A DNA stretch of 64,000 bases from Actinomycetota bacterium (GTDB taxonomy: Bacteria > Actinomycetota > Rubrobacteria > Rubrobacterales > Rubrobacteraceae). Location of the stretch: NCBI GenBank assembly GCA_902810695.1, contig CADDYV010000003.1, positions 1 to 64,000 of the forward strand, read 5' to 3'. Within the stretch, counting starts at the first letter, position 1, and the number at the start of each line of letters is the position of its first letter. Positions 1 through 64,000 of the stretch are shown here, piece after piece. The translations under genes were made by a program, and so were the position numbers. The notes beneath the pieces were generated by a model, which saw only the letters and a program-made list of their open reading frames with translations, did no database searches and had not been told where the DNA came from.

Positions 1-1257
1 CCCTATTAGCTTTCGCGCCCGCTCCCGGATACTGCTGCCACGTAGCTCCGCTACTCCATACTCGGTGACAACGCAATCAACGATGTTCTTGAACGTGGTG
101 ACCGCTGCACCCGGGTGCAACTGCGCCACGATGCGAGAGATGGATTCGTCTGAGGTGGTGGAGTGCAGCACGATGAACGAGTGACCATGCTCGGATAGGA
201 TAGCCCCGCGTGTGAAATCTGGTTGCCCACCCGACGAAGACCAGTACTCGCTACCCAGGGATTCCGAGGCACACTGGCCGAGAAAATCCACCTCTAGAGT
301 AGCGTTTATGGCGATGAAGCTGTCCTCACACGAGATGTTACTGACGTCATTGGTGTGATCGACGGGCCAGAACTCGACGCCCGGATTCTCGTCCACGAAT
401 TCGTACAACCTCTGGCTTCCGAGCGCGTTGGTTGCAACTACTTTATTGCGGTGGGCACGCTTGCGCACTCCGGTAATGGCTCCCTTCTGGATAAGCCCGA
501 CGAACCCGTCCGAGAGCAGCTCGGTGTTGACTCCGAGATCCCTATGCTCTCCCAAAAGTCCCAACACCGCGTTTGGGATGGATCCAATACCGGCCTGCAG
601 CGTGGCTCCATCGGGGATACGCTCTGCCACGTACCCGGCGATCTTGCGGTCGGTGTCCCGCACCGGTCGCGGCGGCAACTCTGCCAACGGATAATCCGCC
701 TCGCACCATCCGATAACCTGGCTCAGGTGTACCTGGTTCTCCCCGAAAGTGCGCGGCATCTGGTGGTTCACTTCGATGAAGAACGGAACCTCACCGATCA
801 AAGCTGCCACGTAGTCAGCGTGGGTGCCGAGCGAGAAGTAACCGTGGCGGTCCGGGGCGGAAGCTGCGGCGAGTACCATTGAGCATCGCGTCGAGCTGCG
901 TAGCAGAGCGGGCACTTCGCTGAAATTGTTTGGTATGAGATCGCAGGTGTCGTTGTGAAAGGCCTGGCGGTTAGCCGGAGAGAGGAACCAGGACACGTGC
1001 CGCAGGCCCGGGAACGCTCCATGGATGTATCGCCGTTCTTTAAACGGCAGCATCTGGTGAATCCGGATATCAGAGAGTTGCCCTGCGTGAGCCTCGATCG
1101 CATCCAGGACCGTAGCAGGCTCGCAGTTGCCCATGCCGACGATGAGATCGTCTCCTTCTCTGATGTGGTCCAGTACGGCTTCGGGCCGACAATGCTTTTG
1201 GGCGAGAGCCGCACCGATCGTTGGCGGGTGTTCCGTTAGTTGTTTCCCGATACTCAT
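1..1257 (-). CDS. Acetyl-CoA hydrolase/4-hydroxybutyrate CoA-transferase family protein (3' end cut by window edge)
   Basis: The minus strand reads open from ATG at 1257 to base 1, giving 419 codons without a stop, so the C-terminus lies outside the window. An AGAGG ribosome binding site sits 7 bases before the ATG. The N-terminal half resembles the acetyl-CoA hydrolase/transferase domain. The middle holds a glycine-rich AGIGSIPNAV loop followed by NTELLSDG, which matches the family segment containing the glutamate that forms the acyl-glutamyl-CoA intermediate. Family members move CoA between acetyl-CoA and short-chain acids such as acetate, succinate or 4-hydroxybutyrate; the substrate here cannot be told. 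It is divergent from the XRE-cupin regulator at 1868. Plus-strand frames over it are antisense shadows. Confidence 0.88.
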   Translation of the reverse strand, partial: MSIGKQLTEHPPTIGAALAQKHCRPEAVLDHIREGDDLIVGMGNCEPATVLDAIEAHAGQLSDIRIHQMLPFKERRYIHGAFPGLRHVSWFLSPANRQAFHNDTCDLIPNNFSEVPALLRSSTRCSMVLAAASAPDRHGYFSLGTHADYVAALIGEVPFFIEVNHQMPRTFGENQVHLSQVIGWCEADYPLAELPPRPVRDTDRKIAGYVAERIPDGATLQAGIGSIPNAVLGLLGEHRDLGVNTELLSDGFVGLIQKGAITGVRKRAHRNKVVATNALGSQRLYEFVDENPGVEFWPVDHTNDVSNISCEDSFIAINATLEVDFLGQCASESLGSEYWSSSGGQPDFTRGAILSEHGHSFIVLHSTTSDESISRIVAQLHPGAAVTTFKNIVDCVVTEYGVAELRGSSIRERARKLIG

Positions 1258-1341
1258 TGGCCAACCTCTAGTGCAAACTCGACCCTGGCCTCAGGTGTGT
1301 TTTGTGAGGCTCGCATACATCCTACTTGGTAGCTAGAAATA

Positions 1342-1376
1342 CCGCCAGAGCGACGAGTCGCTTTTTGGTTTGGCGG
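1342..1376 (+). terminator. Imperfect nested hairpin with T-run, terminator-like
   Basis: An inner stem AGCGA/TCGCT with a four-base loop (1349-1362) is followed by TTTTT, and outer arms CCGCCA (1342-1347) and TGGCGG (1371-1376) enclose it. The T-run would serve plus-strand transcription, but no plus-strand gene ends just upstream. It may be a relic of a lost gene or a chance structure. Confidence 0.3.
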
Positions 1377-1422
1377 TTATAGGACTCCGGCACCGGGTGG
1401 AGTAAGATGAGCGCCAGAGCCT

Positions 1423-1702
1423 CTACTTCCCATACACGGCCGGCGACGCGATCGAGGCGATGGCTTGGCCTATCGCTTTGACTGGCATGAGCTGGTTGTC
1501 CGGGTGCCCGGACTTTTCACCAGGGGATGCAATGGGACGCCGCAGGAAGCTCTTTGAGCGCATAATCTCCGGCCAGAGCGATAGGAACATCCCCCTCCGA
1601 ACAGAGCAGGACGCTCCTGTTACATCTCTGGGCTTCGAGGAGCGGGGGCGCGGCTAACACCACAGTGACGACTTCCCGCACGCTCAGGGGTTTACTGTTC
1701 AT
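1423..1702 (-). pseudogene. Possible gene relic interrupted by a frameshift (family not recognised)
   Basis: On the minus strand a frame from ATG 1702 stops near 1517 after reading ...LKELPAASHCIPW. Skipping one base at that point continues as GEKSGHPDNQLMPVKAIG and on to a TAG at 1423-1425. Both halves look protein-like in composition, and the shift falls in a run of C. I do not recognise the family, and the start lacks a well-spaced ribosome binding site. This may be the 3' remnant of a longer gene or only chance coding-like sequence. Confidence 0.25.
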
Positions 1703-1800
1703 CTCCGGTCAGTACCGCACGACCACCAATTGTGCCGCCTTGTTCTTTACCAGAACTAAGGAACAGAGCATCAGGCTTGTGTGCGGGGTTGCATTTCACC

Positions 1801-1846
1801 GTTCAGTCTGCTAAAAAACCGCGCTTAAAGGTTCAGTAAAAGAGAA
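1801..1846. promoter_or_regulatory. GTTCAGT direct repeats, candidate regulator-binding region
   Basis: GTTCAGT occurs at 1801-1807 and again at 1831-1837, exactly 30 bases apart, about three helical turns. The second copy also begins an imperfect dyad GTTC-N9-GAAC. The position 20-70 bases before the XRE-cupin gene would suit autoregulation. This is inference from pattern and location only. Confidence 0.35.
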
Positions 1847-1867
1847 CATTTTGGCAAGGTTGGTGCT

Positions 1868-2488
1868 GTGGGGAAAGCCGAAGCGAAGAGGTTTCCGGAG
1901 GACAATCCCTCTCCGCTGGAGGATGAAGTCGTCGCGGTCGGGAGAACTATACGGGCCCTTCGCAAGGAGAGAGGTTTTTCGCTCAGGGAGTTCAGCCAGC
2001 TAACAGGACTTTCGACGAGCTTCCTTTCGATGGTGGAGCGGGGGCGCTCGTCACTTGCGCTCACTTCGTTGAATAACGTGGCCAAAGCGCTGGGCACCGA
2101 CCTGGCGAGCCTTTTTGCTTCTGAGCGGAAGGTGCGGGTGTCGCATCCGCTACCGCACGTAAGCAGGGCCGAGGAAGACGGGAAGCTCTCCATAGAGTCC
2201 AGCCAGCGAGTCTACAGGGTACTCTCTCCGCGGGCTGAAGGACTTGTTCTCGAGCCTTTGCTCGTTACCGTGCGGCCGAACAGCGATTTCGAGGAACCGT
2301 ACAGCCATGATGGCGAGGAATTTGCGTATGTGATCGAGGGAGAGTTGATCTTCACCGTGGATGGCGAGGAATATCGTCTGGGACCGGGCGACAGCATCCA
2401 CCTCCTCTCGACGGTGCCGCATGCCATACGAAACGACACCGCCGAACCGGTGAAGGTTCTGTGGGTCTTGACGCCGAGGTTCATATAG
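1868..2488 (+). CDS. XRE-family transcriptional regulator with C-terminal cupin domain
   Basis: This 206-residue protein has an N-terminal helix-turn-helix of the Cro/CI type (about residues 28-82, containing LREFSQLTGLSTSFLSMVE) and a C-terminal cupin_2 fold (about 130-200, with YSHDGEEFAYVIEGE and PGDSIHLLSTVPHA). Such HTH-cupin proteins usually sense a small metabolite through the cupin barrel and control neighbouring uptake or catabolic genes. The GTG start at 1868 is preceded by AAGG. It lies directly upstream of the ECF importer and hydantoinase genes on the same strand, making it the likely local regulator. The ligand is not predictable from sequence. Confidence 0.9.
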   Translation: MGKAEAKRFPEDNPSPLEDEVVAVGRTIRALRKERGFSLREFSQLTGLSTSFLSMVERGRSSLALTSLNNVAKALGTDLASLFASERKVRVSHPLPHVSRAEEDGKLSIESSQRVYRVLSPRAEGLVLEPLLVTVRPNSDFEEPYSHDGEEFAYVIEGELIFTVDGEEYRLGPGDSIHLLSTVPHAIRNDTAEPVKVLWVLTPRFI

Positions 2489-2562
2489 CAATGGGATGAG
2501 AGGGGTGATCTATTGGGGATGGCATACAGGGATTCTATAGGTCGGTGGCTAAAAACGGACGT

Positions 2563-2594
2563 TTACCGAGACGTATGCATGGGCGCATCGGTAA
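2563..2594. promoter_or_regulatory. Inverted repeat in the leader before the ECF S component
   Basis: TTACCGA (2563-2569) and TCGGTAA (2588-2594) form a perfect 7-bp inverted repeat with an 18-base spacer. It lies between the regulator stop and the importer start, where an operator or leader RNA structure is plausible. I do not see conserved elements of a known riboswitch class. Confidence 0.3.
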
Positions 2595-2627
2595 TCTGAC
2601 ATTCAAAACAACAAAGGGGTGATGCGA

Positions 2628-3239
2628 ATGCAGTCTTCGGGCCGCCAAACGGAACTGGTCCAGAGAAAACCTATCTTGAGCGCCCGGCAGGTTGCTATCA
2701 CGGTGATCTTCGGTGCTATTGCGGGCGCGTTCGAGTTGTTGCAGATCACCATTCCGGGGTATCTGCCGGGGGTGAACTTCAGCCTCAGCGGGATCTGGCT
2801 CTCGCTCTCCACCATGATCGGCGGGCCGATAGTGGGTGTGATCGTGGCTTTCGTGGATGCGATCACGGGTCAGGTCGGGATAATCGGGGCTCCCGGGTTT
2901 GCTATACACGTGCTGATACTCGCGGCCCTCTATCCCAGAGTCTATAGAATCGAGAACCCCACCAGAAGGCTTGTAGGGTATCTAATCATCACCATGATCG
3001 CGCTGTTCTTCCAGTACTGGTGGTGGATCGGGCTCTACTCCTTCGTGCTGCAGATTATCCCGTTCAAGGCCCAGCTCGCCCTGCAGTTCGGCTACGCCTA
3101 CTGGGTGTACCTGGCGATCTACTTCCTGATCCCCGCTCTGGTGCTGGCTCGGGCTCCCCAGTTCGTCGCGCCGGAGTGGCGCTGGCCGTGGCAGAAAGAC
3201 GAGGAGATCAGCGCCCCTGTAGAGACCGGAACGCGATAG
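2628..3239 (+). CDS. ECF transporter substrate-binding (S) component
   Basis: About 203 residues with five to six hydrophobic helices and a short charged C-terminus, the normal size and layout for an ECF S subunit. Glycine- and alanine-rich first helices such as VIFGAIAGAFELLQ and GGPIVGVIVAFVDAITG fit the S-component fold. The ATG at 2628 is preferred because AAAGGGG ends 8 bases before it; GTG 2619 and ATG 2622 are in frame but overlap or crowd that ribosome binding site. A-A fusion and T components follow immediately, so this is a dedicated (group I) ECF importer. S subunits of this type bind vitamins or other small molecules; position next to hydantoinases suggests a related heterocycle, which is inference. 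Confidence 0.85.
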   Translation: MQSSGRQTELVQRKPILSARQVAITVIFGAIAGAFELLQITIPGYLPGVNFSLSGIWLSLSTMIGGPIVGVIVAFVDAITGQVGIIGAPGFAIHVLILAALYPRVYRIENPTRRLVGYLIITMIALFFQYWWWIGLYSFVLQIIPFKAQLALQFGYAYWVYLAIYFLIPALVLARAPQFVAPEWRWPWQKDEEISAPVETGTR

Positions 3240-3249
3240 TTGATCAAGG

Positions 3250-5019
3250 ATGGATCGGGAAGCCCAGGTACTGGAGGATAGCGGCGGGATACGTCCGCTC
3301 GCCTACGAACGCTTCTCTTATGCTTACAGGGGAGGGGACAGGGTCGTCAGCGATGTATCGCTCGACCTGGAGGAAGGGAAAGTCGTGCTCCTCACGGGGC
3401 CGAGCGGCGCCGGGAAAACCACGATCTGCAGGGCTGCAAATGGCCTGATCCCGCACGAGTTCAAGGGAACTTTCGGCGGCAGGGTTACCATCGCCGGGCG
3501 CTACGACTCACGCGGGATCGGGGTGAGCGCGCTCTCCAAGATCGTGGGGGTCCTATCCCAGGACCCGGAGACCCAGCTCTTCAACCCCACCGTGGAAGAT
3601 GAGATCGTCTTCGGCGCCTGCAACTACGGTTTGCCCGCCGACACCATCCGGGAGCGGACCGAGCGTCTTCTGGACCTCACCCGTCTCGGCCCACACCGCC
3701 GCAAGAACCCGCACAATCTCTCTGGAGGCCAGCAACAGTCCTGCGCGCTGGCTTCGATCCTGGCCTTCGAGCCGCTCGTTCTGGTCCTCGATGAGCCCAC
3801 TTCCAACATAGATCCAATAGGCAGCCAGCACGTCCTAGATCTGGTCTCCCGGCTCGCCCGCGAGGAGAACCGGACCACGCTGCTGGTGGAGCACAAGATC
3901 GAAGAACTCTCCGACCTCGTGGACGAGATGATCGTCATCAACGAGGGGGAGATCCTGCATCGGGGCACCGTCCGCGAGGTACTGGAGCACGTCGAGTACA
4001 TAGACTCGGTAGGCCTGAGCGTGCCCCAGGTTACCCTCCTCTGCGCCCGGCTGCGCACGGCTGGCTGGCCTATAGAAGAGTTACCCATAGGTATCGAAGA
4101 GGCGGTGCAGATCCTCTCGCCCCTGCTCGACAGGACTACCCTGAGCAACGCGCCCGAACCACCTCCCCGCCGCGTACAGCACGAGAGCGACGAGGTAGTC
4201 GTGAACGTTCAGAACCTCTCGCATGTCTACCAGGACGGCACCCGCGCCCTGAATGACGTGGACCTCGAAATCCGGCGGGGAGAGTTCGTCGGAATACTCG
4301 GCCAGAACGGGTCCGGGAAGACCACGCTCGTCAAGCACCTCAACGGGCTCTTGAAGCCCACGAAAGGCACGGTCACGGTGGCGGGCCTGGACACGCGCAG
4401 GGCTTCCATCGCCGAGATGGCCCTCGCGGTCGGCTACATCTTCCAGAACCCGGACTCCCAGATCTTCAAGATGAAGGTCGAGGAGGAGTTGGCCTTCGGG
4501 CCGCAGAACGTGGGCCTCTCCGAACAGGAGGTCGAAAAGCGCGTCAAAGCGGCCGCCGAAGACCTGGAGATAGCGCACCTTCTGGAGAAAAATCCGTTCT
4601 TCCTCAGCAAGGGCGAGAAGCAGAGGGTGGCGGTCGCGGCGGTGATGGCGATGCAGCCGGACATCCTCGTTCTGGACGAGCCTACGACGGGGCAGGACTT
4701 CAAGAGAGCAAAGGAGATAATGGATCTCGCCGTCCGGCTGCACAACGAAGGGCAGACGGTTATCGTCATAACCCACGACATGAACCTGGCCGCCGAGTAC
4801 TGCGACCGGGTCGTGATCATGGAGGGAGGAAGGGTGCTCCTGGATGCCCCTACGAGGGAGGCGTTTCTCGCCGAAGACAAACTGAAGACCTCGTCGCTCA
4901 GGCCCCCGCAGATAACTATGCTCGGCAGCGCGCTCGGCTATCCGCGAGCCTGGTTGACGGTGGACGAGGCGGTCGAGACGCTGGAAGACGCGAGGAGAGG
5001 AGCCGCCGGTGGCGTATAG
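3250..5019 (+). CDS. ECF transporter ATPase, fused EcfA1-EcfA2
   Basis: A 589-residue protein with two complete ABC ATPase domains in tandem. The first has Walker A GPSGAGKTT near residue 50, signature LSGGQQQ and Walker B LVLDEP. The second has GQNGSGKTT near 355, an altered signature LSKGEKQR and LVLDEPTTGQD. The two domains, separate genes in many bacteria, form the heterodimeric motor that drives the S component through EcfT. It starts 10 bases after the S gene, and its end overlaps ecfT by 11 bases, indicating one operon with translational coupling. The LSKGE variant in the second half departs from consensus LSGGQ, which is tolerated in asymmetric ABC pairs. Confidence 0.93.
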   Translation: MDREAQVLEDSGGIRPLAYERFSYAYRGGDRVVSDVSLDLEEGKVVLLTGPSGAGKTTICRAANGLIPHEFKGTFGGRVTIAGRYDSRGIGVSALSKIVGVLSQDPETQLFNPTVEDEIVFGACNYGLPADTIRERTERLLDLTRLGPHRRKNPHNLSGGQQQSCALASILAFEPLVLVLDEPTSNIDPIGSQHVLDLVSRLAREENRTTLLVEHKIEELSDLVDEMIVINEGEILHRGTVREVLEHVEYIDSVGLSVPQVTLLCARLRTAGWPIEELPIGIEEAVQILSPLLDRTTLSNAPEPPPRRVQHESDEVVVNVQNLSHVYQDGTRALNDVDLEIRRGEFVGILGQNGSGKTTLVKHLNGLLKPTKGTVTVAGLDTRRASIAEMALAVGYIFQNPDSQIFKMKVEEELAFGPQNVGLSEQEVEKRVKAAAEDLEIAHLLEKNPFFLSKGEKQRVAVAAVMAMQPDILVLDEPTTGQDFKRAKEIMDLAVRLHNEGQTVIVITHDMNLAAEYCDRVVIMEGGRVLLDAPTREAFLAEDKLKTSSLRPPQITMLGSALGYPRAWLTVDEAVETLEDARRGAAGGV

Positions 5020-5863
5020 CATCTCCTACCAGGACAGGGGCACGTTCGTACACCGGCTGGACCCCCGGGTCAAGCTGCTCTGGTGGCTCTCGATCAACGT
5101 CACGCTGACCACCTGGAATGACCCGACGTTCCTGTTGCTGCTGCTGATAAGCGTGTTCGCGTACGCCCGCCTGGCCGGTGTCCCGATCAGAGAAAACATC
5201 AGGCACCTCTTGCCCGTTCTGCCGTTCGTGGCCTTCGTGGTAGTGGCGAACGTGGCCTTCTGGAGACCCCCCGATCCCGGCCAGGCGCACCTGATCGGGA
5301 ATATCGTCGGGGAAAACTTTCCGGTACTGCCGAAGATACCGTTCTACTGGGAGACTCTGGTATTCAGCGCGGGAACCTTGATCCGGTTGCTGATCCTGGT
5401 GCTCAGCGCGCTCGTCCTCATAAAAACGGTATCCCCCTCCGAGCTTGCGCTGGCGATAGTCAAGACGGGCGTTCCGCCGGAGATCGGGATGGCGCTTTCG
5501 ATGACGATAGCCTACATCCCGGTGGTCATCGGGCAGTTGACCGCCGTGATGGAGGCGCAGCAGGCCAGGGCCTGGAAGACGAACGTGTCGAATCCCATCG
5601 CCCGTTTCCGCGCCTACGTGCCGATCGCGGTGCCCACCTTCTTCCGCTCCTTCCACGCTGCAGAAGCCATGGCCTCCGCGATGATGTCCCGCGGCTTCGG
5701 CTACGACGTGGACAACCGCACGGAGTTGAAGCCACTCCGGTTCCGGCCCGTAGACTGGGCTGTTGCCGCAGGGTTTGTGACGTTTCTCGTGGCCGGGTTC
5801 CTCGTCGGTTTCTTCGGCATCGCCAAGTACACGTTCACCACGAGCTTGCTAGGTCTGGGTTAG
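5009..5863 (+). CDS. ecfT: ECF transporter transmembrane (T) component, EcfT
   Basis: A 284-residue membrane protein of the CbiQ/EcfT family. The N-terminus DRGTFVHRLDPRVKLLW matches the common T-component opening in which the H-x-L-D-P-R-x-K motif precedes the first helix. Several hydrophobic segments and a cytoplasmic region with coupling helices (EAQQARAW, AMMSRGFGYD) follow; A-R-G-like motifs there dock into the two ATPases. The GTG start at 5009 lies inside the end of the ATPase gene (11-base overlap). With the two preceding genes it completes the importer, and hydantoinase genes begin 64 bases downstream. Confidence 0.92.
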   Translation: MAYSISYQDRGTFVHRLDPRVKLLWWLSINVTLTTWNDPTFLLLLLISVFAYARLAGVPIRENIRHLLPVLPFVAFVVVANVAFWRPPDPGQAHLIGNIVGENFPVLPKIPFYWETLVFSAGTLIRLLILVLSALVLIKTVSPSELALAIVKTGVPPEIGMALSMTIAYIPVVIGQLTAVMEAQQARAWKTNVSNPIARFRAYVPIAVPTFFRSFHAAEAMASAMMSRGFGYDVDNRTELKPLRFRPVDWAVAAGFVTFLVAGFLVGFFGIAKYTFTTSLLGLG

Positions 5864-5927
5864 AGAATGGTTTTTCTCCTGCTAGTCCTCGGGAGAGCTT
5901 CTAAAGAGTCCAGAGAGGGAGGGTAGA

Positions 5928-7964
5928 GTGACGAGATACCGCGTCTCGATAGACATAGGCGGCACCTTTACCGATCTCGTCGTCCACGACGAGGAAGAAA
6001 GGCGGTCGTTTACCGGTAAAGTTCTGAGTACCCCGGACGATCCGGCCCGCGGGGTGATAACCGGGCTTGAGGATCTGATCGAGGACCCGACCGATATCTC
6101 CTTCCTGGTGCACGGCACGACGGTTGGCCTGAACGCCTTCCTGGAACGGCGCGGGGCGCGGGTGCTGCTCATCACCACCGAGGGGTTCAGGGATGTCTAT
6201 GCCATAGCCCGCGGCGACCGCAAGAAGCTCTTCGCCCTGCAGTACCGCAAGCCCGAGCCGCTCATTCCCCTGCAGGACATCCACACGGTTCGAGAGCGCA
6301 TGCTCTACGACGGGATGGTAGAGGAGTCCATCCGCGAGGAAGACTTCGACCCCATCGTAGAGAAGGTGCGGGATGAGGGCATAGATTCGGTGGCGGTATG
6401 CTTTCTGCACGCCTACGTAAATCCCGAGCACGAGCTTCGGGCGCGCGAGATCCTGCGCAAGCGCGTACCCAGACTATCGGTGACGCTCTCGCACGAGGTG
6501 GCCCGCGAGTGGCGGGAGTACGAGCGCGCCTCCTCAGCCGTGCTGAACGCTTACATCGCCCCGACCGTCGAGCGCTACCTCAAGAACCTCGAAGGCCAGC
6601 TCGAAGAGCGCGGCGTCGGCGCCAGGCTGCACGTGATGCAGTCCAACGGGGGCGTAATGACCGCCTCAGCCGCCCGCGACCTGCCGATTCAGACCCTCCT
6701 TTCGGGGCCGGTGGGCGGCACGATAGGCGGCGGCGCTTTGAGTGAGGCTCTGGGTCGGCCAAACCTGCTCTGCGTGGACATGGGGGGCACCTCCTTCGAC
6801 GCGAGCCTCATCGTGGAGGGACAGCCTACGGTCTCCACGGAGGTCGAGCTAGAAGGTCTTCCCGTTCTGATGTCCCTCGTGGACATCCACACCGTAGGCG
6901 CCGGCGGGGGATCACTGGCCTACCTGGAGGCCGGAGCCCTGCGGGTCGGTCCGAGGAGCGCCGGGGCGGACCCCGGACCAGCGTGCTACGCTCGCGGCGG
7001 CACCCAGCCCACCGTAACCGACGCTAACCTCCTGCTTGGCCGGATGGATCCTAAATACTTCCTGGGTGGGGGTATGGACCTCGACGCCCGGGCCGCCGAA
7101 CAAGCTGTAAGCGGCGTCGCAAGGGAGCTGGATCTCCCCACCGAAGAACTGGCCGAGGGGATACTGAGGATCATCAACGCCAAGATGGCCGAGGCGATGC
7201 GGACGATCACGGTCGAACAGGGCATAGACCCGAGAGAGTACACGCTGGTTGCCTTCGGCGGCGCGGGTCCCATGCACGCCGTCGCGCTCGCCAGGGAGCT
7301 GGAGATAGGTGAGGTCATAGTGCCGCCCGCGCCGGGCACCTTCTCGGCCTGGGGCATGCTGCAGACCGACATCCGCCACGATATGACCCAGACCTTCTAC
7401 CAGCCGATGGATCCCTCGATCTCCGGTGAGCTTGAGTCCATCTACTCGAAGCTCGAAGAAGAGGCACAGGAAGTTTTGAGGGACGAGGGCGTGCCTTCGG
7501 AGCGCATGCATCTGGTGCGAACGGCGGATATGCGCTACGTCGGCCAGGAGTACTTCGTCAACGTGGAGCTGCCGCAGAACGGGAAGCTGACTGGGGAGAA
7601 ACTCGACGAGCTCACCGAGAGGTTCCACGCAGCATACAAGACCCGCTACGGACACTCGACGCCCGGGGCTCCGGTCGAATTCGTAAACCTGCGGGTCGCC
7701 GCCCTCGGAGAGCTGGAGCGGAACGTGGCGGGATTCAAACCACCTGCAGGGGACGAGGCTCCCGTGCACAGCACCCGCGAGGTCATCTTCGAGGGCAAAA
7801 CGTTGCCCACCAGGATCTTCCGTCGCGCCGAGCTTCCCGCAGGAGCGTGGATGGCCGGGCCGCTCGTGATAGAGGAGGACACCGCGACCACGGTGGTGCC
7901 GCCGGGGTGGGGAGCCAGGGTAGACGAGCTCGGCAACGTCATCATCGAGAGGGAAGGGAGCTGA
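5928..7964 (+). CDS. Hydantoinase/oxoprolinase subunit A (HyuA-type), copy 1
   Basis: A 678-residue protein of the usual HyuA length. It has two actin-like ATPase signatures: DIGGTFTDLV near residue 6 and DMGGTSFDASLIV near 284, with VDIHTVGAGGGS and DPGPACYARGG between metal and nucleotide regions. The family opens cyclic amides (N-methylhydantoin, 5-oxoproline, hydantoin) with ATP, using an HyuA/HyuB complex; acetone carboxylase subunits are relatives. HyuB follows with only 2 bases between stop and start, so the pair is co-translated. An AGAGGGAGGG-like ribosome binding site precedes the start. Substrate is unknown; N-methylhydantoin is one candidate discussed in the findings. Confidence 0.92.
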   Translation: MTRYRVSIDIGGTFTDLVVHDEEERRSFTGKVLSTPDDPARGVITGLEDLIEDPTDISFLVHGTTVGLNAFLERRGARVLLITTEGFRDVYAIARGDRKKLFALQYRKPEPLIPLQDIHTVRERMLYDGMVEESIREEDFDPIVEKVRDEGIDSVAVCFLHAYVNPEHELRAREILRKRVPRLSVTLSHEVAREWREYERASSAVLNAYIAPTVERYLKNLEGQLEERGVGARLHVMQSNGGVMTASAARDLPIQTLLSGPVGGTIGGGALSEALGRPNLLCVDMGGTSFDASLIVEGQPTVSTEVELEGLPVLMSLVDIHTVGAGGGSLAYLEAGALRVGPRSAGADPGPACYARGGTQPTVTDANLLLGRMDPKYFLGGGMDLDARAAEQAVSGVARELDLPTEELAEGILRIINAKMAEAMRTITVEQGIDPREYTLVAFGGAGPMHAVALARELEIGEVIVPPAPGTFSAWGMLQTDIRHDMTQTFYQPMDPSISGELESIYSKLEEEAQEVLRDEGVPSERMHLVRTADMRYVGQEYFVNVELPQNGKLTGEKLDELTERFHAAYKTRYGHSTPGAPVEFVNLRVAALGELERNVAGFKPPAGDEAPVHSTREVIFEGKTLPTRIFRRAELPAGAWMAGPLVIEEDTATTVVPPGWGARVDELGNVIIEREGS

Positions 7965-7966
7965 GC

Positions 7967-9709
7967 ATGGCGGAGATACGCACAGACCCTGTTACGACCG
8001 AGATCATCCGCAACCTCTTCCTCTCCTGCGCCCAGGACATGAACGCGACCATGATTCGGAGCGCCTACACCCCGATCATCTACGAGGGCAAGGACTGCTC
8101 GGTGGCTCTGCTGGACGAAAACGGGGACGTACTCGGCCAGTCCTCGGGGCTCCCGATCTTCCTCGGCAACCTGGAGGTCTGCGTAAAGCTCACCATCGAG
8201 CAGTTCGGACGCGAGGTCTTCGAGCCGGGCGACGTGTTCTACATGAACGACCCGTACCTGCAGGGCACGCACCTCAACGACTCCACCATCTTCGCTCCCA
8301 TCTTCTACGGGGACGAACTTGTCGGGTTCTCGGCAACCCGCGCCCACTGGCTCGACGTGGGGGCCAAAGACCCCGGCACCCCTATGGACTCGACCGAGAT
8401 CTACCAGGAAGGATTCCGCTGGGGCCCAACCAAGATCTACTCCCACTACGAGCAGCGGGAGGACGTGGTGGACCTTCTGCGGCGCAACGGCAGGTTCGGT
8501 TACTCGCTCATCGGCGACATGAACTCCCAGGTCTCGGCCTGCTTCACCGGGGAGGAAAGATTCAAGGTCATAGCGGACCGGTTCGGCGTGGATGCCATCC
8601 GCGCGGCCAGCGGGGAGATCTTCCGCCAGTCCGCCCAGCTCGACCGGGAGGCGGTCGCCGCTCTCCCCGATGGCACCTACACGGCGGAAGGCTGCCTGGA
8701 TAACGACGGCGTGGGAGATGAGCCCGTGTGGGTGAGGGTTCGGGTAGACATCTCCGGAGAGGAGATGACCATAGACCTGGAAGGCACCTCCGAAGCGGCG
8801 GCTGGCCCGGTGAACTGCGGGATGGCGCAGACCATCTCGGCGGCGCGGGTGGCCTACAAGCTACTTATCAATCCAGATCGCCCCGTGGACGGAGGAACCT
8901 TCCCGACCCTGACCGTGCGAGTCCCCGAAGGCTCTATCCTGCATGCCAAAGAGCCTGCTCCCTGCGGCTGGTACTTCACGCCACTCGGGTTGCTTATAGA
9001 CCTCATCGTCAAGGCACTCTCTCCGGTGATGCCCGATAAAGCCGCCGGTGCCCACTACGGCGACTCCATGGTGATCTACCTGGCAGGTATGGACCCGAGG
9101 AGAGATAACGCGCCGTTTCTTGCCCTCGAACCCACCCCCGGTGGCTGGGGCGCATTCGAGAGCGGTGACGGCCAGGACGGCCTCATAAACAACGTTAACG
9201 GTGGCTTCAAGGACATCCCCGTCGAGGTCTACGAGACCAAGTACCCGGTGAGGATAGGGTGCTACGGCTTCCGTCCTGACTCCGGCGGCCCCGGCAGGTC
9301 TCGCGGCGGTTGCGGCCTCTTCCGGGAGTACCGGCTCCAGACGGGCTGCAGCCTCTACCTCTGGTTCGAACGGTCCCGTACTCCGGCCTGGGGCCTGGAA
9401 GGTGGGCGCGATGCCCGCGGTCCGGAGGTAGTGGTAAGAAGCGACGGTTCGGAGCGGAGCATGCTCAAGGTGAACAATCTTCCTCTGAAAGCCGGGGACG
9501 TGGTAATCACCTACACCGGCGGCGGTGGTGGCTACGGCAATCCGCTGGAGCGAAATCCTGAACTGGTCCGTCGAGATGTGATCTCCGGTTACGTGACCCG
9601 AGAGGGCGCCGCTCGCGACTACGGCGTCGTCTTCACCGATGGGCTGGAAGTGGACGCCGAAGCCACAGCACGAAAGCGGGAGAAACTGGCAAAGGAAGGC
9701 TCATCATGA
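7967..9709 (+). CDS. Hydantoinase/oxoprolinase subunit B (HyuB-type), copy 1
   Basis: ATG 7967 (GGGAG eight bases before it) gives 580 residues, normal for HyuB. Typical features include ITTEIIRN-like N-terminus (DPVTTEIIRN), the NDPYLQGTHLND metal-site region, and the glycine-rich GGGGGYGNPL end. A longer in-frame extension to 7847 would overlap hyuA and is not credible. Its stop overlaps the start of the M24 peptidase in ATGA at 9706-9709, so all three proteins are translationally coupled. It should form the catalytic complex with the preceding HyuA in the cytoplasm. Confidence 0.92.
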   Translation: MAEIRTDPVTTEIIRNLFLSCAQDMNATMIRSAYTPIIYEGKDCSVALLDENGDVLGQSSGLPIFLGNLEVCVKLTIEQFGREVFEPGDVFYMNDPYLQGTHLNDSTIFAPIFYGDELVGFSATRAHWLDVGAKDPGTPMDSTEIYQEGFRWGPTKIYSHYEQREDVVDLLRRNGRFGYSLIGDMNSQVSACFTGEERFKVIADRFGVDAIRAASGEIFRQSAQLDREAVAALPDGTYTAEGCLDNDGVGDEPVWVRVRVDISGEEMTIDLEGTSEAAAGPVNCGMAQTISAARVAYKLLINPDRPVDGGTFPTLTVRVPEGSILHAKEPAPCGWYFTPLGLLIDLIVKALSPVMPDKAAGAHYGDSMVIYLAGMDPRRDNAPFLALEPTPGGWGAFESGDGQDGLINNVNGGFKDIPVEVYETKYPVRIGCYGFRPDSGGPGRSRGGCGLFREYRLQTGCSLYLWFERSRTPAWGLEGGRDARGPEVVVRSDGSERSMLKVNNLPLKAGDVVITYTGGGGGYGNPLERNPELVRRDVISGYVTREGAARDYGVVFTDGLEVDAEATARKREKLAKEGSS

Positions 9710-10821
9710 GCCTCGCAGAGCACCACAAGCGGCGCATCGGGCGTGTGCGGGAGGCGCTCCGGGAGCGGGGGCTGGAGGCGCTCTGGGTCGAGCCGTCCGT
9801 GGGGCTCTTCTACCTGACAGGACTTGAGCCGGTGAGTATGGAGCGTCTCTTCGGGCTTCTGATCCCAAGCTCCGGCGAGCTGCGGATGGTGGTGCCGTTG
9901 CTCTTGAGAGACGAGTGCAGCCACATGGACGATTCTGCGCAGATGATCGTCTGGGACGACTCGGAAGGACCCGAAAGGGCGGTCGAGATAGCCTTGAAAG
10001 ACATCGCCAGGTTGCACGTTCAGGGTTCTCTGCCCTCGTGGATGCTCTTCCTGCTGCAGAAAGTGTGGCCTGGATTGCAGGTGGAGCAGGATCCGGGCAT
10101 CCTCTCCGGGCTCAGGGAGCGGAAGGATGCGGGCGAGGTGGAGCTTCTCCGGAAGTCCGGGGAGATCACGGACGAGACGGTCGAGTGGGTGGGAACCCTC
10201 GACCTGGCAAATCTCACCGAGCGACAACTGGCTGGCAGGATACAGGCACGGTACATGGAGATGGGCCTGCGTCCGTCGTCGGAGGGTCTGATAGCTTCGG
10301 GAGCAAACGCGGCGATGCCGCACTACGTTGGCGGGGACGTACAGATACGAGATGACCAGCCGTTGCTTATGGATTTCGGCTGTGCGGTGGAGGGCTACTG
10401 GTCGGACATAACCCGCATCTACTTCCCGCGGGAACTCGACCCGGAGATAGAGGAAGTGTACGAGATAGTTTGCGAGGCATATGACACCGCTTTTGCCGCC
10501 ATAGGGCCGGGAGTTCCGTGTGAGGAGGTCGACCGCTCGGCCCGCGCGGTGATCGAGAAAGCTGGTTATGGAGAAAACTTCTTGCACCGAACGGGCCACG
10601 GGCTCGGCCTGGAAGTGCACGAGGAGCCCTACATAAGGGAGGGCAACGAGAAGCCCCTTGAGGTAGGACACGTATTCAGTGTGGAGCCTGGGATCTACGT
10701 GCAGGGCAGGTTTGGTATCCGCTACGAGAACATAGTCTATCTCGGGGAAGAAGGACCGGAGCCCTTGAACCTTAGCCCGCGCAAACACTTTTTCGAGACC
10801 CAGAGAGGAGGTGCGACATGA
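9706..10821 (+). CDS. M24-family metallopeptidase (Xaa-Pro aminopeptidase/dipeptidase type)
   Basis: A 371-residue protein with a creatinase-type N-terminal domain and a pita-bread catalytic domain. The five dimetal ligands are visible: Asp near 223 (MDFGC), Asp near 234 (WSDITR), His near 298 (HRTGHGLGLEVHE), Glu near 327 (SVEPGIYV) and Glu near 341 (RYENIV). Intact ligands point to a peptidase or dipeptidase rather than creatinase, which lacks them. Its start overlaps the hyuB stop and its stop overlaps the start of a tiny membrane peptide. In this context it may hydrolyse an N-substituted amino acid or imidodipeptide released by the pathway; that is inference. Confidence 0.88.
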   Translation: MSLAEHHKRRIGRVREALRERGLEALWVEPSVGLFYLTGLEPVSMERLFGLLIPSSGELRMVVPLLLRDECSHMDDSAQMIVWDDSEGPERAVEIALKDIARLHVQGSLPSWMLFLLQKVWPGLQVEQDPGILSGLRERKDAGEVELLRKSGEITDETVEWVGTLDLANLTERQLAGRIQARYMEMGLRPSSEGLIASGANAAMPHYVGGDVQIRDDQPLLMDFGCAVEGYWSDITRIYFPRELDPEIEEVYEIVCEAYDTAFAAIGPGVPCEEVDRSARAVIEKAGYGENFLHRTGHGLGLEVHEEPYIREGNEKPLEVGHVFSVEPGIYVQGRFGIRYENIVYLGEEGPEPLNLSPRKHFFETQRGGAT

Positions 10822-10913
10822 CCTCGGATCGAGCCTGGATATTCATTATCGTCCTGATAGCCCTGATCGGCATAGTAATGTTCTTCGTTGGTCCGAAGAT
10901 TGCCGGGGGCTAG
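10818..10913 (+). CDS. 31-residue single-pass membrane peptide, coupled to the M24 peptidase
   Basis: ATG at 10818 overlaps the M24 stop as ATGA and is preceded by a strong AGGAGGTG about five bases upstream. The peptide begins MTSDRAWIF, has one hydrophobic stretch of some 20 residues (IIVLIALIGIVMFFV) and ends with PKIAGG. Negative/positive charges before the helix and a lysine after it are consistent with a small inner-membrane protein. A permease gene begins 28 bases later. I know no family for it; a regulatory or accessory subunit of the permease or the peptidase is a guess. The strong ribosome binding site and coupling make translation likely. Confidence 0.7.
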   Translation: MTSDRAWIFIIVLIALIGIVMFFVGPKIAGG

Positions 10914-10941
10914 TCCCGGCATGTAAGCAGGAGAAGAGAGA

Positions 10942-12297
10942 ATGTCAATAGAGTCAAATCCGGACGTCATTCACGAGGAGATCGGGCACGACGACTACTC
11001 GCTGTCGAGGGTTCCCGTGTCCGAGCGTTATTCCTGGTGGACCGTAGCACTCCAGCGTTTCGGACAGCTCTCGGCGCTGTCGCAGTTTTTGCTGGGCGCG
11101 ACATTGGGTTTCGGGATGACCTTCTGGTCGGCGTTTCTGGCGTTGACCCTGGGGGCTGTGATCCTGGAGGTGGTGGCGATCCTGGTCGGTATCGCAGGGC
11201 AGCGCGAAGGCTTGAGCACCTCTGTTCTCTCCCGGTGGACGGGATTCGGACGCTACGGATCCAGCCTCATCGGTCTGGTCTTCGCCGTCAGCCTGATCGG
11301 CTGGTTCGGCGTGCAGAACGCCGTGTTTGCCGAGGGCGTCCATTCGCTGGTGGGAGGTCTTCCTATCTGGGTCTGGTCGATTATCACGGGGCTGGCCGTC
11401 ACGCTGGTCGTCGTCTACGGGTTTCTCTCCATGGCCTGGGTCGCCTACATAACCGTGCCGGCCTTCCTCCTGCTCGCAGGCTACTCGATAGCGAGCGCCC
11501 TGCAAAACTACAGTCTGGGAGATCTGGTCTCCTCTCCGGCACCGGGCAAGGAACTCAGCCTCGCCGCCGGGGCCACTATCGTCGCCGGGGGCTTCATCGT
11601 CGGGGCGGTTATCACGCCGGATATGACCCGCTTCAACCGCTCTGTGGCTGATGTGGTCAAGCAGACCGTGCTCGGTATCACGCTCGGCGAGTATACGATT
11701 GGCTTGATCGGGGTTCTGCTCGCGCACGCGGTCAAGAGCGAGGACGTCATAAAGATCGTCACCTCGACCAGCGGTGTGATCGGCACGATCATACTCGTGG
11801 CGGGGACCCTGAAGATCAATGACTGGAACCTCTACTCATCCTCGCTCGGCCTGGCAAACTTTGTTGACACGATCTTCGGCAGGCGCTTCAACCGCGCGGC
11901 GATCACCATCGCGATAGGCGTGTTCGGGACCGCGCTCTCCGCGGTAGGCATCCTCCAGCAGTTTCAGGGGTTTCTTACCCTGCTCGGCGTCGGCGTACCC
12001 CCGATCGCCGGGATCATGGTCGTGGACTACTTCATACTCCGGCGACACCGGAGCAGGCTCGCGGAGAGCGCCCGCAGCGGTGCTCTACCCGCCCGCCAGG
12101 AGAAGCTGAACCCCGTTACCATCGGGGTCTGGATCATAGCCTCCGCAGTAGGCTACGTCTCCGAGGAGAAGTTCGGTATACCGGCCCTCAACTCGTTGCT
12201 TTGCTCCGGGTTGCTGTACTTCGTAGCCATGAAGGCTCTTGCTTCTGTCCAGAATCGCAGCCAGGTAGAGTTCAGCGAGACCGCCACCATTCGCTAG
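10942..12297 (+). CDS. NCS1-family permease (cytosine/purine/hydantoin type), copy 1
   Basis: A 451-residue protein with about twelve hydrophobic helices. The N-terminus (RVPVSERYSWWTVALQRFGQ) and helices with LLGATLGFGMTFWSA are like CodB-type NCS1 carriers, and the segment GAVITPDMTRFNRS is the helix 6-loop typical of cytosine permeases. These are sodium- or proton-coupled importers of cytosine, purines, allantoin or hydantoins. GCAGGAGAAGAG precedes the ATG. Placed between HyuAB and the DUF917/HyuA genes, it probably brings in the heterocycle that the cluster degrades, in parallel with the ECF importer. Confidence 0.88.
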   Translation: MSIESNPDVIHEEIGHDDYSLSRVPVSERYSWWTVALQRFGQLSALSQFLLGATLGFGMTFWSAFLALTLGAVILEVVAILVGIAGQREGLSTSVLSRWTGFGRYGSSLIGLVFAVSLIGWFGVQNAVFAEGVHSLVGGLPIWVWSIITGLAVTLVVVYGFLSMAWVAYITVPAFLLLAGYSIASALQNYSLGDLVSSPAPGKELSLAAGATIVAGGFIVGAVITPDMTRFNRSVADVVKQTVLGITLGEYTIGLIGVLLAHAVKSEDVIKIVTSTSGVIGTIILVAGTLKINDWNLYSSSLGLANFVDTIFGRRFNRAAITIAIGVFGTALSAVGILQQFQGFLTLLGVGVPPIAGIMVVDYFILRRHRSRLAESARSGALPARQEKLNPVTIGVWIIASAVGYVSEEKFGIPALNSLLCSGLLYFVAMKALASVQNRSQVEFSETATIR

Positions 12298-12309
12298 GCC
12301 CCGACCGGA

Positions 12310-13392
12310 TTGCGCGAGTACATAGATCAGGAGAGTCTGGAAGATCTGGCCACCGGCGCCACGGTGCTGGGCGCGGGTGGCGGGGGAGACCCCTACCTGG
12401 GGAAGCTGATGGCCCGTCAAGCCATCGAGCTGCACGGTCCCGTGCGGCTGATGCAGGTTGCGGAGCTACCGGGGGAGGGCTTGGTGCTCCCCGTAGCCAT
12501 GATGGGTGCGCCTACGGTGCTCGTCGAGAAGATCCCGAACGGTTCAGAGCTGGAGAGCGTGGTCCGCGCCATAGAAACTCGTCTCGGGCAGCAAGCGGTG
12601 GCGCTGATGTCAGCGGAGGCCGGCGGCATCAACTCTACCATCCCCATCGTAGCTGCAACTGAGCTTGGGTTGTCTCTGCTCGACGCCGACGGGATGGGAC
12701 GCGCCTTCCCGGAGATCCCCATGTGCTCGATGAGCGTGCGGGGAATCTCCGCTACCCCTATGGCGCTCGCCGATGAGAAGGGTAACCTGATGCTCCTCGA
12801 AACGGTGGACAACGCCTGGACCGAGCGCCTGAGCCGCGCCGCAACCGTGGAGATGGGCGGCTCCTCGATAATAGCTCTGTATCCAATGACAGCGCGGCAG
12901 GCCACTTCGGCGGTGATATCCGGGACGATGAGCCGGGCGATCGAGATAGGGGAGAGGAGGCGTACGGCTCGCCAGCAGACACTCGACCCGCTTGGCGAGC
13001 TTCTCGAAGCGACTTCTGGAAAGATACTCTTCCGCGGAAAGGTGGTAGACGTGCTTCGCAGGACGGTCGGAGGCTTCGCCCGTGGGACCGCCAGGATCGA
13101 AGGCTTGGGCGAGGACACCGGGGCAACCTTGCAGATCGAATTCCAGAACGAAAACCTGGTGGCGCTTCGCGACGGCAAGCCGGTTGCCACCGTGCCGGAT
13201 CTGATCTCAGTCCTCGACGCCGACACCCGAGCCCCTGTCACCACCGAGGGCATCTCCTACGGCCAGAGGGTGGAGGTCGTCGGCATGCCCTGCGCCCCGA
13301 TCTGGCGCGAGCCTGGAGCGCTTGAGGTCGCAGGTCCCGGCTACTTCGGCTACCCGTTCGAGTACTTTCCACTGGAGGAGGTAGAAGCCTGA
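12310..13392 (+). CDS. DUF917 (S-methyl-thiohydantoin desulfurase-like) protein, copy 1
   Basis: A 360-residue protein from TTG 12310, with the family's N-terminal glycine-rich segment (SLEDLATGATVLGAGGGGDPY) and the EAGGINSTIPI and DGMGRAFPE motifs. DUF917 proteins are commonly encoded next to hydantoinase/oxoprolinase proteins, and the N-terminal domain is known from S-methyl-thiohydantoin desulfurase, which removes sulfur from a thiohydantoin ring. The stop overlaps the ATG of the next gene by one base (TGATG), so expression is coupled to the short HyuA-like protein. The start lacks a strong ribosome binding site, but the TTG-CGC-GAG opening is identical in copy 2. Enzymatic role here is inferred from family and neighbours. 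Confidence 0.85.
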   Translation: MREYIDQESLEDLATGATVLGAGGGGDPYLGKLMARQAIELHGPVRLMQVAELPGEGLVLPVAMMGAPTVLVEKIPNGSELESVVRAIETRLGQQAVALMSAEAGGINSTIPIVAATELGLSLLDADGMGRAFPEIPMCSMSVRGISATPMALADEKGNLMLLETVDNAWTERLSRAATVEMGGSSIIALYPMTARQATSAVISGTMSRAIEIGERRRTARQQTLDPLGELLEATSGKILFRGKVVDVLRRTVGGFARGTARIEGLGEDTGATLQIEFQNENLVALRDGKPVATVPDLISVLDADTRAPVTTEGISYGQRVEVVGMPCAPIWREPGALEVAGPGYFGYPFEYFPLEEVEA

Positions 13393-14951
13393 TGCGTCTC
13401 GGCATAGATGTCGGAGGGACGAACACCGACGCGGTAATACTCGATGAGGGCAATCGTCTCCTCGCCAAGTGCAAGACCCCGGACACCGACGACGTGATAA
13501 CCGGCATCGAACAGGCCGTCTCGGCAGTCGTGCAGGATGCCGATGTAGACCCTAAAGACATCACCCACGCAATGCTGGGCACCACTCAGGTGACCAACGC
13601 GATCATCGAGCGCCGTGGGCTGACCAGGGTAGGCATCCTGCGTCTCGGGGCTCCCGCAACAAAGGCGATAAGACCTCTAGCAGCATGGCCGGAGGATCTG
13701 CGGGACGCCGTGGAGGGTCCGGCCAGCATTCTGCCGGGTGGTGTCGAGTACGACGGCAGACCCATCTCCGCCTTCGACGAGACGGCGGTGAGAGATGCGG
13801 TAAGGGAGATGGAAGATGGCATCGAGGCTTTCGCCGTCTCCTCGGTCTTCTCGCCGGTTCGCGATGACGACGAGCGGCGAGCGGCCCAGATCATCCGCGA
13901 AGAAGCCGGCGAGGGGAAACCGATCTCTATCTCCAGCGAGATCGGCAGCATCGGACTCCTCGAGCGTGAGAACGCCACGGTGCTCAACGCCGCCGTTACG
14001 CCGGTAGCCCGGCGAGTGGTAGGGGCCTTCGAGGGCGCGCTCGAACGGCTCGGCATCAGCGCGCGCCTCTTCCTATCCCAGAACGACGGAACGCTCATGT
14101 CCCTGGAGTACGCTCTGCGCTACCCGATCCTCACCGTCGCCTGCGGACCGACCAACAGCATCCGTGGGGCGGCCTTTCTCTCCGGCATGTCCGACGCCAT
14201 AGTCGTTGATGTGGGCGGCACCTCTACAGACGTCGGCGTGCTGGCCGGAGGTTTTCCGCGCGAGTCGGCGGTCGCCGTCGAGATAGGAGGCGTACAGACG
14301 AACTTCCGCATGCCAGACCTCTTCTCCCTCGGTCTCGGTGGCGGCTCCATCGTTAGAGCCGACGGCGCGGCTGGGGTACGCATCGGGCCGGACAGCGTAG
14401 GGTACGCCCTCACCGAGGAGGCTCTCTGCTTCGGCGGAAACACCCTGACCATGACGGACATAGCTGTGGCACGGGGAGTGGCGGAGATTGGGGAGCCCGA
14501 TCGGGTAAGCGTGGCGCGCGAACTCGTTGATGCGGCACAAGAGCGCAGCCGGGCGATGTTCGAAGAGGCGGTGGACCGAGTGAAGACCAGCGCCGAGGAG
14601 GTACCCGTGATCGCGGTTGGCGGCGGCAGCATCCTCTTCCCCGATGAACTTACCGGCGTATCCAGGGTCCACAAACCCGAGCACTTCGAGGTGGCAAATG
14701 CTGTCGGTGCCGCCATCGCCCAGGTGTCGGGCACGGTAGACCGGGTGTTCTCGCTGGCGGAACGTTCGAGAGAAGACGCGCTGGAGGAGGCGCGCAAGAC
14801 CGCTTTCGAGGATGCGCGCCGGGCCGGGGCCGACGAGGACAGCCTGGAAGTGGTGGAGATCGAGGAGGTACCGCTGGCTTACCTTCCGGGAAACGCCGTG
14901 CGGATAAAGGTCAAGGCGGCAGGACGCCTCAAGAGCTACCAGGGAGGATAA
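13392..14951 (+). CDS. Short hydantoinase/oxoprolinase-family protein (HyuA-like, paired with DUF917)
   Basis: A 519-residue protein with actin-like ATPase motifs DVGGTNTDAV near residue 5 and DVGGTSTDVGVLAGG near 272, followed by LGLGGGSIVR. It is about 160 residues shorter than the HyuA copies here and lacks their C-terminal domain; this short form is the one usually found beside DUF917 genes, so it is not a truncation. It overlaps the upstream DUF917 gene by one base and precedes the second DUF917 gene by 5 bases. It likely supplies ATP-dependent activation for the DUF917 partner reaction; the substrate is not known. Confidence 0.87.
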   Translation: MRLGIDVGGTNTDAVILDEGNRLLAKCKTPDTDDVITGIEQAVSAVVQDADVDPKDITHAMLGTTQVTNAIIERRGLTRVGILRLGAPATKAIRPLAAWPEDLRDAVEGPASILPGGVEYDGRPISAFDETAVRDAVREMEDGIEAFAVSSVFSPVRDDDERRAAQIIREEAGEGKPISISSEIGSIGLLERENATVLNAAVTPVARRVVGAFEGALERLGISARLFLSQNDGTLMSLEYALRYPILTVACGPTNSIRGAAFLSGMSDAIVVDVGGTSTDVGVLAGGFPRESAVAVEIGGVQTNFRMPDLFSLGLGGGSIVRADGAAGVRIGPDSVGYALTEEALCFGGNTLTMTDIAVARGVAEIGEPDRVSVARELVDAAQERSRAMFEEAVDRVKTSAEEVPVIAVGGGSILFPDELTGVSRVHKPEHFEVANAVGAAIAQVSGTVDRVFSLAERSREDALEEARKTAFEDARRAGADEDSLEVVEIEEVPLAYLPGNAVRIKVKAAGRLKSYQGG

Positions 14952-14956
14952 ACCCT

Positions 14957-16123
14957 TTGCGCGAGATAACGACCCAAGACCTGGAGAACCTGGCCGTGGG
15001 AGCAGCCATTTTGGGCACCGGGGGCGGGGGGGATCCCTTTATAGGCATGGTTATGGCGCAGCAGGCAATCGAGGAAGAGGGTCCTGTTTCGCTCATGGAC
15101 CCGGACGAACTGGAAGACGAGGCGCTGGTCTTGCCCACGGCCATGATGGGAGCGCCTACCGTGATGATCGAGAAGATCCCCGAGGGAATGGAGGCGGTGC
15201 GGGCGCTCCGCGCCGAGGAACGCATGCTGGGCCGAAAAGCCGACGCCACCTCCCCGATAGAGTGTGGCGGGGTGAACTCGCAGATTCCCTTTGCTGCCGC
15301 GGCGCGGGCGCAACTTCCGGTGGTGGACGGGGATGGGATGGGTCGCGCCTTCCCGGAGCTTCAGATGGAGACCTTTCACGTCTACGGCGTGTCGGGAACA
15401 CCCGCTGTCGTCGCAGATGAGCGCGGCGCTGTCGTAACCATAGAGGCCAGAGACAACTACCAGCTCGAGTGGATCGCCCGCGGCGTGACGATCCGGATGG
15501 GCGGCCACGCGATGCTGGTGGACTATCCGATGTCCGGAGCGGACTTCAAGCGCACCGCCGTCCGCGGTACGATCTCCATGGGCATCCAGATAGGCGAGGC
15601 GGTAGCCGGAGCCCGCAAGTCCGGCATGCATCCCGTGGAAGCCGTGTGTGCGGCAACCCAGGATACCATCTACGGCCGGGGCGTGGTGCTCTTTGAGGGC
15701 AAGGTCACCGACGTGGAGCGCCGCACGCGCGAGGGGTTTGCGGTGGGCCACGCCTTGTTGCAGGGTCTCGGCGATTACGAGAAGAGTCATCTGGAGGTGC
15801 GTTTCCAGAACGAGAACCTGGTGGCGATCCGGGACGGGGAGACCATCGCGAGCGTGCCCGACCTCATCTGCCTCCTGGATAGCGAGCGGGCGACCGCGGT
15901 GACCACGGAGCGGCTGCGCTACGGCCAACGTGTCACCGCTATCGGTATTCCGACACCCGAGATCATGCGCTCAGCGGAGGCCCTGCGGGTGTGGGGGCCG
16001 GAGGCGTTCGGCTACGAGAATCTGAACTTCATGCCCCTGGAGCAACGCTTTGCCGGCTACTACAGAAGATACGGTGTCCCCAAAGAGAAGGAAAAACATC
16101 TCAGTACCTCGCCGAAAGCATGA
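14957..16123 (+). CDS. DUF917 (S-methyl-thiohydantoin desulfurase-like) protein, copy 2
   Basis: A 388-residue paralogue of the protein at 12310. It shares the TTG start with the same first codons, the glycine-rich VGAAILGTGGGGDPF segment, ECGGVNSQIPF and DGMGRAFPE. It is longer by a 28-residue basic C-terminal tail (RRYGVPKEKEKHLS). GGGAGGATAAACCC provides a ribosome binding site for the TTG. The two paralogues flank a HyuA-like gene, and a full HyuA follows 40 bases later. They may form a heteromer or handle related substrates; neither can be decided from sequence. Confidence 0.85.
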   Translation: MREITTQDLENLAVGAAILGTGGGGDPFIGMVMAQQAIEEEGPVSLMDPDELEDEALVLPTAMMGAPTVMIEKIPEGMEAVRALRAEERMLGRKADATSPIECGGVNSQIPFAAAARAQLPVVDGDGMGRAFPELQMETFHVYGVSGTPAVVADERGAVVTIEARDNYQLEWIARGVTIRMGGHAMLVDYPMSGADFKRTAVRGTISMGIQIGEAVAGARKSGMHPVEAVCAATQDTIYGRGVVLFEGKVTDVERRTREGFAVGHALLQGLGDYEKSHLEVRFQNENLVAIRDGETIASVPDLICLLDSERATAVTTERLRYGQRVTAIGIPTPEIMRSAEALRVWGPEAFGYENLNFMPLEQRFAGYYRRYGVPKEKEKHLSTSPKA

Positions 16124-16163
16124 TTGGAGTACCTTGAGCCTCGAACCTGCCAGGGGGGTAAAG

Positions 16164-18209
16164 ATGCGCGTGGCGACTGATGTGGGGGGCACCTTCACGG
16201 ACGTCGTGTACTTCGACGAGCGGACCGGGAGACACGGGACCGTCAAGGTGGACACCACCCCGCCGGATTTCGAGCGAGGCGTTATCTCCGGGTTGCATAG
16301 AGCTGGCTTGGATCTCTCGGAGATAGAATTCCTCACTCACGGTACCACGGTGGTTATCAACGCGCTGACGGAGCGCAGGGGAGCCAGGACGGGCCTCGTT
16401 ACCACCCGCGGCTTCCGCGACGTGCTGGAGATAGCGCGCGGCAACCGGCCCGACCTCTACAATTTCTACTTCTCCAAGCCAAAGCCTTTCGTGCCCCGGT
16501 ATCTAAGGAAAGAGGTCGCAGAGCGCCTCGATCACAAAGGTAACGTTCTCATCCCCCTCGACGTCAGGGAACTCGAATCCGTGGCAGGTTTTTTCAGGGA
16601 GGAGGGTGTGGAGGCGGTCGCGGTCTGCTTCCTGCACTCCTACGCCAACCTATCCCACGAGATGGAGGCTACTCGCGTCCTCAAAGAACTGCTGCCCGGC
16701 GTGTCCGTCCTCCCTGCGCATCAGATCACGCGGGAGTGGAAGGAGTACGAGCGGACGAACACGGCTGTGCTCTCCGCCTACGTTCATCCGGTGGCGAATA
16801 CCTACCTCGACTCGCTGGAACGCAAGCTCGGTCAGGAAAAGTTCGGGGGCAGGCTCTTCGTCATGCAGTCGAACGGCGGAAGCGCCACCGTGCGGGCGGC
16901 ACGAAGCAACCCCATCGCGATGGTCGAGTCGGGGCCGGTGGGAGGGGTGCTCGGGGCCGTGGCCCTGGGCGAGATGATAGGCGAGCCGAACATAATAACC
17001 CTGGACATCGGCGGCACGACCGCCAAGTGCTCCCTCGTGCAGAACGGGGAAGTCCGGGTGAACACCGGGTACAAGATCGAGCACTCCCGCACCAATCCTG
17101 GCTACCCGATACAAACCCCCGTGATAGACATCGTGGAGATAGGCAACGGCGGCGGGAGCATAGCCTGGCTCGACGAGGCAGAAGCCCTGCACGTCGGACC
17201 GAAGAGCGCGGGGGCCGTACCGGGACCCGCAGCCTACGGGCGCGGTGGCGAAGAGCCCACAACCACGGACGCCAACCTCCTGGCCGGCCGCATAGACCCC
17301 GACTACTTCCTCGGCGGGGAGATAGTCCCGGACATGGACGGCGTCCGGAGAGCCCTGGGAAGGATCGCGAACAGGCTCGGAGCCGGAGTCGAGGAGACTG
17401 CACGCGGCATTATACGGGTGGCGAATGCCAACATGGTCAACGCGCTCAAGCTGGTCTCTTTGAACAGGGGTCACGATCCCCAGGACTTCACCCTCGTGGC
17501 TTTCGGCGGGGGAGGCGCGATGCACGCGGCCACGCTTGCGGCGGAGCTCAACGTTCCAAAGATCGTGGTGCCCACCGACTGCGCGGTCTTCTCGGCCTGG
17601 GGCATGCTCCAGACCGATCTGCGCCGCGACTACGTGCGCACCCGGGTAGGGCGGCTCGACAGAGTTTCCCCGGAGGAAGTGGCTGACGTCTTCGAAGACC
17701 TTGAGCGTGCGGCGGCTGCGGAGTTCGCGGAGGACGGCGTGGGAGCCGGGCGCCTGATCTTCGACCGCTACGCGGATATGCGATACGCCGGGCAGGAGCA
17801 TACCGTCAAGGTGCGTTTCCCTGCCGGCGTGGTGGACCCGGAGAAGCTAGCAGAAGCTACCCGCCGCTTTCACGAGGCCCACGAGAAGGAATACGCGTTC
17901 CGGCTGGACTCGCCGGTGGAACTGGTCAGCTATCACCTAGCGGTCTACGGAACAATGAAGAGGCCGCAGGTGGCAAAGCTGAAGCGCGCCAGCAGGAAGA
18001 TTGCCGATTCGATCAGGGGCTCCCGCGAGGTGGACTTCGACGTTTATGGCATCCACCGGGCCGATGTTTACGAGCGTTCATTGCTGGAGCCAGGCACCGA
18101 GCTCTTTGGGCCAGCCGTCGTGGAGGAGCCGGCCACCACTGTCGTGGTCTTGCCGGACCAGCGGCTTGTGGTAGACGACTACGGCAACCTGCACATACAT
18201 CTGAGGTAG
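16164..18209 (+). CDS. Hydantoinase/oxoprolinase subunit A (HyuA-type), copy 2
   Basis: ATG 16164, just after AGGGGGGTAAAG, gives 681 residues that align from the first residues (MRVATDVGGTFTDVVYF) with copy 1. A longer frame from 16050 would overlap the upstream gene and is unlikely. The second ATPase motif is DIGGTTAKCSLV near residue 281, where copy 1 has DMGGTSFDASLIV; this TTAK variant, together with a NPGYPIQTP insertion, marks a different subfamily and possibly another substrate. HyuB copy 2 begins 9 bases after its stop. Confidence 0.92.
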   Translation: MRVATDVGGTFTDVVYFDERTGRHGTVKVDTTPPDFERGVISGLHRAGLDLSEIEFLTHGTTVVINALTERRGARTGLVTTRGFRDVLEIARGNRPDLYNFYFSKPKPFVPRYLRKEVAERLDHKGNVLIPLDVRELESVAGFFREEGVEAVAVCFLHSYANLSHEMEATRVLKELLPGVSVLPAHQITREWKEYERTNTAVLSAYVHPVANTYLDSLERKLGQEKFGGRLFVMQSNGGSATVRAARSNPIAMVESGPVGGVLGAVALGEMIGEPNIITLDIGGTTAKCSLVQNGEVRVNTGYKIEHSRTNPGYPIQTPVIDIVEIGNGGGSIAWLDEAEALHVGPKSAGAVPGPAAYGRGGEEPTTTDANLLAGRIDPDYFLGGEIVPDMDGVRRALGRIANRLGAGVEETARGIIRVANANMVNALKLVSLNRGHDPQDFTLVAFGGGGAMHAATLAAELNVPKIVVPTDCAVFSAWGMLQTDLRRDYVRTRVGRLDRVSPEEVADVFEDLERAAAAEFAEDGVGAGRLIFDRYADMRYAGQEHTVKVRFPAGVVDPEKLAEATRRFHEAHEKEYAFRLDSPVELVSYHLAVYGTMKRPQVAKLKRASRKIADSIRGSREVDFDVYGIHRADVYERSLLEPGTELFGPAVVEEPATTVVVLPDQRLVVDDYGNLHIHLR

Positions 18210-18218
18210 GAGAAGCGG

Positions 18219-19916
18219 ATGGCGGGAAAACCGGTAGACCCCTTCACGCTGGAGATCATCAAGAACTCGTTGGTCGCGCTCGGGGACGAGATGTTCTACG
18301 CGCTGCAACGAACGAGCAAGAGCCCCATCATCTACGAGACGCTCGACTACGCCGTGGGAGCGACAGACGCCCGCGGAAGCCTCATAGCCCAGGGCAACGG
18401 GGTGACAGGATTTCTGGGGACGCTGGATACGGCTGTCTCGGGTGTGCTGGAGAAGTTCGGCAAGGAAGGACTACAGCCGGGGGATGTGATCATAACCAAC
18501 GATCCCTATGGTGGAGGCGGCACGCACCTCTCCGACGTCTCTCTCATAATGCCCGTCTTCTACGGAGAGGAGATAGTGGCCTTCGTCGCCAACAAGGCGC
18601 ACTGGACGGAGGTTGGCGGCAAGGACCCCGGATCGTGGACCACCGATGCCACCGAGGTCTATCAGGAGGGGCTCCAGTTCCCGAACATCAAGCTCTTCAG
18701 CCGAGGAGAGCCCGACCGCGCCCTGCTCGACCTCATATCCGCCAACGTGCGCTTGCCGGACATGACCCTGGGAGACCTGTGGGCCGGTGTAGCCGCGCTC
18801 CGGGTTGGCGAACGGCGCTTCCTGGACCTATACCGGAAGTACGGAACGGATACGATACTCGCCTCTATCGAGGAGTTGCTCGATTACGGTGAGGAGATGG
18901 TCCGGCTGGAGCTTGCCAGGCTCCCCAGGGGCGTCTACGAAGCTGAGGACTGGATCGACGATGACGGCGTAGGCAACGGTCCCTTCCCTGTTAGGGTCAA
19001 GGTCACCATCACAGACGAGGAGTTCGTGGCCGATTTCACCGGCAGCCACCCGCAGGTGGCCGGGCCGATCAACTGCACCTGGACAGGACTGATATCGGAG
19101 GTCCGCGCCGGGTTCAAGGCGCTCACCACCCCACACCTTCCCACGACCAGCGGGATGTTCCGGCCCCTGAAGATAGTCTGTCCACCGAAGACCATCTTCA
19201 CCGCCGAGCGCCCCGCTCCCGTCTCGACGTACTGGGAGACGAAGCGATACGCAGTAGACCTCGTATGGAAGGCGCTCGCGCCGCACGTCCCTCACAGGTT
19301 GCCTGCCGGGCACTTCCTGTCGGTCTGCGGTACGGTCCTCGCGGGAACCCACCCGGACACCGGGGAGCTTTTCCTACTGGTGGAACCACTTGTGGGCGGC
19401 TGGGGAGCCGGACGCGACAAGGACGGCGAGAACGGCCAGTTCTGCGTCGGTGACGGAGAGACCTACAACATACCCGTCGAGGTGACGGAAACCAGGTACG
19501 GCGTGCTGGTCGAGCAGTATGCCTTCCACAACGAGGACGGAGGTGCCGGAGAATACCGCGGGGGGAAGGGCGTCGTCCTGGATTACCGAATCCTCTCGGA
19601 GGGAGCTTTCCTTACGGCGACCTTCGGCCGGCACAAGTTTCTCCCGTGGGGGATGGCTGGTGGTCAGGACGGTTCGCGCAATTACATCAAGGTCATCAGG
19701 AGAGACGGAGGCGAAGAGGTGTTCGGAAAGGTAGCGCGCCTGCGCCTCGAAAGAGGCGATCTCGTGCGCCTTGTGACGGGAAGTGGGGGTGGCTACGGGG
19801 ACCCTCGGAAACGTCCCAGAAAGAAGGTAGCTGAAGATCTGAGAAATGGGTACATCACACCCGCTCAGGCGAGGAATCTCTACGGATACGGGGTAGATCG
19901 GGGATACGCTTTGTAG
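18219..19916 (+). CDS. Hydantoinase/oxoprolinase subunit B (HyuB-type), copy 2
   Basis: A 565-residue HyuB beginning MAGKPVDPFTLEIIKNSL, with NDPYGGGGTHLSDV, HWTEVGGKDPGSW and a GSGGGYGDPRKR end. TAGGAG precedes the ATG by about 6 bases. It is the catalytic partner of HyuA copy 2 and the last gene of the 2628-19916 gene run. The next 245 bases hold no gene that I can support, and the following gene (murQ) is on the other strand. Confidence 0.92.
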   Translation: MAGKPVDPFTLEIIKNSLVALGDEMFYALQRTSKSPIIYETLDYAVGATDARGSLIAQGNGVTGFLGTLDTAVSGVLEKFGKEGLQPGDVIITNDPYGGGGTHLSDVSLIMPVFYGEEIVAFVANKAHWTEVGGKDPGSWTTDATEVYQEGLQFPNIKLFSRGEPDRALLDLISANVRLPDMTLGDLWAGVAALRVGERRFLDLYRKYGTDTILASIEELLDYGEEMVRLELARLPRGVYEAEDWIDDDGVGNGPFPVRVKVTITDEEFVADFTGSHPQVAGPINCTWTGLISEVRAGFKALTTPHLPTTSGMFRPLKIVCPPKTIFTAERPAPVSTYWETKRYAVDLVWKALAPHVPHRLPAGHFLSVCGTVLAGTHPDTGELFLLVEPLVGGWGAGRDKDGENGQFCVGDGETYNIPVEVTETRYGVLVEQYAFHNEDGGAGEYRGGKGVVLDYRILSEGAFLTATFGRHKFLPWGMAGGQDGSRNYIKVIRRDGGEEVFGKVARLRLERGDLVRLVTGSGGGYGDPRKRPRKKVAEDLRNGYITPAQARNLYGYGVDRGYAL

Positions 19917-20161
19917 ATGGTTGTATCACCAGTGTTTGAGTCGCCCGAGACGGAGACCAGCTAGTTGAGGCATCCCTACTCGTTCGAGAAACATCTGTCT
20001 TTTCGAGAACTGTAATCCACAGCAAGCGAGCGGTTCTTCTACTCCGAGGTCCTGGCCTGCGACCAGCTCGAGGCCATGACTCGACTTTGCCGTCCTGTAC
20101 CACCACTACCCGCCCAATGAATTGAGGGGTGAAACCTTTCCGTTTAAGGCATATAGTTGGG

Positions 20162-21079
20162 TCATCTTGCTCGCTCGCGAGCAGCCTGAACGCTGTTTAG
20201 CACCTGGCGTATGCTTCCGCAGGAGGCTTCCAGTAGCTCGCGCGCCTCGCCTGCTGCTATCTTTGCCTTGCCCATCACGATGGCTACTTTGACGGAGCCG
20301 TCTGCCTTACGCAGAAGATCTTCGGCTTCGTTTTCGGATACACCCGTGATCTGGCAGACGATACGCCGGGCTCTGTGCTTCAGCTTCTCGTTGGTAGCCT
20401 GCAGATCCACCATCTGGTTTTCGTACACCTTGTGCAGGCGCGTGAAGGATGCGGTGGAGAGCATGTTGAGCACCAGCTTCTGCGCGGTCCCGGCCTTCAG
20501 ACGGGTCGAGCCGGTGAGGACTTCCGGTCCTGTAACGACTTCTATTCCCACGCGCGCTACCCTGCTCAACTCGCTTCCCGCGTTGTTGCTTATGCCCACG
20601 GTTGCACACCCCGACTCCGAAGCGTGCCGGATTGCGGCCACGACATACGGCGTGCGACCGCTGGCGGCCAGCCCCACAACGGCGTCTTTCGGACTGAGAT
20701 CTAGAGATCCGAGATCCCGGGCGGCGGCGCTGCGGTCATCTTCGGCGCTCTCCACCGCACGGGCGGTTGCGGTCGTTCCGCCTGCGACCAGCGCCAGCAC
20801 GCGCTCGGACGGGACGCCGAAGGTGGGGGGACACTCGGCTGCGTCCATGGCGGCGATGCGCCCGCTGGTCCCCGCGCCCACGTAGATCCAACGCCCCCCA
20901 GCCCGCCAGGTCCCAACGAGCAACTCTACGGCTTCGGCGATGGAAGGCAGGGCTTCGGCGATGGCCTCGGGAACCTTGCGGTCCTCCTCGTTCATGAGGT
21001 GGAGAACTTCTTGCACGGACATCTCGTCCAGCCTTAGGCTGTTCGGGTTCTGCTGCTCGGTGGTAGGAAGTTTATCCAT
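20162..21079 (-). CDS. murQ: N-acetylmuramic acid 6-phosphate etherase
   Basis: A 305-residue SIS-fold enzyme that splits the lactyl ether of MurNAc-6-phosphate to give GlcNAc-6-phosphate and D-lactate in the cytoplasm. The sequence shows VGAGTSGRIAAMDAAECPPTFG, where Glu82 matches the catalytic glutamate of E. coli MurQ, and the UBA-like C-terminal helices (VCQITGVSENEAEDLL). Length is normal. It overlaps the preceding broken transporter gene by 8 bases, so it was probably translated from the same message. Together with AnmK at 25016 it completes conversion of anhydro-MurNAc to GlcNAc-6-phosphate. Confidence 0.95.
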   Translation of the reverse strand: MDKLPTTEQQNPNSLRLDEMSVQEVLHLMNEEDRKVPEAIAEALPSIAEAVELLVGTWRAGGRWIYVGAGTSGRIAAMDAAECPPTFGVPSERVLALVAGGTTATARAVESAEDDRSAAARDLGSLDLSPKDAVVGLAASGRTPYVVAAIRHASESGCATVGISNNAGSELSRVARVGIEVVTGPEVLTGSTRLKAGTAQKLVLNMLSTASFTRLHKVYENQMVDLQATNEKLKHRARRIVCQITGVSENEAEDLLRKADGSVKVAIVMGKAKIAAGEARELLEASCGSIRQVLNSVQAARERAR

Positions 21080-21857
21080 TAACGGCGTATCCTCCTTGAT
21101 GGTGTGCGGGAGGGGCTAGGACGACCGCGCTCCGGTTGCGAAGCTCTTCGCCCTCCTGCAGTGGGGAGAGGCCGCGGGGCTCGGGCAAGGCGAAGACGGC
21201 GAGGAGCACGACTACGGCCACCGCGACGAGGTAGACCGCGAGCGATATATCGCTGCCGGTGCGCACCACGAGGAAGGACGCCACCAGAGGGGCGCTTCCG
21301 CCGAAGATCGCGTAGGCGGCATTGTATCCGACGGAAGCACCGCTGTAGCGCACCCTGGTGGGGAAGATCTCCACCAGAGTAACGACCACGACCGAGACCA
21401 CGAAGCTCCACGGGAGGGCCACAAACAACTGCCCGACCATAGCCCCGAGAACCCCTGAACCAGACGCAGAACGGCGAGCAGTACCAGGGCAAACAAACCC
21501 ACCAGACCTACGGTCGGCAAGAAGCCTATGAGCGTTGTTCCACCGCCCATGAGGAGCACGATCGCCGCCAGCACGTTGCGGCGGCCTATCCAGTCTCCCA
21601 GGCTGCCCCCAGAAGATCCCGCCGAGCAGGCGCGCGAGAAACGCGACACCGTAGAGCGCAAACGCGGAGATCACCGCGGCGCTGGCATTCCCTTTAGGGA
21701 AGAAGAGGGTCGCGATAACCGGAACCGAGTAGGAGTAGATCGCAAAGTCATACCACTCTACGAAGTTGCCGACGCTGCCCGCCGCAAGCGCCCTTATTAC
21801 CTCTCCCGTACCCCGAATCGTCCTCCTGCCACTCCCGACTTCTGAACCAACGGTCAC
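21072..21857 (-). pseudogene. MHS-type MFS transporter, disrupted by a frameshift and a large internal deletion
   Basis: The frame from GTG 21857 encodes an MHS-family N-terminus (GSVGNFVEWYDFAIYSY, then LLGGIF) and, near the end, its C-terminal part (EIFPTRVRYSGASVGYN). Between them the reading is wrong: the expected GSLGDWIGRRN and LRLVQGFS run in another frame, reached by one extra G in a G5 run (21606-21610). Near 21441-21455 VQGFS jumps directly to GAMVGQLF, losing roughly 180 residues (about helices 4-9 of twelve). The deletion restores the first frame, so a 261-residue product is nominally open but should not transport. Sugar-acid, amino-acid and betaine carriers belong to this family; MurNAc-related uptake is only a contextual guess. 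Confidence 0.85.
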
Positions 21858-21866
21858 TGTCTTTCC

Positions 21867-21881
21867 TTTGGTATAGACAAC
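21867..21881. promoter_or_regulatory. Candidate GntR/NagR-type operator, site 1 (MFS-murQ unit)
   Basis: TTTGGTATAGACAAC lies 9 bases before the GTG start of the transporter relic-murQ unit. It is close to site 2 (24206) and to the reverse complement of site 3 (27919), and resembles the dyad bound by HutC-subfamily GntR regulators such as Bacillus NagR. Binding would block transcription or translation initiation of murQ. Confidence 0.65.
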
Positions 21882-22204
21882 AGATCATTTGCATGAAATG
21901 AGAGGGTACAGAAAACGTTCCTGTTTCGCAAGAAATCGGGAGCAGGACAAGGTCAAGTCCGTTAACGTGGTCGTGGTGCATCTGGGGTGATTCTTCGTTG
22001 CGACTGGGTCAGGCCGCGACGGTTTGCAGGGTCTGTTCGGCGGTCACCTTTGCACCACAGCTACGAACGCCGGTCTTCCGTAGCTTCGTGCCTAGCATCG
22101 ACTACCAGCATCCAACGCTTGCGCAGCAACTTCCTGTGTTCGTCGCTAGGAGAACTGGTTTGAAAGTGGGTGGCCGGTCTTGCGTGGCCGTGTGACGTCA
22201 CCGA
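21882..22204. other. Intergenic stretch without a recognisable gene
   Basis: Between the transporter relic and the TetR gene there is no frame with a credible ribosome binding site or family resemblance. Composition is less GC-rich than the flanks near 21860-21960. A degraded insertion could lie here, but I can identify no terminal repeats. Confidence 0.4.
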
Positions 22205-22879
22205 TCACGCGTCGTCGGTGCGGCTGGCGCGGAGCATCGCCCGGTAGGTTTGGGCCGGTGTGGGAGGCGGCGGCAGGGGATGGGCGCGTTCGGCGCGGAG
22301 CGCATCGCGCATCAGCCCCACAAAGCGCCGCCAAGCGTCCGGGGCATCATGGCGCATCGCCCGGACGACCCCGGCGTTCGCCATCAGGAGGAGCACAAGG
22401 TCTTCCGGGACGAAATCCGTGCGCAGCACGCCCTCCGCCTGGACGCGCCGAACCAACTCGCCGAAGCGGACAAAGGCCTGCGTTCTCTGCTCCTCCACCA
22501 CGGGGTCGGTCGGGAAGGTTGTCGTCAGGATGTCCCGAATCCCCTGGTCGGCGGCCTGCATGGCGCATACGTGCTCGAAAAACTCGCAAAACCCCGCCCA
22601 CGCGTCCGGAGCGGCGAGCGCCTCCTCCACCGCCGCGGCATACTCGGCCAGCTTGGGGGCGAAGCAGGCCACGATGAGGTCCTCGCGGCGCGGGAAGCGA
22701 CGGTACAACGTCGCCTGCCCGACCCCCGCGCGCCGGGCGATCGCCTCGAGCGGCGCGTCGAGGCCGCGCTCGGCGAACACCTCGCGCGCGGCGGCAAGGA
22801 TCCGCTCCCGGTTGCGTTCGGCGTCGGCTCGCAGGGTGCGCGCGCCCTGCTCATGGATGGGTCGTGGTCGTCGTGCCAT
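22205..22879 (-). CDS. TetR/AcrR-family transcriptional regulator
   Basis: ATG 22879 yields 224 residues; upstream in-frame codons to 22954 would run through the palindromic operator region and are not used. The HTH occupies about residues 20-65 (RILAAAREVFAERGLDAPLEAIARRAGVG followed by TLYRRFPRREDLI, quoted in two parts), and the rest is the helical ligand-binding domain of the TetR_C_33-like type. It is divergent from the oxidoreductase at 22985, with two matched palindromes between them, the standard layout for a self-repressing regulator of an NAD(P)-dependent reductase gene. Confidence 0.92.
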   Translation of the reverse strand: MARRPRPIHEQGARTLRADAERNRERILAAAREVFAERGLDAPLEAIARRAGVGQATLYRRFPRREDLIVACFAPKLAEYAAAVEEALAAPDAWAGFCEFFEHVCAMQAADQGIRDILTTTFPTDPVVEEQRTQAFVRFGELVRRVQAEGVLRTDFVPEDLVLLLMANAGVVRAMRHDAPDAWRRFVGLMRDALRAERAHPLPPPPTPAQTYRAMLRASRTDDA

Positions 22880-22892
22880 AGCCAAAAGGGTA

Positions 22893-22922
22893 CCATAAGT
22901 GGACATAGCTCTCCATTTATGG
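22893..22922. promoter_or_regulatory. TetR operator candidate 1
   Basis: CCATAAGTGGA (22893-22903) and TCCATTTATGG (22912-22922) form an inverted repeat with one mismatch. The core is TAAGTGGA-N8-TCCATTTA. It lies 14 bases in front of the TetR start. Confidence 0.75.
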
Positions 22923-22932
22923 TAGGGTTCGG

Positions 22933-22958
22933 GTAAGTGGAGAACGCCCTCCACTTAC
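22933..22958. promoter_or_regulatory. TetR operator candidate 2
   Basis: GTAAGTGGAG (22933-22942) and CTCCACTTAC (22949-22958) are a perfect 10-bp inverted repeat. The core TAAGTGGA-N8-TCCACTTA has the same half-sites and spacing as candidate 1, with centres 38 bp apart. It sits 27 bases before the oxidoreductase start. Confidence 0.78.
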
Positions 22959-22984
22959 TAGTTGCGATCACAGAGAGGAGCACC

Positions 22985-24025
22985 ATGCGCGCATTCGTCT
23001 TGCCGGACTTCGAGCGCCTGCCCACGCTGGCGGACATCCCCACGCCGGAGGCGGGGCCGGGTGAGGTCCTGGTCCGGGTCCGGGCCTCCTCGCTCAACGG
23101 CTTCGACCTCTCCGTCGCCGCGGACAGGCTGCGGGGCATGATGGAGTACCGCTTCCCGGTAGTTCTAGGGAAAGATTTCGCCGGCACCGTCGCCGCCGTC
23201 GGAGCTGATGCCACCCGATTTGCCGTGGGCGACCCGGTCTTCGGGGTCGTGATGAAGCCGGAGCTCGGTGACGGCGCTTTCAGCGAGTACCTCGCCGTCG
23301 CGGAGGGATACGGCATCACCCGGATGCCCGAGGGGCTCGACGTCCACCAAGCCGGCGCGCTCGGCCTGGCGGGCGCGGCTGCCTGGGACTCCGTTGAGGC
23401 CGTGGCCCCGGCAGCCGGGGAGGCGATCCTCATCAGCGGCGCCTCCGGCGGCGTCGGCGCCATTGCCGTGCAACTGGCGGCGGCCCGGGGAGCGACGGTC
23501 ATCGGGACTGCCAAACCTGGCGAGGAGAGCGCGTTCGTCCGTGACCTGGGTGCCGGACACGTCGTGGACTACACCGACGATCTCGCCAAGCAGGTCCGCG
23601 CCATCCGCCCCGGCGGCGTCGAGGCGGTGATCCACCTCGCCGGCGATGCCCCCCAACTTGCCGACCTGCTGGTGCCCGGCGGCCGGTTCGCCTCCACCCT
23701 CGGCGTCGGTTCCGACCAGCTCGGGGGGCGGGACGTGCGCGCCACCGCAGTCATGGCCAATCCCGAAGCGGCCACGCTCGACCGGCTCGCGGCGGACGTC
23801 GTCGCCGGCACGCGCGGCAAGCTGGCGGCTCCGTCTCCTAGCCGCATGCGCACCCGGGAGGATTCCATGCCCGTCCTTGCCATCGTCGGGGCCGGTCCCG
23901 GAATGGGGCTTGCCATCGCCAAGACGCCCGACGCGATCGCGCTGCTCTATTGGGAGCTGCATACCCAGCGCGACAAAATCGAGAAGGTGTTCACGCCGAG
24001 CGGCGGGGAGCAGCTGATCTCGTGA
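22985..24025 (+). CDS. Zinc-independent quinone oxidoreductase/alcohol dehydrogenase-like protein with rearranged C-terminus
   Basis: ATG 22985 (GAGAGGAG upstream) gives 346 residues. Residues 1-290 are a medium-chain NADP-dependent oxidoreductase: GroES-like N-terminal half (PEAGPGEVLVRVRASSLNGFD) and Rossmann motif SGASGGVGAIAVQLA. The C-terminal catalytic-domain return segment is missing: DVVAGT joins directly to RGKLAAP near 23810, where about 30 residues are normally present. The frame then runs without a stop into the start of a second, short-chain dehydrogenase remnant (from residue 295). The protein may therefore be non-functional. The TetR operators upstream indicate inducible control. 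Confidence 0.75.
   Translation: MRAFVLPDFERLPTLADIPTPEAGPGEVLVRVRASSLNGFDLSVAADRLRGMMEYRFPVVLGKDFAGTVAAVGADATRFAVGDPVFGVVMKPELGDGAFSEYLAVAEGYGITRMPEGLDVHQAGALGLAGAAAWDSVEAVAPAAGEAILISGASGGVGAIAVQLAAARGATVIGTAKPGEESAFVRDLGAGHVVDYTDDLAKQVRAIRPGGVEAVIHLAGDAPQLADLLVPGGRFASTLGVGSDQLGGRDVRATAVMANPEAATLDRLAADVVAGTRGKLAAPSPSRMRTREDSMPVLAIVGAGPGMGLAIAKTPDAIALLYWELHTQRDKIEKVFTPSGGEQLIS
23867..24025 (+). pseudogene. Short-chain dehydrogenase remnant fused in frame to the upstream oxidoreductase
   Basis: ATG 23867 has its own strong ribosome binding site (GGGAGG at 23856-23861). It encodes an SDR N-terminus with the nucleotide-binding motif (MPVLAIVGAGPGMGLAIAK) that jumps near 23923 to what looks like an SDR C-terminus (TPDAIALLYWELHTQRDKIE). 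The whole piece is 52 codons where about 230 are expected. TetR-MDR-SDR trios are common in actinobacteria, so this looks like the remains of the third gene. Confidence 0.7.
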
Positions 24026-24205
24026 CCGAGCCGACGCCACTGCGCGCCGGCCGCCTCACTCGGGGTGCCGCCAGGGATCACGCGGTGGCCGTCGCCACTC
24101 CCGGCAACACGCTCACCGCGCTACCGATACACCACTTTGCCGGACGCCACTCAGGACAATTACTGTGAACCCGTTGCTGCTTGCCCCGCGGGGTCATCAT
24201 GCGGA

Positions 24206-24224
24206 ATTGGTATGGACGTATAAT
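24206..24224. promoter_or_regulatory. Candidate GntR/NagR-type operator, site 2, with overlapping -10 element
   Basis: ATTGGTATGGACGTA (24206-24220) matches site 1 in most positions. TATAAT at 24219-24224, a perfect -10 hexamer, begins inside it, so bound regulator would cover the promoter. It lies about 57 bases before the GntR start and would give autoregulation of the gntR-anmK unit. Confidence 0.65.
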
Positions 24225-24280
24225 GGTCATTATCTATGTTCTGGTGAGTTGGAGCGTCGCACGAAGGCGGAGGAGGCCCG

Positions 24281-25009
24281 ATGGCGAGGATTGACGTCAA
24301 CAGTCCCGTGCCCAAGTACTACCAGCTCAAGGAGATTTTGCGGGACATGATCGAGACTAAAAAGCTGGGAGCGGGGCAGGTCATTCCGCCAGAGAGGGAG
24401 CTGTGCGAGCGGTACGGGGTGAGCCGGATGACGGCCCGCCAGGCGGTGATAGAGCTGGTCAACGAGGGGCTTCTCTACAGGGTGCAGGGACGGGGCACCT
24501 TCGTCGCCGAGGCCAAGCTGCGGCAGGGGACGGGACGATTGACCAGCTTCACCCAGGACATGCAAGAGCGCGGCATGCAGGTTTCGAGCGTGGTGCTCGG
24601 GATCGAGGTCGAAGAAGCCGGTCCGGTTGTCGCCCGGATGCTAAGGATAGACCCTGGAGATCGGATCATCCGCGTGAGGCGCGTGCGCAACGCGGATGGA
24701 AAACCGATGGCCCTGGAGACGAGCCATCTGCTCTACGAGGTGGCGAAGGGCATCCTCGAAGTTGACCTCTCCGAACACTCGCTCTACGAGCAACTGGGCA
24801 GGATGGGGGTGCGCATCGCCTCAGCGGAGCAGAGCTACGAGGCCGTTCTGGTAAATGATTTCGAGAGCGGGCACCTCGGCGTACCGGCCGGCAGCCCCGC
24901 CATGCTCATAGAGCGGATCACGTTCGATTCCGAGGAGAGGCCGTTCGAGTACGTCAAGAGCGTCTACCGGGCAGACCGCTACCGCATCACGACGAGGCTG
25001 GAGTCCTGA
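24281..25009 (+). CDS. GntR-family regulator, HutC/UTRA subfamily (NagR/DasR-like)
   Basis: A 242-residue protein with an N-terminal winged helix (PKYYQLKEILRDMIE, ERYGVSRMTARQAVIELVNEG, RVQGRGTFVAE) and a C-terminal UTRA ligand domain (about 95-240). HutC-type members such as NagR and DasR sense amino-sugar phosphates and bind TGGTNTANACCA-like dyads. The ATG is preceded by AAGGCGGAGGAGG. AnmK begins 6 bases downstream, and three similar putative operators lie before murQ, before this gene and before the ABC transporter, making it the probable regulator of the whole salvage set. An effector such as GlcNAc-6-phosphate or MurNAc-6-phosphate is inferred, not shown. Confidence 0.93.
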   Translation: MARIDVNSPVPKYYQLKEILRDMIETKKLGAGQVIPPERELCERYGVSRMTARQAVIELVNEGLLYRVQGRGTFVAEAKLRQGTGRLTSFTQDMQERGMQVSSVVLGIEVEEAGPVVARMLRIDPGDRIIRVRRVRNADGKPMALETSHLLYEVAKGILEVDLSEHSLYEQLGRMGVRIASAEQSYEAVLVNDFESGHLGVPAGSPAMLIERITFDSEERPFEYVKSVYRADRYRITTRLES

Positions 25010-25015
25010 AAAATA

Positions 25016-26206
25016 TTGAACGTTATCGGCGTCATGTCCGGGACTTCCTTCGACGCCATCGAGGCGGCTGCCGCGGACCTGCGCTTCCAAAGCGAAACCC
25101 TCGTTTTGCGTCCTCTAGGATCGCGCAGCTTCGCCTATAAGCCGGACCTGCGAGCCGAGATCGCCGCTGCGCTGCCGCCCGCGACCACCAGCGCCGGGGC
25201 CATATGCAGGCTCGATACCCGCCTGGGGCAGGCTTTCGCCGCTGCGGCAGCCGAAACCGCGGAGTCGTTCTGCGGGGGATTGGCGGAACTCATCGTCTCG
25301 CACGGGCAGACCATATTTCACTGGGTCGAGGGCGGCAGGGCGCTGGGCACGCTGCAGCTCGGCCAGCCTTCCTGGATCGCCGAGCGTACCGGCTCGCCGG
25401 TTGTCTCGGACCTGCGCAGCCGGGACATAGCGGCGGGCGGGCACGGAGCGCCCCTGGTGAGCCTCTTCGACGTCCTGCTCCTGGGCAACGGACAAGGAAC
25501 GCGCGCCGCTCTCAACCTCGGCGGCATCGCGAATCTCACGGTGGTGCCTGAAAAGGATTCTCCCTTCGCTTTCGACATCGGTCCGGCTAACGCCCTCATT
25601 GATGCCGCCGTCAGGCATCTCACCAGCGAGTTGGAGACCTGTGATAAGGATGGTCTCAGGGCCGCGCGGGGTACGGTGCACCGGGGATTGCTCCAGAAAC
25701 TGGCGGAAGACCCCTACTTCGCCCGGAAGCCGCCGAAAACAACGGGCAAGGAGCACTTCAACCTGCCCTACCTGCTGGAAAGTACCTGGTCCTTCGGGTG
25801 CATCGAAGAGGACGACCTCATAGCGACCGTTACCGCCCTGACAGCCAGGACCGTCGCGGATGCCCTGGAACGCTACGGAGTAGATGAGGTCGCCGTTTCC
25901 GGAGGCGGGACCCGTAACCCCACGCTGATGAGCATGCTGCAAGGTGAGGCTCCCGGCGTGCGCTGGCGAAAGATCGAGGATTGGGGCATTCCGTCGGAGG
26001 CGAAGGAGGCTTACGCTTTCGCCGTGCTCGGGTTTCTCTCGTTTTACGGTGTTGCGGGAACCATACCGGCGTGCACCGGAGCCGGGCACGCGACCGTGCT
26101 CGGCAGCATCACTCCCGGCCATAATAGGCCGCTCGCTCTGCCCGCTTCGTTCGAGGGCGAGCTGAAGCAGATCAGGGTGGAGGCACCCGCTGGCGGGAGT
26201 ATTTAG
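25016..26206 (+). CDS. anmK: 1,6-anhydro-N-acetylmuramic acid kinase
   Basis: A 396-residue ASKHA-fold kinase starting at TTG 25016. Family motifs are present: GVMSGTSFDAIEA at the N-terminus, SHGQTIFHW near residue 90, GGIANLTV near 170 and FDIGPANALIDAAV near 190. The enzyme hydrolyses the anhydro ring and phosphorylates it to MurNAc-6-phosphate, the MurQ substrate. The more usual GTSLDGID reads GTSFDAIE here, a small variation. It forms one unit with the GntR gene. Its TAG stop overlaps the TAA stop of the convergent glycosidase gene by shared bases at 26203-26206, leaving no room for a terminator between them. Confidence 0.93.
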   Translation: MNVIGVMSGTSFDAIEAAAADLRFQSETLVLRPLGSRSFAYKPDLRAEIAAALPPATTSAGAICRLDTRLGQAFAAAAAETAESFCGGLAELIVSHGQTIFHWVEGGRALGTLQLGQPSWIAERTGSPVVSDLRSRDIAAGGHGAPLVSLFDVLLLGNGQGTRAALNLGGIANLTVVPEKDSPFAFDIGPANALIDAAVRHLTSELETCDKDGLRAARGTVHRGLLQKLAEDPYFARKPPKTTGKEHFNLPYLLESTWSFGCIEEDDLIATVTALTARTVADALERYGVDEVAVSGGGTRNPTLMSMLQGEAPGVRWRKIEDWGIPSEAKEAYAFAVLGFLSFYGVAGTIPACTGAGHATVLGSITPGHNRPLALPASFEGELKQIRVEAPAGGSI

Positions 26207-27810
26207 ACCGTACTTTTGTTGCTCGGTCTGCTCTCGTGGTGCAGCCGATCCAGCGCGGTGACGTAGTAAGTATAACTGTGGCCTGAATCCGCGCTTTTGT
26301 CGGTGAAAGACTGCGTGTTCTCCCGTTTGCCGTCCGTGCGTACGGCGGCCAGGATATGCTTCGGGTCCTCGAAGTCGCAGGCGGCGCGGCTACGTCTGCC
26401 GTCGAAGCGGTAGATGAGGTAGTAAATCGGGGCTTTGCCGGACTTCGCCGCCTGCCACTCCAGCCTGACGCCTTGTGAGGTCCGCTTTGCGCCCTGGATC
26501 CCCGGCTTGCGCGGAGCGCCACCGCCGAGCCAGCGCATGACGGGCACGAGCGCCACGTACCTGTACAGGCGATTCTTCAGGCGATCCCTGAAGCCAAGCG
26601 GGTTGCTCATGATGCTCGTCATGCTGAAGTAGATGTCGCCCTTTACTTCCGGGTAGCGCCGGTTGAACCGCAGGTGGCTCGGCATCTCGTCGGGGTCGTT
26701 CCACGCCGCGTTGTCGTTGCCGATCTTGTACGCCGCCTGACCGATGTAGAGGTGGACGTTGCTCCCCCTGACCTCATGTGACCACCAGGGGACAAGGACG
26801 TTATAAGCCGCTGGCTTGTAGCCGATGTTCCAGTAGATCTGGGGTGCGATGTAGTCCAGCCAGTTATTCCGGATCCAGGTTCGCGTATCTGCGTAGAGGT
26901 CGTCGTAGCACTCCAGGCCGTTCGTGTCGGAGCCGGTCGGATCGGTGGACTTGTTGCGCCAGATGCCGAACGGGCTTACGCCAAACTTGGCGTAGGGCCT
27001 GGCGCGTTTGATCTCGTGCGACATCTCCCGGATGAGCTGGTTGACGTTGTGGCGGCGCCAGTCGGCTTTGTTATGGAAACTGCCGCCGTACTTGCGGTAG
27101 GTGCCGTCATCCGGGAAGCTCTCCCCGCTTATGGGGTAGGGGTAGAAGTAGTCGTCGAAGTGTACAGCGTCTACGTTGTACTTCCTTATGACTTCCAGAA
27201 CCGACTCTTCAATAAGCCGCCGCACTCCCGGAATGCCGGGGTCGAAGTACAGCGCGCCGCCGTATTTGACAACCCAATCTGGATGCTTGCGTGCGGGGCT
27301 GTCCGGTGCGAGGGCATTCATGTTGTCGTGCAGGCTGATGCGGTAGGGGTTGAACCAGGCGTGGAACTCCAGGTTGCGCTTGTGGGCCTCCCGGAGCATG
27401 AACGCCAGCGGGTCGTAGCCAGGGTCCTTGCCCTGCCTGCCCGTCAGGTACTCCGACCACGGCGCGTACCGCGAGGGATAAAATGCATCGGCTGCGGGGC
27501 GGACCTGCACGACAACGGCGTTCAGGTTCAGAGAAGCTGCCACATCCATCAGGCGGACGAACTCCCGCTTCTGCTCATCCACAGATAGCCCCGGCTGCGA
27601 GGGCCAGTCTATGTTCTCCACCGTTGCGATCCAGACCCCCCGGAACTGGCGCTTGGGCGTGGCCGCCGGAACGGAGCAACCCGTTCGCTTGCTCTCATTT
27701 CTGGTCTCTTGCATGGATGCACCCGGCGCTGCGACGCCGTAGATCGCCGCTCCAGTAAGCCCGCTACCCGCGAGCCGGAGAAAGTTTCGGCGCGTTAGAG
27801 CCTTGTCCAT
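26203..27810 (-). CDS. Tat-exported GHL10-type (family 10-like, YngK-like) glycosyl hydrolase
   Basis: ATG 27810 with GGGAGGGG about 5 bases before it gives 535 residues. The N-terminus carries a twin-arginine signal (LTRRNFLRLAG then a hydrophobic stretch). From about residue 55 the GHL10/DUF187 barrel begins: RGVWIATVENIDWPS, HAWFNPYRIS, WVVKYGGALYFDPG and DAVHFDDYFYPYP with its acidic pair. The C-terminal 90 residues look like a fibronectin-III-like domain. Relatives such as B. subtilis YngK are induced with muropeptide recycling genes. It is divergent from the sugar ABC transporter, with a candidate GntR operator between, so it may release glycan fragments outside the membrane for that importer. 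Confidence 0.88.
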   Translation of the reverse strand: MDKALTRRNFLRLAGSGLTGAAIYGVAAPGASMQETRNESKRTGCSVPAATPKRQFRGVWIATVENIDWPSQPGLSVDEQKREFVRLMDVAASLNLNAVVVQVRPAADAFYPSRYAPWSEYLTGRQGKDPGYDPLAFMLREAHKRNLEFHAWFNPYRISLHDNMNALAPDSPARKHPDWVVKYGGALYFDPGIPGVRRLIEESVLEVIRKYNVDAVHFDDYFYPYPISGESFPDDGTYRKYGGSFHNKADWRRHNVNQLIREMSHEIKRARPYAKFGVSPFGIWRNKSTDPTGSDTNGLECYDDLYADTRTWIRNNWLDYIAPQIYWNIGYKPAAYNVLVPWWSHEVRGSNVHLYIGQAAYKIGNDNAAWNDPDEMPSHLRFNRRYPEVKGDIYFSMTSIMSNPLGFRDRLKNRLYRYVALVPVMRWLGGGAPRKPGIQGAKRTSQGVRLEWQAAKSGKAPIYYLIYRFDGRRSRAACDFEDPKHILAAVRTDGKRENTQSFTDKSADSGHSYTYYVTALDRLHHESRPSNKSTV

Positions 27811-27918
27811 GATCCCCCTCCCTGTGCTTGTATCTTTGATTATACACTCTAGCGCATACAGCCTTAAGGGCAAGGGCTGATCGTTGCGAGAGCCTTGCGG
27901 TCGTGCTTTACTGCTACT

Positions 27919-27933
27919 ATTGTATATACCAAT
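27919..27933. promoter_or_regulatory. Candidate GntR/NagR-type operator, site 3 (glycosidase/ABC divergent promoter)
   Basis: ATTGTATATACCAAT is nearly palindromic; its reverse complement ATTGGTATATACAAT closely matches sites 1 and 2. A possible promoter TTGCGG (27895-27900) with a 17-base spacer to TATTGT (27918-27923) would be covered by the bound regulator. The location suits joint control of the glycosidase and the importer. Confidence 0.68.
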
Positions 27934-28038
27934 TGCGAAGACGCGGGAGGGCGGGTTCGCTTCATGGTTTTTCGGTGTAGCGAGGGGAAGCTGGCTCATC
28001 ACGAAGACTAGAGCCGACCGTCAACGGGGGGTGAGGAA

Positions 28039-29361
28039 GTGAAGGGGAGAGGGACTGTCGAGGAACGAGCGGTAAGCCGCCGGGATTTCTTGCGTATGGG
28101 TGGCGCCGGGCTTGCCGGGATGGGTTTGCTCGGTGCGGCTGCCTGCGGCGGGGGAGCGGGTGCCGGGTCCAGCGGCGGGAAGCCTTCGGGTTCGATCAAG
28201 GTCTGGATCATGCAGCCTGGCTCGAACGAGTTGGAGGGTTTGATCCGGGGTTTCGCGAAGGACTTCCAGAAGAAAAACCAGGGCACCAAGATCGAGCTTC
28301 AGTTCGTGCCCTGGACGAGCGCCCACGACCAGTTCGTAACCGCCGTAGGCGGGGGACAGGTCCCGGATCTGGCCGAGATGGGCACTACCTGGACGCCGGA
28401 GTTCGCTTCTCTAGGCGCGCTCGCGGAGCAGAAAGAGAAGCTATCCGGCAAGTATGTCGAGAGCCTCATCGAGAGCGGCAGGGTGAACGGCAAGGTCTAC
28501 GGGTTGCCCTGGTACGGCGGGGCGCGGGCCCTGATCTACCGCAAAGACGTCCTCGACAAGCTCGGCCTCAAGGCCCCGCAGAGCTGGGATGACATCGTCA
28601 AAGTCGGGGAGACCGTCAAGAAGAAGACCAGACTCTACCCGTTCGGGGCCATCGGCAACGACGAGCACCAGTACCTGCCGATGGTGTGGCAGGCAGGAGG
28701 TGAGATCGCCGTGAAATCCGGCGGGAAGTGGCGCTCGAAGATGGACTCGCCCCAGGCGGTAAAAGCGTTCGGGTTCTACGCCGATCTCTTCCGCAGGCAC
28801 AAGTTTTCCCCGGCCGGGGCGCTCAACTGGGACTCTCTCGATCTCCGCAAGTCCTTCGTGACCGGAGATATGGCAATGATGCTCGGCGGCGGCTGGGACG
28901 TATCCGGCATCCTGGCCGAAGCCCCGAAGCTGAAGGGCAAGATCGGCACCGCCCTCACTCCCAAAGGTCCCGCCGGAAACCGGGACGCGTTCGCTGGCGG
29001 CAGTCACCTCGTCGTGTTCGAGGGCTCACAGAACAAGACGCTCGCCAATGCGTTCGCCAGGTTCATGCTCGCACCCGAGCGGGTGAGCGAGTACGCGGAC
29101 AAGCTCGGCTTCCTGCCTGGCACGATCGCAGGCATCAAGAAGTCCAGTAGCAGGAATGATCCACTGTTCCATCCGTTCACCGACCAGTTCGTCAACATGT
29201 CGCGCACCTACCCGCCGGTCCCGCAGTGGGGTGGCTTCGAGGGAGATGAGCTATTCGTGGGCGCGATGCAGCAGATCATGGGCAGCAAGCAAACCGCTAA
29301 ACAGGCGCTCGCAGAGGTAACTACCAAGATGAACCAGGCTTTCAAGAAGAAAACTCAGTGA
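28039..29361 (+). CDS. Sugar ABC transporter substrate-binding lipoprotein (family 1)
   Basis: A 440-residue extracellular binding protein. The N-terminus has a twin-arginine motif (SRRDFLRMGG) followed by a hydrophobic segment and a lipobox-like LLGAAAC, so it is probably exported by Tat and anchored by lipid. The mature part matches the MalE-type family 1 binding proteins (IKVWIMQPGSNE, PDLAEMGTTWTPEF, GLPWYGGARALIYRKD). GTG 28039 is the start. The next permease starts by GTGA overlap. No ATPase gene is in the cluster, so a shared MsmK-type ATPase encoded elsewhere is likely. Peptidoglycan-derived disaccharide as ligand is inferred from neighbours. Confidence 0.92.
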   Translation: MKGRGTVEERAVSRRDFLRMGGAGLAGMGLLGAAACGGGAGAGSSGGKPSGSIKVWIMQPGSNELEGLIRGFAKDFQKKNQGTKIELQFVPWTSAHDQFVTAVGGGQVPDLAEMGTTWTPEFASLGALAEQKEKLSGKYVESLIESGRVNGKVYGLPWYGGARALIYRKDVLDKLGLKAPQSWDDIVKVGETVKKKTRLYPFGAIGNDEHQYLPMVWQAGGEIAVKSGGKWRSKMDSPQAVKAFGFYADLFRRHKFSPAGALNWDSLDLRKSFVTGDMAMMLGGGWDVSGILAEAPKLKGKIGTALTPKGPAGNRDAFAGGSHLVVFEGSQNKTLANAFARFMLAPERVSEYADKLGFLPGTIAGIKKSSSRNDPLFHPFTDQFVNMSRTYPPVPQWGGFEGDELFVGAMQQIMGSKQTAKQALAEVTTKMNQAFKKKTQ

Positions 29362-30317
29362 TCGAAGCCAAAAACACCGGCCAGCGACGGAGGCTGCTGC
29401 GTCCCGCCCGCAGGCAGCGGAGGGGGCGCATGTACTTCGAGTCGCGGGTGCTGCCCTGGCTGCTCCTGCTGCCCGCGCTCGTGGTTATCTTCGGACTGAT
29501 CCTCTACCCGGTCGTGAGGACGCTGTGGCTCTCGTTCACGGACGCGGGGCTGGCCTCGCTCGTCTCGGGCCAGATGGACTTCGTGGGGCTGCGCAACTAC
29601 GCCGATATCTTCTCCGACCCCGAACTGCGGATGACCTTCGTCAGGACCGCCCTCTTCGGGTTTGCGTGCGTGGCCGGGACGATGGCGCTCGGGCTCTCCG
29701 CCGCGCTGCTTTTGAACCAGAAGTTCAGGGGCCGGGTGGTGCTCGGCGTGCTCGTGCTGTTGCCGTGGGCGGTCCCGGCGGTGGCCGCCTCTATAGTGTG
29801 GAAGTGGATGTTCGACGACCAGTACGGCATCATCAACTGGGCGCTCTCCAGCGTGGGACTGAGCATGTTCAAAGGGTTCCCCTGGTTCAACGACTGGCTC
29901 CCGGCGTTTGTTGCGGTCGGGATCGTGGTCGTCTGGCAGTCATTCCCGTTCGTGGCGCTGATGCTGCTCGCCGGGTTCCAGGCTATCCCGCAGGAAGTCC
30001 TCGAAGCGGCGAAGTCCGACGGTGCCGGCGCCTTCCAGCGTCTGCGCCACGTTACCCTCCCGATGCTCAAGCCGCTCGTACTCGTGCTCATCGTCATCTC
30101 CACGATCTGGGACTTCAAGATCTTCGATCAGATCTACGTGATGACCGGCGGCGGACCGGCGCACTCGACTGAGGTGATATCCGTCGCCACCTGGCGGGAG
30201 GCGTTTACCCAGCTCGACTTCGGGATGGGCTCGGCGCTCGCCATCCTGCTGTTCGTCGTCCTCGCCCTCGTCACCATCATCTATATCCGCCTGATACGCG
30301 AGGAGGAGCTGGGATGA
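29358..30317 (+). CDS. Sugar ABC transporter permease, MalF/UgpA type
   Basis: A 319-residue membrane protein with six core helices and the EAA loop (EVLEAAKSDGAGAFQRLRHVTLPMLKP) that contacts the ATPase. The N-terminal 30 residues are strongly basic. The GTG start overlaps the binding-protein stop as GTGA, and its stop overlaps the next permease as ATGA, so subunits are made in balanced amounts. Confidence 0.92.
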   Translation: MIEAKNTGQRRRLLRPARRQRRGRMYFESRVLPWLLLLPALVVIFGLILYPVVRTLWLSFTDAGLASLVSGQMDFVGLRNYADIFSDPELRMTFVRTALFGFACVAGTMALGLSAALLLNQKFRGRVVLGVLVLLPWAVPAVAASIVWKWMFDDQYGIINWALSSVGLSMFKGFPWFNDWLPAFVAVGIVVVWQSFPFVALMLLAGFQAIPQEVLEAAKSDGAGAFQRLRHVTLPMLKPLVLVLIVISTIWDFKIFDQIYVMTGGGPAHSTEVISVATWREAFTQLDFGMGSALAILLFVVLALVTIIYIRLIREEELG

Positions 30318-31141
30318 GACGCTCGTTCGCCGCTTCTCTGGGCCTGTATGCGGGAGCGGTCGCCCTGGGAGCTTTCAGCGTGTTCCCGTTTCTGTGGATG
30401 GTCATAACCTCGGTCAAGGGCAGCCAGGAGATCTTCACCCGCACTCCGGTGTTCGTGCCGCACTCGCCCACCCTCGGACGGTACGCGCAGGTTCTCGGCG
30501 GCGAGTTCGCCCGGGCGCTGCTGAACTCCGTAATCGTGGCGACGGGAACCACGGTCCTGGGGGTCTCCGTCGCCGTGCTCGCGGGCTATTCGCTGGCCCG
30601 GTTCCGGCTGCCCTTGAGGAGGTATCTGCTCATGCTCATCCTGAGTACCCAGATGTTCCCGCTGGTGGCTCTGATCATCCCGCTCTTCATAGTGATGCGC
30701 ACGCTGGGATTGCTCAACACCTATCCGGGTCTGATCCTCGCCTACCTGAGCTTCACCGTGCCGCTCGCCGCGTGGATGATGCGCGGGTTCTTCCAGTCCA
30801 TTCCGCCCGAGCTGGAGGACGCCGCGATGGTGGACGGAGCCACCAGGATGGGTGCGTTCCTGCGGGTCGTCCTGCCGGTCGCCGGTCCGGGGGTCGCGGC
30901 CACCTCCATCTACGCCTTCATCGTCGCCTGGAACGAGTTCCTGATCGCGCTCACCTTTATCAGCGACGAGCAGATGCGCACCCTGCCGGTGGCCCTGCAG
31001 TCGTTTATCGGCAGGGAGTCTACCGACTGGGGCGCAATCATGGCGGCGAGCGTGATCTTCACCCTGCCGGTGATCGCATTCTTCCTGCTGGTCCACAAAC
31101 GGCTCACCCGCGGCATGGCTGCAGGAGCCCTGAAAGGATAA
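30314..31141 (+). CDS. Sugar ABC transporter permease, MalG/UgpE type
   Basis: A 275-residue six-helix permease, with the EAA loop ELEDAAMVDGATRMGAFLRVVLP near residue 170 and the usual C-terminal LVHKRLTRGMAAGALKG. It pairs with the preceding permease. The TIM-barrel-like gene follows 6 bases after its stop, so that protein belongs to the same operon. Confidence 0.92.
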   Translation: MRRSFAASLGLYAGAVALGAFSVFPFLWMVITSVKGSQEIFTRTPVFVPHSPTLGRYAQVLGGEFARALLNSVIVATGTTVLGVSVAVLAGYSLARFRLPLRRYLLMLILSTQMFPLVALIIPLFIVMRTLGLLNTYPGLILAYLSFTVPLAAWMMRGFFQSIPPELEDAAMVDGATRMGAFLRVVLPVAGPGVAATSIYAFIVAWNEFLIALTFISDEQMRTLPVALQSFIGRESTDWGAIMAASVIFTLPVIAFFLLVHKRLTRGMAAGALKG

Positions 31142-31147
31142 AAACAT

Positions 31148-32140
31148 ATGGGAGCTGGCGTCTCGTACTTCGGCAGCCGGATACTCCGCCACGTCGCCTC
31201 CGACATGGAAGACCTGGCGAACCGCGGCTTTACCGGCGTTCTGCACACCTTCTCGGAGAATGACCTGAACTACTACCGCGAGCAGATGCGGCGTATCGTG
31301 GAGGTCTCCCACGACGCCGGTCTTGAGGTGCAGATCGGGCCCTGGGGAGTGGGGCACGCCTTCGGCGGCGAGGCCGAGAGCCTTTTCACGGCCACCCACC
31401 CGGAGGTGGGGCAGGTCTTCGACGACGGCCGTCGCGTCGGGGCGGCCTGCCCTAACCAGCCCGCCTTCAGGGAGTTCATGCGCTCTTGGGCGGACGCCGC
31501 GATCGAGACCGGCGCCGACCGCATCTTCTGGGACGAACCCCACTGGGCGCACCCGACCCAGTTCGGCCTTCCGCCGGAGCGATGGAGCTGTCGCTGCGAG
31601 CGGTGCCAGGAGCTTTTCTCCGAGCGATTCGGCGAGCCGATGCCCGACGAGCTGACCCCCGAGGTCACCAGATTCCGCGAGGACTCGATGGTCGGCTTCA
31701 TACGCGAGCTGGTCGGCCACGTCGCCGCGCGGGGGGTCGGGAGCACGGTTTGTCTCCTGCCGCTTACCGAAGGGCCGCAGGGACTCTCGGACTGGTCGCA
31801 GGTGGCCTCCGCGCCGGGACTCGGAATCCTGGCGACGGACCCGTACTGGAAATTTTTCGACTACCCGGCTGATGAGTTCGTGGGGAGCTTCGCCCGGCGG
31901 GTGCGGAGTCTGGCCGACAAGTGCGGTGTCGGGGCGCAGATCTGGATACAGGGCTATGGTCTCGGACCGGAGGACGAGGCCGACATCCACGCCGCCGTAG
32001 ACGCCGCCCGCCGCGCAGGAGTAGACGACCTGTGGACCTGGGCTTACGAGGCTTGCGGCCACATGAGCTACCTCAAAACGCGCGAGCCCGAAAAAGTGTG
32101 GGCTATTCTCACCGAGGCGCTTACACACCCTGCTCCGTAA
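31148..32140 (+). CDS. Uncharacterised TIM-barrel glycosidase-like protein of the sugar ABC operon
   Basis: A 330-residue soluble protein without a signal peptide. The alternation of strand-like and helix-like segments (GFTGVLHTFSEND, GLEVQIGPWGVGHAF, ADRIFWDEPHWAHP) fits a beta/alpha barrel. WDEPHW near residue 128 offers an acidic catalytic candidate, and CRCERCQELFSERFGE near 147 is a cysteine cluster like those in some GH42-related and GHL proteins. I cannot assign a known family. Its place last in the operon, in the cytoplasm and beside AnmK/MurQ genes suggests it cleaves the imported sugar, perhaps GlcNAc-anhydroMurNAc, in place of NagZ. That function is a hypothesis. Confidence 0.7.
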   Translation: MGAGVSYFGSRILRHVASDMEDLANRGFTGVLHTFSENDLNYYREQMRRIVEVSHDAGLEVQIGPWGVGHAFGGEAESLFTATHPEVGQVFDDGRRVGAACPNQPAFREFMRSWADAAIETGADRIFWDEPHWAHPTQFGLPPERWSCRCERCQELFSERFGEPMPDELTPEVTRFREDSMVGFIRELVGHVAARGVGSTVCLLPLTEGPQGLSDWSQVASAPGLGILATDPYWKFFDYPADEFVGSFARRVRSLADKCGVGAQIWIQGYGLGPEDEADIHAAVDAARRAGVDDLWTWAYEACGHMSYLKTREPEKVWAILTEALTHPAP

Positions 32141-32590
32141 AACGTAGCCTGGATCGCCCCGAGGCGCTTTGTAACGGTAGGCCTCAAAACGCGCCAGAGC
32201 AACCGGAGTAGCCTTATCTCTTGGAATACTCCGGACATCCATGCAGGCTCACCCGACGTGTGACTACCGCGGTTTGAATAAAAGTGCCTCGTTTTCGTAA
32301 AAAATAGTTCATTTATAGTTCGTTTGGGGGATGCGTCGGGGGATAAGGTAACTCTATCCTTCCCTCAAGGAGAAGAAGAGCTTGGCGCCGTCGTGGCCGG
32401 TGAGTTGGGGTGCACTTTTGGGCGATGCAGCATCCTGCTGGAGTTTTTACACGAGGCTCCCTTTTGGGAAGCTGTGGCCTGCTCTGGCATGCGCTCTTGA
32501 GAAAGGAGGTGGGCGGGAGTTGAATCTTTGCCGAGTGAGTCCCTGATCCCAGACCCTCACAGGACACAAATTCCGAGAAAGGAGATACGC
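32141..32590. other. 450-base intergenic region before the copper protein gene
   Basis: No supported gene is seen. An AT-rich stretch with tandem AGTTCATTT/AGTTCGTTT (about 32306-32325) may hold promoter or regulatory elements. A strong GAAAGGAGGTG near 32500-32511 precedes a TTG and only eight codons, so a short leader peptide is possible but unproven. Confidence 0.35.
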
Positions 32591-33781
32591 ATGAGAAGCC
32601 ATATACGGCTGGTTAGCGCCTTGCTTCTGGCCGTGATGCTCGCATTAGTCGTCGCCGGTGGCTCCGCACTCGCGAGAAGCTCCGCGAATGCCCGTTCCAG
32701 CGCGGCCAAAGCTCGCAACTTCAAGGTGCTGGTAGGAAAGGACCTGGAGGCTGGCAAGGGGAACTCCGCGGACGCAATGCGTTTCCTACCATCGAGGATC
32801 AGGGTGCATCGGGGGGATTCGATCACCTTTACGGGTGAGTTCCATACGGCGACAGCCCTGCCGGTCGGGACGAAGCCGGGCCCGTGGATTAACTCCCACG
32901 CCAGACACTTCGGGCAGACGTACTTCTTCCTGGCTGCGGATGATGAGCCTCACACCACCATCTTCAACCCCCGCGTCATCTACCCCAAGGGCTGCTCCCG
33001 GTCGGGATCTTGCACCTATAACGGCAAGAGCCTGGTGAACAGTGGCCTGCTAGGTCTTGTCACGCCGAAAACCACCATGAAAATCAACGCGGCCCCTGGC
33101 TCCTCGTTCTGGGTGATCTGCCTCGTGCATCCCCAGATGCAGATGCACGTCCGGGTAGTGCGGGCCAGCACCCATATCAGAACCCAGGCTCAGATCAACG
33201 CCAGTGTCAAGCGACTTGTCCGGCGTGCCACGGCCAACGCGACCGCGCTATGGAGCAAGCTCAACCACCAGCACAGCCACACCACCCCCTCGGGCAAGCG
33301 GGTGATTGACGCTTATGCCGGATTCGACACCAAGCATCTGGAGCTCTTCGGGATGTTCCCAAAGGTTTTGAATATCCACAAGGGACAGACGGTGGAGTGG
33401 CACTTCAACCAGATCCGCTTCGAGCCCCACAGTGTGGTCTTCCCGGCGAAGACAGCTCAGCAGATATCCACCGGTCCGCCACCGATGTGCGAAAAGAACA
33501 ACGGCAGCGGTGATGTCCCGGCCAACCAGAACTTCACCTGCCCGGCGGGCTCTCATGGCCCGATCGAAATCGAGCTCGACCCTCGGATTCTGCAGCAGGG
33601 AGGCAATGGACAGCTTACCTCCACCACGGACTATGAGAACTCCGGGGCCAGGGGCGGTTTCGACATCCCCAACCACAAACCTTACTTCCTCACCTTCCCC
33701 GTGAGCTCGCCCAAAGGTGGCTTCCGCTACGCGTGCGGTGTGCACGGCTTGATGATGAGTGGTTTTGTGAAAGTCCGTTGA
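32591..33781 (+). CDS. Secreted two-domain cupredoxin (blue copper) protein
   Basis: ATG 32591, six bases after AAAGGAG, gives 396 residues with a Sec signal peptide (LVSALLLAVMLALVVAGGSALA). Two cupredoxin domains follow. The first (about 40-195) has FHTATALP and ends CLVHPQMQM; the second (about 245-396) has PHSVVFP and ends CGVHGLMM. Each supplies the N-terminal His plus the Cys-x2-His and Met expected of a type 1 copper site. Duplicated domains without a multicopper oxidase signature suggest electron transfer or copper handling outside the membrane. A strong terminator lies about 130 bases downstream and the gene seems to stand alone. Confidence 0.82.
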   Translation: MRSHIRLVSALLLAVMLALVVAGGSALARSSANARSSAAKARNFKVLVGKDLEAGKGNSADAMRFLPSRIRVHRGDSITFTGEFHTATALPVGTKPGPWINSHARHFGQTYFFLAADDEPHTTIFNPRVIYPKGCSRSGSCTYNGKSLVNSGLLGLVTPKTTMKINAAPGSSFWVICLVHPQMQMHVRVVRASTHIRTQAQINASVKRLVRRATANATALWSKLNHQHSHTTPSGKRVIDAYAGFDTKHLELFGMFPKVLNIHKGQTVEWHFNQIRFEPHSVVFPAKTAQQISTGPPPMCEKNNGSGDVPANQNFTCPAGSHGPIEIELDPRILQQGGNGQLTSTTDYENSGARGGFDIPNHKPYFLTFPVSSPKGGFRYACGVHGLMMSGFVKVR

Positions 33782-33913
33782 CGTTCCAGCATCGCCCCTC
33801 GCAGGGCGTCGGTATTGGTGGGGACCTCATTTTGTTCCTGTGCTGACCGGCCTCCTGAAGCGGGGTAGACGCTGAGATGAAACGGTGAAGGGCGGCCTGT
33901 TATCCACCCTGTT

Positions 33914-33956
33914 AAAAAGAGAAGGCCTGATTCCCGGTCAAGGGCCTTCTCTTTTT
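33914..33956. terminator. Bidirectional rho-independent terminator
   Basis: AAAAAGAGAAGGCC (33914-33927) pairs perfectly with GGCCTTCTCTTTTT (33943-33956) around a 15-base loop. The 14-bp stem ends in A-run and T-run, so it can act on both strands. It follows the cupredoxin gene and isolates the unit beginning at 34155. Confidence 0.88.
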
Positions 33957-34154
33957 GTGCTGCCCGATGAGCCTGCGATCGCGTGAGCGAAAACCGCCTC
34001 TGTTCCGTTGTGCGGCTGAACTCGGGAGACTTCTGCGGCATTATGAAGAGATCCCCCGACTGGTCGCAACAAGTCTAGGGTAAGGATTAGCTGTGTCAGG
34101 ACGTTTGAGGCGGATGTCCTACGGATCTGGAGTCGAAGCAGGAGGTTTTGGGGA

Positions 34155-35066
34155 ATGAGCAACTTTCTGACGGGAGGCGCGAGGGAACCCGGAGCGTTAC
34201 GGAAGCTTCTGGATGAAAGACAAACGGTAGTCGCCCCCGGCGCCTACGACGCCCTGAGCGCCCGGCTGGTTGAGGAAGCCGGCTTTTGTGCTCTGTACAT
34301 GACAGGCTTTGGAACCTCCGCCTCTCTTATCGGTCGCCCCGATGTGGGACTTCTGACTATGAGCGAGATGGTGGATAACGCCCGTAGGATTGTTGAGGCT
34401 GTAGGGATTCCTCTCATAGCCGATGCCGATACAGGTTACGGCAACCCCATAAACGTCATCCGCACCGTAAAGAGCTACGAGGCGGCTGGTGTTGCAGCCA
34501 TACACATAGAAGATCAGCTCTTCCCCAAGAAATGTGGTCACATAGAGGGCAAGCAGCTCATCTCAAAAGAGGAGATGGCAGAGAAGATAAAGGCTGCAGC
34601 AGAGGCGAAGGAGAATAAGGATTTCATGATCATAGCCCGCACCGACGCACGGGCTGTGGAAGGACTGGAGAGAGCTTTGGAGAGGGGCAGAATCTACCGG
34701 GAAGCGGGGGCAGATGCGCTGTTCATCGAGGCGGTAAGGAGCGAGGAAGAGGCCGCTGAGGTTGCTGCAGAGTTTCAGGGTGTGCCGCTGCTTTTCAACT
34801 GGGCCGAGGGTGGGAAAACGCCGCCTATTGGCCTGGGACGGCTAAAAGAGATGGGATATGCGCTCATCATCTTCCCCATAAGCACGCTTCTGGCGGCGAG
34901 TTGGGGCATTAGGAAGGTGCTTGGGGAGATTCGCGAGGGTGGAACACCAGAAGCGATGCTTGAAGAGATACCTTCCTTTGAGGAGTTTCTGGAGTTCATA
35001 GGTCTTTCGGAGATAAGAGAGCTGGAGAAAAGGTTTGGAGGGGATAAAGCAGGGCGAGGGGCGTAG
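34155..35066 (+). CDS. Isocitrate lyase/PEP mutase-family protein (oxaloacetate decarboxylase or methylisocitrate/dimethylmalate lyase type)
   Basis: A 303-residue barrel enzyme. DADTGYGNP near 94, IHIEDQLFPKKCGH near 116-130 and IARTDAR near 157 are the magnesium and catalytic motifs; the KKCGH loop with its cysteine is typical of lyase members of the superfamily. They cleave or form C-C bonds next to a carboxylate, yielding pyruvate or succinate. AGGAGGTTTTGGGG precedes the ATG. The nitroreductase starts 2 bases after its stop. The exact substrate is not deducible. Confidence 0.87.
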   Translation: MSNFLTGGAREPGALRKLLDERQTVVAPGAYDALSARLVEEAGFCALYMTGFGTSASLIGRPDVGLLTMSEMVDNARRIVEAVGIPLIADADTGYGNPINVIRTVKSYEAAGVAAIHIEDQLFPKKCGHIEGKQLISKEEMAEKIKAAAEAKENKDFMIIARTDARAVEGLERALERGRIYREAGADALFIEAVRSEEEAAEVAAEFQGVPLLFNWAEGGKTPPIGLGRLKEMGYALIIFPISTLLAASWGIRKVLGEIREGGTPEAMLEEIPSFEEFLEFIGLSEIRELEKRFGGDKAGRGA

Positions 35067-35068
35067 AA

Positions 35069-35602
35069 ATGAATGACACTCGGGGCGCAAAGGAGCGTAT
35101 CGCTTTTCTCCGCAGCCTGCGCGCCGTTCGCAGTTTCCGACCCGAGCCGGTTCCTGAAGGAGTTGTTAACGACATGCTCGAGGTGGCGCGGTGGACGGGG
35201 AGCGCCTCCAACCGCCAGCCCTGGACACTCGTGATCATCCGCGAGCGGGAGATCTTGCGAGCATTGGCGCGGATGGAAGGATACGCGAAGCATCTGGCGG
35301 GAGCGGCGCTGGGGATCGTGCCGGTGATGGATGGAGAACGGGAGGAGCAGGAGATATACGACGAAGGTAGGTTGTGCGAGAGGATCATGCTCGCAGCTCA
35401 CGCGCACGGTGTGGGTTCCTCCGTTGGCTGGTTTGTGGGGAGCGGGGTGGACGAGGTGAAAGAGATGCTCGGCGTACCGCCGCAACGCCGGGTGCGGAGC
35501 GCGATATCCCTCGGATACCCGGACGAAACATCCCGCCGCAGGAGAATGGGACAGGCGCGCAAACCACTCGCGGAGATCGTGCGCGAGGAGCGTTATGGCT
35601 AG
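35069..35602 (+). CDS. Nitroreductase-family flavoprotein
   Basis: A short (177-residue) FMN-dependent nitroreductase-fold protein with the R-S-x-R-x-F motif (RAVRSFRPEPVPEG), ARWTGSASNRQPW for flavin binding and AHAHGVGSSVGWF near 115. It is translationally linked to the upstream lyase gene (2-base gap). Family members use NAD(P)H to reduce nitro groups, quinones, enones or flavins; no substrate can be named here. Confidence 0.87.
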   Translation: MNDTRGAKERIAFLRSLRAVRSFRPEPVPEGVVNDMLEVARWTGSASNRQPWTLVIIREREILRALARMEGYAKHLAGAALGIVPVMDGEREEQEIYDEGRLCERIMLAAHAHGVGSSVGWFVGSGVDEVKEMLGVPPQRRVRSAISLGYPDETSRRRRMGQARKPLAEIVREERYG

Positions 35603-35789
35603 AATAAGACAACAGGCTTGAGAATTAGGATATCCGTTCGTGCCCGCGTCGAGAGAAAGAGAAGCGGCTAGAAAAACTCCTTGGGCGGGAGAACGGTGGA
35701 GCCCGGCCATGAAGGCTCAGAAAACCTGTGCTTCCCGAGAGCCAGCCCTACAATGGTGGAACTAAATACCTGAGCGAAGGAGGAGTGTG

Positions 35790-36437
35790 ATGGACGAGGA
35801 GACGCGCCGGATCTACGAGCGCGCCCGGTTCGGTGGGAGCCTGAAGCTCGGAGCACGCCCGGCTGTGCTCGTGGTGGACCTGAGTTGTGGCTTTACAGAT
35901 CCGGAGAGCGAGTTGGGCGCGGACCTCACGTCAGTCGTAGACGCTACGAACCAGGTGCTCGCCGCCGCCCGTGAGAGTGATTTCCCGATTATCTTTACCA
36001 CCATCGGATTCGAGACAAATCTTAAAGACGGTGCTCTCTGGCTCCAGAAGGCTCCGTCCCTGGCAGGGCTTCTCATCGGGAGCAGGTGGGTGGAGATAGA
36101 CCCGCGCCTTGATTGCCGCGAGAGCGAGACGGTCGTGCTCAAGAAGGGAGCTTCCGCGTTCTTCGGGACTAACCTGGCCTCGATCCTCGTCTCGCAGGGG
36201 GTAGACACCGTGATCCTCTGCGGCGCGACGACGAGCGGGTGTATCCGGGCGACGGCCGTGGACCTGCTGCAATACGGTTTCCCGACGCTAGTACCCAGGG
36301 AGTGTGTCGGTGATAGGGCAGAAGGACCTCACGAGGCGAACCTCGTTGACATCCAGGCCAAGTACGCCGACGTGGTCTCCGTCGAGGAGGCGATATCCTA
36401 CATGCGGAGCGTGGCCAGGGAGAAAAGCCGAGCCTGA
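35790..36437 (+). CDS. Isochorismatase-fold amidohydrolase, N-carbamoylsarcosine amidase-like
   Basis: ATG 35790 gives 215 residues (a GTG at 35787 is in frame; AAGGAGG lies 9-12 bases upstream). The Asp-Lys-Cys triad of the superfamily is present: Asp30 (VLVVDLS), Lys118 (VLKKGASAFFGT) and Cys151 (CGATTSGCIRATA). The N-terminal YERARFGGSLKLGARPAVLVVD opening in two parts is typical of N-carbamoylsarcosine amidohydrolases, which release ammonia and CO2 from N-carbamoylsarcosine to give sarcosine. The neighbouring NCS1 permease and the hydantoinase cluster support a hydantoin or creatinine pathway, though other amides are possible. Confidence 0.8.
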   Translation: MDEETRRIYERARFGGSLKLGARPAVLVVDLSCGFTDPESELGADLTSVVDATNQVLAAARESDFPIIFTTIGFETNLKDGALWLQKAPSLAGLLIGSRWVEIDPRLDCRESETVVLKKGASAFFGTNLASILVSQGVDTVILCGATTSGCIRATAVDLLQYGFPTLVPRECVGDRAEGPHEANLVDIQAKYADVVSVEEAISYMRSVAREKSRA

Positions 36438-36470
36438 ATTTACAACAGCGGCTCTCGCCGGAGGGTGTTA

Positions 36471-37859
36471 TTAACGCCCGGTTCTGCGAAGCTCCACGGG
36501 ACGCAGGATCAGGTACGCAGCCGCGGCGAGGACTATGCCGAGCTCGAAACCCACATCCACGCCGTAGGGCTTGTTCACCAGACCGGCCACCGGCCCGACG
36601 AAGTACGCCTGCGACATACCCAGGAAGGCCCCGAAGAGCCCGATGGCCATGGCCACGATCGCTGCCCATCCGAGCGGGAGGCGCGAGCGGGTGTTCCAGT
36701 CGTTGGCGTTGTATTGGCCGCGGCGGAACACGAAGTGCTCCAGGATCAGCACGATGGACCACGGCCCGAGCCAGTAGGCGATGATCAGGAGGAATCCCTC
36801 CAGCGTCGAGCTGAAGTTGGCTGCGGCGGGCAGGGCTATGAGGACGTAGAGAATGGCCCCGGCGAGCGTCCACACCCACCTCGGCACGCGCTGGAACGAA
36901 CGGCTTATGACCTGGGTGGAGAGCCCCAGGCTGTAGTCGTTGGGGATGTTGTTGGCGATCACGCTTAGCGCCAGGATACCGACCAGGATGTCCCCGAACA
37001 GGCCGAGCGGGCTCATGGCGCCAGCGAGGAGCGCGCCGCCCGCCTTGTTCTTGAGATCCGGGACGGTCGTCAAAAACAGGCCGAGCGTCTCGAGCAGGAT
37101 GCAGGCGAGGAATACACCCAGGTAGGTCATCGAGAAGACTCGCCTTGCAGGCGTACTCTCCGGCTGGTTGACGTTATAGTCGGCGGCGTAGGAGCTCCAG
37201 CCGGTGGCGAAGCCGTAGATCGCACCCCCGAAGGAAACCATCGAGGCTATCTCCGCCGTGTGCAGCGCGGGGGTGGGAACGATCCTGAAGTGTGGCGCGC
37301 TGACAACCGTGACGATCAGGAAGATGATCGCCATCGGGATCCAGGCGAACCGTTCGTAGCGGTGGACGTAACGGTAACCATAGATGCTCACGATCGTGGT
37401 GAGGAAGGCGATGATCAGGACCCCGCCCCAGCGCGGGATGGCGTTGTTGGTCACCGCCGCGACGAGCTGCCCGCCGATGATGACGTTCACCGCCGACCAG
37501 CCGATACAGGCAGCGACGTTGAAGCACGCCATGATCGCAGCCCCCACCCATCCGAACGAGAACCGCGAGATCGTCATCTGCCGCAAGCCCAGCTTCGGCC
37601 CCAGAGTCGAGAAGAACGCCACCGGCAGCACCCCGAGCGCGTTGAAGACGATGATGACCGCGAGGCTGTCCCAGAACCCGAGCCCGAAGAGCGGTACCGC
37701 GAGCGCCCCCAATGAAACCGTCGAGAGCACCAGGTTCGCCGAGAACCACATGGTGAAGTTGTCCCGGATGCGGACGTGGACCCGCGCCTTCGGCGAGACT
37801 CGCTCGATACCGTGTGTCTCGATACCTTCTTCTTCGGGGATTTCTACGACGTCTGCCAT
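36471..37859 (-). CDS. NCS1-family permease (cytosine/purine type), copy 2
   Basis: ATG 37859 gives 462 residues; 18 further upstream codons are in frame but lack family resemblance. About twelve hydrophobic helices follow an acidic N-terminus (MADVVEIPEEEGIETHGIE). MWFSANLVLSTVSLGALAVP and ISRFSFGWVGAAIMACFNV match NCS1 helices 1 and 3. It is only distantly like copy 1 at 10942. It is divergent from the Rieske oxygenase and convergent with the carbamoylsarcosine amidase gene, so it probably imports an N-heterocycle used by one of them. Confidence 0.88.
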   Translation of the reverse strand: MADVVEIPEEEGIETHGIERVSPKARVHVRIRDNFTMWFSANLVLSTVSLGALAVPLFGLGFWDSLAVIIVFNALGVLPVAFFSTLGPKLGLRQMTISRFSFGWVGAAIMACFNVAACIGWSAVNVIIGGQLVAAVTNNAIPRWGGVLIIAFLTTIVSIYGYRYVHRYERFAWIPMAIIFLIVTVVSAPHFRIVPTPALHTAEIASMVSFGGAIYGFATGWSSYAADYNVNQPESTPARRVFSMTYLGVFLACILLETLGLFLTTVPDLKNKAGGALLAGAMSPLGLFGDILVGILALSVIANNIPNDYSLGLSTQVISRSFQRVPRWVWTLAGAILYVLIALPAAANFSSTLEGFLLIIAYWLGPWSIVLILEHFVFRRGQYNANDWNTRSRLPLGWAAIVAMAIGLFGAFLGMSQAYFVGPVAGLVNKPYGVDVGFELGIVLAAAAYLILRPVELRRTGR

Positions 37860-38048
37860 CGCTGTCCTCCGCAAACCAAGTCCGGCCGCCCCAACAGCAG
37901 GGCAGCTTAACACATCACTCCCGCCGCAAGCCCGCGTGGTGGTGAGATGACTCCGGCGGTCGCTGAACCAGACCTAGTTTAACCTTTCCGAATTTCCAGG
38001 TCCATCGGCAGAGATGAGCTTTCTGTAGTTTTACTCTATTATGTACCC

Positions 38049-39065
38049 ATGGAGGTTCCGACCGCTGCGATAGATTCCTACTTCCGGGGGCTCGAACCCT
38101 TTTGGCATCCGGTTTTGCGCTCCGCGGACCTTGCAAATGGGCCGGTCGGCGCACAACTGCTCGGCAGGCAGATCGTGCTGGCGCGGCTGGAGGGAGAGGC
38201 CGTAGCCTTCGACGACGTGTGCCGACATCTGGGGGCGGCGCTCTCTATCGGGGATGTGGTTGAGAGGAGCCACCTGCGCTGTCGCTATCACGGCTGGAGC
38301 TATGATGCACAGGGCAGGTGCGTTGACATCCCGGCCTGCCAGGGACGTTCGATCCCCCGCGAGGCGAGGATCCGGCGCTACGCAACCCGCGAGGCTTACG
38401 GGGTCGTCTGGGTGTGCCTGGCCAGAGAACCGGAGCATAAAATCCCGGAGTTCCCCGAGTACGAAGACCCGGAGTTCCACAAGGGACCTTTGCGGACCTA
38501 CGGGCCGTGGCGGGCCAGCGCCCCGCGCGTGGTTATGGCGGCGCTCGACGATACGCACTTCCCGTGGGTGCACCCCGGAATCCTCGGAGACCCGGCGCAT
38601 CCGGAGCCGCCGGACCACGAGGTCTGGCGGGAGAATGAGCATCTGGTATCGACCTACACCATACTCCAGCCCGCCAACGACACCGTGGCCCACGGCGAGG
38701 AGAGGGAGGTGCTGGAGAAGGTTACCTACACCAACTACGTTACCCCCACGAGCATCCGGCTGGTCAAGGAGAGCGCGGCGGGGACATACATAGTCTGGCA
38801 GGCTTCCTCGCCTATCGCGTGGGATAAGACACTGGTGTTCTCCTACCAGGCGCGGACTTTCGACAAGGGGCCGGACAGGGACCCGGAGTACGAGAGGCTG
38901 CAGGATGAGATCCAGGCTCAAGACCGCCCGGTGGTGGAGAGCCAGCGCCCGTGGCTTCTTCCGCCTCTCAGCTCGCGGATGACGCTCTACATCCGTCCCG
39001 CGGACCTGCCGCTCGTCTCCTACCAGAAGTGGCTGGAGGAGTTGAACATCCCGCAGCAGATATGA
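38049..39065 (+). CDS. Rieske non-heme iron oxygenase, terminal (alpha) subunit
   Basis: A 338-residue protein with an N-terminal Rieske domain (CRHLGAALSIG and CRYHGWSY, the CxH...CxxH ligands) and a C-terminal mononuclear iron domain with DDTHFPWVHPG, which supplies the Asp-His-His facial triad region. It is of the VanA/PobA-like group that demethylates or hydroxylates aromatic and heterocyclic compounds with electrons from a separate reductase; no reductase gene is adjacent. It lies between an NCS1 permease and a CodA-like deaminase, which hints at N-demethylation or hydroxylation of a purine- or pyrimidine-like ring. That substrate class is inference. Confidence 0.87.
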   Translation: MEVPTAAIDSYFRGLEPFWHPVLRSADLANGPVGAQLLGRQIVLARLEGEAVAFDDVCRHLGAALSIGDVVERSHLRCRYHGWSYDAQGRCVDIPACQGRSIPREARIRRYATREAYGVVWVCLAREPEHKIPEFPEYEDPEFHKGPLRTYGPWRASAPRVVMAALDDTHFPWVHPGILGDPAHPEPPDHEVWRENEHLVSTYTILQPANDTVAHGEEREVLEKVTYTNYVTPTSIRLVKESAAGTYIVWQASSPIAWDKTLVFSYQARTFDKGPDRDPEYERLQDEIQAQDRPVVESQRPWLLPPLSSRMTLYIRPADLPLVSYQKWLEELNIPQQI

Positions 39066-39110
39066 GGCTGCGGGCCGTCTGAGGAGAGTCTTATCGCCTA
39101 CGACCTGATA

Positions 39111-40370
39111 GTGCGCGGTGCGCGTCTCGACGGCAACCTCGTGGATGTGGGCGTTGCCGGGGGCAGGATATCTCGCATCGCGCCGGAGATAGAGAAGCAG
39201 GGTGGACGCGAGATAGAGGCGGAGGGCAGGCTCCTCTCGCCGCCGTTCGTGGAGTCGCACGTCCACCTCGACACGACCCTGACCGCCGGTGAGCCCCGCT
39301 GGAACGAGTCGGGTACGCTCTTCGAGGGGATACAAATCTGGTCCGAACGCAAGAAGAGCGTGACCCACGAGGATGTAATCGAACGCGCCACGACCCTGCT
39401 AAAGTGGCAGGCGGCCCAGGGCGTGCTCCACGTGCGGACCCACGTGGACGTTACCGATCCGGATCTCACGGGACTCAGAGCCTTGCTCGAAGTCAGAGAG
39501 AGGGTACGTACCTGGATGGACGTGCAGATCGTCGCCTTCCCACAGGAGGGTTTGCTCTCCTACCCGAGAGGTCTGGAGCTGACCGAAGAGGCGCTGCGTC
39601 TCGGGGCGGACGTGGTGGGCGGAATCCCCCACTACGAGCACACCCGCGAGATGGGAGTAGAGTCCGTCAAGCAGTGCTTCCGGCTCGCCGAAAAGCATGA
39701 TAAGCCGATAGACATCCACTGCGACGAGACCGACGACCCGCAGTCGAGGTTCCTGGAAGTTGTGGCGGCGGAGGCGATCCGGACCGGGATGGGAGGGCGC
39801 GTAACTGCGAGCCACACCACCGCTTTCGGTTCCTACGATAACGCCTACGCCTTCAAGCTAATGGGGTTTCTACGGAAAAGCGGCATAAACTTCGTCGCCA
39901 ACCCGCTCATAAACATAACCCTTCAGGGACGCTACGACACCTACCCGAAGCGGCGTGGGATCACACGGGTCAAGGAACTCTGGCAGAACGGCCTCAACGT
40001 CTCCCTCGGCCACGACGACGTGATGGACCCCTGGTATCCGCTCGGCACGGGAAACATGCTCCAGCCCGCGCACATGGCCGTGCACGCCTGCCACATGACC
40101 AGCCGCGAAGAGGTCACAGCCTGCTTCGATATGGTCGCCGAGAACGCCGCCCATACTCTGAGACTCAAGGAGTACGGCATTTCCGAGGACCATCCGGCGA
40201 GCTTCGTGCTCCTGGACGCGCCGGATAAATGGGAGGCCATGCGCCGCCTCGCAACAACCACCCTGGTTGTCAGGAACGGCAAAATAATCGCCGAAGCCAC
40301 AGCCCCGGAGTACTACCTGATGGGCGAGAGAGTAAATCTCTACAGGAAAAGAGATCAGCCCTCCAGATAG
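39111..40370 (+). CDS. Cytosine deaminase-family amidohydrolase (CodA-like; possible creatinine deaminase)
   Basis: At least 419 residues, closely resembling E. coli CodA along its length: ESHVHLDTTLTAGEP, IQIW-ERK, HVRTHVDVTDPDL, QIVAFPQEGLLSYP, IDIHCDETDD, TASHTTAF and GHDDVMDPWYPLGTGNML. Metal and catalytic residues (HxH, Gln, Glu, His, Asp) are all present. CodA-type enzymes deaminate cytosine, isoguanine or creatinine. GTG 39111 is the first conventional start but sits 22 bases after GAGGAGAG, and the codons before it (AYDLI) continue the family's N-terminal strand, so the true start may be an unusual upstream codon near 39093. Confidence 0.88.
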   Translation: MRGARLDGNLVDVGVAGGRISRIAPEIEKQGGREIEAEGRLLSPPFVESHVHLDTTLTAGEPRWNESGTLFEGIQIWSERKKSVTHEDVIERATTLLKWQAAQGVLHVRTHVDVTDPDLTGLRALLEVRERVRTWMDVQIVAFPQEGLLSYPRGLELTEEALRLGADVVGGIPHYEHTREMGVESVKQCFRLAEKHDKPIDIHCDETDDPQSRFLEVVAAEAIRTGMGGRVTASHTTAFGSYDNAYAFKLMGFLRKSGINFVANPLINITLQGRYDTYPKRRGITRVKELWQNGLNVSLGHDDVMDPWYPLGTGNMLQPAHMAVHACHMTSREEVTACFDMVAENAAHTLRLKEYGISEDHPASFVLLDAPDKWEAMRRLATTTLVVRNGKIIAEATAPEYYLMGERVNLYRKRDQPSR

Positions 40371-40564
40371 CCTGACATCCAGAGCGTGAGATTTAAAAAT
40401 CAGGTGCCCTCTTGAAGATGATAGGTGGGGAAAGGAAGAGTGGGCACCGGGCTGTCGCACGGTAATATTCCCGTACGAGCGCGTATTTAACTCGTTCTTC
40501 GTGATTTTTTCAAGAATTGTGTTATCTGAAAATCTATCAGAGGGTGGACTTGAGCATTTCCTGT

Positions 40565-41332
40565 TCAGGTAAGTCCGCCGATCCGCTTCATCTCGGCGTC
40601 TGTAAGTTCGAAGTCAAAGATATCGAAGTTGCTCTTGAGGTGGGCTTCGCTGGTGGCTTTGGGGATGGCGCAGACTTTCTCCTGCTGAATCAGCCACCTC
40701 AGCGCCACCTGCGCCGTACTCTTACCGTGCGACTCTCCGATTTCTTTAAGGGTAGCGTCGTTCAGTATGGCGCCCCTGGCGATCGGCCTGTACGCCGTGA
40801 GCAGGTAATCCATCTCCTGTGCCTGCTCCAGGATCGCGTCCTGATGCCTGCCAGCGTTGTACTCGACCTGGTTGCAGAAGATGGTGGCGTGGTGGGCGGC
40901 GTCCTCGACCTGCTGGGGAGAGAAGTTGCTGACCCCGATGTGCCTGACCTTTCCTTTGTCCTGCAGCTCTCTCATGGCTTCCAGGGTCTCTCCGTGGGGG
41001 ACGCTGGAGCTGGGCCAGTGCATCAGCAGCAGGTCCACGTATTCGGTGCGCAGCTTCTTCAGGCTATCGTGGGTCTTCTCGATGGCTCTGTCGTGCGCGA
41101 AGTCGCTAGGCCAGATCTTGGTGGTCAGGAAGATTTCACTGCGGTCCACCCCCGAAGCCTGCATCGCCTGGCCGACCTCGTCTTCGTTGCCGTACATCTG
41201 GGCGGTATCTATGTGTCGGTATCCAATGGAGAGAGCCTGCTCGACGGCCCTGGCGCAATCTTTGCCCGTGAGCCGGTAGGTGCCAAGCCCCAGAGCCGGG
41301 ACCTTCTCTGATTGGATCTCCTTGTACATCAT
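40565..41332 (-). CDS. Aldo/keto reductase
   Basis: A 255-residue NADPH-dependent reductase of the AKR5-type (2,5-diketo-gluconate reductase-like). The catalytic tetrad is complete: Asp42, Tyr47, Lys72 and His105. IGVSNFSPQQVEDA and the NADPH-binding end (AIPKATSEAHLKSN) are present. AAGGAGA precedes the ATG by about 9-12 bases. It is a single gene between two amidohydrolase genes on the opposite strand and has no obvious partner. Confidence 0.93.
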   Translation of the reverse strand: MMYKEIQSEKVPALGLGTYRLTGKDCARAVEQALSIGYRHIDTAQMYGNEDEVGQAMQASGVDRSEIFLTTKIWPSDFAHDRAIEKTHDSLKKLRTEYVDLLLMHWPSSSVPHGETLEAMRELQDKGKVRHIGVSNFSPQQVEDAAHHATIFCNQVEYNAGRHQDAILEQAQEMDYLLTAYRPIARGAILNDATLKEIGESHGKSTAQVALRWLIQQEKVCAIPKATSEAHLKSNFDIFDFELTDAEMKRIGGLT

Positions 41333-41482
41333 CTTCCGAAAATCTCCTTCGACGTTTACCCTCCGAATCTAGTGTAACCGCTGCACGCGAGCCTCACTGC
41401 CAGCAGGGTGCGCGAGATTTAGGAAGCTTATGATGTTAAATACCATCCAGATAGCATCGTCCGAAGCCGGAAGGAGTAGAAC

Positions 41483-43081
41483 TTGGCGGGAGATATCGTT
41501 CTCCTCAACGGGCATCTCGTTACCTCGAACCGCGAGCGTCCCGTCGCAGAGGCCCTTGCCATCAGGGGCGGCGTGATATCGGCGGTGGGCACCAACGACG
41601 AAGCCCTCGCGGAGAGAACATCGTCTGCCGAAGTGGTAGACCTCGAAGGTCGCACCGCCACACCAGCCTTCAACGACGCCCACTGCCACCCAATGCTCGT
41701 GGGCCTAACAGCCTCGCAGCTAGACGCCAGCCCGGAAAAGATACCGGGTATCGAAGATCTCATCTCGAATATAAAAGAGCGGGCAGCCTCGGAGAGCGGG
41801 GAACGCTGGATCCTCGCCCGGGGCTACGACGATGCTCGGCTGAAAGAGCGCCGCCACCCCACCCGCGCCGACCTCGACGCCGCCGCGCCAGGCCATCCGG
41901 TCTTTCTGACCCGCGCCTGCCTCCACATCGGCGTGGCGAACTCCGAAGCCCTGCGTCTGGCCGGGATCACACGCGAAACCCCAAACCCCGCGGACGGCGT
42001 CATAGACCGCGACGAGCACGGCGAGCTGACCGGCCTCCTGCGCGAGGGCGCTCTGGAGCTGGTGCGCCGGGCTATCCCGGAGCCCACCGTAGAAGAAATA
42101 GAAGAGGCGCTGGTTCTCACCTCGGATCTCTACCACACGGTCGGCGTAACCAGCGTCGCCGATGCCGGAATCCGCCGCCCGGAAGAGATGGAGGCGTATC
42201 AGAGATTGCGTGAGAAGGGGCGGCTCGGGCTGCGCACTTATCTGATGATGATCCTCGATGAGATGCTCGGCCCGCTGGCTGCGGCGGGCATTCGTAGCGG
42301 CTTCGGGGATGCGAGGCTCCGGATCGGGCCAGTCAAGATGTTTCTGGACGGCTCCATCGGCGGGCGGACGGCCAGGATGCGCGAGCCCTATGAGGGAGAG
42401 GAGGATAACTTCGGGCTCTGGATGCAGGGGCCGGAGGAGATCCGGGCGAAGCTGCTCCGGGCACACGAGCTTGGCTGGCAGTGCACGGCCCACGCCATCG
42501 GCGACGCGGCCATAGATCTTCTCCTCGACTGCTACGAGCAGGCATTCGCGGAGAACCCGCGTCCCAACGCCCGGCACAGGATCGAGCACTGCGAGTTCAT
42601 AACCGACCCATCCACCTTCGACCGCATAAAGTGCCTCGGGTGCGTGCCCGTTCCCGGCACCACCTTCCTGCGCGACTTCCGCCCGCTCTACGTGAAGAAC
42701 CTCGGCCCCGGACGACTGCGTTACGCCAACGCCATGCACTCGTTCGCCGACAGAGGAATCGTCGCGGCGGCTTCCAGCGACGCGCCGGTCTGTACGATAG
42801 ACCCGCTCGCCGGGATCCAGACGATGGTGACCCGACAGGACTTTTCGGGGGAGGCGGCGTTCCCGCAAGAGGCGGTATCCTTCGAGGAGGCGGTCTTCGC
42901 CTACACTTGGGCCGGGGCCTACGCATCCTTCGAGGAGAACATCAAGGGCAGCCTCATCCCCGGCAAGGTGGGAGACGTGGCCGTGCTCGGCGCCGACGTT
43001 CGCGAGATAAACCCGGAAGATATACCGGAAGTCGGGGTGAAGATGACGGTGATGGACGGGGAGGTGGTACATGGCTCGTGA
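41483..43081 (+). CDS. YtcJ-type amidohydrolase (amidohydrolase_3 family)
   Basis: A 532-residue metal-dependent hydrolase starting at TTG 41483 after GGAAGGAG. Family marks are FNDAHCHPM (HxH metal ligands), a long central insertion, HAIGDAAIDLLLDCYE, HRIEHCEF and SSDAPVCTIDPLAGI. YtcJ-like proteins hydrolyse N-acyl or cyclic amides; precise substrates are mostly unknown. It ends before the SRAP gene with 134 bases between. Its proximity to CodA-like and hydantoinase genes is consistent with amide catabolism, but it might be unrelated. Confidence 0.9.
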   Translation: MAGDIVLLNGHLVTSNRERPVAEALAIRGGVISAVGTNDEALAERTSSAEVVDLEGRTATPAFNDAHCHPMLVGLTASQLDASPEKIPGIEDLISNIKERAASESGERWILARGYDDARLKERRHPTRADLDAAAPGHPVFLTRACLHIGVANSEALRLAGITRETPNPADGVIDRDEHGELTGLLREGALELVRRAIPEPTVEEIEEALVLTSDLYHTVGVTSVADAGIRRPEEMEAYQRLREKGRLGLRTYLMMILDEMLGPLAAAGIRSGFGDARLRIGPVKMFLDGSIGGRTARMREPYEGEEDNFGLWMQGPEEIRAKLLRAHELGWQCTAHAIGDAAIDLLLDCYEQAFAENPRPNARHRIEHCEFITDPSTFDRIKCLGCVPVPGTTFLRDFRPLYVKNLGPGRLRYANAMHSFADRGIVAAASSDAPVCTIDPLAGIQTMVTRQDFSGEAAFPQEAVSFEEAVFAYTWAGAYASFEENIKGSLIPGKVGDVAVLGADVREINPEDIPEVGVKMTVMDGEVVHGS

Positions 43082-43215
43082 ATGAAGTTCTCGGAGAGAG
43101 ACGATGCAAGGCTCGACATGAGTTCGTGTCCGCCGGGTAACTGAGGGTAGGGAAGAGGGCGGGCGTCTGGTAATCTTTTCTGGTACGGATCAGAGCGGAA
43201 AGGTCTTTGGCTGCG

Positions 43216-43881
43216 ATGTGCGGACGTTACACACTCAAAACGCCAGCGAAGACGCTGGCGGAGAAGTTCGGCCTGGATGAAGTGCCAGACGAGGTGCAGG
43301 CGCGCTACAACGTGGCGCCTACCCAGGACGTGGCGACGGTGATATCGGCTGATGGGACAAGGAAGTTAGAGATGCTGCGCTGGGGGCTCATCCCCTCGTG
43401 GGCGGATGACCCGGAGATCGGCAACCGCATGATAAACGCCCGCGCCGAGGGCGTCGCCGAGAAGCCGTCTTTCCGCAGTGCCTTCAGGAGCCGCCGGTGC
43501 CTGATCCTCGCCGACGGGTTCTACGAGTGGCGGCGCGAGAACGGCGGCAAGCAGCCCTTCTACATCCACATGAAGGACGACTCGCCGTTCGCCTTCGCCG
43601 GGCTCTGGGAGAGGTGGGGAGACGGCGGCCCGGAGATACGCTCCTGCACGATCATCACCACGGACGCGAACGATCTGCTCGCACCCATCCACAACCGGAT
43701 GCCCGTGATCCTGGACCCCGAAAGCTACGACGAGTGGCTCGACCCCGACGTTCGGGAAACTGGACGGCTGATGCCCCTGCTCGCCCCCTACGGCGGCGAT
43801 GATCTGGAGGCATATCCGGTGAGCAGGAGGGTCAACAGCCCGGCCAACGACGAGCCCGAGTGCGTCGTGCCGGTCGGCTGA
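43216..43881 (+). CDS. SRAP/HMCES-family abasic-site shielding protein (YedK-like)
   Basis: A 221-residue SRAP-domain protein that forms a thiazolidine crosslink with abasic sites in single-stranded DNA. The start must be ATG 43216, because the catalytic Cys has to become residue 1 after Met removal (MCGRYT); an in-frame TTG at 43207 would bury it. Other active-site residues are in RYNVAPTQ, WGLIPSWA, NARAEGVAEKP, DGFYEW (Glu) and PIHNRMPVIL (His). The ribosome binding site GGAAAGG is 12 bases away, somewhat long. The MOSC gene follows in 10 bases. Confidence 0.95.
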   Translation: MCGRYTLKTPAKTLAEKFGLDEVPDEVQARYNVAPTQDVATVISADGTRKLEMLRWGLIPSWADDPEIGNRMINARAEGVAEKPSFRSAFRSRRCLILADGFYEWRRENGGKQPFYIHMKDDSPFAFAGLWERWGDGGPEIRSCTIITTDANDLLAPIHNRMPVILDPESYDEWLDPDVRETGRLMPLLAPYGGDDLEAYPVSRRVNSPANDEPECVVPVG

Positions 43882-43891
43882 GGGGGTAGGA

Positions 43892-44350
43892 GTGGCCGGG
43901 GTGGTTGAGGATATCTACGTGACGCCGGAGGGCAGCGCGGCGATGGAGCGTGTGGAGGAGGTCCGGGCTCTGGAAGGATGTGGTCTGGAAGGCGACCGCT
44001 ATTGCGAGGGGACCGGCTACTGGACGCGCTTCGGGGACATTTGCCAGGTTACCCTGATCGAAGCCGAAGACCTCGATGAGATCACGCGCGATATCGGACT
44101 GAGGGTGAAAAACGGCGAGCACCGGCGCAACATCGTCACCCGTGGCATTCGGCTGGAAGAGCTGCGCCGGAAGAAGTTCCGGGTCGGGGAGGTGATCCTG
44201 GAGTACGACAAGCCGCGTCCGCCATGCAGGCACGTTCAGGATCTCACCGAGCCGGGCATGACGCGCGCCCTGAAGAGGCGCGGTGGCATCTGCGCCAGGG
44301 TAGTCGAGGGAGGTGTGATCCGGACCCAGGACCCGGTAGTCCCGCTCTAG
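43892..44350 (+). CDS. MOSC-domain protein
   Basis: A 152-residue single MOSC domain, the C-terminal half-fold of molybdenum cofactor sulfurases. GCGLEGDRYCEGTGYW, VTLIEAEDLDEI, RRNIVTRGI and the conserved cysteine in PPCRHVQDLTEPGM are visible. Such stand-alone proteins deliver sulfur to, or act with, molybdoenzymes, for example N-hydroxylated base reduction (YiiM, YcbX). Its TAG stop shares CTAG (44347-44350) with the stop of the convergent gene. Confidence 0.9.
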   Translation: MAGVVEDIYVTPEGSAAMERVEEVRALEGCGLEGDRYCEGTGYWTRFGDICQVTLIEAEDLDEITRDIGLRVKNGEHRRNIVTRGIRLEELRRKKFRVGEVILEYDKPRPPCRHVQDLTEPGMTRALKRRGGICARVVEGGVIRTQDPVVPL

Positions 44351-44571
44351 TCGCGGGGCCTGTACGGGTCGAACGCCAGGAAAGGCTTTCCCTGGTAGAG
44401 CGAAGCCTGAATGGTGAGCGTCTGCCCGTCGGTGAAGCGAACCCGCCAGTGCGTGAGGTCGGACTCCACGGACTCTATCTCGCGCCCTCGCAGCCAGCCC
44501 CAGTCCACATAGCAACCTTCCTGGTTGCTGCCCGGTTCGCTCACCTTTGTGACCTCGTCGTGATCGTTCAT
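44347..44571 (-). CDS. Hypothetical 74-residue protein
   Basis: ATG 44571 is preceded by GGAAGGAGAG, a strong ribosome binding site. The protein is acidic at the start (MNDHDEVTKVSE) and has beta-strand-like repeats (ESVESDLTHWRVRFTDGQTL), suggesting a small beta barrel or Tudor/SH3-like fold. I recognise no family. Its stop overlaps that of the MOSC gene. Confidence 0.6.
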   Translation of the reverse strand: MNDHDEVTKVSEPGSNQEGCYVDWGWLRGREIESVESDLTHWRVRFTDGQTLTIQASLYQGKPFLAFDPYRPRD

Positions 44572-44720
44572 GGAAACTCTCCTTCCCGGGTACGCTATAA
44601 AGCAATGGTACCGTTTCCGAGAGGAAGGAGTTAGCCCTTTAGTAAGCGTTCTCGCTACGTTTAATGCTACTATGGTTCGCAGTGGAGAGGGCTGGCCCGC
44701 TGAAAAGTGGGAGAAGGGGA

Positions 44721-45596
44721 ATGACCGTGGGTGCAGCGAGCTACCGATTTATGGTGGGAGACATCGAGTACGTCGCCGTGGCCGACGGTGACATGCAATA
44801 TACGGCGGATGCTCTGTTCGCTAACGCGCCGAAGGAGAGAGCCGAGCAGGTGGTGCGCGAACACGAGCTTCAACCAGAAGAGATACCGCTCTCGTTCACC
44901 ATCTTGGTGATCAACACCGGCCGGCACCGCGTACTGGTGGATACGGGTTTGGGTGCCGGAGACGCACCCAGCGCCGGTGAATTATTCAATAATCTGCGAG
45001 CCGAGGGCATAAGCCCCGAGGACATTGATACGGTCATCCTCACCCACGGACACCCGGATCACATCGGCGGCAATACTGATGCCGAGGGCAACCTGGCTTT
45101 CCCTGATGCCCGCTACGTCATGTGGAAAGGTGAGTGGGACTTCTGGACCTCAGAGTCTACCCTGGGCAAGCTGGAGGGTGGGCAGGTGTATGGAGATCCC
45201 GAACTGGATGCGAGGCTCGGCGCGTTCGCTCGCGATAATCTCTTGCCGGTTCGGGGCCAGGTCGATGTGATCGAGTGCGAGACGGAGATCGTAGCGGGCA
45301 TTCACGCTATCGCGGCACCTGGGCATTCGCCGGGACACATGGCGCTGCTCATTTCCTCCGGCGAAGAGCAGGCATTGCACCTCGCCGATGCGGTGCTTCA
45401 TCCGATCCATCTGGAACAGCCGGAGTGGTATTTGCTCTACGATCTTGACCCCGAGCAGGCTGCGAGCACCCGGCGTAAGCTTCTGGACCGGATCGCTGCC
45501 GAGGACGCACCGGTTCTCTCTTACCATTTCCCATTCCCGAGTCTGGGGCACCTCTCCCGGAAGGGTAAAGGGTGGCGGTGGGAGCCGATTGAGTGA
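44721..45596 (+). CDS. Metallo-beta-lactamase-fold hydrolase
   Basis: ATG 44721 with AGAAGGGG gives 291 residues. The metal-binding HxHxDH reads HGHPDHIGG near residue 105, and APGHSPGHMALL, ADAVLHPIHL and SYHFPFPSLGH supply the other ligands. The strand DTGLGAG precedes it as in quorum-quenching lactonases and related MBL proteins. A longer start at 44664 has no ribosome binding site. Substrate not known. Confidence 0.9.
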   Translation: MTVGAASYRFMVGDIEYVAVADGDMQYTADALFANAPKERAEQVVREHELQPEEIPLSFTILVINTGRHRVLVDTGLGAGDAPSAGELFNNLRAEGISPEDIDTVILTHGHPDHIGGNTDAEGNLAFPDARYVMWKGEWDFWTSESTLGKLEGGQVYGDPELDARLGAFARDNLLPVRGQVDVIECETEIVAGIHAIAAPGHSPGHMALLISSGEEQALHLADAVLHPIHLEQPEWYLLYDLDPEQAASTRRKLLDRIAAEDAPVLSYHFPFPSLGHLSRKGKGWRWEPIE

Positions 45597-45674
45597 GGCT
45601 TTTAGGGATGTGATCCGCAACCAAACTGCGCCCGTACTGCACACCGGTGCGCGCCGACGTTCCTTCGTTTGTCC

Positions 45675-46412
45675 CTATGGAGCATAGTCGTTCGCTGAAG
45701 GTTGTAGTATGCGGTCGAGCAGTGGACGAACCACCGGTATGAGCAGCCAGGAGAACTGGGCGGCGTAAACGCTGGCGAACGAGATGCCTATAGAGAGTAT
45801 GAATATGAGCGGCGGCAGGAGCGTCCAGAGAAAAAAGAATGCCGAAAGGCGAGGGCTGAGGTCTTTGTTCACGAGACGGCCCCCTCGCGCCGCATACCGC
45901 CACAACCAGACCAGCAACAGGCCGCTTACTGCTGCGCTTGCCGCATAGAACGCCACAGCGAACTGCTGGCCGCCGCTGGCGGCGGGGAACAACAGAACGG
46001 TAGTCGAGGACGACGATCGATCGAAATTCAAGGATGTGGATGCCTCGCTGAGGACCGAAGTAGGGAACGGCAGGAAGGCAACGCTCATCAGGAACACGAT
46101 GTTTGTCCACAACAGCCTCCCGTCGTAGCGGTCGATGTAACGGAACATCCGGTGGTGAGTCAGCCAGTAGAAACCGATCATCAGGAAGGTGATCACAAAG
46201 CTTATAAACTGCGGCAGAAGGCCGAGCACCAGGATCGGCAAATCGGTCCTTAATTGCTCCTCGGAAACGTTGGGCAGCTTGATGTCCAGAATCAGCAGGG
46301 TGATGGCTATAGCGAAGACGGCGTCGCTAAAGTAGACGGTACGCTCTAGCTCCGTGCCACTCTCGACCCAGGGTGCGGTTCGCCGGCGACGCCGTCTTCT
46401 CCGAGAAGCCAT
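45675..46412 (-). CDS. TMEM175-family (DUF1211) membrane protein, probable potassium channel
   Basis: A 245-residue protein with a basic arginine-rich N-terminus, then the family motif FSDAVFAIAITLLILDI in the first helix. Five or six hydrophobic segments follow. Bacterial TMEM175 proteins form tetrameric potassium-leak channels; the FSD motif is the hallmark. It is convergent with the MBL-fold gene and has no clear functional neighbour. Confidence 0.88.
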   Translation of the reverse strand: MASRRRRRRRRTAPWVESGTELERTVYFSDAVFAIAITLLILDIKLPNVSEEQLRTDLPILVLGLLPQFISFVITFLMIGFYWLTHHRMFRYIDRYDGRLLWTNIVFLMSVAFLPFPTSVLSEASTSLNFDRSSSSTTVLLFPAASGGQQFAVAFYAASAAVSGLLLVWLWRYAARGGRLVNKDLSPRLSAFFFLWTLLPPLIFILSIGISFASVYAAQFSWLLIPVVRPLLDRILQPSANDYAP

Positions 46413-46450
46413 ATCCGGGGTACCTTCTTACACCTTCATCTGGCCCAGCT

Positions 46451-47677
46451 TCAGAAAACCAGCGGCAGGATAATGGGGCCGCGGTTAGCAGCGTTGCGAT
46501 ACCATTCGATGTGTCGGCTTTTATCGAGCTTTATTCCGGGCATCCTCCGAAAGAGCGTTTCAAGAGAGATGCGCGCTTCTTCCTTCGCCAGAGGAGCACC
46601 CAGGCAGCCGTGCGGACCGAAGCCGAAGCTCAGGTAACGGCCCGGTTTGCGGGAGATGTCGAAGTATTCTGGGTCGGGGAAGTGAGAGGCGTCCCGGTTG
46701 GCTGAGGCAATGCTCAGTTGCACTATCTGCCCTTTACGGATGGTGTTTCCATGCAGGTCGAAGTCCTCTAGAGCGATCCGCGGGATCAAAGTGACGGGTG
46801 GTTCGTAGCGGAGCGTCTCCTCGATGGCGTTCTTGAGGAGATCCGGGTTGGACTTTAGCAGGGAATATTGCTTCGGGTGGGTAAGGAGCAGGTAAATGGT
46901 ATTTCCAACCAGGTTCCTTACCGCCACGTGCCCGGCCAGCAAGAGGAGCATGGTGTTGGCGACGATCTCCTCCTCTGTTATGGTTCCTTCTTCTACGTTC
47001 GCCAGCGTACCCAGGAAGTCGTCCCGAGGCTCCCAGCGACGTTCGGCGAGCAGACCTTTCGTGTAGTCGATCATCTCGGTGGCGCTCTGGACCATCCTGC
47101 CGGCAGTATCCTCCGTGATGGGGATGTGGTTGAAGAAGTCGATAAAGTCGACCGACCACTGCACGACCCGGTCCCGGTCCTCCTTGTGCACACCAAGGAA
47201 GTCTGAGAGGACGTAGGCGGGCAGCAGGAACGCAAAGTCGCCGCAGACATCGAAGTGTCCCTGGTTCTGCACCCGATCCAGAAGCTCATCAGCTGCGCCC
47301 TGGATCTGATCCTTGAGCCTGTGGACCGCCTCCAGGTTGAACCCGGCGTGCAAGAACTTGCGCATCCGTGCGTGGTCCGGGTCATCCTTGAACAGCAGGA
47401 ACATCTCCAGGTAGGGTGCGATCTCCTTCACATCATCGCGCACCTCCGGCGGCACCTGATCGACAAATCCTTTCATCCGGTCGACGCTGAGGCGGGGATC
47501 GTGAAACAAGTTTGCCACGTCGTCGTAACCGAAAACGAACCATTGGTCGAATGGCTCGTAGTAAAAAACCGGTCGGTTCTCTCGGAAGTACTTCAAGTCC
47601 GGGAAGGGATTATCCAACTTACGCGGCTCGTTCAAGAAGAACTCTTTAGCTTCTTTTGGATCTACGATCTCGGTCAT
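46451..47677 (-). CDS. Cytochrome P450 with non-canonical I-helix
   Basis: ATG 47677 (AGAGGTGGG upstream) gives 408 residues, normal for a soluble bacterial P450. The heme loop FGFGPHGCLG carries the Cys ligand at 358, and ETLRYEPP is the ExxR helix. The I-helix reads LLLLAGHVAVRNL where AGHETTTNL is usual, so the acid-alcohol pair that protonates bound oxygen is replaced by Val251-Ala252. This suggests an unusual mechanism such as peroxide use, substrate-assisted protonation or a non-oxygenase role. No ferredoxin gene is adjacent. The frame is otherwise intact. Confidence 0.93.
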   Translation of the reverse strand: MTEIVDPKEAKEFFLNEPRKLDNPFPDLKYFRENRPVFYYEPFDQWFVFGYDDVANLFHDPRLSVDRMKGFVDQVPPEVRDDVKEIAPYLEMFLLFKDDPDHARMRKFLHAGFNLEAVHRLKDQIQGAADELLDRVQNQGHFDVCGDFAFLLPAYVLSDFLGVHKEDRDRVVQWSVDFIDFFNHIPITEDTAGRMVQSATEMIDYTKGLLAERRWEPRDDFLGTLANVEEGTITEEEIVANTMLLLLAGHVAVRNLVGNTIYLLLTHPKQYSLLKSNPDLLKNAIEETLRYEPPVTLIPRIALEDFDLHGNTIRKGQIVQLSIASANRDASHFPDPEYFDISRKPGRYLSFGFGPHGCLGAPLAKEEARISLETLFRRMPGIKLDKSRHIEWYRNAANRGPIILPLVF

Positions 47678-47943
47678 CAACCCACCTCTAAGTAAAGTTT
47701 CTTACGTATGAGCAGTGTAACAGAAGGCTCTTAGTTAGCAGGGTGAGCCGCCCCGAGCGGTTCGCCGAATCTTTGGTTGTAATTGCTGCGCTTGCTTACT
47801 GCCTGCTGAAACAACTTTCCTCTTGGTAAGGGGCCAGGGAGAGGTAGCAACCTGGGCTCTCGGGCCTGGAACAGAGACACTCAACCAGAGGTCTCCGAGA
47901 CTATAATCCTGCCCGACATGCCAGCCAAAGAGGAGGCTGAATA

Positions 47944-48429
47944 ATGCATTGCTATGCAAAAGGGTTGACCCATGTGAGCGTCCACGCTTACGATCTGGAG
48001 GAGTCGGCGCGTTTCTACCAGGAGCTTTTCGGGGTGGAGGAGATCCCCGCTCCCAAATTCCCGTTCCCGGTGAGGTGGTTCAGGGTGGGCGATCTGCAGC
48101 TACACCTCTTCCAGAGCGAGGCTCCGGCTCCCGCTGCGCATCACTTCGTCCTCGACGTGGACGACTTCGAGACGGTCTACCTGAAGGCGAAGGAGCTGGG
48201 CGTGCAGGACCGCTCGGATTACTACTCCAATGTCTACGAGGTGTCGGATGGAGCGGTGCAGCTATACCTGCGGGACCCTGCTGGAAACCTGATCGAGGTG
48301 AACTGGCCGGACGTAGGCAGCCTCGATCAGTCGGTGGTAACCGGCATAAGGAAGCTCCCGGACCCGCAAACCGGAGATGCCAGCCGCGCCAAGCTGTATC
48401 TCTCGAAGCGGGGTAGCGGAAAGGCTTAA
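47944..48429 (+). CDS. VOC-family (glyoxalase/dioxygenase-fold) protein
   Basis: A 161-residue protein with one vicinal oxygen chelate domain: LTHVSVHAYDLEESARFYQELFG, then LQLHLFQSE, HHFVLDVDDF and YLRDPAGNLIEVNWPD. The conserved His and the Glu of the last motif are metal-ligand candidates. AGAGGAGG lies about 6 bases upstream. Function may be a lyase, dioxygenase or resistance protein; it cannot be narrowed. It ends with a TTAA stop overlap with the convergent zinc-ribbon gene. Confidence 0.85.
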   Translation: MHCYAKGLTHVSVHAYDLEESARFYQELFGVEEIPAPKFPFPVRWFRVGDLQLHLFQSEAPAPAAHHFVLDVDDFETVYLKAKELGVQDRSDYYSNVYEVSDGAVQLYLRDPAGNLIEVNWPDVGSLDQSVVTGIRKLPDPQTGDASRAKLYLSKRGSGKA

Positions 48430-48770
48430 TCCCTGCGTGCCGGTGTCCGGCGTCTGCGGCTGTGCTCGAAGTCGCTTACCTGGACTATCTCCCGCAGGAG
48501 CCCGTAGGGTTTGCGCAGGGCCTTGAAGGGCCAGCTTGCCAGCCCTACCGGGTGATGGAGGGCTTCTCCGAAGAACCTTACCGGGAGCCTGCCGGTTCTC
48601 TCGGCGAGATCCCTGGCGTACTCCGCGTAGATGTCGCCCGAGTAGATCTGGGTCTCCCCGCAGTTGGCGCACCGGCTGGCGGAGAGGTGCTTGGACAGAT
48701 ACAAAAGCTCGTGCTGTCCCTCTACCCCGCAGGCGGAACAGGTGAGTATCGCGTGTCGCTCAACCTTCAA
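48426..48770 (-). CDS. Small zinc-ribbon protein
   Basis: A 114-residue protein starting at TTG 48770, with GAGGAG about 10 bases upstream. Two CxxC pairs (CSACG and CANCG) separated by 20-odd residues make a zinc ribbon at the N-terminus; the rest is helical and basic, ending in RRRRTPARRD. It may be the last gene of the minus-strand run below enzyme I. Function unknown. Confidence 0.7.
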   Translation of the reverse strand: MKVERHAILTCSACGVEGQHELLYLSKHLSASRCANCGETQIYSGDIYAEYARDLAERTGRLPVRFFGEALHHPVGLASWPFKALRKPYGLLREIVQVSDFEHSRRRRTPARRD

Positions 48771-48829
48771 AGCACTCTCTCCTCTTGATGGAGTGTACTG
48801 GATATTGTCCGAAAAGCCTCATGAAATCC

Positions 48830-49282
48830 CTACGTTCCTGGCCTGGAGCTGGTTTCTCCAGCGTTTATGACGCCGTTTCTCTTGGTCTCGAACTCTTCCT
48901 GGCTCAGGAGCCCCGCATCCCTTAGTTCTGCCAGCTTGCGGACCAGCTCGGGCGCGGGGCTTCCGGGTTGCGGAGATCGCTCTCTGAGCCTGGCTATCCG
49001 TTCTTCGATCAGGGCTCCGGCGCGTTCGGCTTCCGCTCTTTCCACACCCCTTATCAGGATACTTCTGCCCTGGTTGTCCCGGATCAGGAGGTTGGTGAAG
49101 CCTCTCTTGCCGGGTATCTCGACACCCCCGATCCGCCCGTACTCTCTCCACTCGGTCTTTTCCCGCAGTAGCTCGAAGCTTCGCAGCTCGATGTGGTCCT
49201 CGAAGATCAATAGCTTCCTCGGCCACAACCCGTATATGAAAGACTCTTCCAGTTCCATGAGAGGCCTGTTGCTCAAGTTCAT
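48830..49282 (-). CDS. PH-like/SHOCT-domain protein
   Basis: A 150-residue protein. Residues 1-95 look like a small beta-rich PH-like domain (RKLLIFEDHIELRSFELL, GKRGFTNLLIRD). The C-terminal 35 residues are a SHOCT motif (VRKLAELRDAGLLSQEEFE), an oligomerisation module. The start lies one base after the enzyme I stop, so it is probably cotranscribed. Role unknown. Confidence 0.75.
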   Translation of the reverse strand: MNLSNRPLMELEESFIYGLWPRKLLIFEDHIELRSFELLREKTEWREYGRIGGVEIPGKRGFTNLLIRDNQGRSILIRGVERAEAERAGALIEERIARLRERSPQPGSPAPELVRKLAELRDAGLLSQEEFETKRNGVINAGETSSRPGT

Positions 49283-49283
49283 C

Positions 49284-50939
49284 CTATGTTGCCGGAGTTC
49301 CTGAGATCTCGGAGATCACCTTCTTGGCTTTGGGGATGGAGGGGGGGCTCATGCTTAGCTCCGTGATGCCGAGCTCCACGAACCTGGGGATCAGAGCTTC
49401 GTCCGCCGCGGCCTCCCCGCACACCCCGACCCATATCCCCGCCTCTTCGGCGGCCTCGCAGGCGCAGCGTATCAGCTCCATGACCGCCGGGTGATCCGGC
49501 CTCTGCAACCGTCTGAGGCGCTCGTTTCCCCTGTCGGCGGCTAAAGTGTACTGCACAAGATCGTTGGTCCCGACGGAGAAGAAAGACACCGCTTTTGCCA
49601 GCTCCGGCGCGCACACGGCGGCGGCGGGAGTTTCGATCATCACCCCGATTTCTACCTCCCCGAATTCGGTACCCTCATCCTCTAGCTCCTTACGGCACTC
49701 TTTGAGAACCGCTTTTGCCGCCCGAATCTCCTCTACGTCCGCGACCATCGGGAACATGACTTTCAGGTTCCCCTCCGTTGCCGCGCGTAGGATTGCCCGA
49801 AGTTGGGGCTTGAAGAGCTCCGGAGTGTCGAGGCACATTCTGATACCTCGCCAGCCGAGGAAAGGGTTCTCCTCTTCCGGCTGGTCTATGCCGGGAAGGT
49901 CCTTGTCTCCGCCTACATCGAGCGTGCGGATAATGACCGGTTTCTCGCCGAAGGCCCGCGCTACCGCAGCATACGCCTCGTACTGCTCGTCTTCGGAGGG
50001 AAGCTCCTCGCGCTCCATGAACAGAAACTCCGTCCTGAAGAGCCCCACGCCCTCCGCGCCCCACGAGAGCGCATCACCCGCCTCGTGATGGGAGCCCAGG
50101 TTGGCCGAGACTTCTATGCGCTGTCCATCCAGGGTTCGGGCCTCGGTGTGCCGGAACTCCTCCAGCGCCTCCCTCTCGGCGGCCATCTGCCGCTCTTTTA
50201 TCTCGAAGTCGGCGGTGGTCTCCTCGTCGGGGTCAGCCATCGCGTAGCCTTCGGTGCCATCCACCGCTACTATACTGGCGTCTCTGACTCCCTCCAGCGC
50301 ACCTCCGACGCCTACCACGGCCGGTATCCCCATCGAGCGGGCCATGATAGCGACATGGGACGTTCTGGAGCCCTCGGCGGTAACGAGCCCCAGGACTATC
50401 CCTTTCGGCAGCCGGGCTGTTTCAGAGGGAGCGAGGTTTCTAGCCAGGATCACCGCCGGCCTCTCCAGCGTTTCGAGCCCTCCCGCTTTTCGTCCCATCA
50501 GTTCTGCTGCGATCTGGCCCGTCACGTCGCGCACGTCGTCTGCTCTGGCGGCCATGTACTCGTCTTCCATCGCCGCGAACATCCCCGCGAATTCCTCGCC
50601 AGCCGCGAGTACGGCCGCTTCCGGACTCTGGAGATCTCTGATGCGCTCTTCGACACTCTCCGAGAGTTCCAGGTCTCTGGCAAGCTCGATGTGCGCCTCG
50701 AAGATCTCCGCCTCCTCTCCGGCTCCCTCTTCCTCAAGCTTTTTCGCTATCTTCGAGAGCTGTCCGGCCACGGCCTCGACCGCCTTCTCGAAACGCTCGA
50801 TCTCAGCCTCGACCTCATCGCCGGAGATCCCGGATCGCTCGGGTTCCAGCCTGGCCGGGTCGTAGAAGAAAGCAGGACCTACCGCAACACCTTCGGAGGC
50901 TGCCACCCCTTCGAGCTTCTTAGCCGTCTTCGCACCCAC
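49284..50939 (-). CDS. ptsI: PTS enzyme I (phosphoenolpyruvate-protein phosphotransferase)
   Basis: A 551-residue enzyme I. It takes phosphate from PEP and passes it to HPr. The N-terminal domain has the phospho-histidine loop GSRTSHVAIMARS (His195), and the barrel contains the PEP motifs GVGLFRTEFLFM, IRTLDVGGDK and the Cys-containing GVCGEAAAD. Length is slightly below the usual 570. The GTG start has only a weak ribosome binding site. It follows the E2 gene by 30 bases, so it sits in the glucitol PTS/2-oxoacid dehydrogenase run, while HPr is encoded separately at 61063. Confidence 0.95.
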   Translation of the reverse strand: MGAKTAKKLEGVAASEGVAVGPAFFYDPARLEPERSGISGDEVEAEIERFEKAVEAVAGQLSKIAKKLEEEGAGEEAEIFEAHIELARDLELSESVEERIRDLQSPEAAVLAAGEEFAGMFAAMEDEYMAARADDVRDVTGQIAAELMGRKAGGLETLERPAVILARNLAPSETARLPKGIVLGLVTAEGSRTSHVAIMARSMGIPAVVGVGGALEGVRDASIVAVDGTEGYAMADPDEETTADFEIKERQMAAEREALEEFRHTEARTLDGQRIEVSANLGSHHEAGDALSWGAEGVGLFRTEFLFMEREELPSEDEQYEAYAAVARAFGEKPVIIRTLDVGGDKDLPGIDQPEEENPFLGWRGIRMCLDTPELFKPQLRAILRAATEGNLKVMFPMVADVEEIRAAKAVLKECRKELEDEGTEFGEVEIGVMIETPAAAVCAPELAKAVSFFSVGTNDLVQYTLAADRGNERLRRLQRPDHPAVMELIRCACEAAEEAGIWVGVCGEAAADEALIPRFVELGITELSMSPPSIPKAKKVISEISGTPAT

Positions 50940-50969
50940 CTTTTTACTACCCTATCCTGATTAATTCTC

Positions 50970-52202
50970 TCACAGTAGCAGCTCCCAGTCCCGCAGAGAT
51001 TTCTGCAGGTCCATGAGGAACCTGCTGCCGTCGGCCCCGTCGGCTGCCCGGTGGTCCACCGAAAGAGTAGCGGAGATCACCTGCTTCGGAACCCACTCTC
51101 CTTCCTGCCACTCCGGGACGGTTCTTACCCTTCCGAGGGCCAGGATAGCCGCCTCCGGAGTGTTGATGACCGCGTCGAACGAGTCAATCTCCATCATCCC
51201 TAAATTCGAGATGGTGAACGTCCCACCCGCGAGGTCTTCTGGACCGAGCCTGCCATTTCTCGCCCTGGATACCAGATCCTTCGCCGCCGGTACCAGATCT
51301 CGCAGCGGCATCGCGTCTGCACCTTTGAGTACGGGGACCACCAGCCCATCGTCGGTTGCGACCGCTATTCCGAGGTTTACCCGGGAGTTTATGATCAGCT
51401 CTCCGTCCTCGTAGCGGCCATTCAACCGGGAGTGATGCCTGAGCGTCCTGGAGACGACGAGCGCCAGGAGATCCGTGATCGAGGGTGGGGGATCGAGCTT
51501 CCCTTGCAGACGATCCCGCAGCTCCAGCACGCGCTCGACGTCGAGGTCGCGCGTGAGGTAGAAGTGAGGCACCTCCGAGAAGCTTCTGGCCGTCCTCTCG
51601 GCCCCGAGCCGCCGCACGCGCGAGAGCGGTTCGCGCCTGAGGGGCGTTGGGAGGATATGCTCTTCTGTCCTGTTCGCTGTTGCTGCTTCCGGCTCGAAAT
51701 GTTGGGCTGCCGCTTCCGTCTCCAGAACGTCCGAGAGATAGACCCGACCGTAGGGCCCTGAGCCCGAGACGTTCTCTATGGGAATCCCCCGCTCGGCTGC
51801 CGCCTGCCGCGCTGCCGGGGAGGCCCTGACCTCGCGCCCGTTCTCCGAAGAACGGGTTACGGGGCTCTTCCTCATCGTGCGGTCGGAGTCTTGGCTGGAT
51901 GCCCCATTGGTTCCTGCATGCCCGGCTTCGGAAGGAGCGGTCGGGCTTTCTTCTATCTCTTCTCCCGGCGCAGCGATAATCGCCAGCGTTGCGCCGACCG
52001 GGACGGATTCGCCTTCCCCTGCGCTGAGGTTGTGGATCACACCGTCGGCACTGGCTTCTATCTCGAAGGAAGTCTTGTCCGTGTCTATCTCCAGGATGGG
52101 GTCTCCTTTTCTGACTTCCGCCCCCTCTTCGACGAGCCAGCGGACGATGTTGACCTCCTCCATGTCCATCTCCAGGGTCGGGACCTTCAGCTCGGTAGCC
52201 AT
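50970..52202 (-). CDS. 2-oxoacid dehydrogenase E2 (dihydrolipoamide acyltransferase)
   Basis: ATG 52202 gives 410 residues with one lipoyl domain (Lys43 in EIDTDKTSFEIE), a peripheral-subunit-binding domain (ASPAARQAAAERGIPIENV), a flexible linker and the catalytic domain with DHRAADGADG, containing the active His and Asp. It is the core of a pyruvate, acetoin or branched-chain dehydrogenase complex. It overlaps the E1-beta stop by one base. No E3 gene is nearby, so dihydrolipoamide dehydrogenase must be shared. Confidence 0.94.
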   Translation of the reverse strand: MATELKVPTLEMDMEEVNIVRWLVEEGAEVRKGDPILEIDTDKTSFEIEASADGVIHNLSAGEGESVPVGATLAIIAAPGEEIEESPTAPSEAGHAGTNGASSQDSDRTMRKSPVTRSSENGREVRASPAARQAAAERGIPIENVSGSGPYGRVYLSDVLETEAAAQHFEPEAATANRTEEHILPTPLRREPLSRVRRLGAERTARSFSEVPHFYLTRDLDVERVLELRDRLQGKLDPPPSITDLLALVVSRTLRHHSRLNGRYEDGELIINSRVNLGIAVATDDGLVVPVLKGADAMPLRDLVPAAKDLVSRARNGRLGPEDLAGGTFTISNLGMMEIDSFDAVINTPEAAILALGRVRTVPEWQEGEWVPKQVISATLSVDHRAADGADGSRFLMDLQKSLRDWELLL

Positions 52203-53209
52203 CAGGAGTACACTCCCACTTTCACGTCCAGGAGCTTTCGCACCGCCTCTATCACCTTCTCGGGGCTCGGGCGGATGAAGGCTTCCAGGTTCTTGTTGTA
52301 GGGGATGGGGGTGTCGGCTCCCGCGACCCGCGCCGGAGCCCTGTCGAGCGCGTAGAAGCTCTCGCTCTCCACGATCCGCGATATCACCTCCGCGCCCCAC
52401 CCGGCGGTCTTGACATCTTCCTCCACCACGACAAGCTTGCCGGTTTTCTCGACTGAGCCCCGCACGGTCTCGTGGTCCATCGGCGAGAGGGTTCTTAGGT
52501 CCACGACCTCGGCTTCGACACCCTCGCCGGAGAGCGCGTCCGCCGCTTCGAGCGCGTGGTGGTGGACGAGCCCGGCGGCCACGACCGTAACGTCCTCGCC
52601 CTCACGGCTGATCCTCGCCTCGCCTACGGGGATGCGGTACTGCTCTTCGGGGACATCTCCCTTCTTGTTGTAGAGCAGCTTGTGCTCGTAGAAGATGACC
52701 GGATTCGGGTCGTCGAGGGAGGCGAGTAAGAGTCCCTTGGCGTCGTAGGGGGTGGAGGGCATGACCACCTTCAGACCCGGCACGTGGATGAACCAGTCTT
52801 CGAGGCTCTGGGAGTGCTGGGCCGCAGCGCCGGTTCCGGCTCCTCCGGGGGTGCGCAACACCAGGGGAACCTCGGCCTCTCCGCCGAACATGTAGCGCAG
52901 CTTGGCCGCCTGGTTCACTAGCTGGTCCATGCAGTGGGTGATGAAGTCGGAGAACTGGATCTCGGCTATCGGCCTCATCCCCATCAGCGAGGTCCCTATG
53001 CACAGCCCGACGAATCCCGCCTCCGAAAGCGGGGTGTCCACTACCCGCTCCTCACCGAACTCCTCTATCATTCCGCGGCTCACGCCGAAGGCCCCGCCGT
53101 AGACGCCCACGTCCTCGCCCATGAGAAAGACCGAGTCGTCCTCGCGCATGGCCTGGGTCATGGCCTCCCGGACAGCCTCGCGGTAGGTGATATCCCTAGG
53201 CATAGACAT
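52202..53209 (-). CDS. 2-oxoacid dehydrogenase E1 beta subunit
   Basis: A 335-residue transketolase-like subunit (pyruvate or acetoin type): ITYREAVREAMTQAMREDDSVFLMGEDVG at the start in family style, with MGEDVGVYGGAFGVSRG, AEIQFSDFI and DLRTLSPMDHETV. The start overlaps the end of E1-alpha by 14 bases, and the stop overlaps the E2 start. With E1-alpha it forms the TPP-dependent decarboxylase. Confidence 0.94.
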   Translation of the reverse strand: MSMPRDITYREAVREAMTQAMREDDSVFLMGEDVGVYGGAFGVSRGMIEEFGEERVVDTPLSEAGFVGLCIGTSLMGMRPIAEIQFSDFITHCMDQLVNQAAKLRYMFGGEAEVPLVLRTPGGAGTGAAAQHSQSLEDWFIHVPGLKVVMPSTPYDAKGLLLASLDDPNPVIFYEHKLLYNKKGDVPEEQYRIPVGEARISREGEDVTVVAAGLVHHHALEAADALSGEGVEAEVVDLRTLSPMDHETVRGSVEKTGKLVVVEEDVKTAGWGAEVISRIVESESFYALDRAPARVAGADTPIPYNKNLEAFIRPSPEKVIEAVRKLLDVKVGVYS

Positions 53210-54140
53210 CCTCCAGGGCGCTCTCGGGCTCGGGTTCGGGTTGCTCAGAAGCCTTCTCGAAAGCCTCCTCGATCCTCTCCCGCGCCGCGTGCTCCAGCTC
53301 TCTCCACTCGTCTTTTTGTAGCTCCCCGCGCTTCTCCAGCTCGGAAGCGAAGTGCGCTATGGGGTCCCGCTTGCGCCACTGCTGGATCTCCTCGCGGGTG
53401 CGGTAGAGGTTGGCGTCGCTCTTGGAGTGGCCGAGGTAGCGGTAGGTTATGGCCTCGATGAGCGTGGGCCCTCCGCCGCGCCGCGCCAGCTCTGCGGCTT
53501 CGGAAGCAACCTCGTGCACTTCGAGCAGGCTCATCCCGTCCACGGTAACCCCCGGCATGCCGTACCCTGACGCCCGACCGGAAAGGGTGTCGGTGTCGAA
53601 CGCTGTCTTGACGCTCTTGGACATCGCGTACTGGTTGTTCTCGCAGACGAAGACGACGGGGAGATCCCAGATGGCGGCGAGGTTCAGCGCCTCGTTGAAG
53701 ATGCCCTCCTGGACAGCCCCGTCCCCGAAGAAGCACACGGCCACCTTCTCCTCGCCGCGCCGTCTGAAGGCCCAGCCCGCTCCGCAGGCGATGCCCATGC
53801 TCCCGCCGACGATGCCGTTCGCGCCGAGCATCCCCGCTTTCACATCGGCGATGTGCATGCTGCCGCCCTTGCCGTGGCAGTAGCCCGATGCCTTGCCCAG
53901 AAGCTCCGCAGCCATGCGGTCTATGTCCAGCCCGAAGGCGATGGCGTGGCCGTGGCCGCGGTGGGTGCTGGTGATCACATCTCCCTCTCTCAGGGCGGAG
54001 ATCACGCCTACGGCGACGGCTTCCTGGCCGACGTAGAAGTGGGCCGTGCCGTGGACCTTGCCCTCGGCGTACAGCTCGTTGACCTTCTCGTCGAAGGCCC
54101 GGATCAGGAGCATCTTCTCCAAAAGCTCCTTGTGGTTCAA
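53196..54140 (-). CDS. 2-oxoacid dehydrogenase E1 alpha subunit (pyruvate/acetoin type)
   Basis: A 314-residue TPP-binding subunit. The thiamine diphosphate motif is GDGAVQEGIFNEALN with ENN at its end, and the active-site loop has RYLGHSKSDAN, where phosphorylation-loop-like residues sit. The TTG start overlaps the upstream regulator stop as TTGA. Acetoin-dehydrogenase-like proteins of this length lack the N-terminal extension of larger PDH E1. Its substrate could be pyruvate, given that PTS transport turns PEP into pyruvate, or acetoin. Confidence 0.93.
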   Translation of the reverse strand: MNHKELLEKMLLIRAFDEKVNELYAEGKVHGTAHFYVGQEAVAVGVISALREGDVITSTHRGHGHAIAFGLDIDRMAAELLGKASGYCHGKGGSMHIADVKAGMLGANGIVGGSMGIACGAGWAFRRRGEEKVAVCFFGDGAVQEGIFNEALNLAAIWDLPVVFVCENNQYAMSKSVKTAFDTDTLSGRASGYGMPGVTVDGMSLLEVHEVASEAAELARRGGGPTLIEAITYRYLGHSKSDANLYRTREEIQQWRKRDPIAHFASELEKRGELQKDEWRELEHAARERIEEAFEKASEQPEPEPESALEDVYA

Positions 54141-55150
54141 CTCGCCTCTCCTTCCTCTTGCGATTCTTCCTCTTCTCCCAACAGGGCCTGCGCCAGATCC
54201 CGGTCGCAGACCAGGGCGCTCAGGTATCCTCCCCTCAGAACGGCTTCCACCCCCGGAGCCTTCTGCTTTCCGGTGGCGACCCCGACCACCTTCGGGATAT
54301 CGCGAAGCTGATCCAGGGTAAGCCCCACGACCTTCCGGGAGAAATGCGGCAGGCAGGGCGTGCCGGACTCGTCCAGGAAGTGGTAGCAGATATCTCCCAC
54401 CACTCCCTGCTCTCTGAGCTTGAGGAATTCCTGCGGTGTAAGGTAGCCGGCCTGTACGATGGTTGACTCGGAGATTACGCTGCCGATCCCCACGACCGCG
54501 ACGTCGCAGGCGCTCCCCTCCGCCAGAACTTCCTCGATGCCCGGCATTCCCATGAGCTCGTCGCGGCTCTCGGGTGTGCGGGCGATGGCCGGGGCCGCGA
54601 GGTAGAGGCCCTCCGCAGAGAGCTTCTCCGCGAGGGTAGTGCAGATCTGGTTAGAGTGGAGCGAGGGTTTCAGCCTCCCCATGCCGCCCACCAGCGGCAC
54701 CACCTTGCCGCACATGAACGCCTTGGGGGGCAGCGCGTCGGCCAGCGCGCGCAGCGACTTTCCGCCGGAGACGCCTAGCGATGAGGCGCGGGTGCAGAGC
54801 CGGGCCAGAAGGGCTCCCGCAGCCATCCCGGCGGCGAGGTCCGTGCTCCGCTCCTCTTCTGAGGTGGCGACCACGAGGACTTCCGGCAGGCCGTAGCGGT
54901 CCTCGACGGCTATCTCCAGGGGTGCGAAGTCTCCGGTGGGACCGGCTATCTCGACGTTCACTAGGCCCCGAGATCTGCCTTCGCTCAAGAGCTTGGAGAC
55001 CTTGGGCCGGGAGAAACCCAGGCGTTTTGCGATCTGGGCCTGGGTGAGATCGTGCTCGTAGTACAGGCGTAGCACCTTCAGGATCAGGTGATCGTGGTCC
55101 GAAAGGTTGCGGTTGTCCACCGGGTAGAGTTTGATCGTCTGCCTGCTCAT
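54137..55150 (-). CDS. SorC/DeoR-type sugar-binding transcriptional regulator
   Basis: A 337-residue regulator: an N-terminal HTH (HDLTQAQIAKRLGFSRPKVSKLL) and a C-terminal sugar-phosphate-binding domain (EDRYGLPEVLVV..., GVSGGKSL). SorC-family proteins sense phosphorylated sugars such as sorbose- or sorbitol-phosphate. It lies inside the operon it probably controls, overlapping its neighbours on both sides by 4 bases. The inverted repeat at 58964 is a candidate operator. Confidence 0.92.
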   Translation of the reverse strand: MSRQTIKLYPVDNRNLSDHDHLILKVLRLYYEHDLTQAQIAKRLGFSRPKVSKLLSEGRSRGLVNVEIAGPTGDFAPLEIAVEDRYGLPEVLVVATSEEERSTDLAAGMAAGALLARLCTRASSLGVSGGKSLRALADALPPKAFMCGKVVPLVGGMGRLKPSLHSNQICTTLAEKLSAEGLYLAAPAIARTPESRDELMGMPGIEEVLAEGSACDVAVVGIGSVISESTIVQAGYLTPQEFLKLREQGVVGDICYHFLDESGTPCLPHFSRKVVGLTLDQLRDIPKVVGVATGKQKAPGVEAVLRGGYLSALVCDRDLAQALLGEEEESQEEGEAS

Positions 55151-56409
55151 CTGTTTTCTGTCAGCGTCGCATCCTGCAACCGCCTGAGGCTGACTACGAA
55201 AGAGTCTTCTGCTAGCTCTATCCCCGCACGCGGTATGGCCTGCCCGCGAGATACGGGCCGCGTGGTGCGCGCCCCCGCCGCAAGCCCTGCCGGCAGCATC
55301 CCGGCGGCCTCGCGGACCGGGTAGATCTGTCCGTAATAGTCCAGCCCGCCAATACCGCCGAGCTTCTCCCCGGCCTGGATGTCCCGCTTCGCCACGGCCA
55401 CGACTTCTGCTGCCGGTTCGGGCCGGGAGACGATTGTGGGCTCGCCGTAGATGACGGCGTGGGCCACGGAGAGCGGCGTCTCCAGGCTGGTGAGGTGGTA
55501 CGGCCTGTAGAGAACGTGGTTGGGGCCTTCTCCGCGGCCTACGTAGCGCATGGTCTCGCGCACGGGACCTTCCGGGGAGCGCACGATGACGAACACCCCC
55601 GGAGCAACCCCGCGCACGTAGTCCACCACGCGGTAACGCGAGAGGAGCCCGCCTTCCTCTTTGAGGCTGAAGACGTCTCCCAGACGGTTCGGGTCGGTTT
55701 CTTCTGGGCCGTGCATGCCAGGTATGTCGGGGACGAATCCGGTCGCGTTGGCGACGGCGGCCATCTCGACCATCGTCTTGGTCCCGTCTACGAAGGAGGC
55801 GAGCATGTGGGGGTTCATGCGCTTGCTTTCGGCTTCTTCGGCTACGGACTCCGGGGTGGCGTAGACATCGAGCGGGTTGTTCTTGCCTTTACCGGCGACG
55901 ACCACCTCGAACCCCAGAGACGTGGCGAAGTCGTAGAGATCCATGATCGCCCCCGGTTCGTCGCCCGCGGAGCCCGTGTAGATCACCCCGGCGCTCTGCG
56001 CCAGGCGGCCCAGGATCGCACCGACCGTAACGTCGGCCTCGGCGTTGAGCATCACCGCATGCTTGCGATTCTGGATGGCTTCGTAGGCTACTCGCGCGCC
56101 GACCTCCGGGATTCCCGTAGCCTCGACTACCACGTCTACCGACTCCGAGCGGGCGAGCTCCACACCGTCCCCGGTTACGGCGGGTTTGCCCGGATCTCCG
56201 TTCAGGCCCTCCACCGGCTCCTGACCCGCTTCGCGGAACGCGGCGATGGCGCGCTCCGGGTCCACGTCGGCGCAGGCCGTAACCTCCATGCCCGGAATTC
56301 CTGCGACCTGCGCGATGAAACCCCGTCCCATCTGGCCCGCGCCGACGAGCCCGACCCGGATGGGGTTGCCTCCGCGTTGCAGGGCTTCCAGCTTGCGGCG
56401 GAGGCTCAA
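55147..56409 (-). CDS. NAD(P)-binding oxidoreductase with C-terminal SAF domain
   Basis: A 420-residue protein: Rossmann domain at the N-terminus (IRVGLVGAGQMGRGFIAQVAGIPG), a homoserine-dehydrogenase-like middle and a C-terminal SAF domain (RDIQAGEKLGGIGGLDYYGQIYP). Proteins of this kind are frequent in glucitol-type PTS operons and may oxidise the sugar phosphate or a tetrose-phosphate derivative. It starts at TTG 56409 in a TTGA overlap with the IIA gene. The specific reaction is not established from sequence. Confidence 0.85.
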   Translation of the reverse strand: MSLRRKLEALQRGGNPIRVGLVGAGQMGRGFIAQVAGIPGMEVTACADVDPERAIAAFREAGQEPVEGLNGDPGKPAVTGDGVELARSESVDVVVEATGIPEVGARVAYEAIQNRKHAVMLNAEADVTVGAILGRLAQSAGVIYTGSAGDEPGAIMDLYDFATSLGFEVVVAGKGKNNPLDVYATPESVAEEAESKRMNPHMLASFVDGTKTMVEMAAVANATGFVPDIPGMHGPEETDPNRLGDVFSLKEEGGLLSRYRVVDYVRGVAPGVFVIVRSPEGPVRETMRYVGRGEGPNHVLYRPYHLTSLETPLSVAHAVIYGEPTIVSRPEPAAEVVAVAKRDIQAGEKLGGIGGLDYYGQIYPVREAAGMLPAGLAAGARTTRPVSRGQAIPRAGIELAEDSFVVSLRRLQDATLTENR

Positions 56410-56792
56410 GATGAGGCCTCCTTGAGCTCGATCCTGACTCCCGGCCTGACCATCTCGCCAAGAGTCTCCGGGTCCAGGTGTTCCAGGTAGATCTCTCCTG
56501 GCAGCTCGACCGCCTCCTCTCCGTTGAACTTGAATACGGCGTGTCCTAACTCCTGGATGTTCTTCCAGGCTTTTTCGCCGATGGCCGTTATGCGGAACTC
56601 TTCGGAACCCAGCGCCAGCATGTCTCCGACCTGCGGCGGCTCGTCCCTCTTCGAGATCGGCTCGTGCAGGACGGACATCTCCGCCAGCTCCGGCGGGGCT
56701 CCGGTTTCGAACAGGACCAGGAGTCCGGCACCGAGAAACTCCGCCGCTTCCGGCCCCAAATCCTTGATCTCCGTCAGGTAGATGGACTCCAC
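56406..56792 (-). CDS. PTS glucitol/sorbitol-type IIA component
   Basis: A 128-residue IIA of the Gut family. His43 (MSVLHEPI) aligns with the phospho-histidine region of E. coli SrlB, and the family block GEKAWKNIQELGHAVFKFNG is clear. It passes phosphate from HPr to IIB. GTG start; the next gene overlaps by 4 bases. Confidence 0.9.
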   Translation of the reverse strand: MESIYLTEIKDLGPEAAEFLGAGLLVLFETGAPPELAEMSVLHEPISKRDEPPQVGDMLALGSEEFRITAIGEKAWKNIQELGHAVFKFNGEEAVELPGEIYLEHLDPETLGEMVRPGVRIELKEASS

Positions 56793-56805
56793 TTAGAGCT
56801 ACCTC

Positions 56806-57834
56806 CTAGTACAGCCCGAGGCTGAAGGCCCAGGCGATAACCACCGCTATGGGACCCGTAATAATGCGGCTGAAGAGAACCGCCGGGACCCCGACCTCGA
56901 CGGTCTTGGGCTTGGCCTCCCCGAGCGCCAATCCCACGGGCACGAAGTCGCAGCCGACCTGGGTGTCGTAGGCGAAGAGCGCCGGAAGGGCGAAGGCGGG
57001 GGCTATGTTTCCCTGCGATATCTGCTGCCCCACCAGCACCCCCGTAACCTGGGCAACGACCGCGCCGGGCCCCAGAATCGGCGAGAGAAACGGCAGACCC
57101 ACGATCAGCGAGAGCAGCAAAAGACCCGGCAAGCTGCCCGCCAGCGGCGTCAGGATGTGGGCGATGATCTTACCCAGACCCGTCGCGTTGATGATGCCGA
57201 TGAGCATGGTCACGAACGCGATGAACGGCAGGACGTTGCGTATGACCTGGTCTATGGCCTGCCGCCCGCTCTGGTACAGAATCCCGATGACGCCGCCCAT
57301 GATCCGCCCGATGCGGGAGATGATCCCCGTGATGCCCCCGCCGTGGGTAACTTCCGCGGCGCTCTGCTGGGGAGCGGCGAAGGGGCTCTGCATCCCCGGC
57401 TGCTCCTCTTTACCGGCTTCCGCAGCAGAGGAGGCTTCCGACTCGTCCGCGAGGCTGATGTTGTTCGGACGCACCCCGGAGACGTAGATGTCTTCTTTGA
57501 TGAACTGCGCGAGCGGTCCCGTCTGCCCCGAAGGGGTGAGGTTTACGGTAGGGATGCGCTTGCGCGGGTAGACGCCGGCGCGTGCCGTACCGCCGCAGTC
57601 TATGACCACCGCGGCGATCTCGCTCTCCGGCGGCGGGGTGCGAAACCCCTCGACCGCCGTGGCTCCGGTAAGCTCGGCTATCTTCCTGGCGACCTCCGGG
57701 ATCTCACCTCCCGTAACGGCGACTATCTTGTCCTTCTCCTCGGTCGGCTTGATGACGAGCGGGCCTCCCCAGCCCTGGGAACCCCTCTCGACCCGGACCG
57801 CCTTGAACGTCCTCTTGCGCTGTTGCTCCTGCAT
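56806..57834 (-). CDS. PTS glucitol/sorbitol-type IIB (IIBC2) component
   Basis: A 342-residue protein. The N-terminal IIB domain has the phospho-cysteine motif VVIDCGGTARAGVYP (Cys80), and the C-terminal half is a membrane domain with GAVVAQVTGVLVGQQIS and FDTQVGCDFVPVGLALGEAK-like segments (here YDTQVGCDFVPVG). Gut-family IIB carries part of the translocator, so the long form is normal. It follows the IIC gene by 2 bases. Confidence 0.92.
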   Translation of the reverse strand: MQEQQRKRTFKAVRVERGSQGWGGPLVIKPTEEKDKIVAVTGGEIPEVARKIAELTGATAVEGFRTPPPESEIAAVVIDCGGTARAGVYPRKRIPTVNLTPSGQTGPLAQFIKEDIYVSGVRPNNISLADESEASSAAEAGKEEQPGMQSPFAAPQQSAAEVTHGGGITGIISRIGRIMGGVIGILYQSGRQAIDQVIRNVLPFIAFVTMLIGIINATGLGKIIAHILTPLAGSLPGLLLLSLIVGLPFLSPILGPGAVVAQVTGVLVGQQISQGNIAPAFALPALFAYDTQVGCDFVPVGLALGEAKPKTVEVGVPAVLFSRIITGPIAVVIAWAFSLGLY

Positions 57835-57836
57835 CT

Positions 57837-58475
57837 CTACAGCTCCACGTTCTGCCGCCGGGCGAGGAAGAAGGTTATCTGCTGGGTGACGATCCCCCGG
57901 ATGAAGATAACGATGAGCCCCACGATGAAGTACCGGACGGCCAGCGGGCCGAGCGGCAGGTGCTGGTCCTGGATGCCCTTGGCGACGCCCAGGTACACGA
58001 ACAGCTCAGCCGGGTTGGCGTGGGGGAAGAGACCCAGGATCGGATGCACGAAAGATACCGCCGAGTCGTAGAACGCCGGCTTGTACCTCTCCTCGAGAAA
58101 CGTCCCGAAGGTGTAGGCCATCGGGTTGGTCAGGAAGAAGACCGCCAGAAACGGCAAAAGCGAGTAGCGGGTCAGCACGTTACCCGCCGCGAACCGCGCC
58201 GCCCCGTGCACCCTCTGCTCCCCGATCAGGTTGACAATGGCGTACACCGCCGTCAGCAGCACGATCAAGAGCGGCAGTATCCCGGTTACGTAGCTTACGA
58301 AGACCTTGCCGCCGGCCTGGAACAGCCCGATGAACCACTGCCCTATATCTCCGAGCGTGCCGAGTATTCCTCCGCCGCCGCCAGGCTGGACCTGCTGCTG
58401 TGCCTTGGCCGCACTCTGTAACAACGCGAAGAACGGCGAGTTTGCGCCCCCCAGCGAGTCGAGCACTTCGTGCAT
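57837..58475 (-). CDS. PTS glucitol/sorbitol-type IIC component
   Basis: A 212-residue membrane component of the Gut family, with four to five helices and the conserved FLTNPMAYTFGTFLEERYKPAFY block (cited as two parts) and HPILGLFPHANPAELF. A glycine-rich N-terminal segment (GGGGGILGTLG) precedes the first helix. With IIA and IIB it makes the translocator that phosphorylates a hexitol or related polyol on entry. Confidence 0.92.
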   Translation of the reverse strand: MHEVLDSLGGANSPFFALLQSAAKAQQQVQPGGGGGILGTLGDIGQWFIGLFQAGGKVFVSYVTGILPLLIVLLTAVYAIVNLIGEQRVHGAARFAAGNVLTRYSLLPFLAVFFLTNPMAYTFGTFLEERYKPAFYDSAVSFVHPILGLFPHANPAELFVYLGVAKGIQDQHLPLGPLAVRYFIVGLIVIFIRGIVTQQITFFLARRQNVEL

Positions 58476-58524
58476 GAACCCCTCCTTCTCCTTTGAAGTC
58501 TCTTTTCTGTACTATCCCCTGAGA

Positions 58525-58941
58525 TCACTCGACCCTGGCTTCCACCTCCCGCTCGGCCTTTACCCGGTCTATCTGCTCTACTGCTCTTGCAGCAGCGCGC
58601 ATCGTGGCGGCCTCGTAAGGTCCATCCCTATCCTCGTCCCTGAGTTCTTCGATGCGGAAGCCTTCGAGCGCTGGAGCTTCCTTGAACCTGGCGAAGACGG
58701 TCATGCCCCTCATGCGCAGAGCCTTTCTCACCGTCTTCCCGTCTTCGCCGATCACGAGGATCAGGATCACACCCTTCCCCAGCCGCGCTTTGGCGTTGCC
58801 CACGCCGACATAGCCCTCACCATGCGTACTCGTGATGCCCCCCAGAACCCGCCGGTAGTGCCGCATCTGGAAGTAGGTGCCCGCTATCTGCACCAGCCAC
58901 AGAACACCAAAAACCGCGAGTAAAACCGACCAGAACCCCAA
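58525..58941 (-). CDS. gutM: Glucitol operon activator-like protein GutM
   Basis: TTG 58941, eight bases after AAGGGGG, gives 138 residues (an ATG at 58959 would add six residues that overlap the ribosome binding site). The protein has one N-terminal membrane helix (WSVLLAVFGVLWLVQIAGTYF) and the GutM core HYRRVLGGI, GVGNAKARLGKGVILILVI. GutM is a membrane-linked activator encoded with glucitol PTS genes. It is the first gene of the run, after a promoter with a perfect TTGACA. Confidence 0.85.
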   Translation of the reverse strand: MGFWSVLLAVFGVLWLVQIAGTYFQMRHYRRVLGGITSTHGEGYVGVGNAKARLGKGVILILVIGEDGKTVRKALRMRGMTVFARFKEAPALEGFRIEELRDEDRDGPYEAATMRAAARAVEQIDRVKAEREVEARVE

Positions 58942-58963
58942 CTCACACCCCCTTGCCATCCAT

Positions 58964-58984
58964 GTTTCTAAGTTGAGTAGAAAC
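58964..58984. promoter_or_regulatory. Operator candidate at the gut operon promoter
   Basis: GTTTCTA (58964-58970) and TAGAAAC (58978-58984) are perfect 7-bp arms with a 7-base spacer. The dyad starts right after the -10 element, covering the expected transcription start, a repressor position. The SorC-type regulator at 54137 is the natural candidate. Confidence 0.6.
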
Positions 58985-59013
58985 AGGGTATACGTAACTT
59001 ACGTTCATGTCAA
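58985..59013 (-). promoter_or_regulatory. Promoter of the gut/PTS operon
   Basis: On the minus strand TTGACA (59013-59008) is followed after 17 bases by TACCCT (58990-58985). The -35 is perfect, the -10 weak, a combination that often needs an activator or is repressible. It lies about 45 bases before the GutM start. Confidence 0.6.
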
Positions 59014-59262
59014 GAACAAATGTAAAATTCTGATATGGGCGCGCTATGGGATTATTTTGGAGTTTATTTATGGGAAGATGGGTGTGATCCTGGCTGTAAA
59101 CGATGGGTTAATGATGAGCTAGCATAGAGAATAGGATTGATGTACGGGCAAGTCAGGAGAGAGCATGTTAGAGGATGTCAAAGCCGGGAGGGAATCGGGT
59201 GCGAGGGATAGTTGCCGTAGAACCGACTTGTCAGTGGGGAGGTAAACCTGAGGTATCGGGAT

Positions 59263-59916
59263 TTGAAGGGGGAGATATCCGAGGTGGCGCGGCGGATGAT
59301 ATCTTCGGGGCTTGTTACGGGGACCTCGGGGAACGTCAGTGCCCGCACCTCTGAAGGAGACATTCTTATCACGCCCAGCGGGCTGGACTACTCGGTGCTG
59401 GAGCCTGAAGATGTGGTGCTCGTGGATATGGGAGGAAGGGTGCTGGAGGGGAATTTCGAGCCCTCCACCGAGACGCCGATGCACACGGGTATCTACCGTT
59501 CGAGACCGGATGTTGGGGGGATCGTGCACACGCACTCTCCCTACGCCACCACGCTGGCCTGCCTGGGGTGGGAGATGCCTCCGGTGCACTACATGCTGGC
59601 GATGCTCTCCGAAGACGGCCGTGTGCCGCTGGCGGAGTACGCCACCTACGGCACCGAGGAGCTTGCCCACAACGCCGTCAAAGCATTGGGCAAGACCGGA
59701 AAGGCGTGTTTGCTCCAGAATCACGGGACGATCACCATCGGGGAGACGCCGGGCGAGGCTCTCTCGGCGAGTGTTGTGCTGGAAGACGTCGCGAAGATCT
59801 ACTACCGCGCGGTGCTCGCCGGCGAACCCGTCCTGCTCGAACCGGAAGAGATATCACGGGTCTCGGAGAAGATGGAAGGTTACGGTCAGTCCAAGCCGGC
59901 TGGCAAGAGGGAATAG
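59263..59916 (+). CDS. Class II aldolase/adducin-family protein (fuculose-phosphate aldolase/ribulose-phosphate epimerase type)
   Basis: A 217-residue zinc enzyme. GTSGNVSART (phosphate site), STETPMHTGIY with the catalytic Glu, HTHSPYATTLA (zinc His pair) and LQNHGTIT with the third His are present. It cleaves or epimerises a ketose-phosphate. TTG 59263 is the first usual start, but GGGGAGGT is better spaced from CTG 59248, which would add RYRD before it; the true start may be CTG. It is divergent from the PTS operon and may act on a derivative of the imported polyol phosphate. Confidence 0.9.
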   Translation: MKGEISEVARRMISSGLVTGTSGNVSARTSEGDILITPSGLDYSVLEPEDVVLVDMGGRVLEGNFEPSTETPMHTGIYRSRPDVGGIVHTHSPYATTLACLGWEMPPVHYMLAMLSEDGRVPLAEYATYGTEELAHNAVKALGKTGKACLLQNHGTITIGETPGEALSASVVLEDVAKIYYRAVLAGEPVLLEPEEISRVSEKMEGYGQSKPAGKRE

Positions 59917-59986
59917 TAATTCTCTACGCCACCTGTAGAATCGGGCGAAAGCAGCCATAGGTCTTCGCACGCTTTTGCGTCCTGCC

Positions 59987-60784
59987 CTAACGCAGCGGCG
60001 CTACTTTGACGTCAACAGAGCACTCCTGCAACTCTTCGAGATAGCCGCGCCCGATCCCGGAGTCTACTACCACCAGATCAAACTCGCTCAGGGGCGCCAG
60101 CTTGTGCAGGGCCACCTTCCCGAACTTCGTGTGATCCACCAGCAGTATCCGCCTCTTCGATGAGTCCATCATAGCCCTCTTATTCCGCATTATCTTCTCT
60201 TCTTGATGGAGCGCGGCGCAACCCGAGACGGCAGAGGTCGACATAAAGAGGACATCCGCCCTGACCGCGGAGATCGCAGCCTCGCATACCACCCCGCTGA
60301 ATGCTTCGAGGGAGGGTATGTACTCCCCGCCGAGCAGGATCAACTCTATCCCCCTGATCCCTCCAAGCCTGTTCAACGTCATCAGGAAGTTGGTTATTAC
60401 GGTCAATGGAGTCTTAGAGGACAGCAGAGAAGCGACTGCAAGAGAGGTTGTTGACTCATCGAGCATCACCGACTGGCCGGGTTCGATCTGCGTCAGGGCG
60501 AATCTTGCCAGGGCCTCCTTCTCCTCTTTCGCACTCCTGAGCCGGTAGCGGACGTTGGAGTCGAAAAGACTCGAAGGCTGGGCCGTAACTTTGCCCCGCA
60601 GCTTTCTCAAAACACCCTGGCGCTCGAGCTCGTCGAGGTCGCGATGTACGGTCATGAGGCTGACATCGAAGAGTTCGGCGAGATTTTTGGCGCTGGCAGA
60701 GCCGTGTTCGAGAACGTACTCCGCTATCTTCTCCTGACGTCGGATCGGACCTTCGCGACCCGAACCAAAGCTTCTCGCAGACAT
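59987..60784 (-). CDS. DeoR/GlpR-family transcriptional regulator
   Basis: A 265-residue repressor: N-terminal DeoR HTH (RRQEKIAEYVLEHGSASAKNLAELFDVSLMTVHRDLDELERQG, shown here as one domain, residues about 13-57: key parts KNLAELFDVS and TVHRDLDELE) and a C-terminal phosphosugar-sensor domain with MLDESTTSLAVA and HTKFGKVA. Convergent with the aldolase gene and divergent from HPr, with a pair of AAAACGTTA sites between. It likely responds to a sugar phosphate and may control itself, HPr or the aldolase. Confidence 0.92.
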   Translation of the reverse strand: MSARSFGSGREGPIRRQEKIAEYVLEHGSASAKNLAELFDVSLMTVHRDLDELERQGVLRKLRGKVTAQPSSLFDSNVRYRLRSAKEEKEALARFALTQIEPGQSVMLDESTTSLAVASLLSSKTPLTVITNFLMTLNRLGGIRGIELILLGGEYIPSLEAFSGVVCEAAISAVRADVLFMSTSAVSGCAALHQEEKIMRNKRAMMDSSKRRILLVDHTKFGKVALHKLAPLSEFDLVVVDSGIGRGYLEELQECSVDVKVAPLR

Positions 60785-60846
60785 ACCAGCCGTCTGTCCC
60801 TGCAGTTATCCCTCTTATCCCTGTCTTTGTTTGTATACCTTTATTC

Positions 60847-60905
60847 TAACGTTTTGAATCGCACCTATTTTCGTTATTGTGTAATTTAAGTTATATAAAA
60901 CGTTA
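60847..60905. promoter_or_regulatory. Paired inverted AAAACGTTA sites between DeoR regulator and HPr
   Basis: TAACGTTTT (60847-60855) and AAAACGTTA (60897-60905) are exact reverse complements, 50 bases apart start to start, in an AT-rich divergent region. The arrangement suits two regulator dimers, probably of the DeoR protein. Confidence 0.5.
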
Positions 60906-61062
60906 AATGCTCAAGTTACGGAAAAGAGGAGCCCAACCATTGAATCGTTTATATGCTTGCTTTGCTACCTGGATGAGACACTCTGCATCGGATGGAGTGG
61001 CAACTGCTCTGGTAGACTTGGGCGATCTGGTGTGCTTAGAGGGTTCGAGAGAGGAGCGGTTC

Positions 61063-61323
61063 GTGGTGGAGAAGGAGACGACCATAGGCCCTGAAGAAGG
61101 TCTTCACGCCCGTCCGGCGGCGCAGTTTGTCAAGGCAGCCAAGCAGTTTTCCTCGGATATCAAAGTCATAAAGGGCGAGCAGGAAGCCAACGCGAAAAGC
61201 TCTTTAGGGATCATGCGTCTCGGCGCCAAGAAGGGGCAGCGGATCACGATCCGGGCCGAAGGCGACGATGCGGAGGAGGCCGTGAGCGCACTGGTGGAGC
61301 TTATCTCCAGGGACGAGCACTGA
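61063..61323 (+). CDS. ptsH: Phosphocarrier protein HPr
   Basis: GTG 61063, 7 bases after GAGAGGAG, gives 86 residues. With this start His15 (GLHARPAA) and Ser46 (AKSSLGIMRLG) fall at exactly the numbers of classic HPr, which supports the choice over a longer frame from 60907. His15 carries phosphate from enzyme I to IIA; Ser46 is the regulatory site in organisms with HPr kinase, not evident here. The 5' leader is about 150 bases. The gene stands apart from ptsI at 49284. Confidence 0.94.
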   Translation: MVEKETTIGPEEGLHARPAAQFVKAAKQFSSDIKVIKGEQEANAKSSLGIMRLGAKKGQRITIRAEGDDAEEAVSALVELISRDEH

Positions 61324-61397
61324 GATGCCCTGAAACATCGGGGGTGGTGGCGCGTATAGGGTTGCTGTAGATCGCACATTTAAACAGAGCTCCGGGG

Positions 61398-62345
61398 GTG
61401 TTCGTTTTGGGTTCCGGGTTTAATCCACAGCAGGCGGCATTGGTGGTCAACACCCGTTCGCGCAGCGGGGAGCAGGCGTTTTTCAGGGCCATGGATCTCC
61501 TGCAGGATCTGGGTGTGAACGTGAAGCAGACCTATCCTCTGCGGGACGCTGCGCGGCTGCCCGAGACCGTGCGCGAGGTCGTGGATGAGGGGTGCGACCT
61601 TCTGATACTCGGGGGTGGCGACGGTTCGGTGAGCTCCACGGTGGACTTTCTGGCCGAACGCGAGGTGGTGCTAGGTCTGCTTCCGCTCGGGACGGCCAAC
61701 GACTTCGCGCGCACCCTGGAGATACCCCCGGAGGTAGATAAGGCCTGCGAGACGATAGCCCGCGGCAAGATCGTGGACATTGACCTGGGGCTGGTGGGGG
61801 AGAACTACTACGTCAACGTCGCTTCCGTGGGTCTGGGCGTCGAGGCGACGCAGGCACTCTCGCCGGAGCTGAAGAAGCGGGCGGGCGCGCTGGCATATCC
61901 GGTGGCTGCCGTGAAAGCGTTTATGAGCCACGAGCCCTTCTCCGCCAAGCTCACCTTCCCGGATGGCGACCACGATCCGGTGGAGTTCGAGCGGCTCTTG
62001 CAGGTCGCCGTCGGCAACGGGCGATTCTACGGCGGGGGGATGGTGGTGGCCCCCAGTTCCGGGATAGACGACCATACGCTCGACATCTACGCCATAGAGA
62101 TGGGGCGGCACCGGGATATGATCGGGGTAGCCCGTTACCTCAAAAGCGGGGACTTTATCCGCGAGGAGGGAGTGAGCCACTTCGAGACAGCGCGGGTGCG
62201 GCTCGAGACCGACCCAGAGCTTGCCATCAACGTGGACGGCGAGGTGGTCGCCAACACCCCCCAGGACTTCTCCCTGGCACGCAACGCCCTGAAGGTTCTC
62301 GTTCCCGAAAGCTCCACCGCCGCGACGCGCGACAAGTCAGACTAG
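61398..62345 (+). CDS. Diacylglycerol kinase-family lipid kinase (YegS/DgkB-like)
   Basis: A 315-residue kinase. LILGGGDGSVSSTVDFL is the nucleotide loop, and LLPLGTANDFARTLEIP the second conserved motif; VNTRSRSGEQAF opens the catalytic domain. Such proteins phosphorylate diacylglycerol, sphingoid bases or related lipids. The start may be GTG 61398 or TTG 61407; the latter has GGGGG eight bases upstream. It is followed by an acyl-CoA synthetase gene 72 bases later. Confidence 0.92.
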   Translation: MFVLGSGFNPQQAALVVNTRSRSGEQAFFRAMDLLQDLGVNVKQTYPLRDAARLPETVREVVDEGCDLLILGGGDGSVSSTVDFLAEREVVLGLLPLGTANDFARTLEIPPEVDKACETIARGKIVDIDLGLVGENYYVNVASVGLGVEATQALSPELKKRAGALAYPVAAVKAFMSHEPFSAKLTFPDGDHDPVEFERLLQVAVGNGRFYGGGMVVAPSSGIDDHTLDIYAIEMGRHRDMIGVARYLKSGDFIREEGVSHFETARVRLETDPELAINVDGEVVANTPQDFSLARNALKVLVPESSTAATRDKSD

Positions 62346-62417
62346 AGCACGGTATTGCACCGTTAGTCACGACTGGATAGACTCCTTCTTGCAGGTGGGA
62401 ACGCAAGGAGGAATCGC

Positions 62418-64000
62418 ATGCATCCCAAAGATATCGAAGGGCTTACCGTCGGCGGGCTCCTGGATCTCGTGGCGGAGAGGCGCCCGGACCACGACGCCCT
62501 TATCTACGTGGATCGCGGCCTGCGCTACTCTTACCGCGAGTTCAACGAAGTGGTCGAGCGGTGCGCCCGCGCGCTGATGGCCCTGGGATTGAAGAAGGGG
62601 GACCACGTCGCCGTCTGGGGGCAGAACGTCCCCGAGTGGGTAACGCTCCAGTTCGCTACGGGCAAGATCGGGGCGGTGCTCGTAACCGTCAACCCATCCT
62701 ACAGGGCCACGGAGCTGAAGTACGTCCTCGACCAGTCGGACTCCGCGGCGCTCTTCCTGACCGAAGGTGTGAGGGGAGCCAACTTCATCCAGATCCTCGA
62801 AAAAGCCGCCCCCGAGATTTCCGAAGCCGGAGAAGGAGAGCTCTCGATCCAGGAGTTGCCCTACCTCAAGCACGTGGTCCTCATGGGAAGCGAGATCCGT
62901 GAAGAATACCCCGCTGCGATCCGCAGCTTCGATTCTTTCCTGCAGGGAGCCGAAAAGGTCTCGCAGGAGGAGTTGAAAGAGAGGCAGAGATCTCTCGATG
63001 CCGATGAGGTCATAAACATGCAGTACACCTCGGGGACGACGGGATTTCCGAAGGGTGTGCAGCTAACGCACACCAACATCGTCAAGAACGCCTTCCTCAT
63101 CGGCGAGTGCATGAAGCTCGGGCCGGAGGACAGGGTGTGTATCCCCGTGCCATTCTTCCACTGCTTCGGGTGTGTTCTCGGGACGCTCAACACCGTAACC
63201 CACGAGGCGACGATGGTGCCGATTGAGTCCTTCGACGCGGAGGCGGTCCTGCGGGCTGTGGATCAGGAGCGGTGCACGGCGCTCCTCGGCGTGCCGACCA
63301 TGTTCATCGCGGAGCTTGAGCACCCCGACTTCGAGAAGTACGACACCTCCTCTTTGCGGACCGGGATCATGGCGGGTTCCCCGTGCCCGATCGAGGTGAT
63401 GAGGAAGGTCATGAATGTGATGGGGGCGGATGAGATCACCATAGCCTACGGTCAGACCGAATCCAGCCCCGTTATCACCCAGACCCGCACCGACGACCCG
63501 ATAGAGCTCCGCGTCTCCACGGTCGGCAAGGTCCACCCGGAGGTCGAGGTCAGGATCGTGAGCGTCGAGACTGGAGAGGACTGCGCGCCCGGCGAGCAGG
63601 GAGAACTGTGGACCCGCGGCTACCACGTGATGAAGGGCTACTACAAGATGCCCGAAAGAACGAAAGAGGTCATAGACGAGGATGGGTGGCTGCACACCGG
63701 GGATCTGGCGGTAATGGACGAGAACGGCTACGTCAAGATCACCGGCCGGGCGAAGGACATGATCATCCGCGGCGGCGAGAACGTCTACCCGCGGGAGGTC
63801 GAGGAGTTCCTCTATACCCACCCCAAGATCTCCGACGTCCAGGTCTACGGAGTGCCGGACGAGAAGTATGGCGAGCAGGTAGCCGCGGCCATAAAGGTCA
63901 AATCAGGCGAGACGCTGACAGCCGAAGAGGTGCAGGAATTCTGCCGCGACAACATCGCCTACTACAAGATCCCCTACTACGTGGACTTCGTGGAAGAGTA
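62418..64000 (+). CDS. Acyl-CoA synthetase (AMP-binding family), 3' end cut by window edge
   Basis: The plus strand is open from ATG 62418 (AAGGAGG upstream) to the window end, 527 codons, perhaps 20 short of complete. The AMP-binding motif YTSGTTGFPKGV, IAYGQTESSP, GWLHTGDLAVMDENGY and GRAKDMIIRGGENVYP are present, and the lysine-containing C-terminal loop begins near the edge. It resembles FadD/medium-chain ligases that activate fatty acids as acyl-AMP and then acyl-CoA. Minus-strand frames over it are antisense shadows. Confidence 0.93.
   Translation, partial: MHPKDIEGLTVGGLLDLVAERRPDHDALIYVDRGLRYSYREFNEVVERCARALMALGLKKGDHVAVWGQNVPEWVTLQFATGKIGAVLVTVNPSYRATELKYVLDQSDSAALFLTEGVRGANFIQILEKAAPEISEAGEGELSIQELPYLKHVVLMGSEIREEYPAAIRSFDSFLQGAEKVSQEELKERQRSLDADEVINMQYTSGTTGFPKGVQLTHTNIVKNAFLIGECMKLGPEDRVCIPVPFFHCFGCVLGTLNTVTHEATMVPIESFDAEAVLRAVDQERCTALLGVPTMFIAELEHPDFEKYDTSSLRTGIMAGSPCPIEVMRKVMNVMGADEITIAYGQTESSPVITQTRTDDPIELRVSTVGKVHPEVEVRIVSVETGEDCAPGEQGELWTRGYHVMKGYYKMPERTKEVIDEDGWLHTGDLAVMDENGYVKITGRAKDMIIRGGENVYPREVEEFLYTHPKISDVQVYGVPDEKYGEQVAAAIKVKSGETLTAEEVQEFCRDNIAYYKIPYYVDFVEE

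Follow-up and report, generated by a model that had tools for sequence, protein, structure and literature searches.

The window analysed here, a 64,000-nucleotide stretch that forms part of contig 3 of a Rubrobacteraceae genome (3.59 Mb, 98% complete), carries the following block of genes between positions 1868 and 19916:

1868-2488, + strand: XRE-family HTH and cupin regulator (PF01381 and PF07883)
2628-3239, + strand: ECF S component, start ATG 2628 (alternative starts GTG 2619 and ATG 2622)
3250-5019, + strand: fused ECF ATPase (A-A') with two ABC domains (TIGR04521, TIGR04520)
5009-5863, + strand: ECF T component (PF02361, CbiQ)
5928-7964, + strand: HyuA1, ATP-binding subunit of a putative ATP-dependent cyclic-amide hydrolase (PF05378/PF01968/PF19278)
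7967-9709, + strand: HyuB1, metal-site subunit (PF02538, 536.8 bits)
9706-10821, + strand: M24 metallopeptidase, Xaa-Pro dipeptidase-like (PF00557/PF01321)
10942-12297, + strand: NCS1 permease, cytosine-permease branch (PF02133; PRK11017, 186 bits against a cut-off of 326)
12310-13392, + strand: DUF917 protein D1, S-Me-THD family (PF06032, PF20906)
13392-14951, + strand: short HyuA-like protein, 519 aa (PF05378, partial PF01968), without the C-terminal HyuA domain
14957-16123, + strand: DUF917 protein D2 (PF06032), 48% identical to D1
16164-18209, + strand: HyuA2, likeliest start ATG 16164 (CapA model, 506 bits against a cut-off of 1000)
18219-19916, + strand: HyuB2 (CapB model, 287 bits against a cut-off of 1000)

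Intergenic distances across this block range from -11 to 139 bp and are below 15 bp for most gene pairs, with larger spacers ahead of S (139 bp), HyuA1 (64 bp) and the NCS1 gene (120 bp). The first-pass annotation had already placed the ECF importer, both HyuA/HyuB pairs, the M24 peptidase, the NCS1 permease, the pair of DUF917 proteins and the short HyuA-like protein at 2628-19916, and we confirmed every one of them. Absent from that account was the XRE-cupin gene directly upstream of S. Copies of its product, 55-66% identical, adjoin the equivalent block in Rubrobacter taiwanensis and Thermogemmatispora, and because the gene is kept alongside the block in both we count it as part of the set. 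The XRE-cupin protein is a likely local regulator; a search for a common operator motif yielded none that was convincing.

The S, A-A' and T genes lie in one operon (2628-5863) with spacers of 10 and -11 bp, the gene set of a group I ECF importer. The fused ATPase scores 477.7 bits against TIGR04521 (cut-off 330) and 454 bits against TIGR04520 (cut-off 315), each score being a sum over both ABC domains, and the T component falls within the CbiQ superfamily (PF02361, 100.2 bits against a threshold of 25) and below the equivalog cut-off for cobalt CbiQ (80 against 111.8 bits). Each of five genomes tested encodes four or five T components, at least three of them besides the one belonging to this importer; in the host there are three others, one of which adjoins ribosomal genes as in shared modules. 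Since further T components are present in every genome tested, we read S-AA'-T as a probably dedicated (group I) ECF importer.

Neither the window's S component nor its relatives (six members together) match a Pfam or NCBIfam family at E<=0.001. Grouping of S with known vitamin carriers, the outcome that the first-pass annotation had named as counting against its reading, was thus not seen. Weak matches were found to RibU (3p5n, E 0.0087) and, for one of six relatives, to PF12822 ECF_trnsprt (E 0.0026), while comparison of an S profile with one BioY-like and one QueT-like protein was negative. Pfam recognises other S proteins of the host genome as ECF_trnsprt and QueT, so the lack of an assignment here does not stem from generally weak models. 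An AlphaFold model built with six close sequences reached a mean pLDDT of only 47 and has five helices, against the six expected of the S fold. As judged by sequence comparison, the S component belongs to a family that matches no known vitamin carrier (BioY, ThiT, RibU, QueT or others). The system resembles group I ECF transporters in that S, fused A-A' and T are encoded together and further T components occur at other places in the genome, and differs from them in that its S component is in no recognised S family and its partners are ring-opening enzymes, not vitamin genes. Relatives of S, about 55-90% identical, turned up in R. taiwanensis and in Ktedonobacteria but in none of the other genomes searched (hits in two of 397 Actinomycetota genomes and five of 400 Chloroflexota genomes), and none was found on plasmids. 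One of them, from the ktedonobacterial genome G726 (contig C14, 29145-30689, - strand), is extended at its C terminus by some 310 residues rich in Glu/Thr/Pro repeats, which is unusual for an S protein. The host itself encodes another S-T-AA' set near hut genes on contig C27, whose S component matches QueT (E 2.8e-15).

The importer recurs beside HyuAB genes in a second phylum, with a different HyuAB pair. The R. taiwanensis operon runs XRE-S-AA'-T-HyuA1-HyuB1-M24, at 65-90% identity to the window genes, and is followed by queA/tgt (tRNA-queuosine) and secDF; it contains no NCS1, DUF917, short HyuA, HyuAB2 or vitamin gene, and a search of the R. taiwanensis genome for a close HyuB2 gave none. 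The genome of the same family that shares the S component (G026) has the same locus as R. taiwanensis, which places the host with the Rubrobacter group. In Thermogemmatispora (three species and one MAG) the order is XRE-HyuA2-HyuB2-S-AA'-T, and G726, from the same class but less closely related, has HyuA2-HyuB2-S-AA'-T with an S component 56% identical. The HyuA2 ortholog that adjoins S-AA'-T in Thermogemmatispora is 53% identical to the window protein; HyuB2 is 65-69% identical to the Ktedonobacteria copies and 63% to a Parageobacillus copy. The XRE-cupin gene is retained in most ECF-HyuAB loci. The importer is therefore joined to HyuAB1 in Rubrobacter and to HyuAB2 in Ktedonobacteria, and the window carries both. 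A HyuB tree of 26 rows places HyuB1 and HyuB2 in separate clades (support 100/98 for the 6-row clade and 100/100 for the 12-row clade), both of which hold ECF-linked and proline-linked members. Because the adjacency recurs across two phyla and involves two distinct HyuAB clades, we do not attribute it to chance, and because S-AA'-T-HyuA1-HyuB1-M24 stands alone in R. taiwanensis, the window set splits in two. The proposal that an ECF importer is tied here to ring-opening enzymes, putting this class of transporter to catabolic use, is supported by the recurrent linkage, by an S component unlike the vitamin carriers and by a search for riboswitches that found none in the window or in five related loci; the structural claim holds in a stronger form than the one in which it was first put. 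We conclude that this is very probably a dedicated catabolic ECF importer for some HyuAB substrate.

HyuA1 contains the ATP motifs DIGGTFTDL, DMGGTSFD and GADPGP, and ATP motifs are also kept in HyuA2. HyuB1 and HyuB2 both conserve the D/H/D/H Zn ligands of caprolactamase CapB (D43/H103/D106/H128 kept in HyuB2), and these Asp/His/Asp/His metal ligands are essential in caprolactamase (PMC8453981). From the ATP motifs and metal ligands together, we infer that the two pairs fit ATP-dependent cyclic-amide hydrolases. They share with CapAB and the ATP-dependent hydantoinase-oxoprolinase family (PMC8453981) the two-subunit plan, the HyuA ATP motifs and the HyuB metal ligands, and differ from CapAB in their operon partners and in their scores against the caprolactamase models, where HyuA1 and HyuA2 reach 506-550 bits and HyuB1 and HyuB2 287-300 bits, all below the cut-off of 1000. 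Since HyuA and HyuB are far from every characterised enzyme, their sequences reveal no substrate. The M24 protein, whose gene adjoins HyuAB1 in the window and in R. taiwanensis, has the full set of five metal ligands (D, D, H, E and E) conserved in an alignment of six, and in NCBIfam it comes closest to the PRK09795 aminopeptidase and to PepQ, without reaching either cut-off. The first-pass annotation had given this Xaa-Pro-type peptidase little weight, although it is the more informative partner. A third, divergent HyuAB pair lies on host contig C70, with an M24-like gene upstream (31% identity).

A connection to proline emerges from the surroundings of HyuB2 relatives (48-63% identical) and HyuB1 relatives (49-62%) drawn from plasmids and Actinomycetota genomes. 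In Parageobacillus, a record picked in the knowledge that several queries already matched there, the order is XRE-HyuA-HyuB-cupin-Xaa-Pro peptidase (M24)-P5C dehydrogenase-proline dehydrogenase. Genome G339, whose HyuB1 is the closest one from outside the family (62%), has M24-HyuB-HyuA with XRE and PRODH-P5CDH genes. HyuAB genes are accompanied by proline and P5C dehydrogenases in Rhodococcus, by a fused PutA in Paenarthrobacter and by proC in Ensifer; dipeptide ABC transporter genes occur in several relative loci, and Thermus has dipeptide ABC-M24-HyuAB. The Parageobacillus P5C dehydrogenase scores above its family cut-offs, and the proline dehydrogenases match the proline dehydrogenase family best, at scores below its cut-off. 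Read from gene order, the Parageobacillus and G339 loci look like a full route by which a cyclic amide could be turned into glutamate. Among 15 non-ECF HyuAB loci, M24 is present in seven and a proline or P5C dehydrogenase in four, with proC in one more, and ten have a gene of either kind; the 11 control loci (five other HyuAB and six other ECF) have no proline genes and a single M24, in a HyuAB control, a contrast that is indicative only, since the control stretches span 6.5-11 kb and the test stretches mostly 12-34 kb. The window contains no recognised gene of proline catabolism, and neither an M24 nor a proline gene was found in the stretch read at the Thermogemmatispora and G726 loci. Asp/Glu/hydantoin racemase-family genes also recur next to HyuAB (five loci), and their products could epimerise cyclic dipeptides or hydantoins.

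We propose that the imported substrate is a proline-yielding cyclic amide, with diketopiperazines as the first candidate, and we give this reading an even chance of being correct. Proline diketopiperazines fit best because this one substrate class accounts at once for the ring-opening amidase, the Xaa-Pro-type peptidase and the oxidation of proline. The S component would bind the ring compound outside the cell and A-A' and T would power its uptake; here the transporter class is taken from family membership and operon structure, and the ligand is one that we infer. HyuA would then activate the amide with ATP and the HyuB metal site would hydrolyse it, opening the ring, as the caprolactamase ATP and metal motifs conserved in HyuAB suggest. 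On the model of the relatives' loci, the M24 enzyme would split the linear dipeptide to amino acids, proline among them, and proline would pass to proline dehydrogenase and P5C dehydrogenase, both general enzymes, to give glutamate. HyuAB1 and HyuAB2 may serve different proline-containing diketopiperazines, and NCS1-DUF917-short HyuA-DUF917 would constitute a second, widespread ring-amide module in the same operon. A more specific proposal, that the new S family is a proline-cyclic-dipeptide ECF importer for nutrition and that the linked HyuAB pairs are ATP-dependent diketopiperazine hydrolases, is tentative, and we think it rather more likely to fail than to hold. The missing M24 at the Thermogemmatispora locus is the main gap in the diketopiperazine reading, and we know of no ECF importers for peptides. 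Several of the hosts are thermophiles, in which diketopiperazine rings may form readily.

Two described systems bear on the diketopiperazine reading. A two-step breakdown that relies on a cyclodipeptide hydrolase together with a dipeptidase has been reported, with the hydrolase genes left unidentified (PMC3852281); in the block described here the gene of a ring-opening enzyme likewise precedes a dipeptidase-like gene, and to equate HyuAB with that hydrolase is our own extrapolation. Clusters of DUF917, racemase and dipeptide-ABC genes surround cyclodipeptide-oxidase-like genes (PMC11055893), and the same company of DUF917, hydantoin-racemase-like genes and ABC transporters is found at one relative locus (L008). 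The window differs from those clusters in that a cyclodipeptide oxidase was not noticed in it and its importers are of the ECF or NCS1 type.

Several other substrates have to be weighed. Another dedicated compound, such as a 5-substituted hydantoin, a dihydropyrimidine or a lactam, could be taken up by the ECF importer and opened by HyuAB. The NCS1 family includes a hydantoin carrier, and the racemase-family genes seen in several relatives would suit such a route. HyuAB enzymes with these activities are already known (PMC8453981), but a carbamoylase gene is missing from both the window block and the R. taiwanensis operon, and the M24 and proline genes are left unexplained; we regard this alternative as unlikely. 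It is distinctly unlikely, in our view, that HyuAB is instead a 5-oxoprolinase yielding glutamate, with M24 trimming pyroglutamyl peptides. HyuAB does lie within the oxoprolinase superfamily (PMC8453981) and proline oxidation likewise ends in glutamate, yet a 5-oxoprolinase yields glutamate directly, and the proline and P5C dehydrogenases in four relatives would then be uncalled for.

A creatinine or N-methylhydantoin route would make HyuAB an N-methylhydantoinase and M24 a creatinase-like enzyme, with the NCS1 and ECF transporters importing the ring. Among solved structures, HyuA1 and HyuB2 do match N-methylhydantoinase 7hk5 best, and a CodA-type deaminase is encoded at 39111-40370. However, creatinases lack the five M24 metal ligands, all of which are retained here, the deaminase gene lies 19 kb off and outside the conserved block, and the proline links are again left without explanation, and we consider this route quite improbable. 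We put at the same low level the possibility that the importer's ligand is a vitamin or cofactor precursor and that the importer's place next to HyuAB has no functional meaning: ECF importers carry vitamins for the most part and S does weakly resemble RibU, but the adjacency to HyuAB is kept across two phyla despite differing gene orders and HyuAB clades, riboswitches and, in the R. taiwanensis operon, vitamin genes are lacking, and S stands outside the known S families.

The first-pass annotation had also suggested that DUF917 desulfurises a thiohydantoin derived from ergothioneine and that HyuAB opens the resulting hydantoin. D1 and D2 share the Pfam families (PF06032/PF20906) of the thiohydantoin and S-methyl thiohydantoin desulfurases (NF058529, NF058532), and the two HyuAB pairs could open the product, but D1 scores 110 and 99 bits against desulfurase cut-offs of 450 and 440 and D2 scores 94 and 93 bits against 440 and 450, about a quarter or less of what those models demand. 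The suggested search of the host genome for ergothionase and thiourocanate hydratase genes found a sole urocanase, HutU (945.9 bits against a cut-off of 375), whose gene adjoins HutH and which falls below both thiourocanate hydratase cut-offs (686 against 930 and 741 against 880 bits); among full-length aromatic lyases this 98% complete genome has only HutH and a tyrosine-lyase-like protein. In Thermogemmatispora, two whole genomes with the ECF-HyuAB block contain no DUF917 gene, and the window block has no carbamoylase. We rejected the ergothioneine reading on the desulfurase scores, the identity of the urocanase and the DUF917-free genomes, and its probability is very small. A second histidine ammonia-lyase-like gene, a fragment, lies near position 44604 of host contig C27, the contig that carries the hut genes.

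The DUF917 genes belong with the short HyuA-like gene in a wider association. Short HyuA copies 53-60% identical to the window protein pair with DUF917 in bacteria and archaea, and these widespread pairs are accompanied by a transporter, NCS1 or ABC, both in bacteria and in a haloarchaeon, relatives of the window's NCS1 permease among their neighbours. The combination is present in seven of the 15 HyuB1/HyuB2 loci outside the ECF group. The short HyuA-like protein has two phosphate motifs and is missing the GxxPGP motif. It is conceivable that short HyuA (ATP) and DUF917 might act in one joint reaction.

If the proposed substrate class is correct, a catabolic substrate would join the vitamins and metals that ECF importers carry. 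An operon conserved in two phyla names its own downstream enzymes, which makes the ligand directly testable, and it supplies concrete candidate genes for the ring opening of proline diketopiperazines, compounds that are abundant and resistant to degradation and whose bacterial hydrolases have been reported as unknown (PMC3852281). A search of mainly open-access papers found no link between ECF importers and hydantoin, oxoprolinase or cyclic dipeptides.

Other genes of the window lie downstream of the block. Between 20162 and 26206 lies what looks like a gene set for cell-wall amino-sugar recycling, with MurQ (20162-21079, - strand), a regulator of the GntR type (24281-25009) and a kinase resembling AnmK (25016-26206), and within this stretch an MFS transporter gene spread over overlapping frames (21072-21857, - strand) appears frameshifted or truncated. 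Further on, at 36471-40370, the genes for another NCS1 permease, for a Rieske protein and for the CodA-type deaminase (NF006685, 587 bits against a cut-off of 483) form one more small ring-compound cluster.
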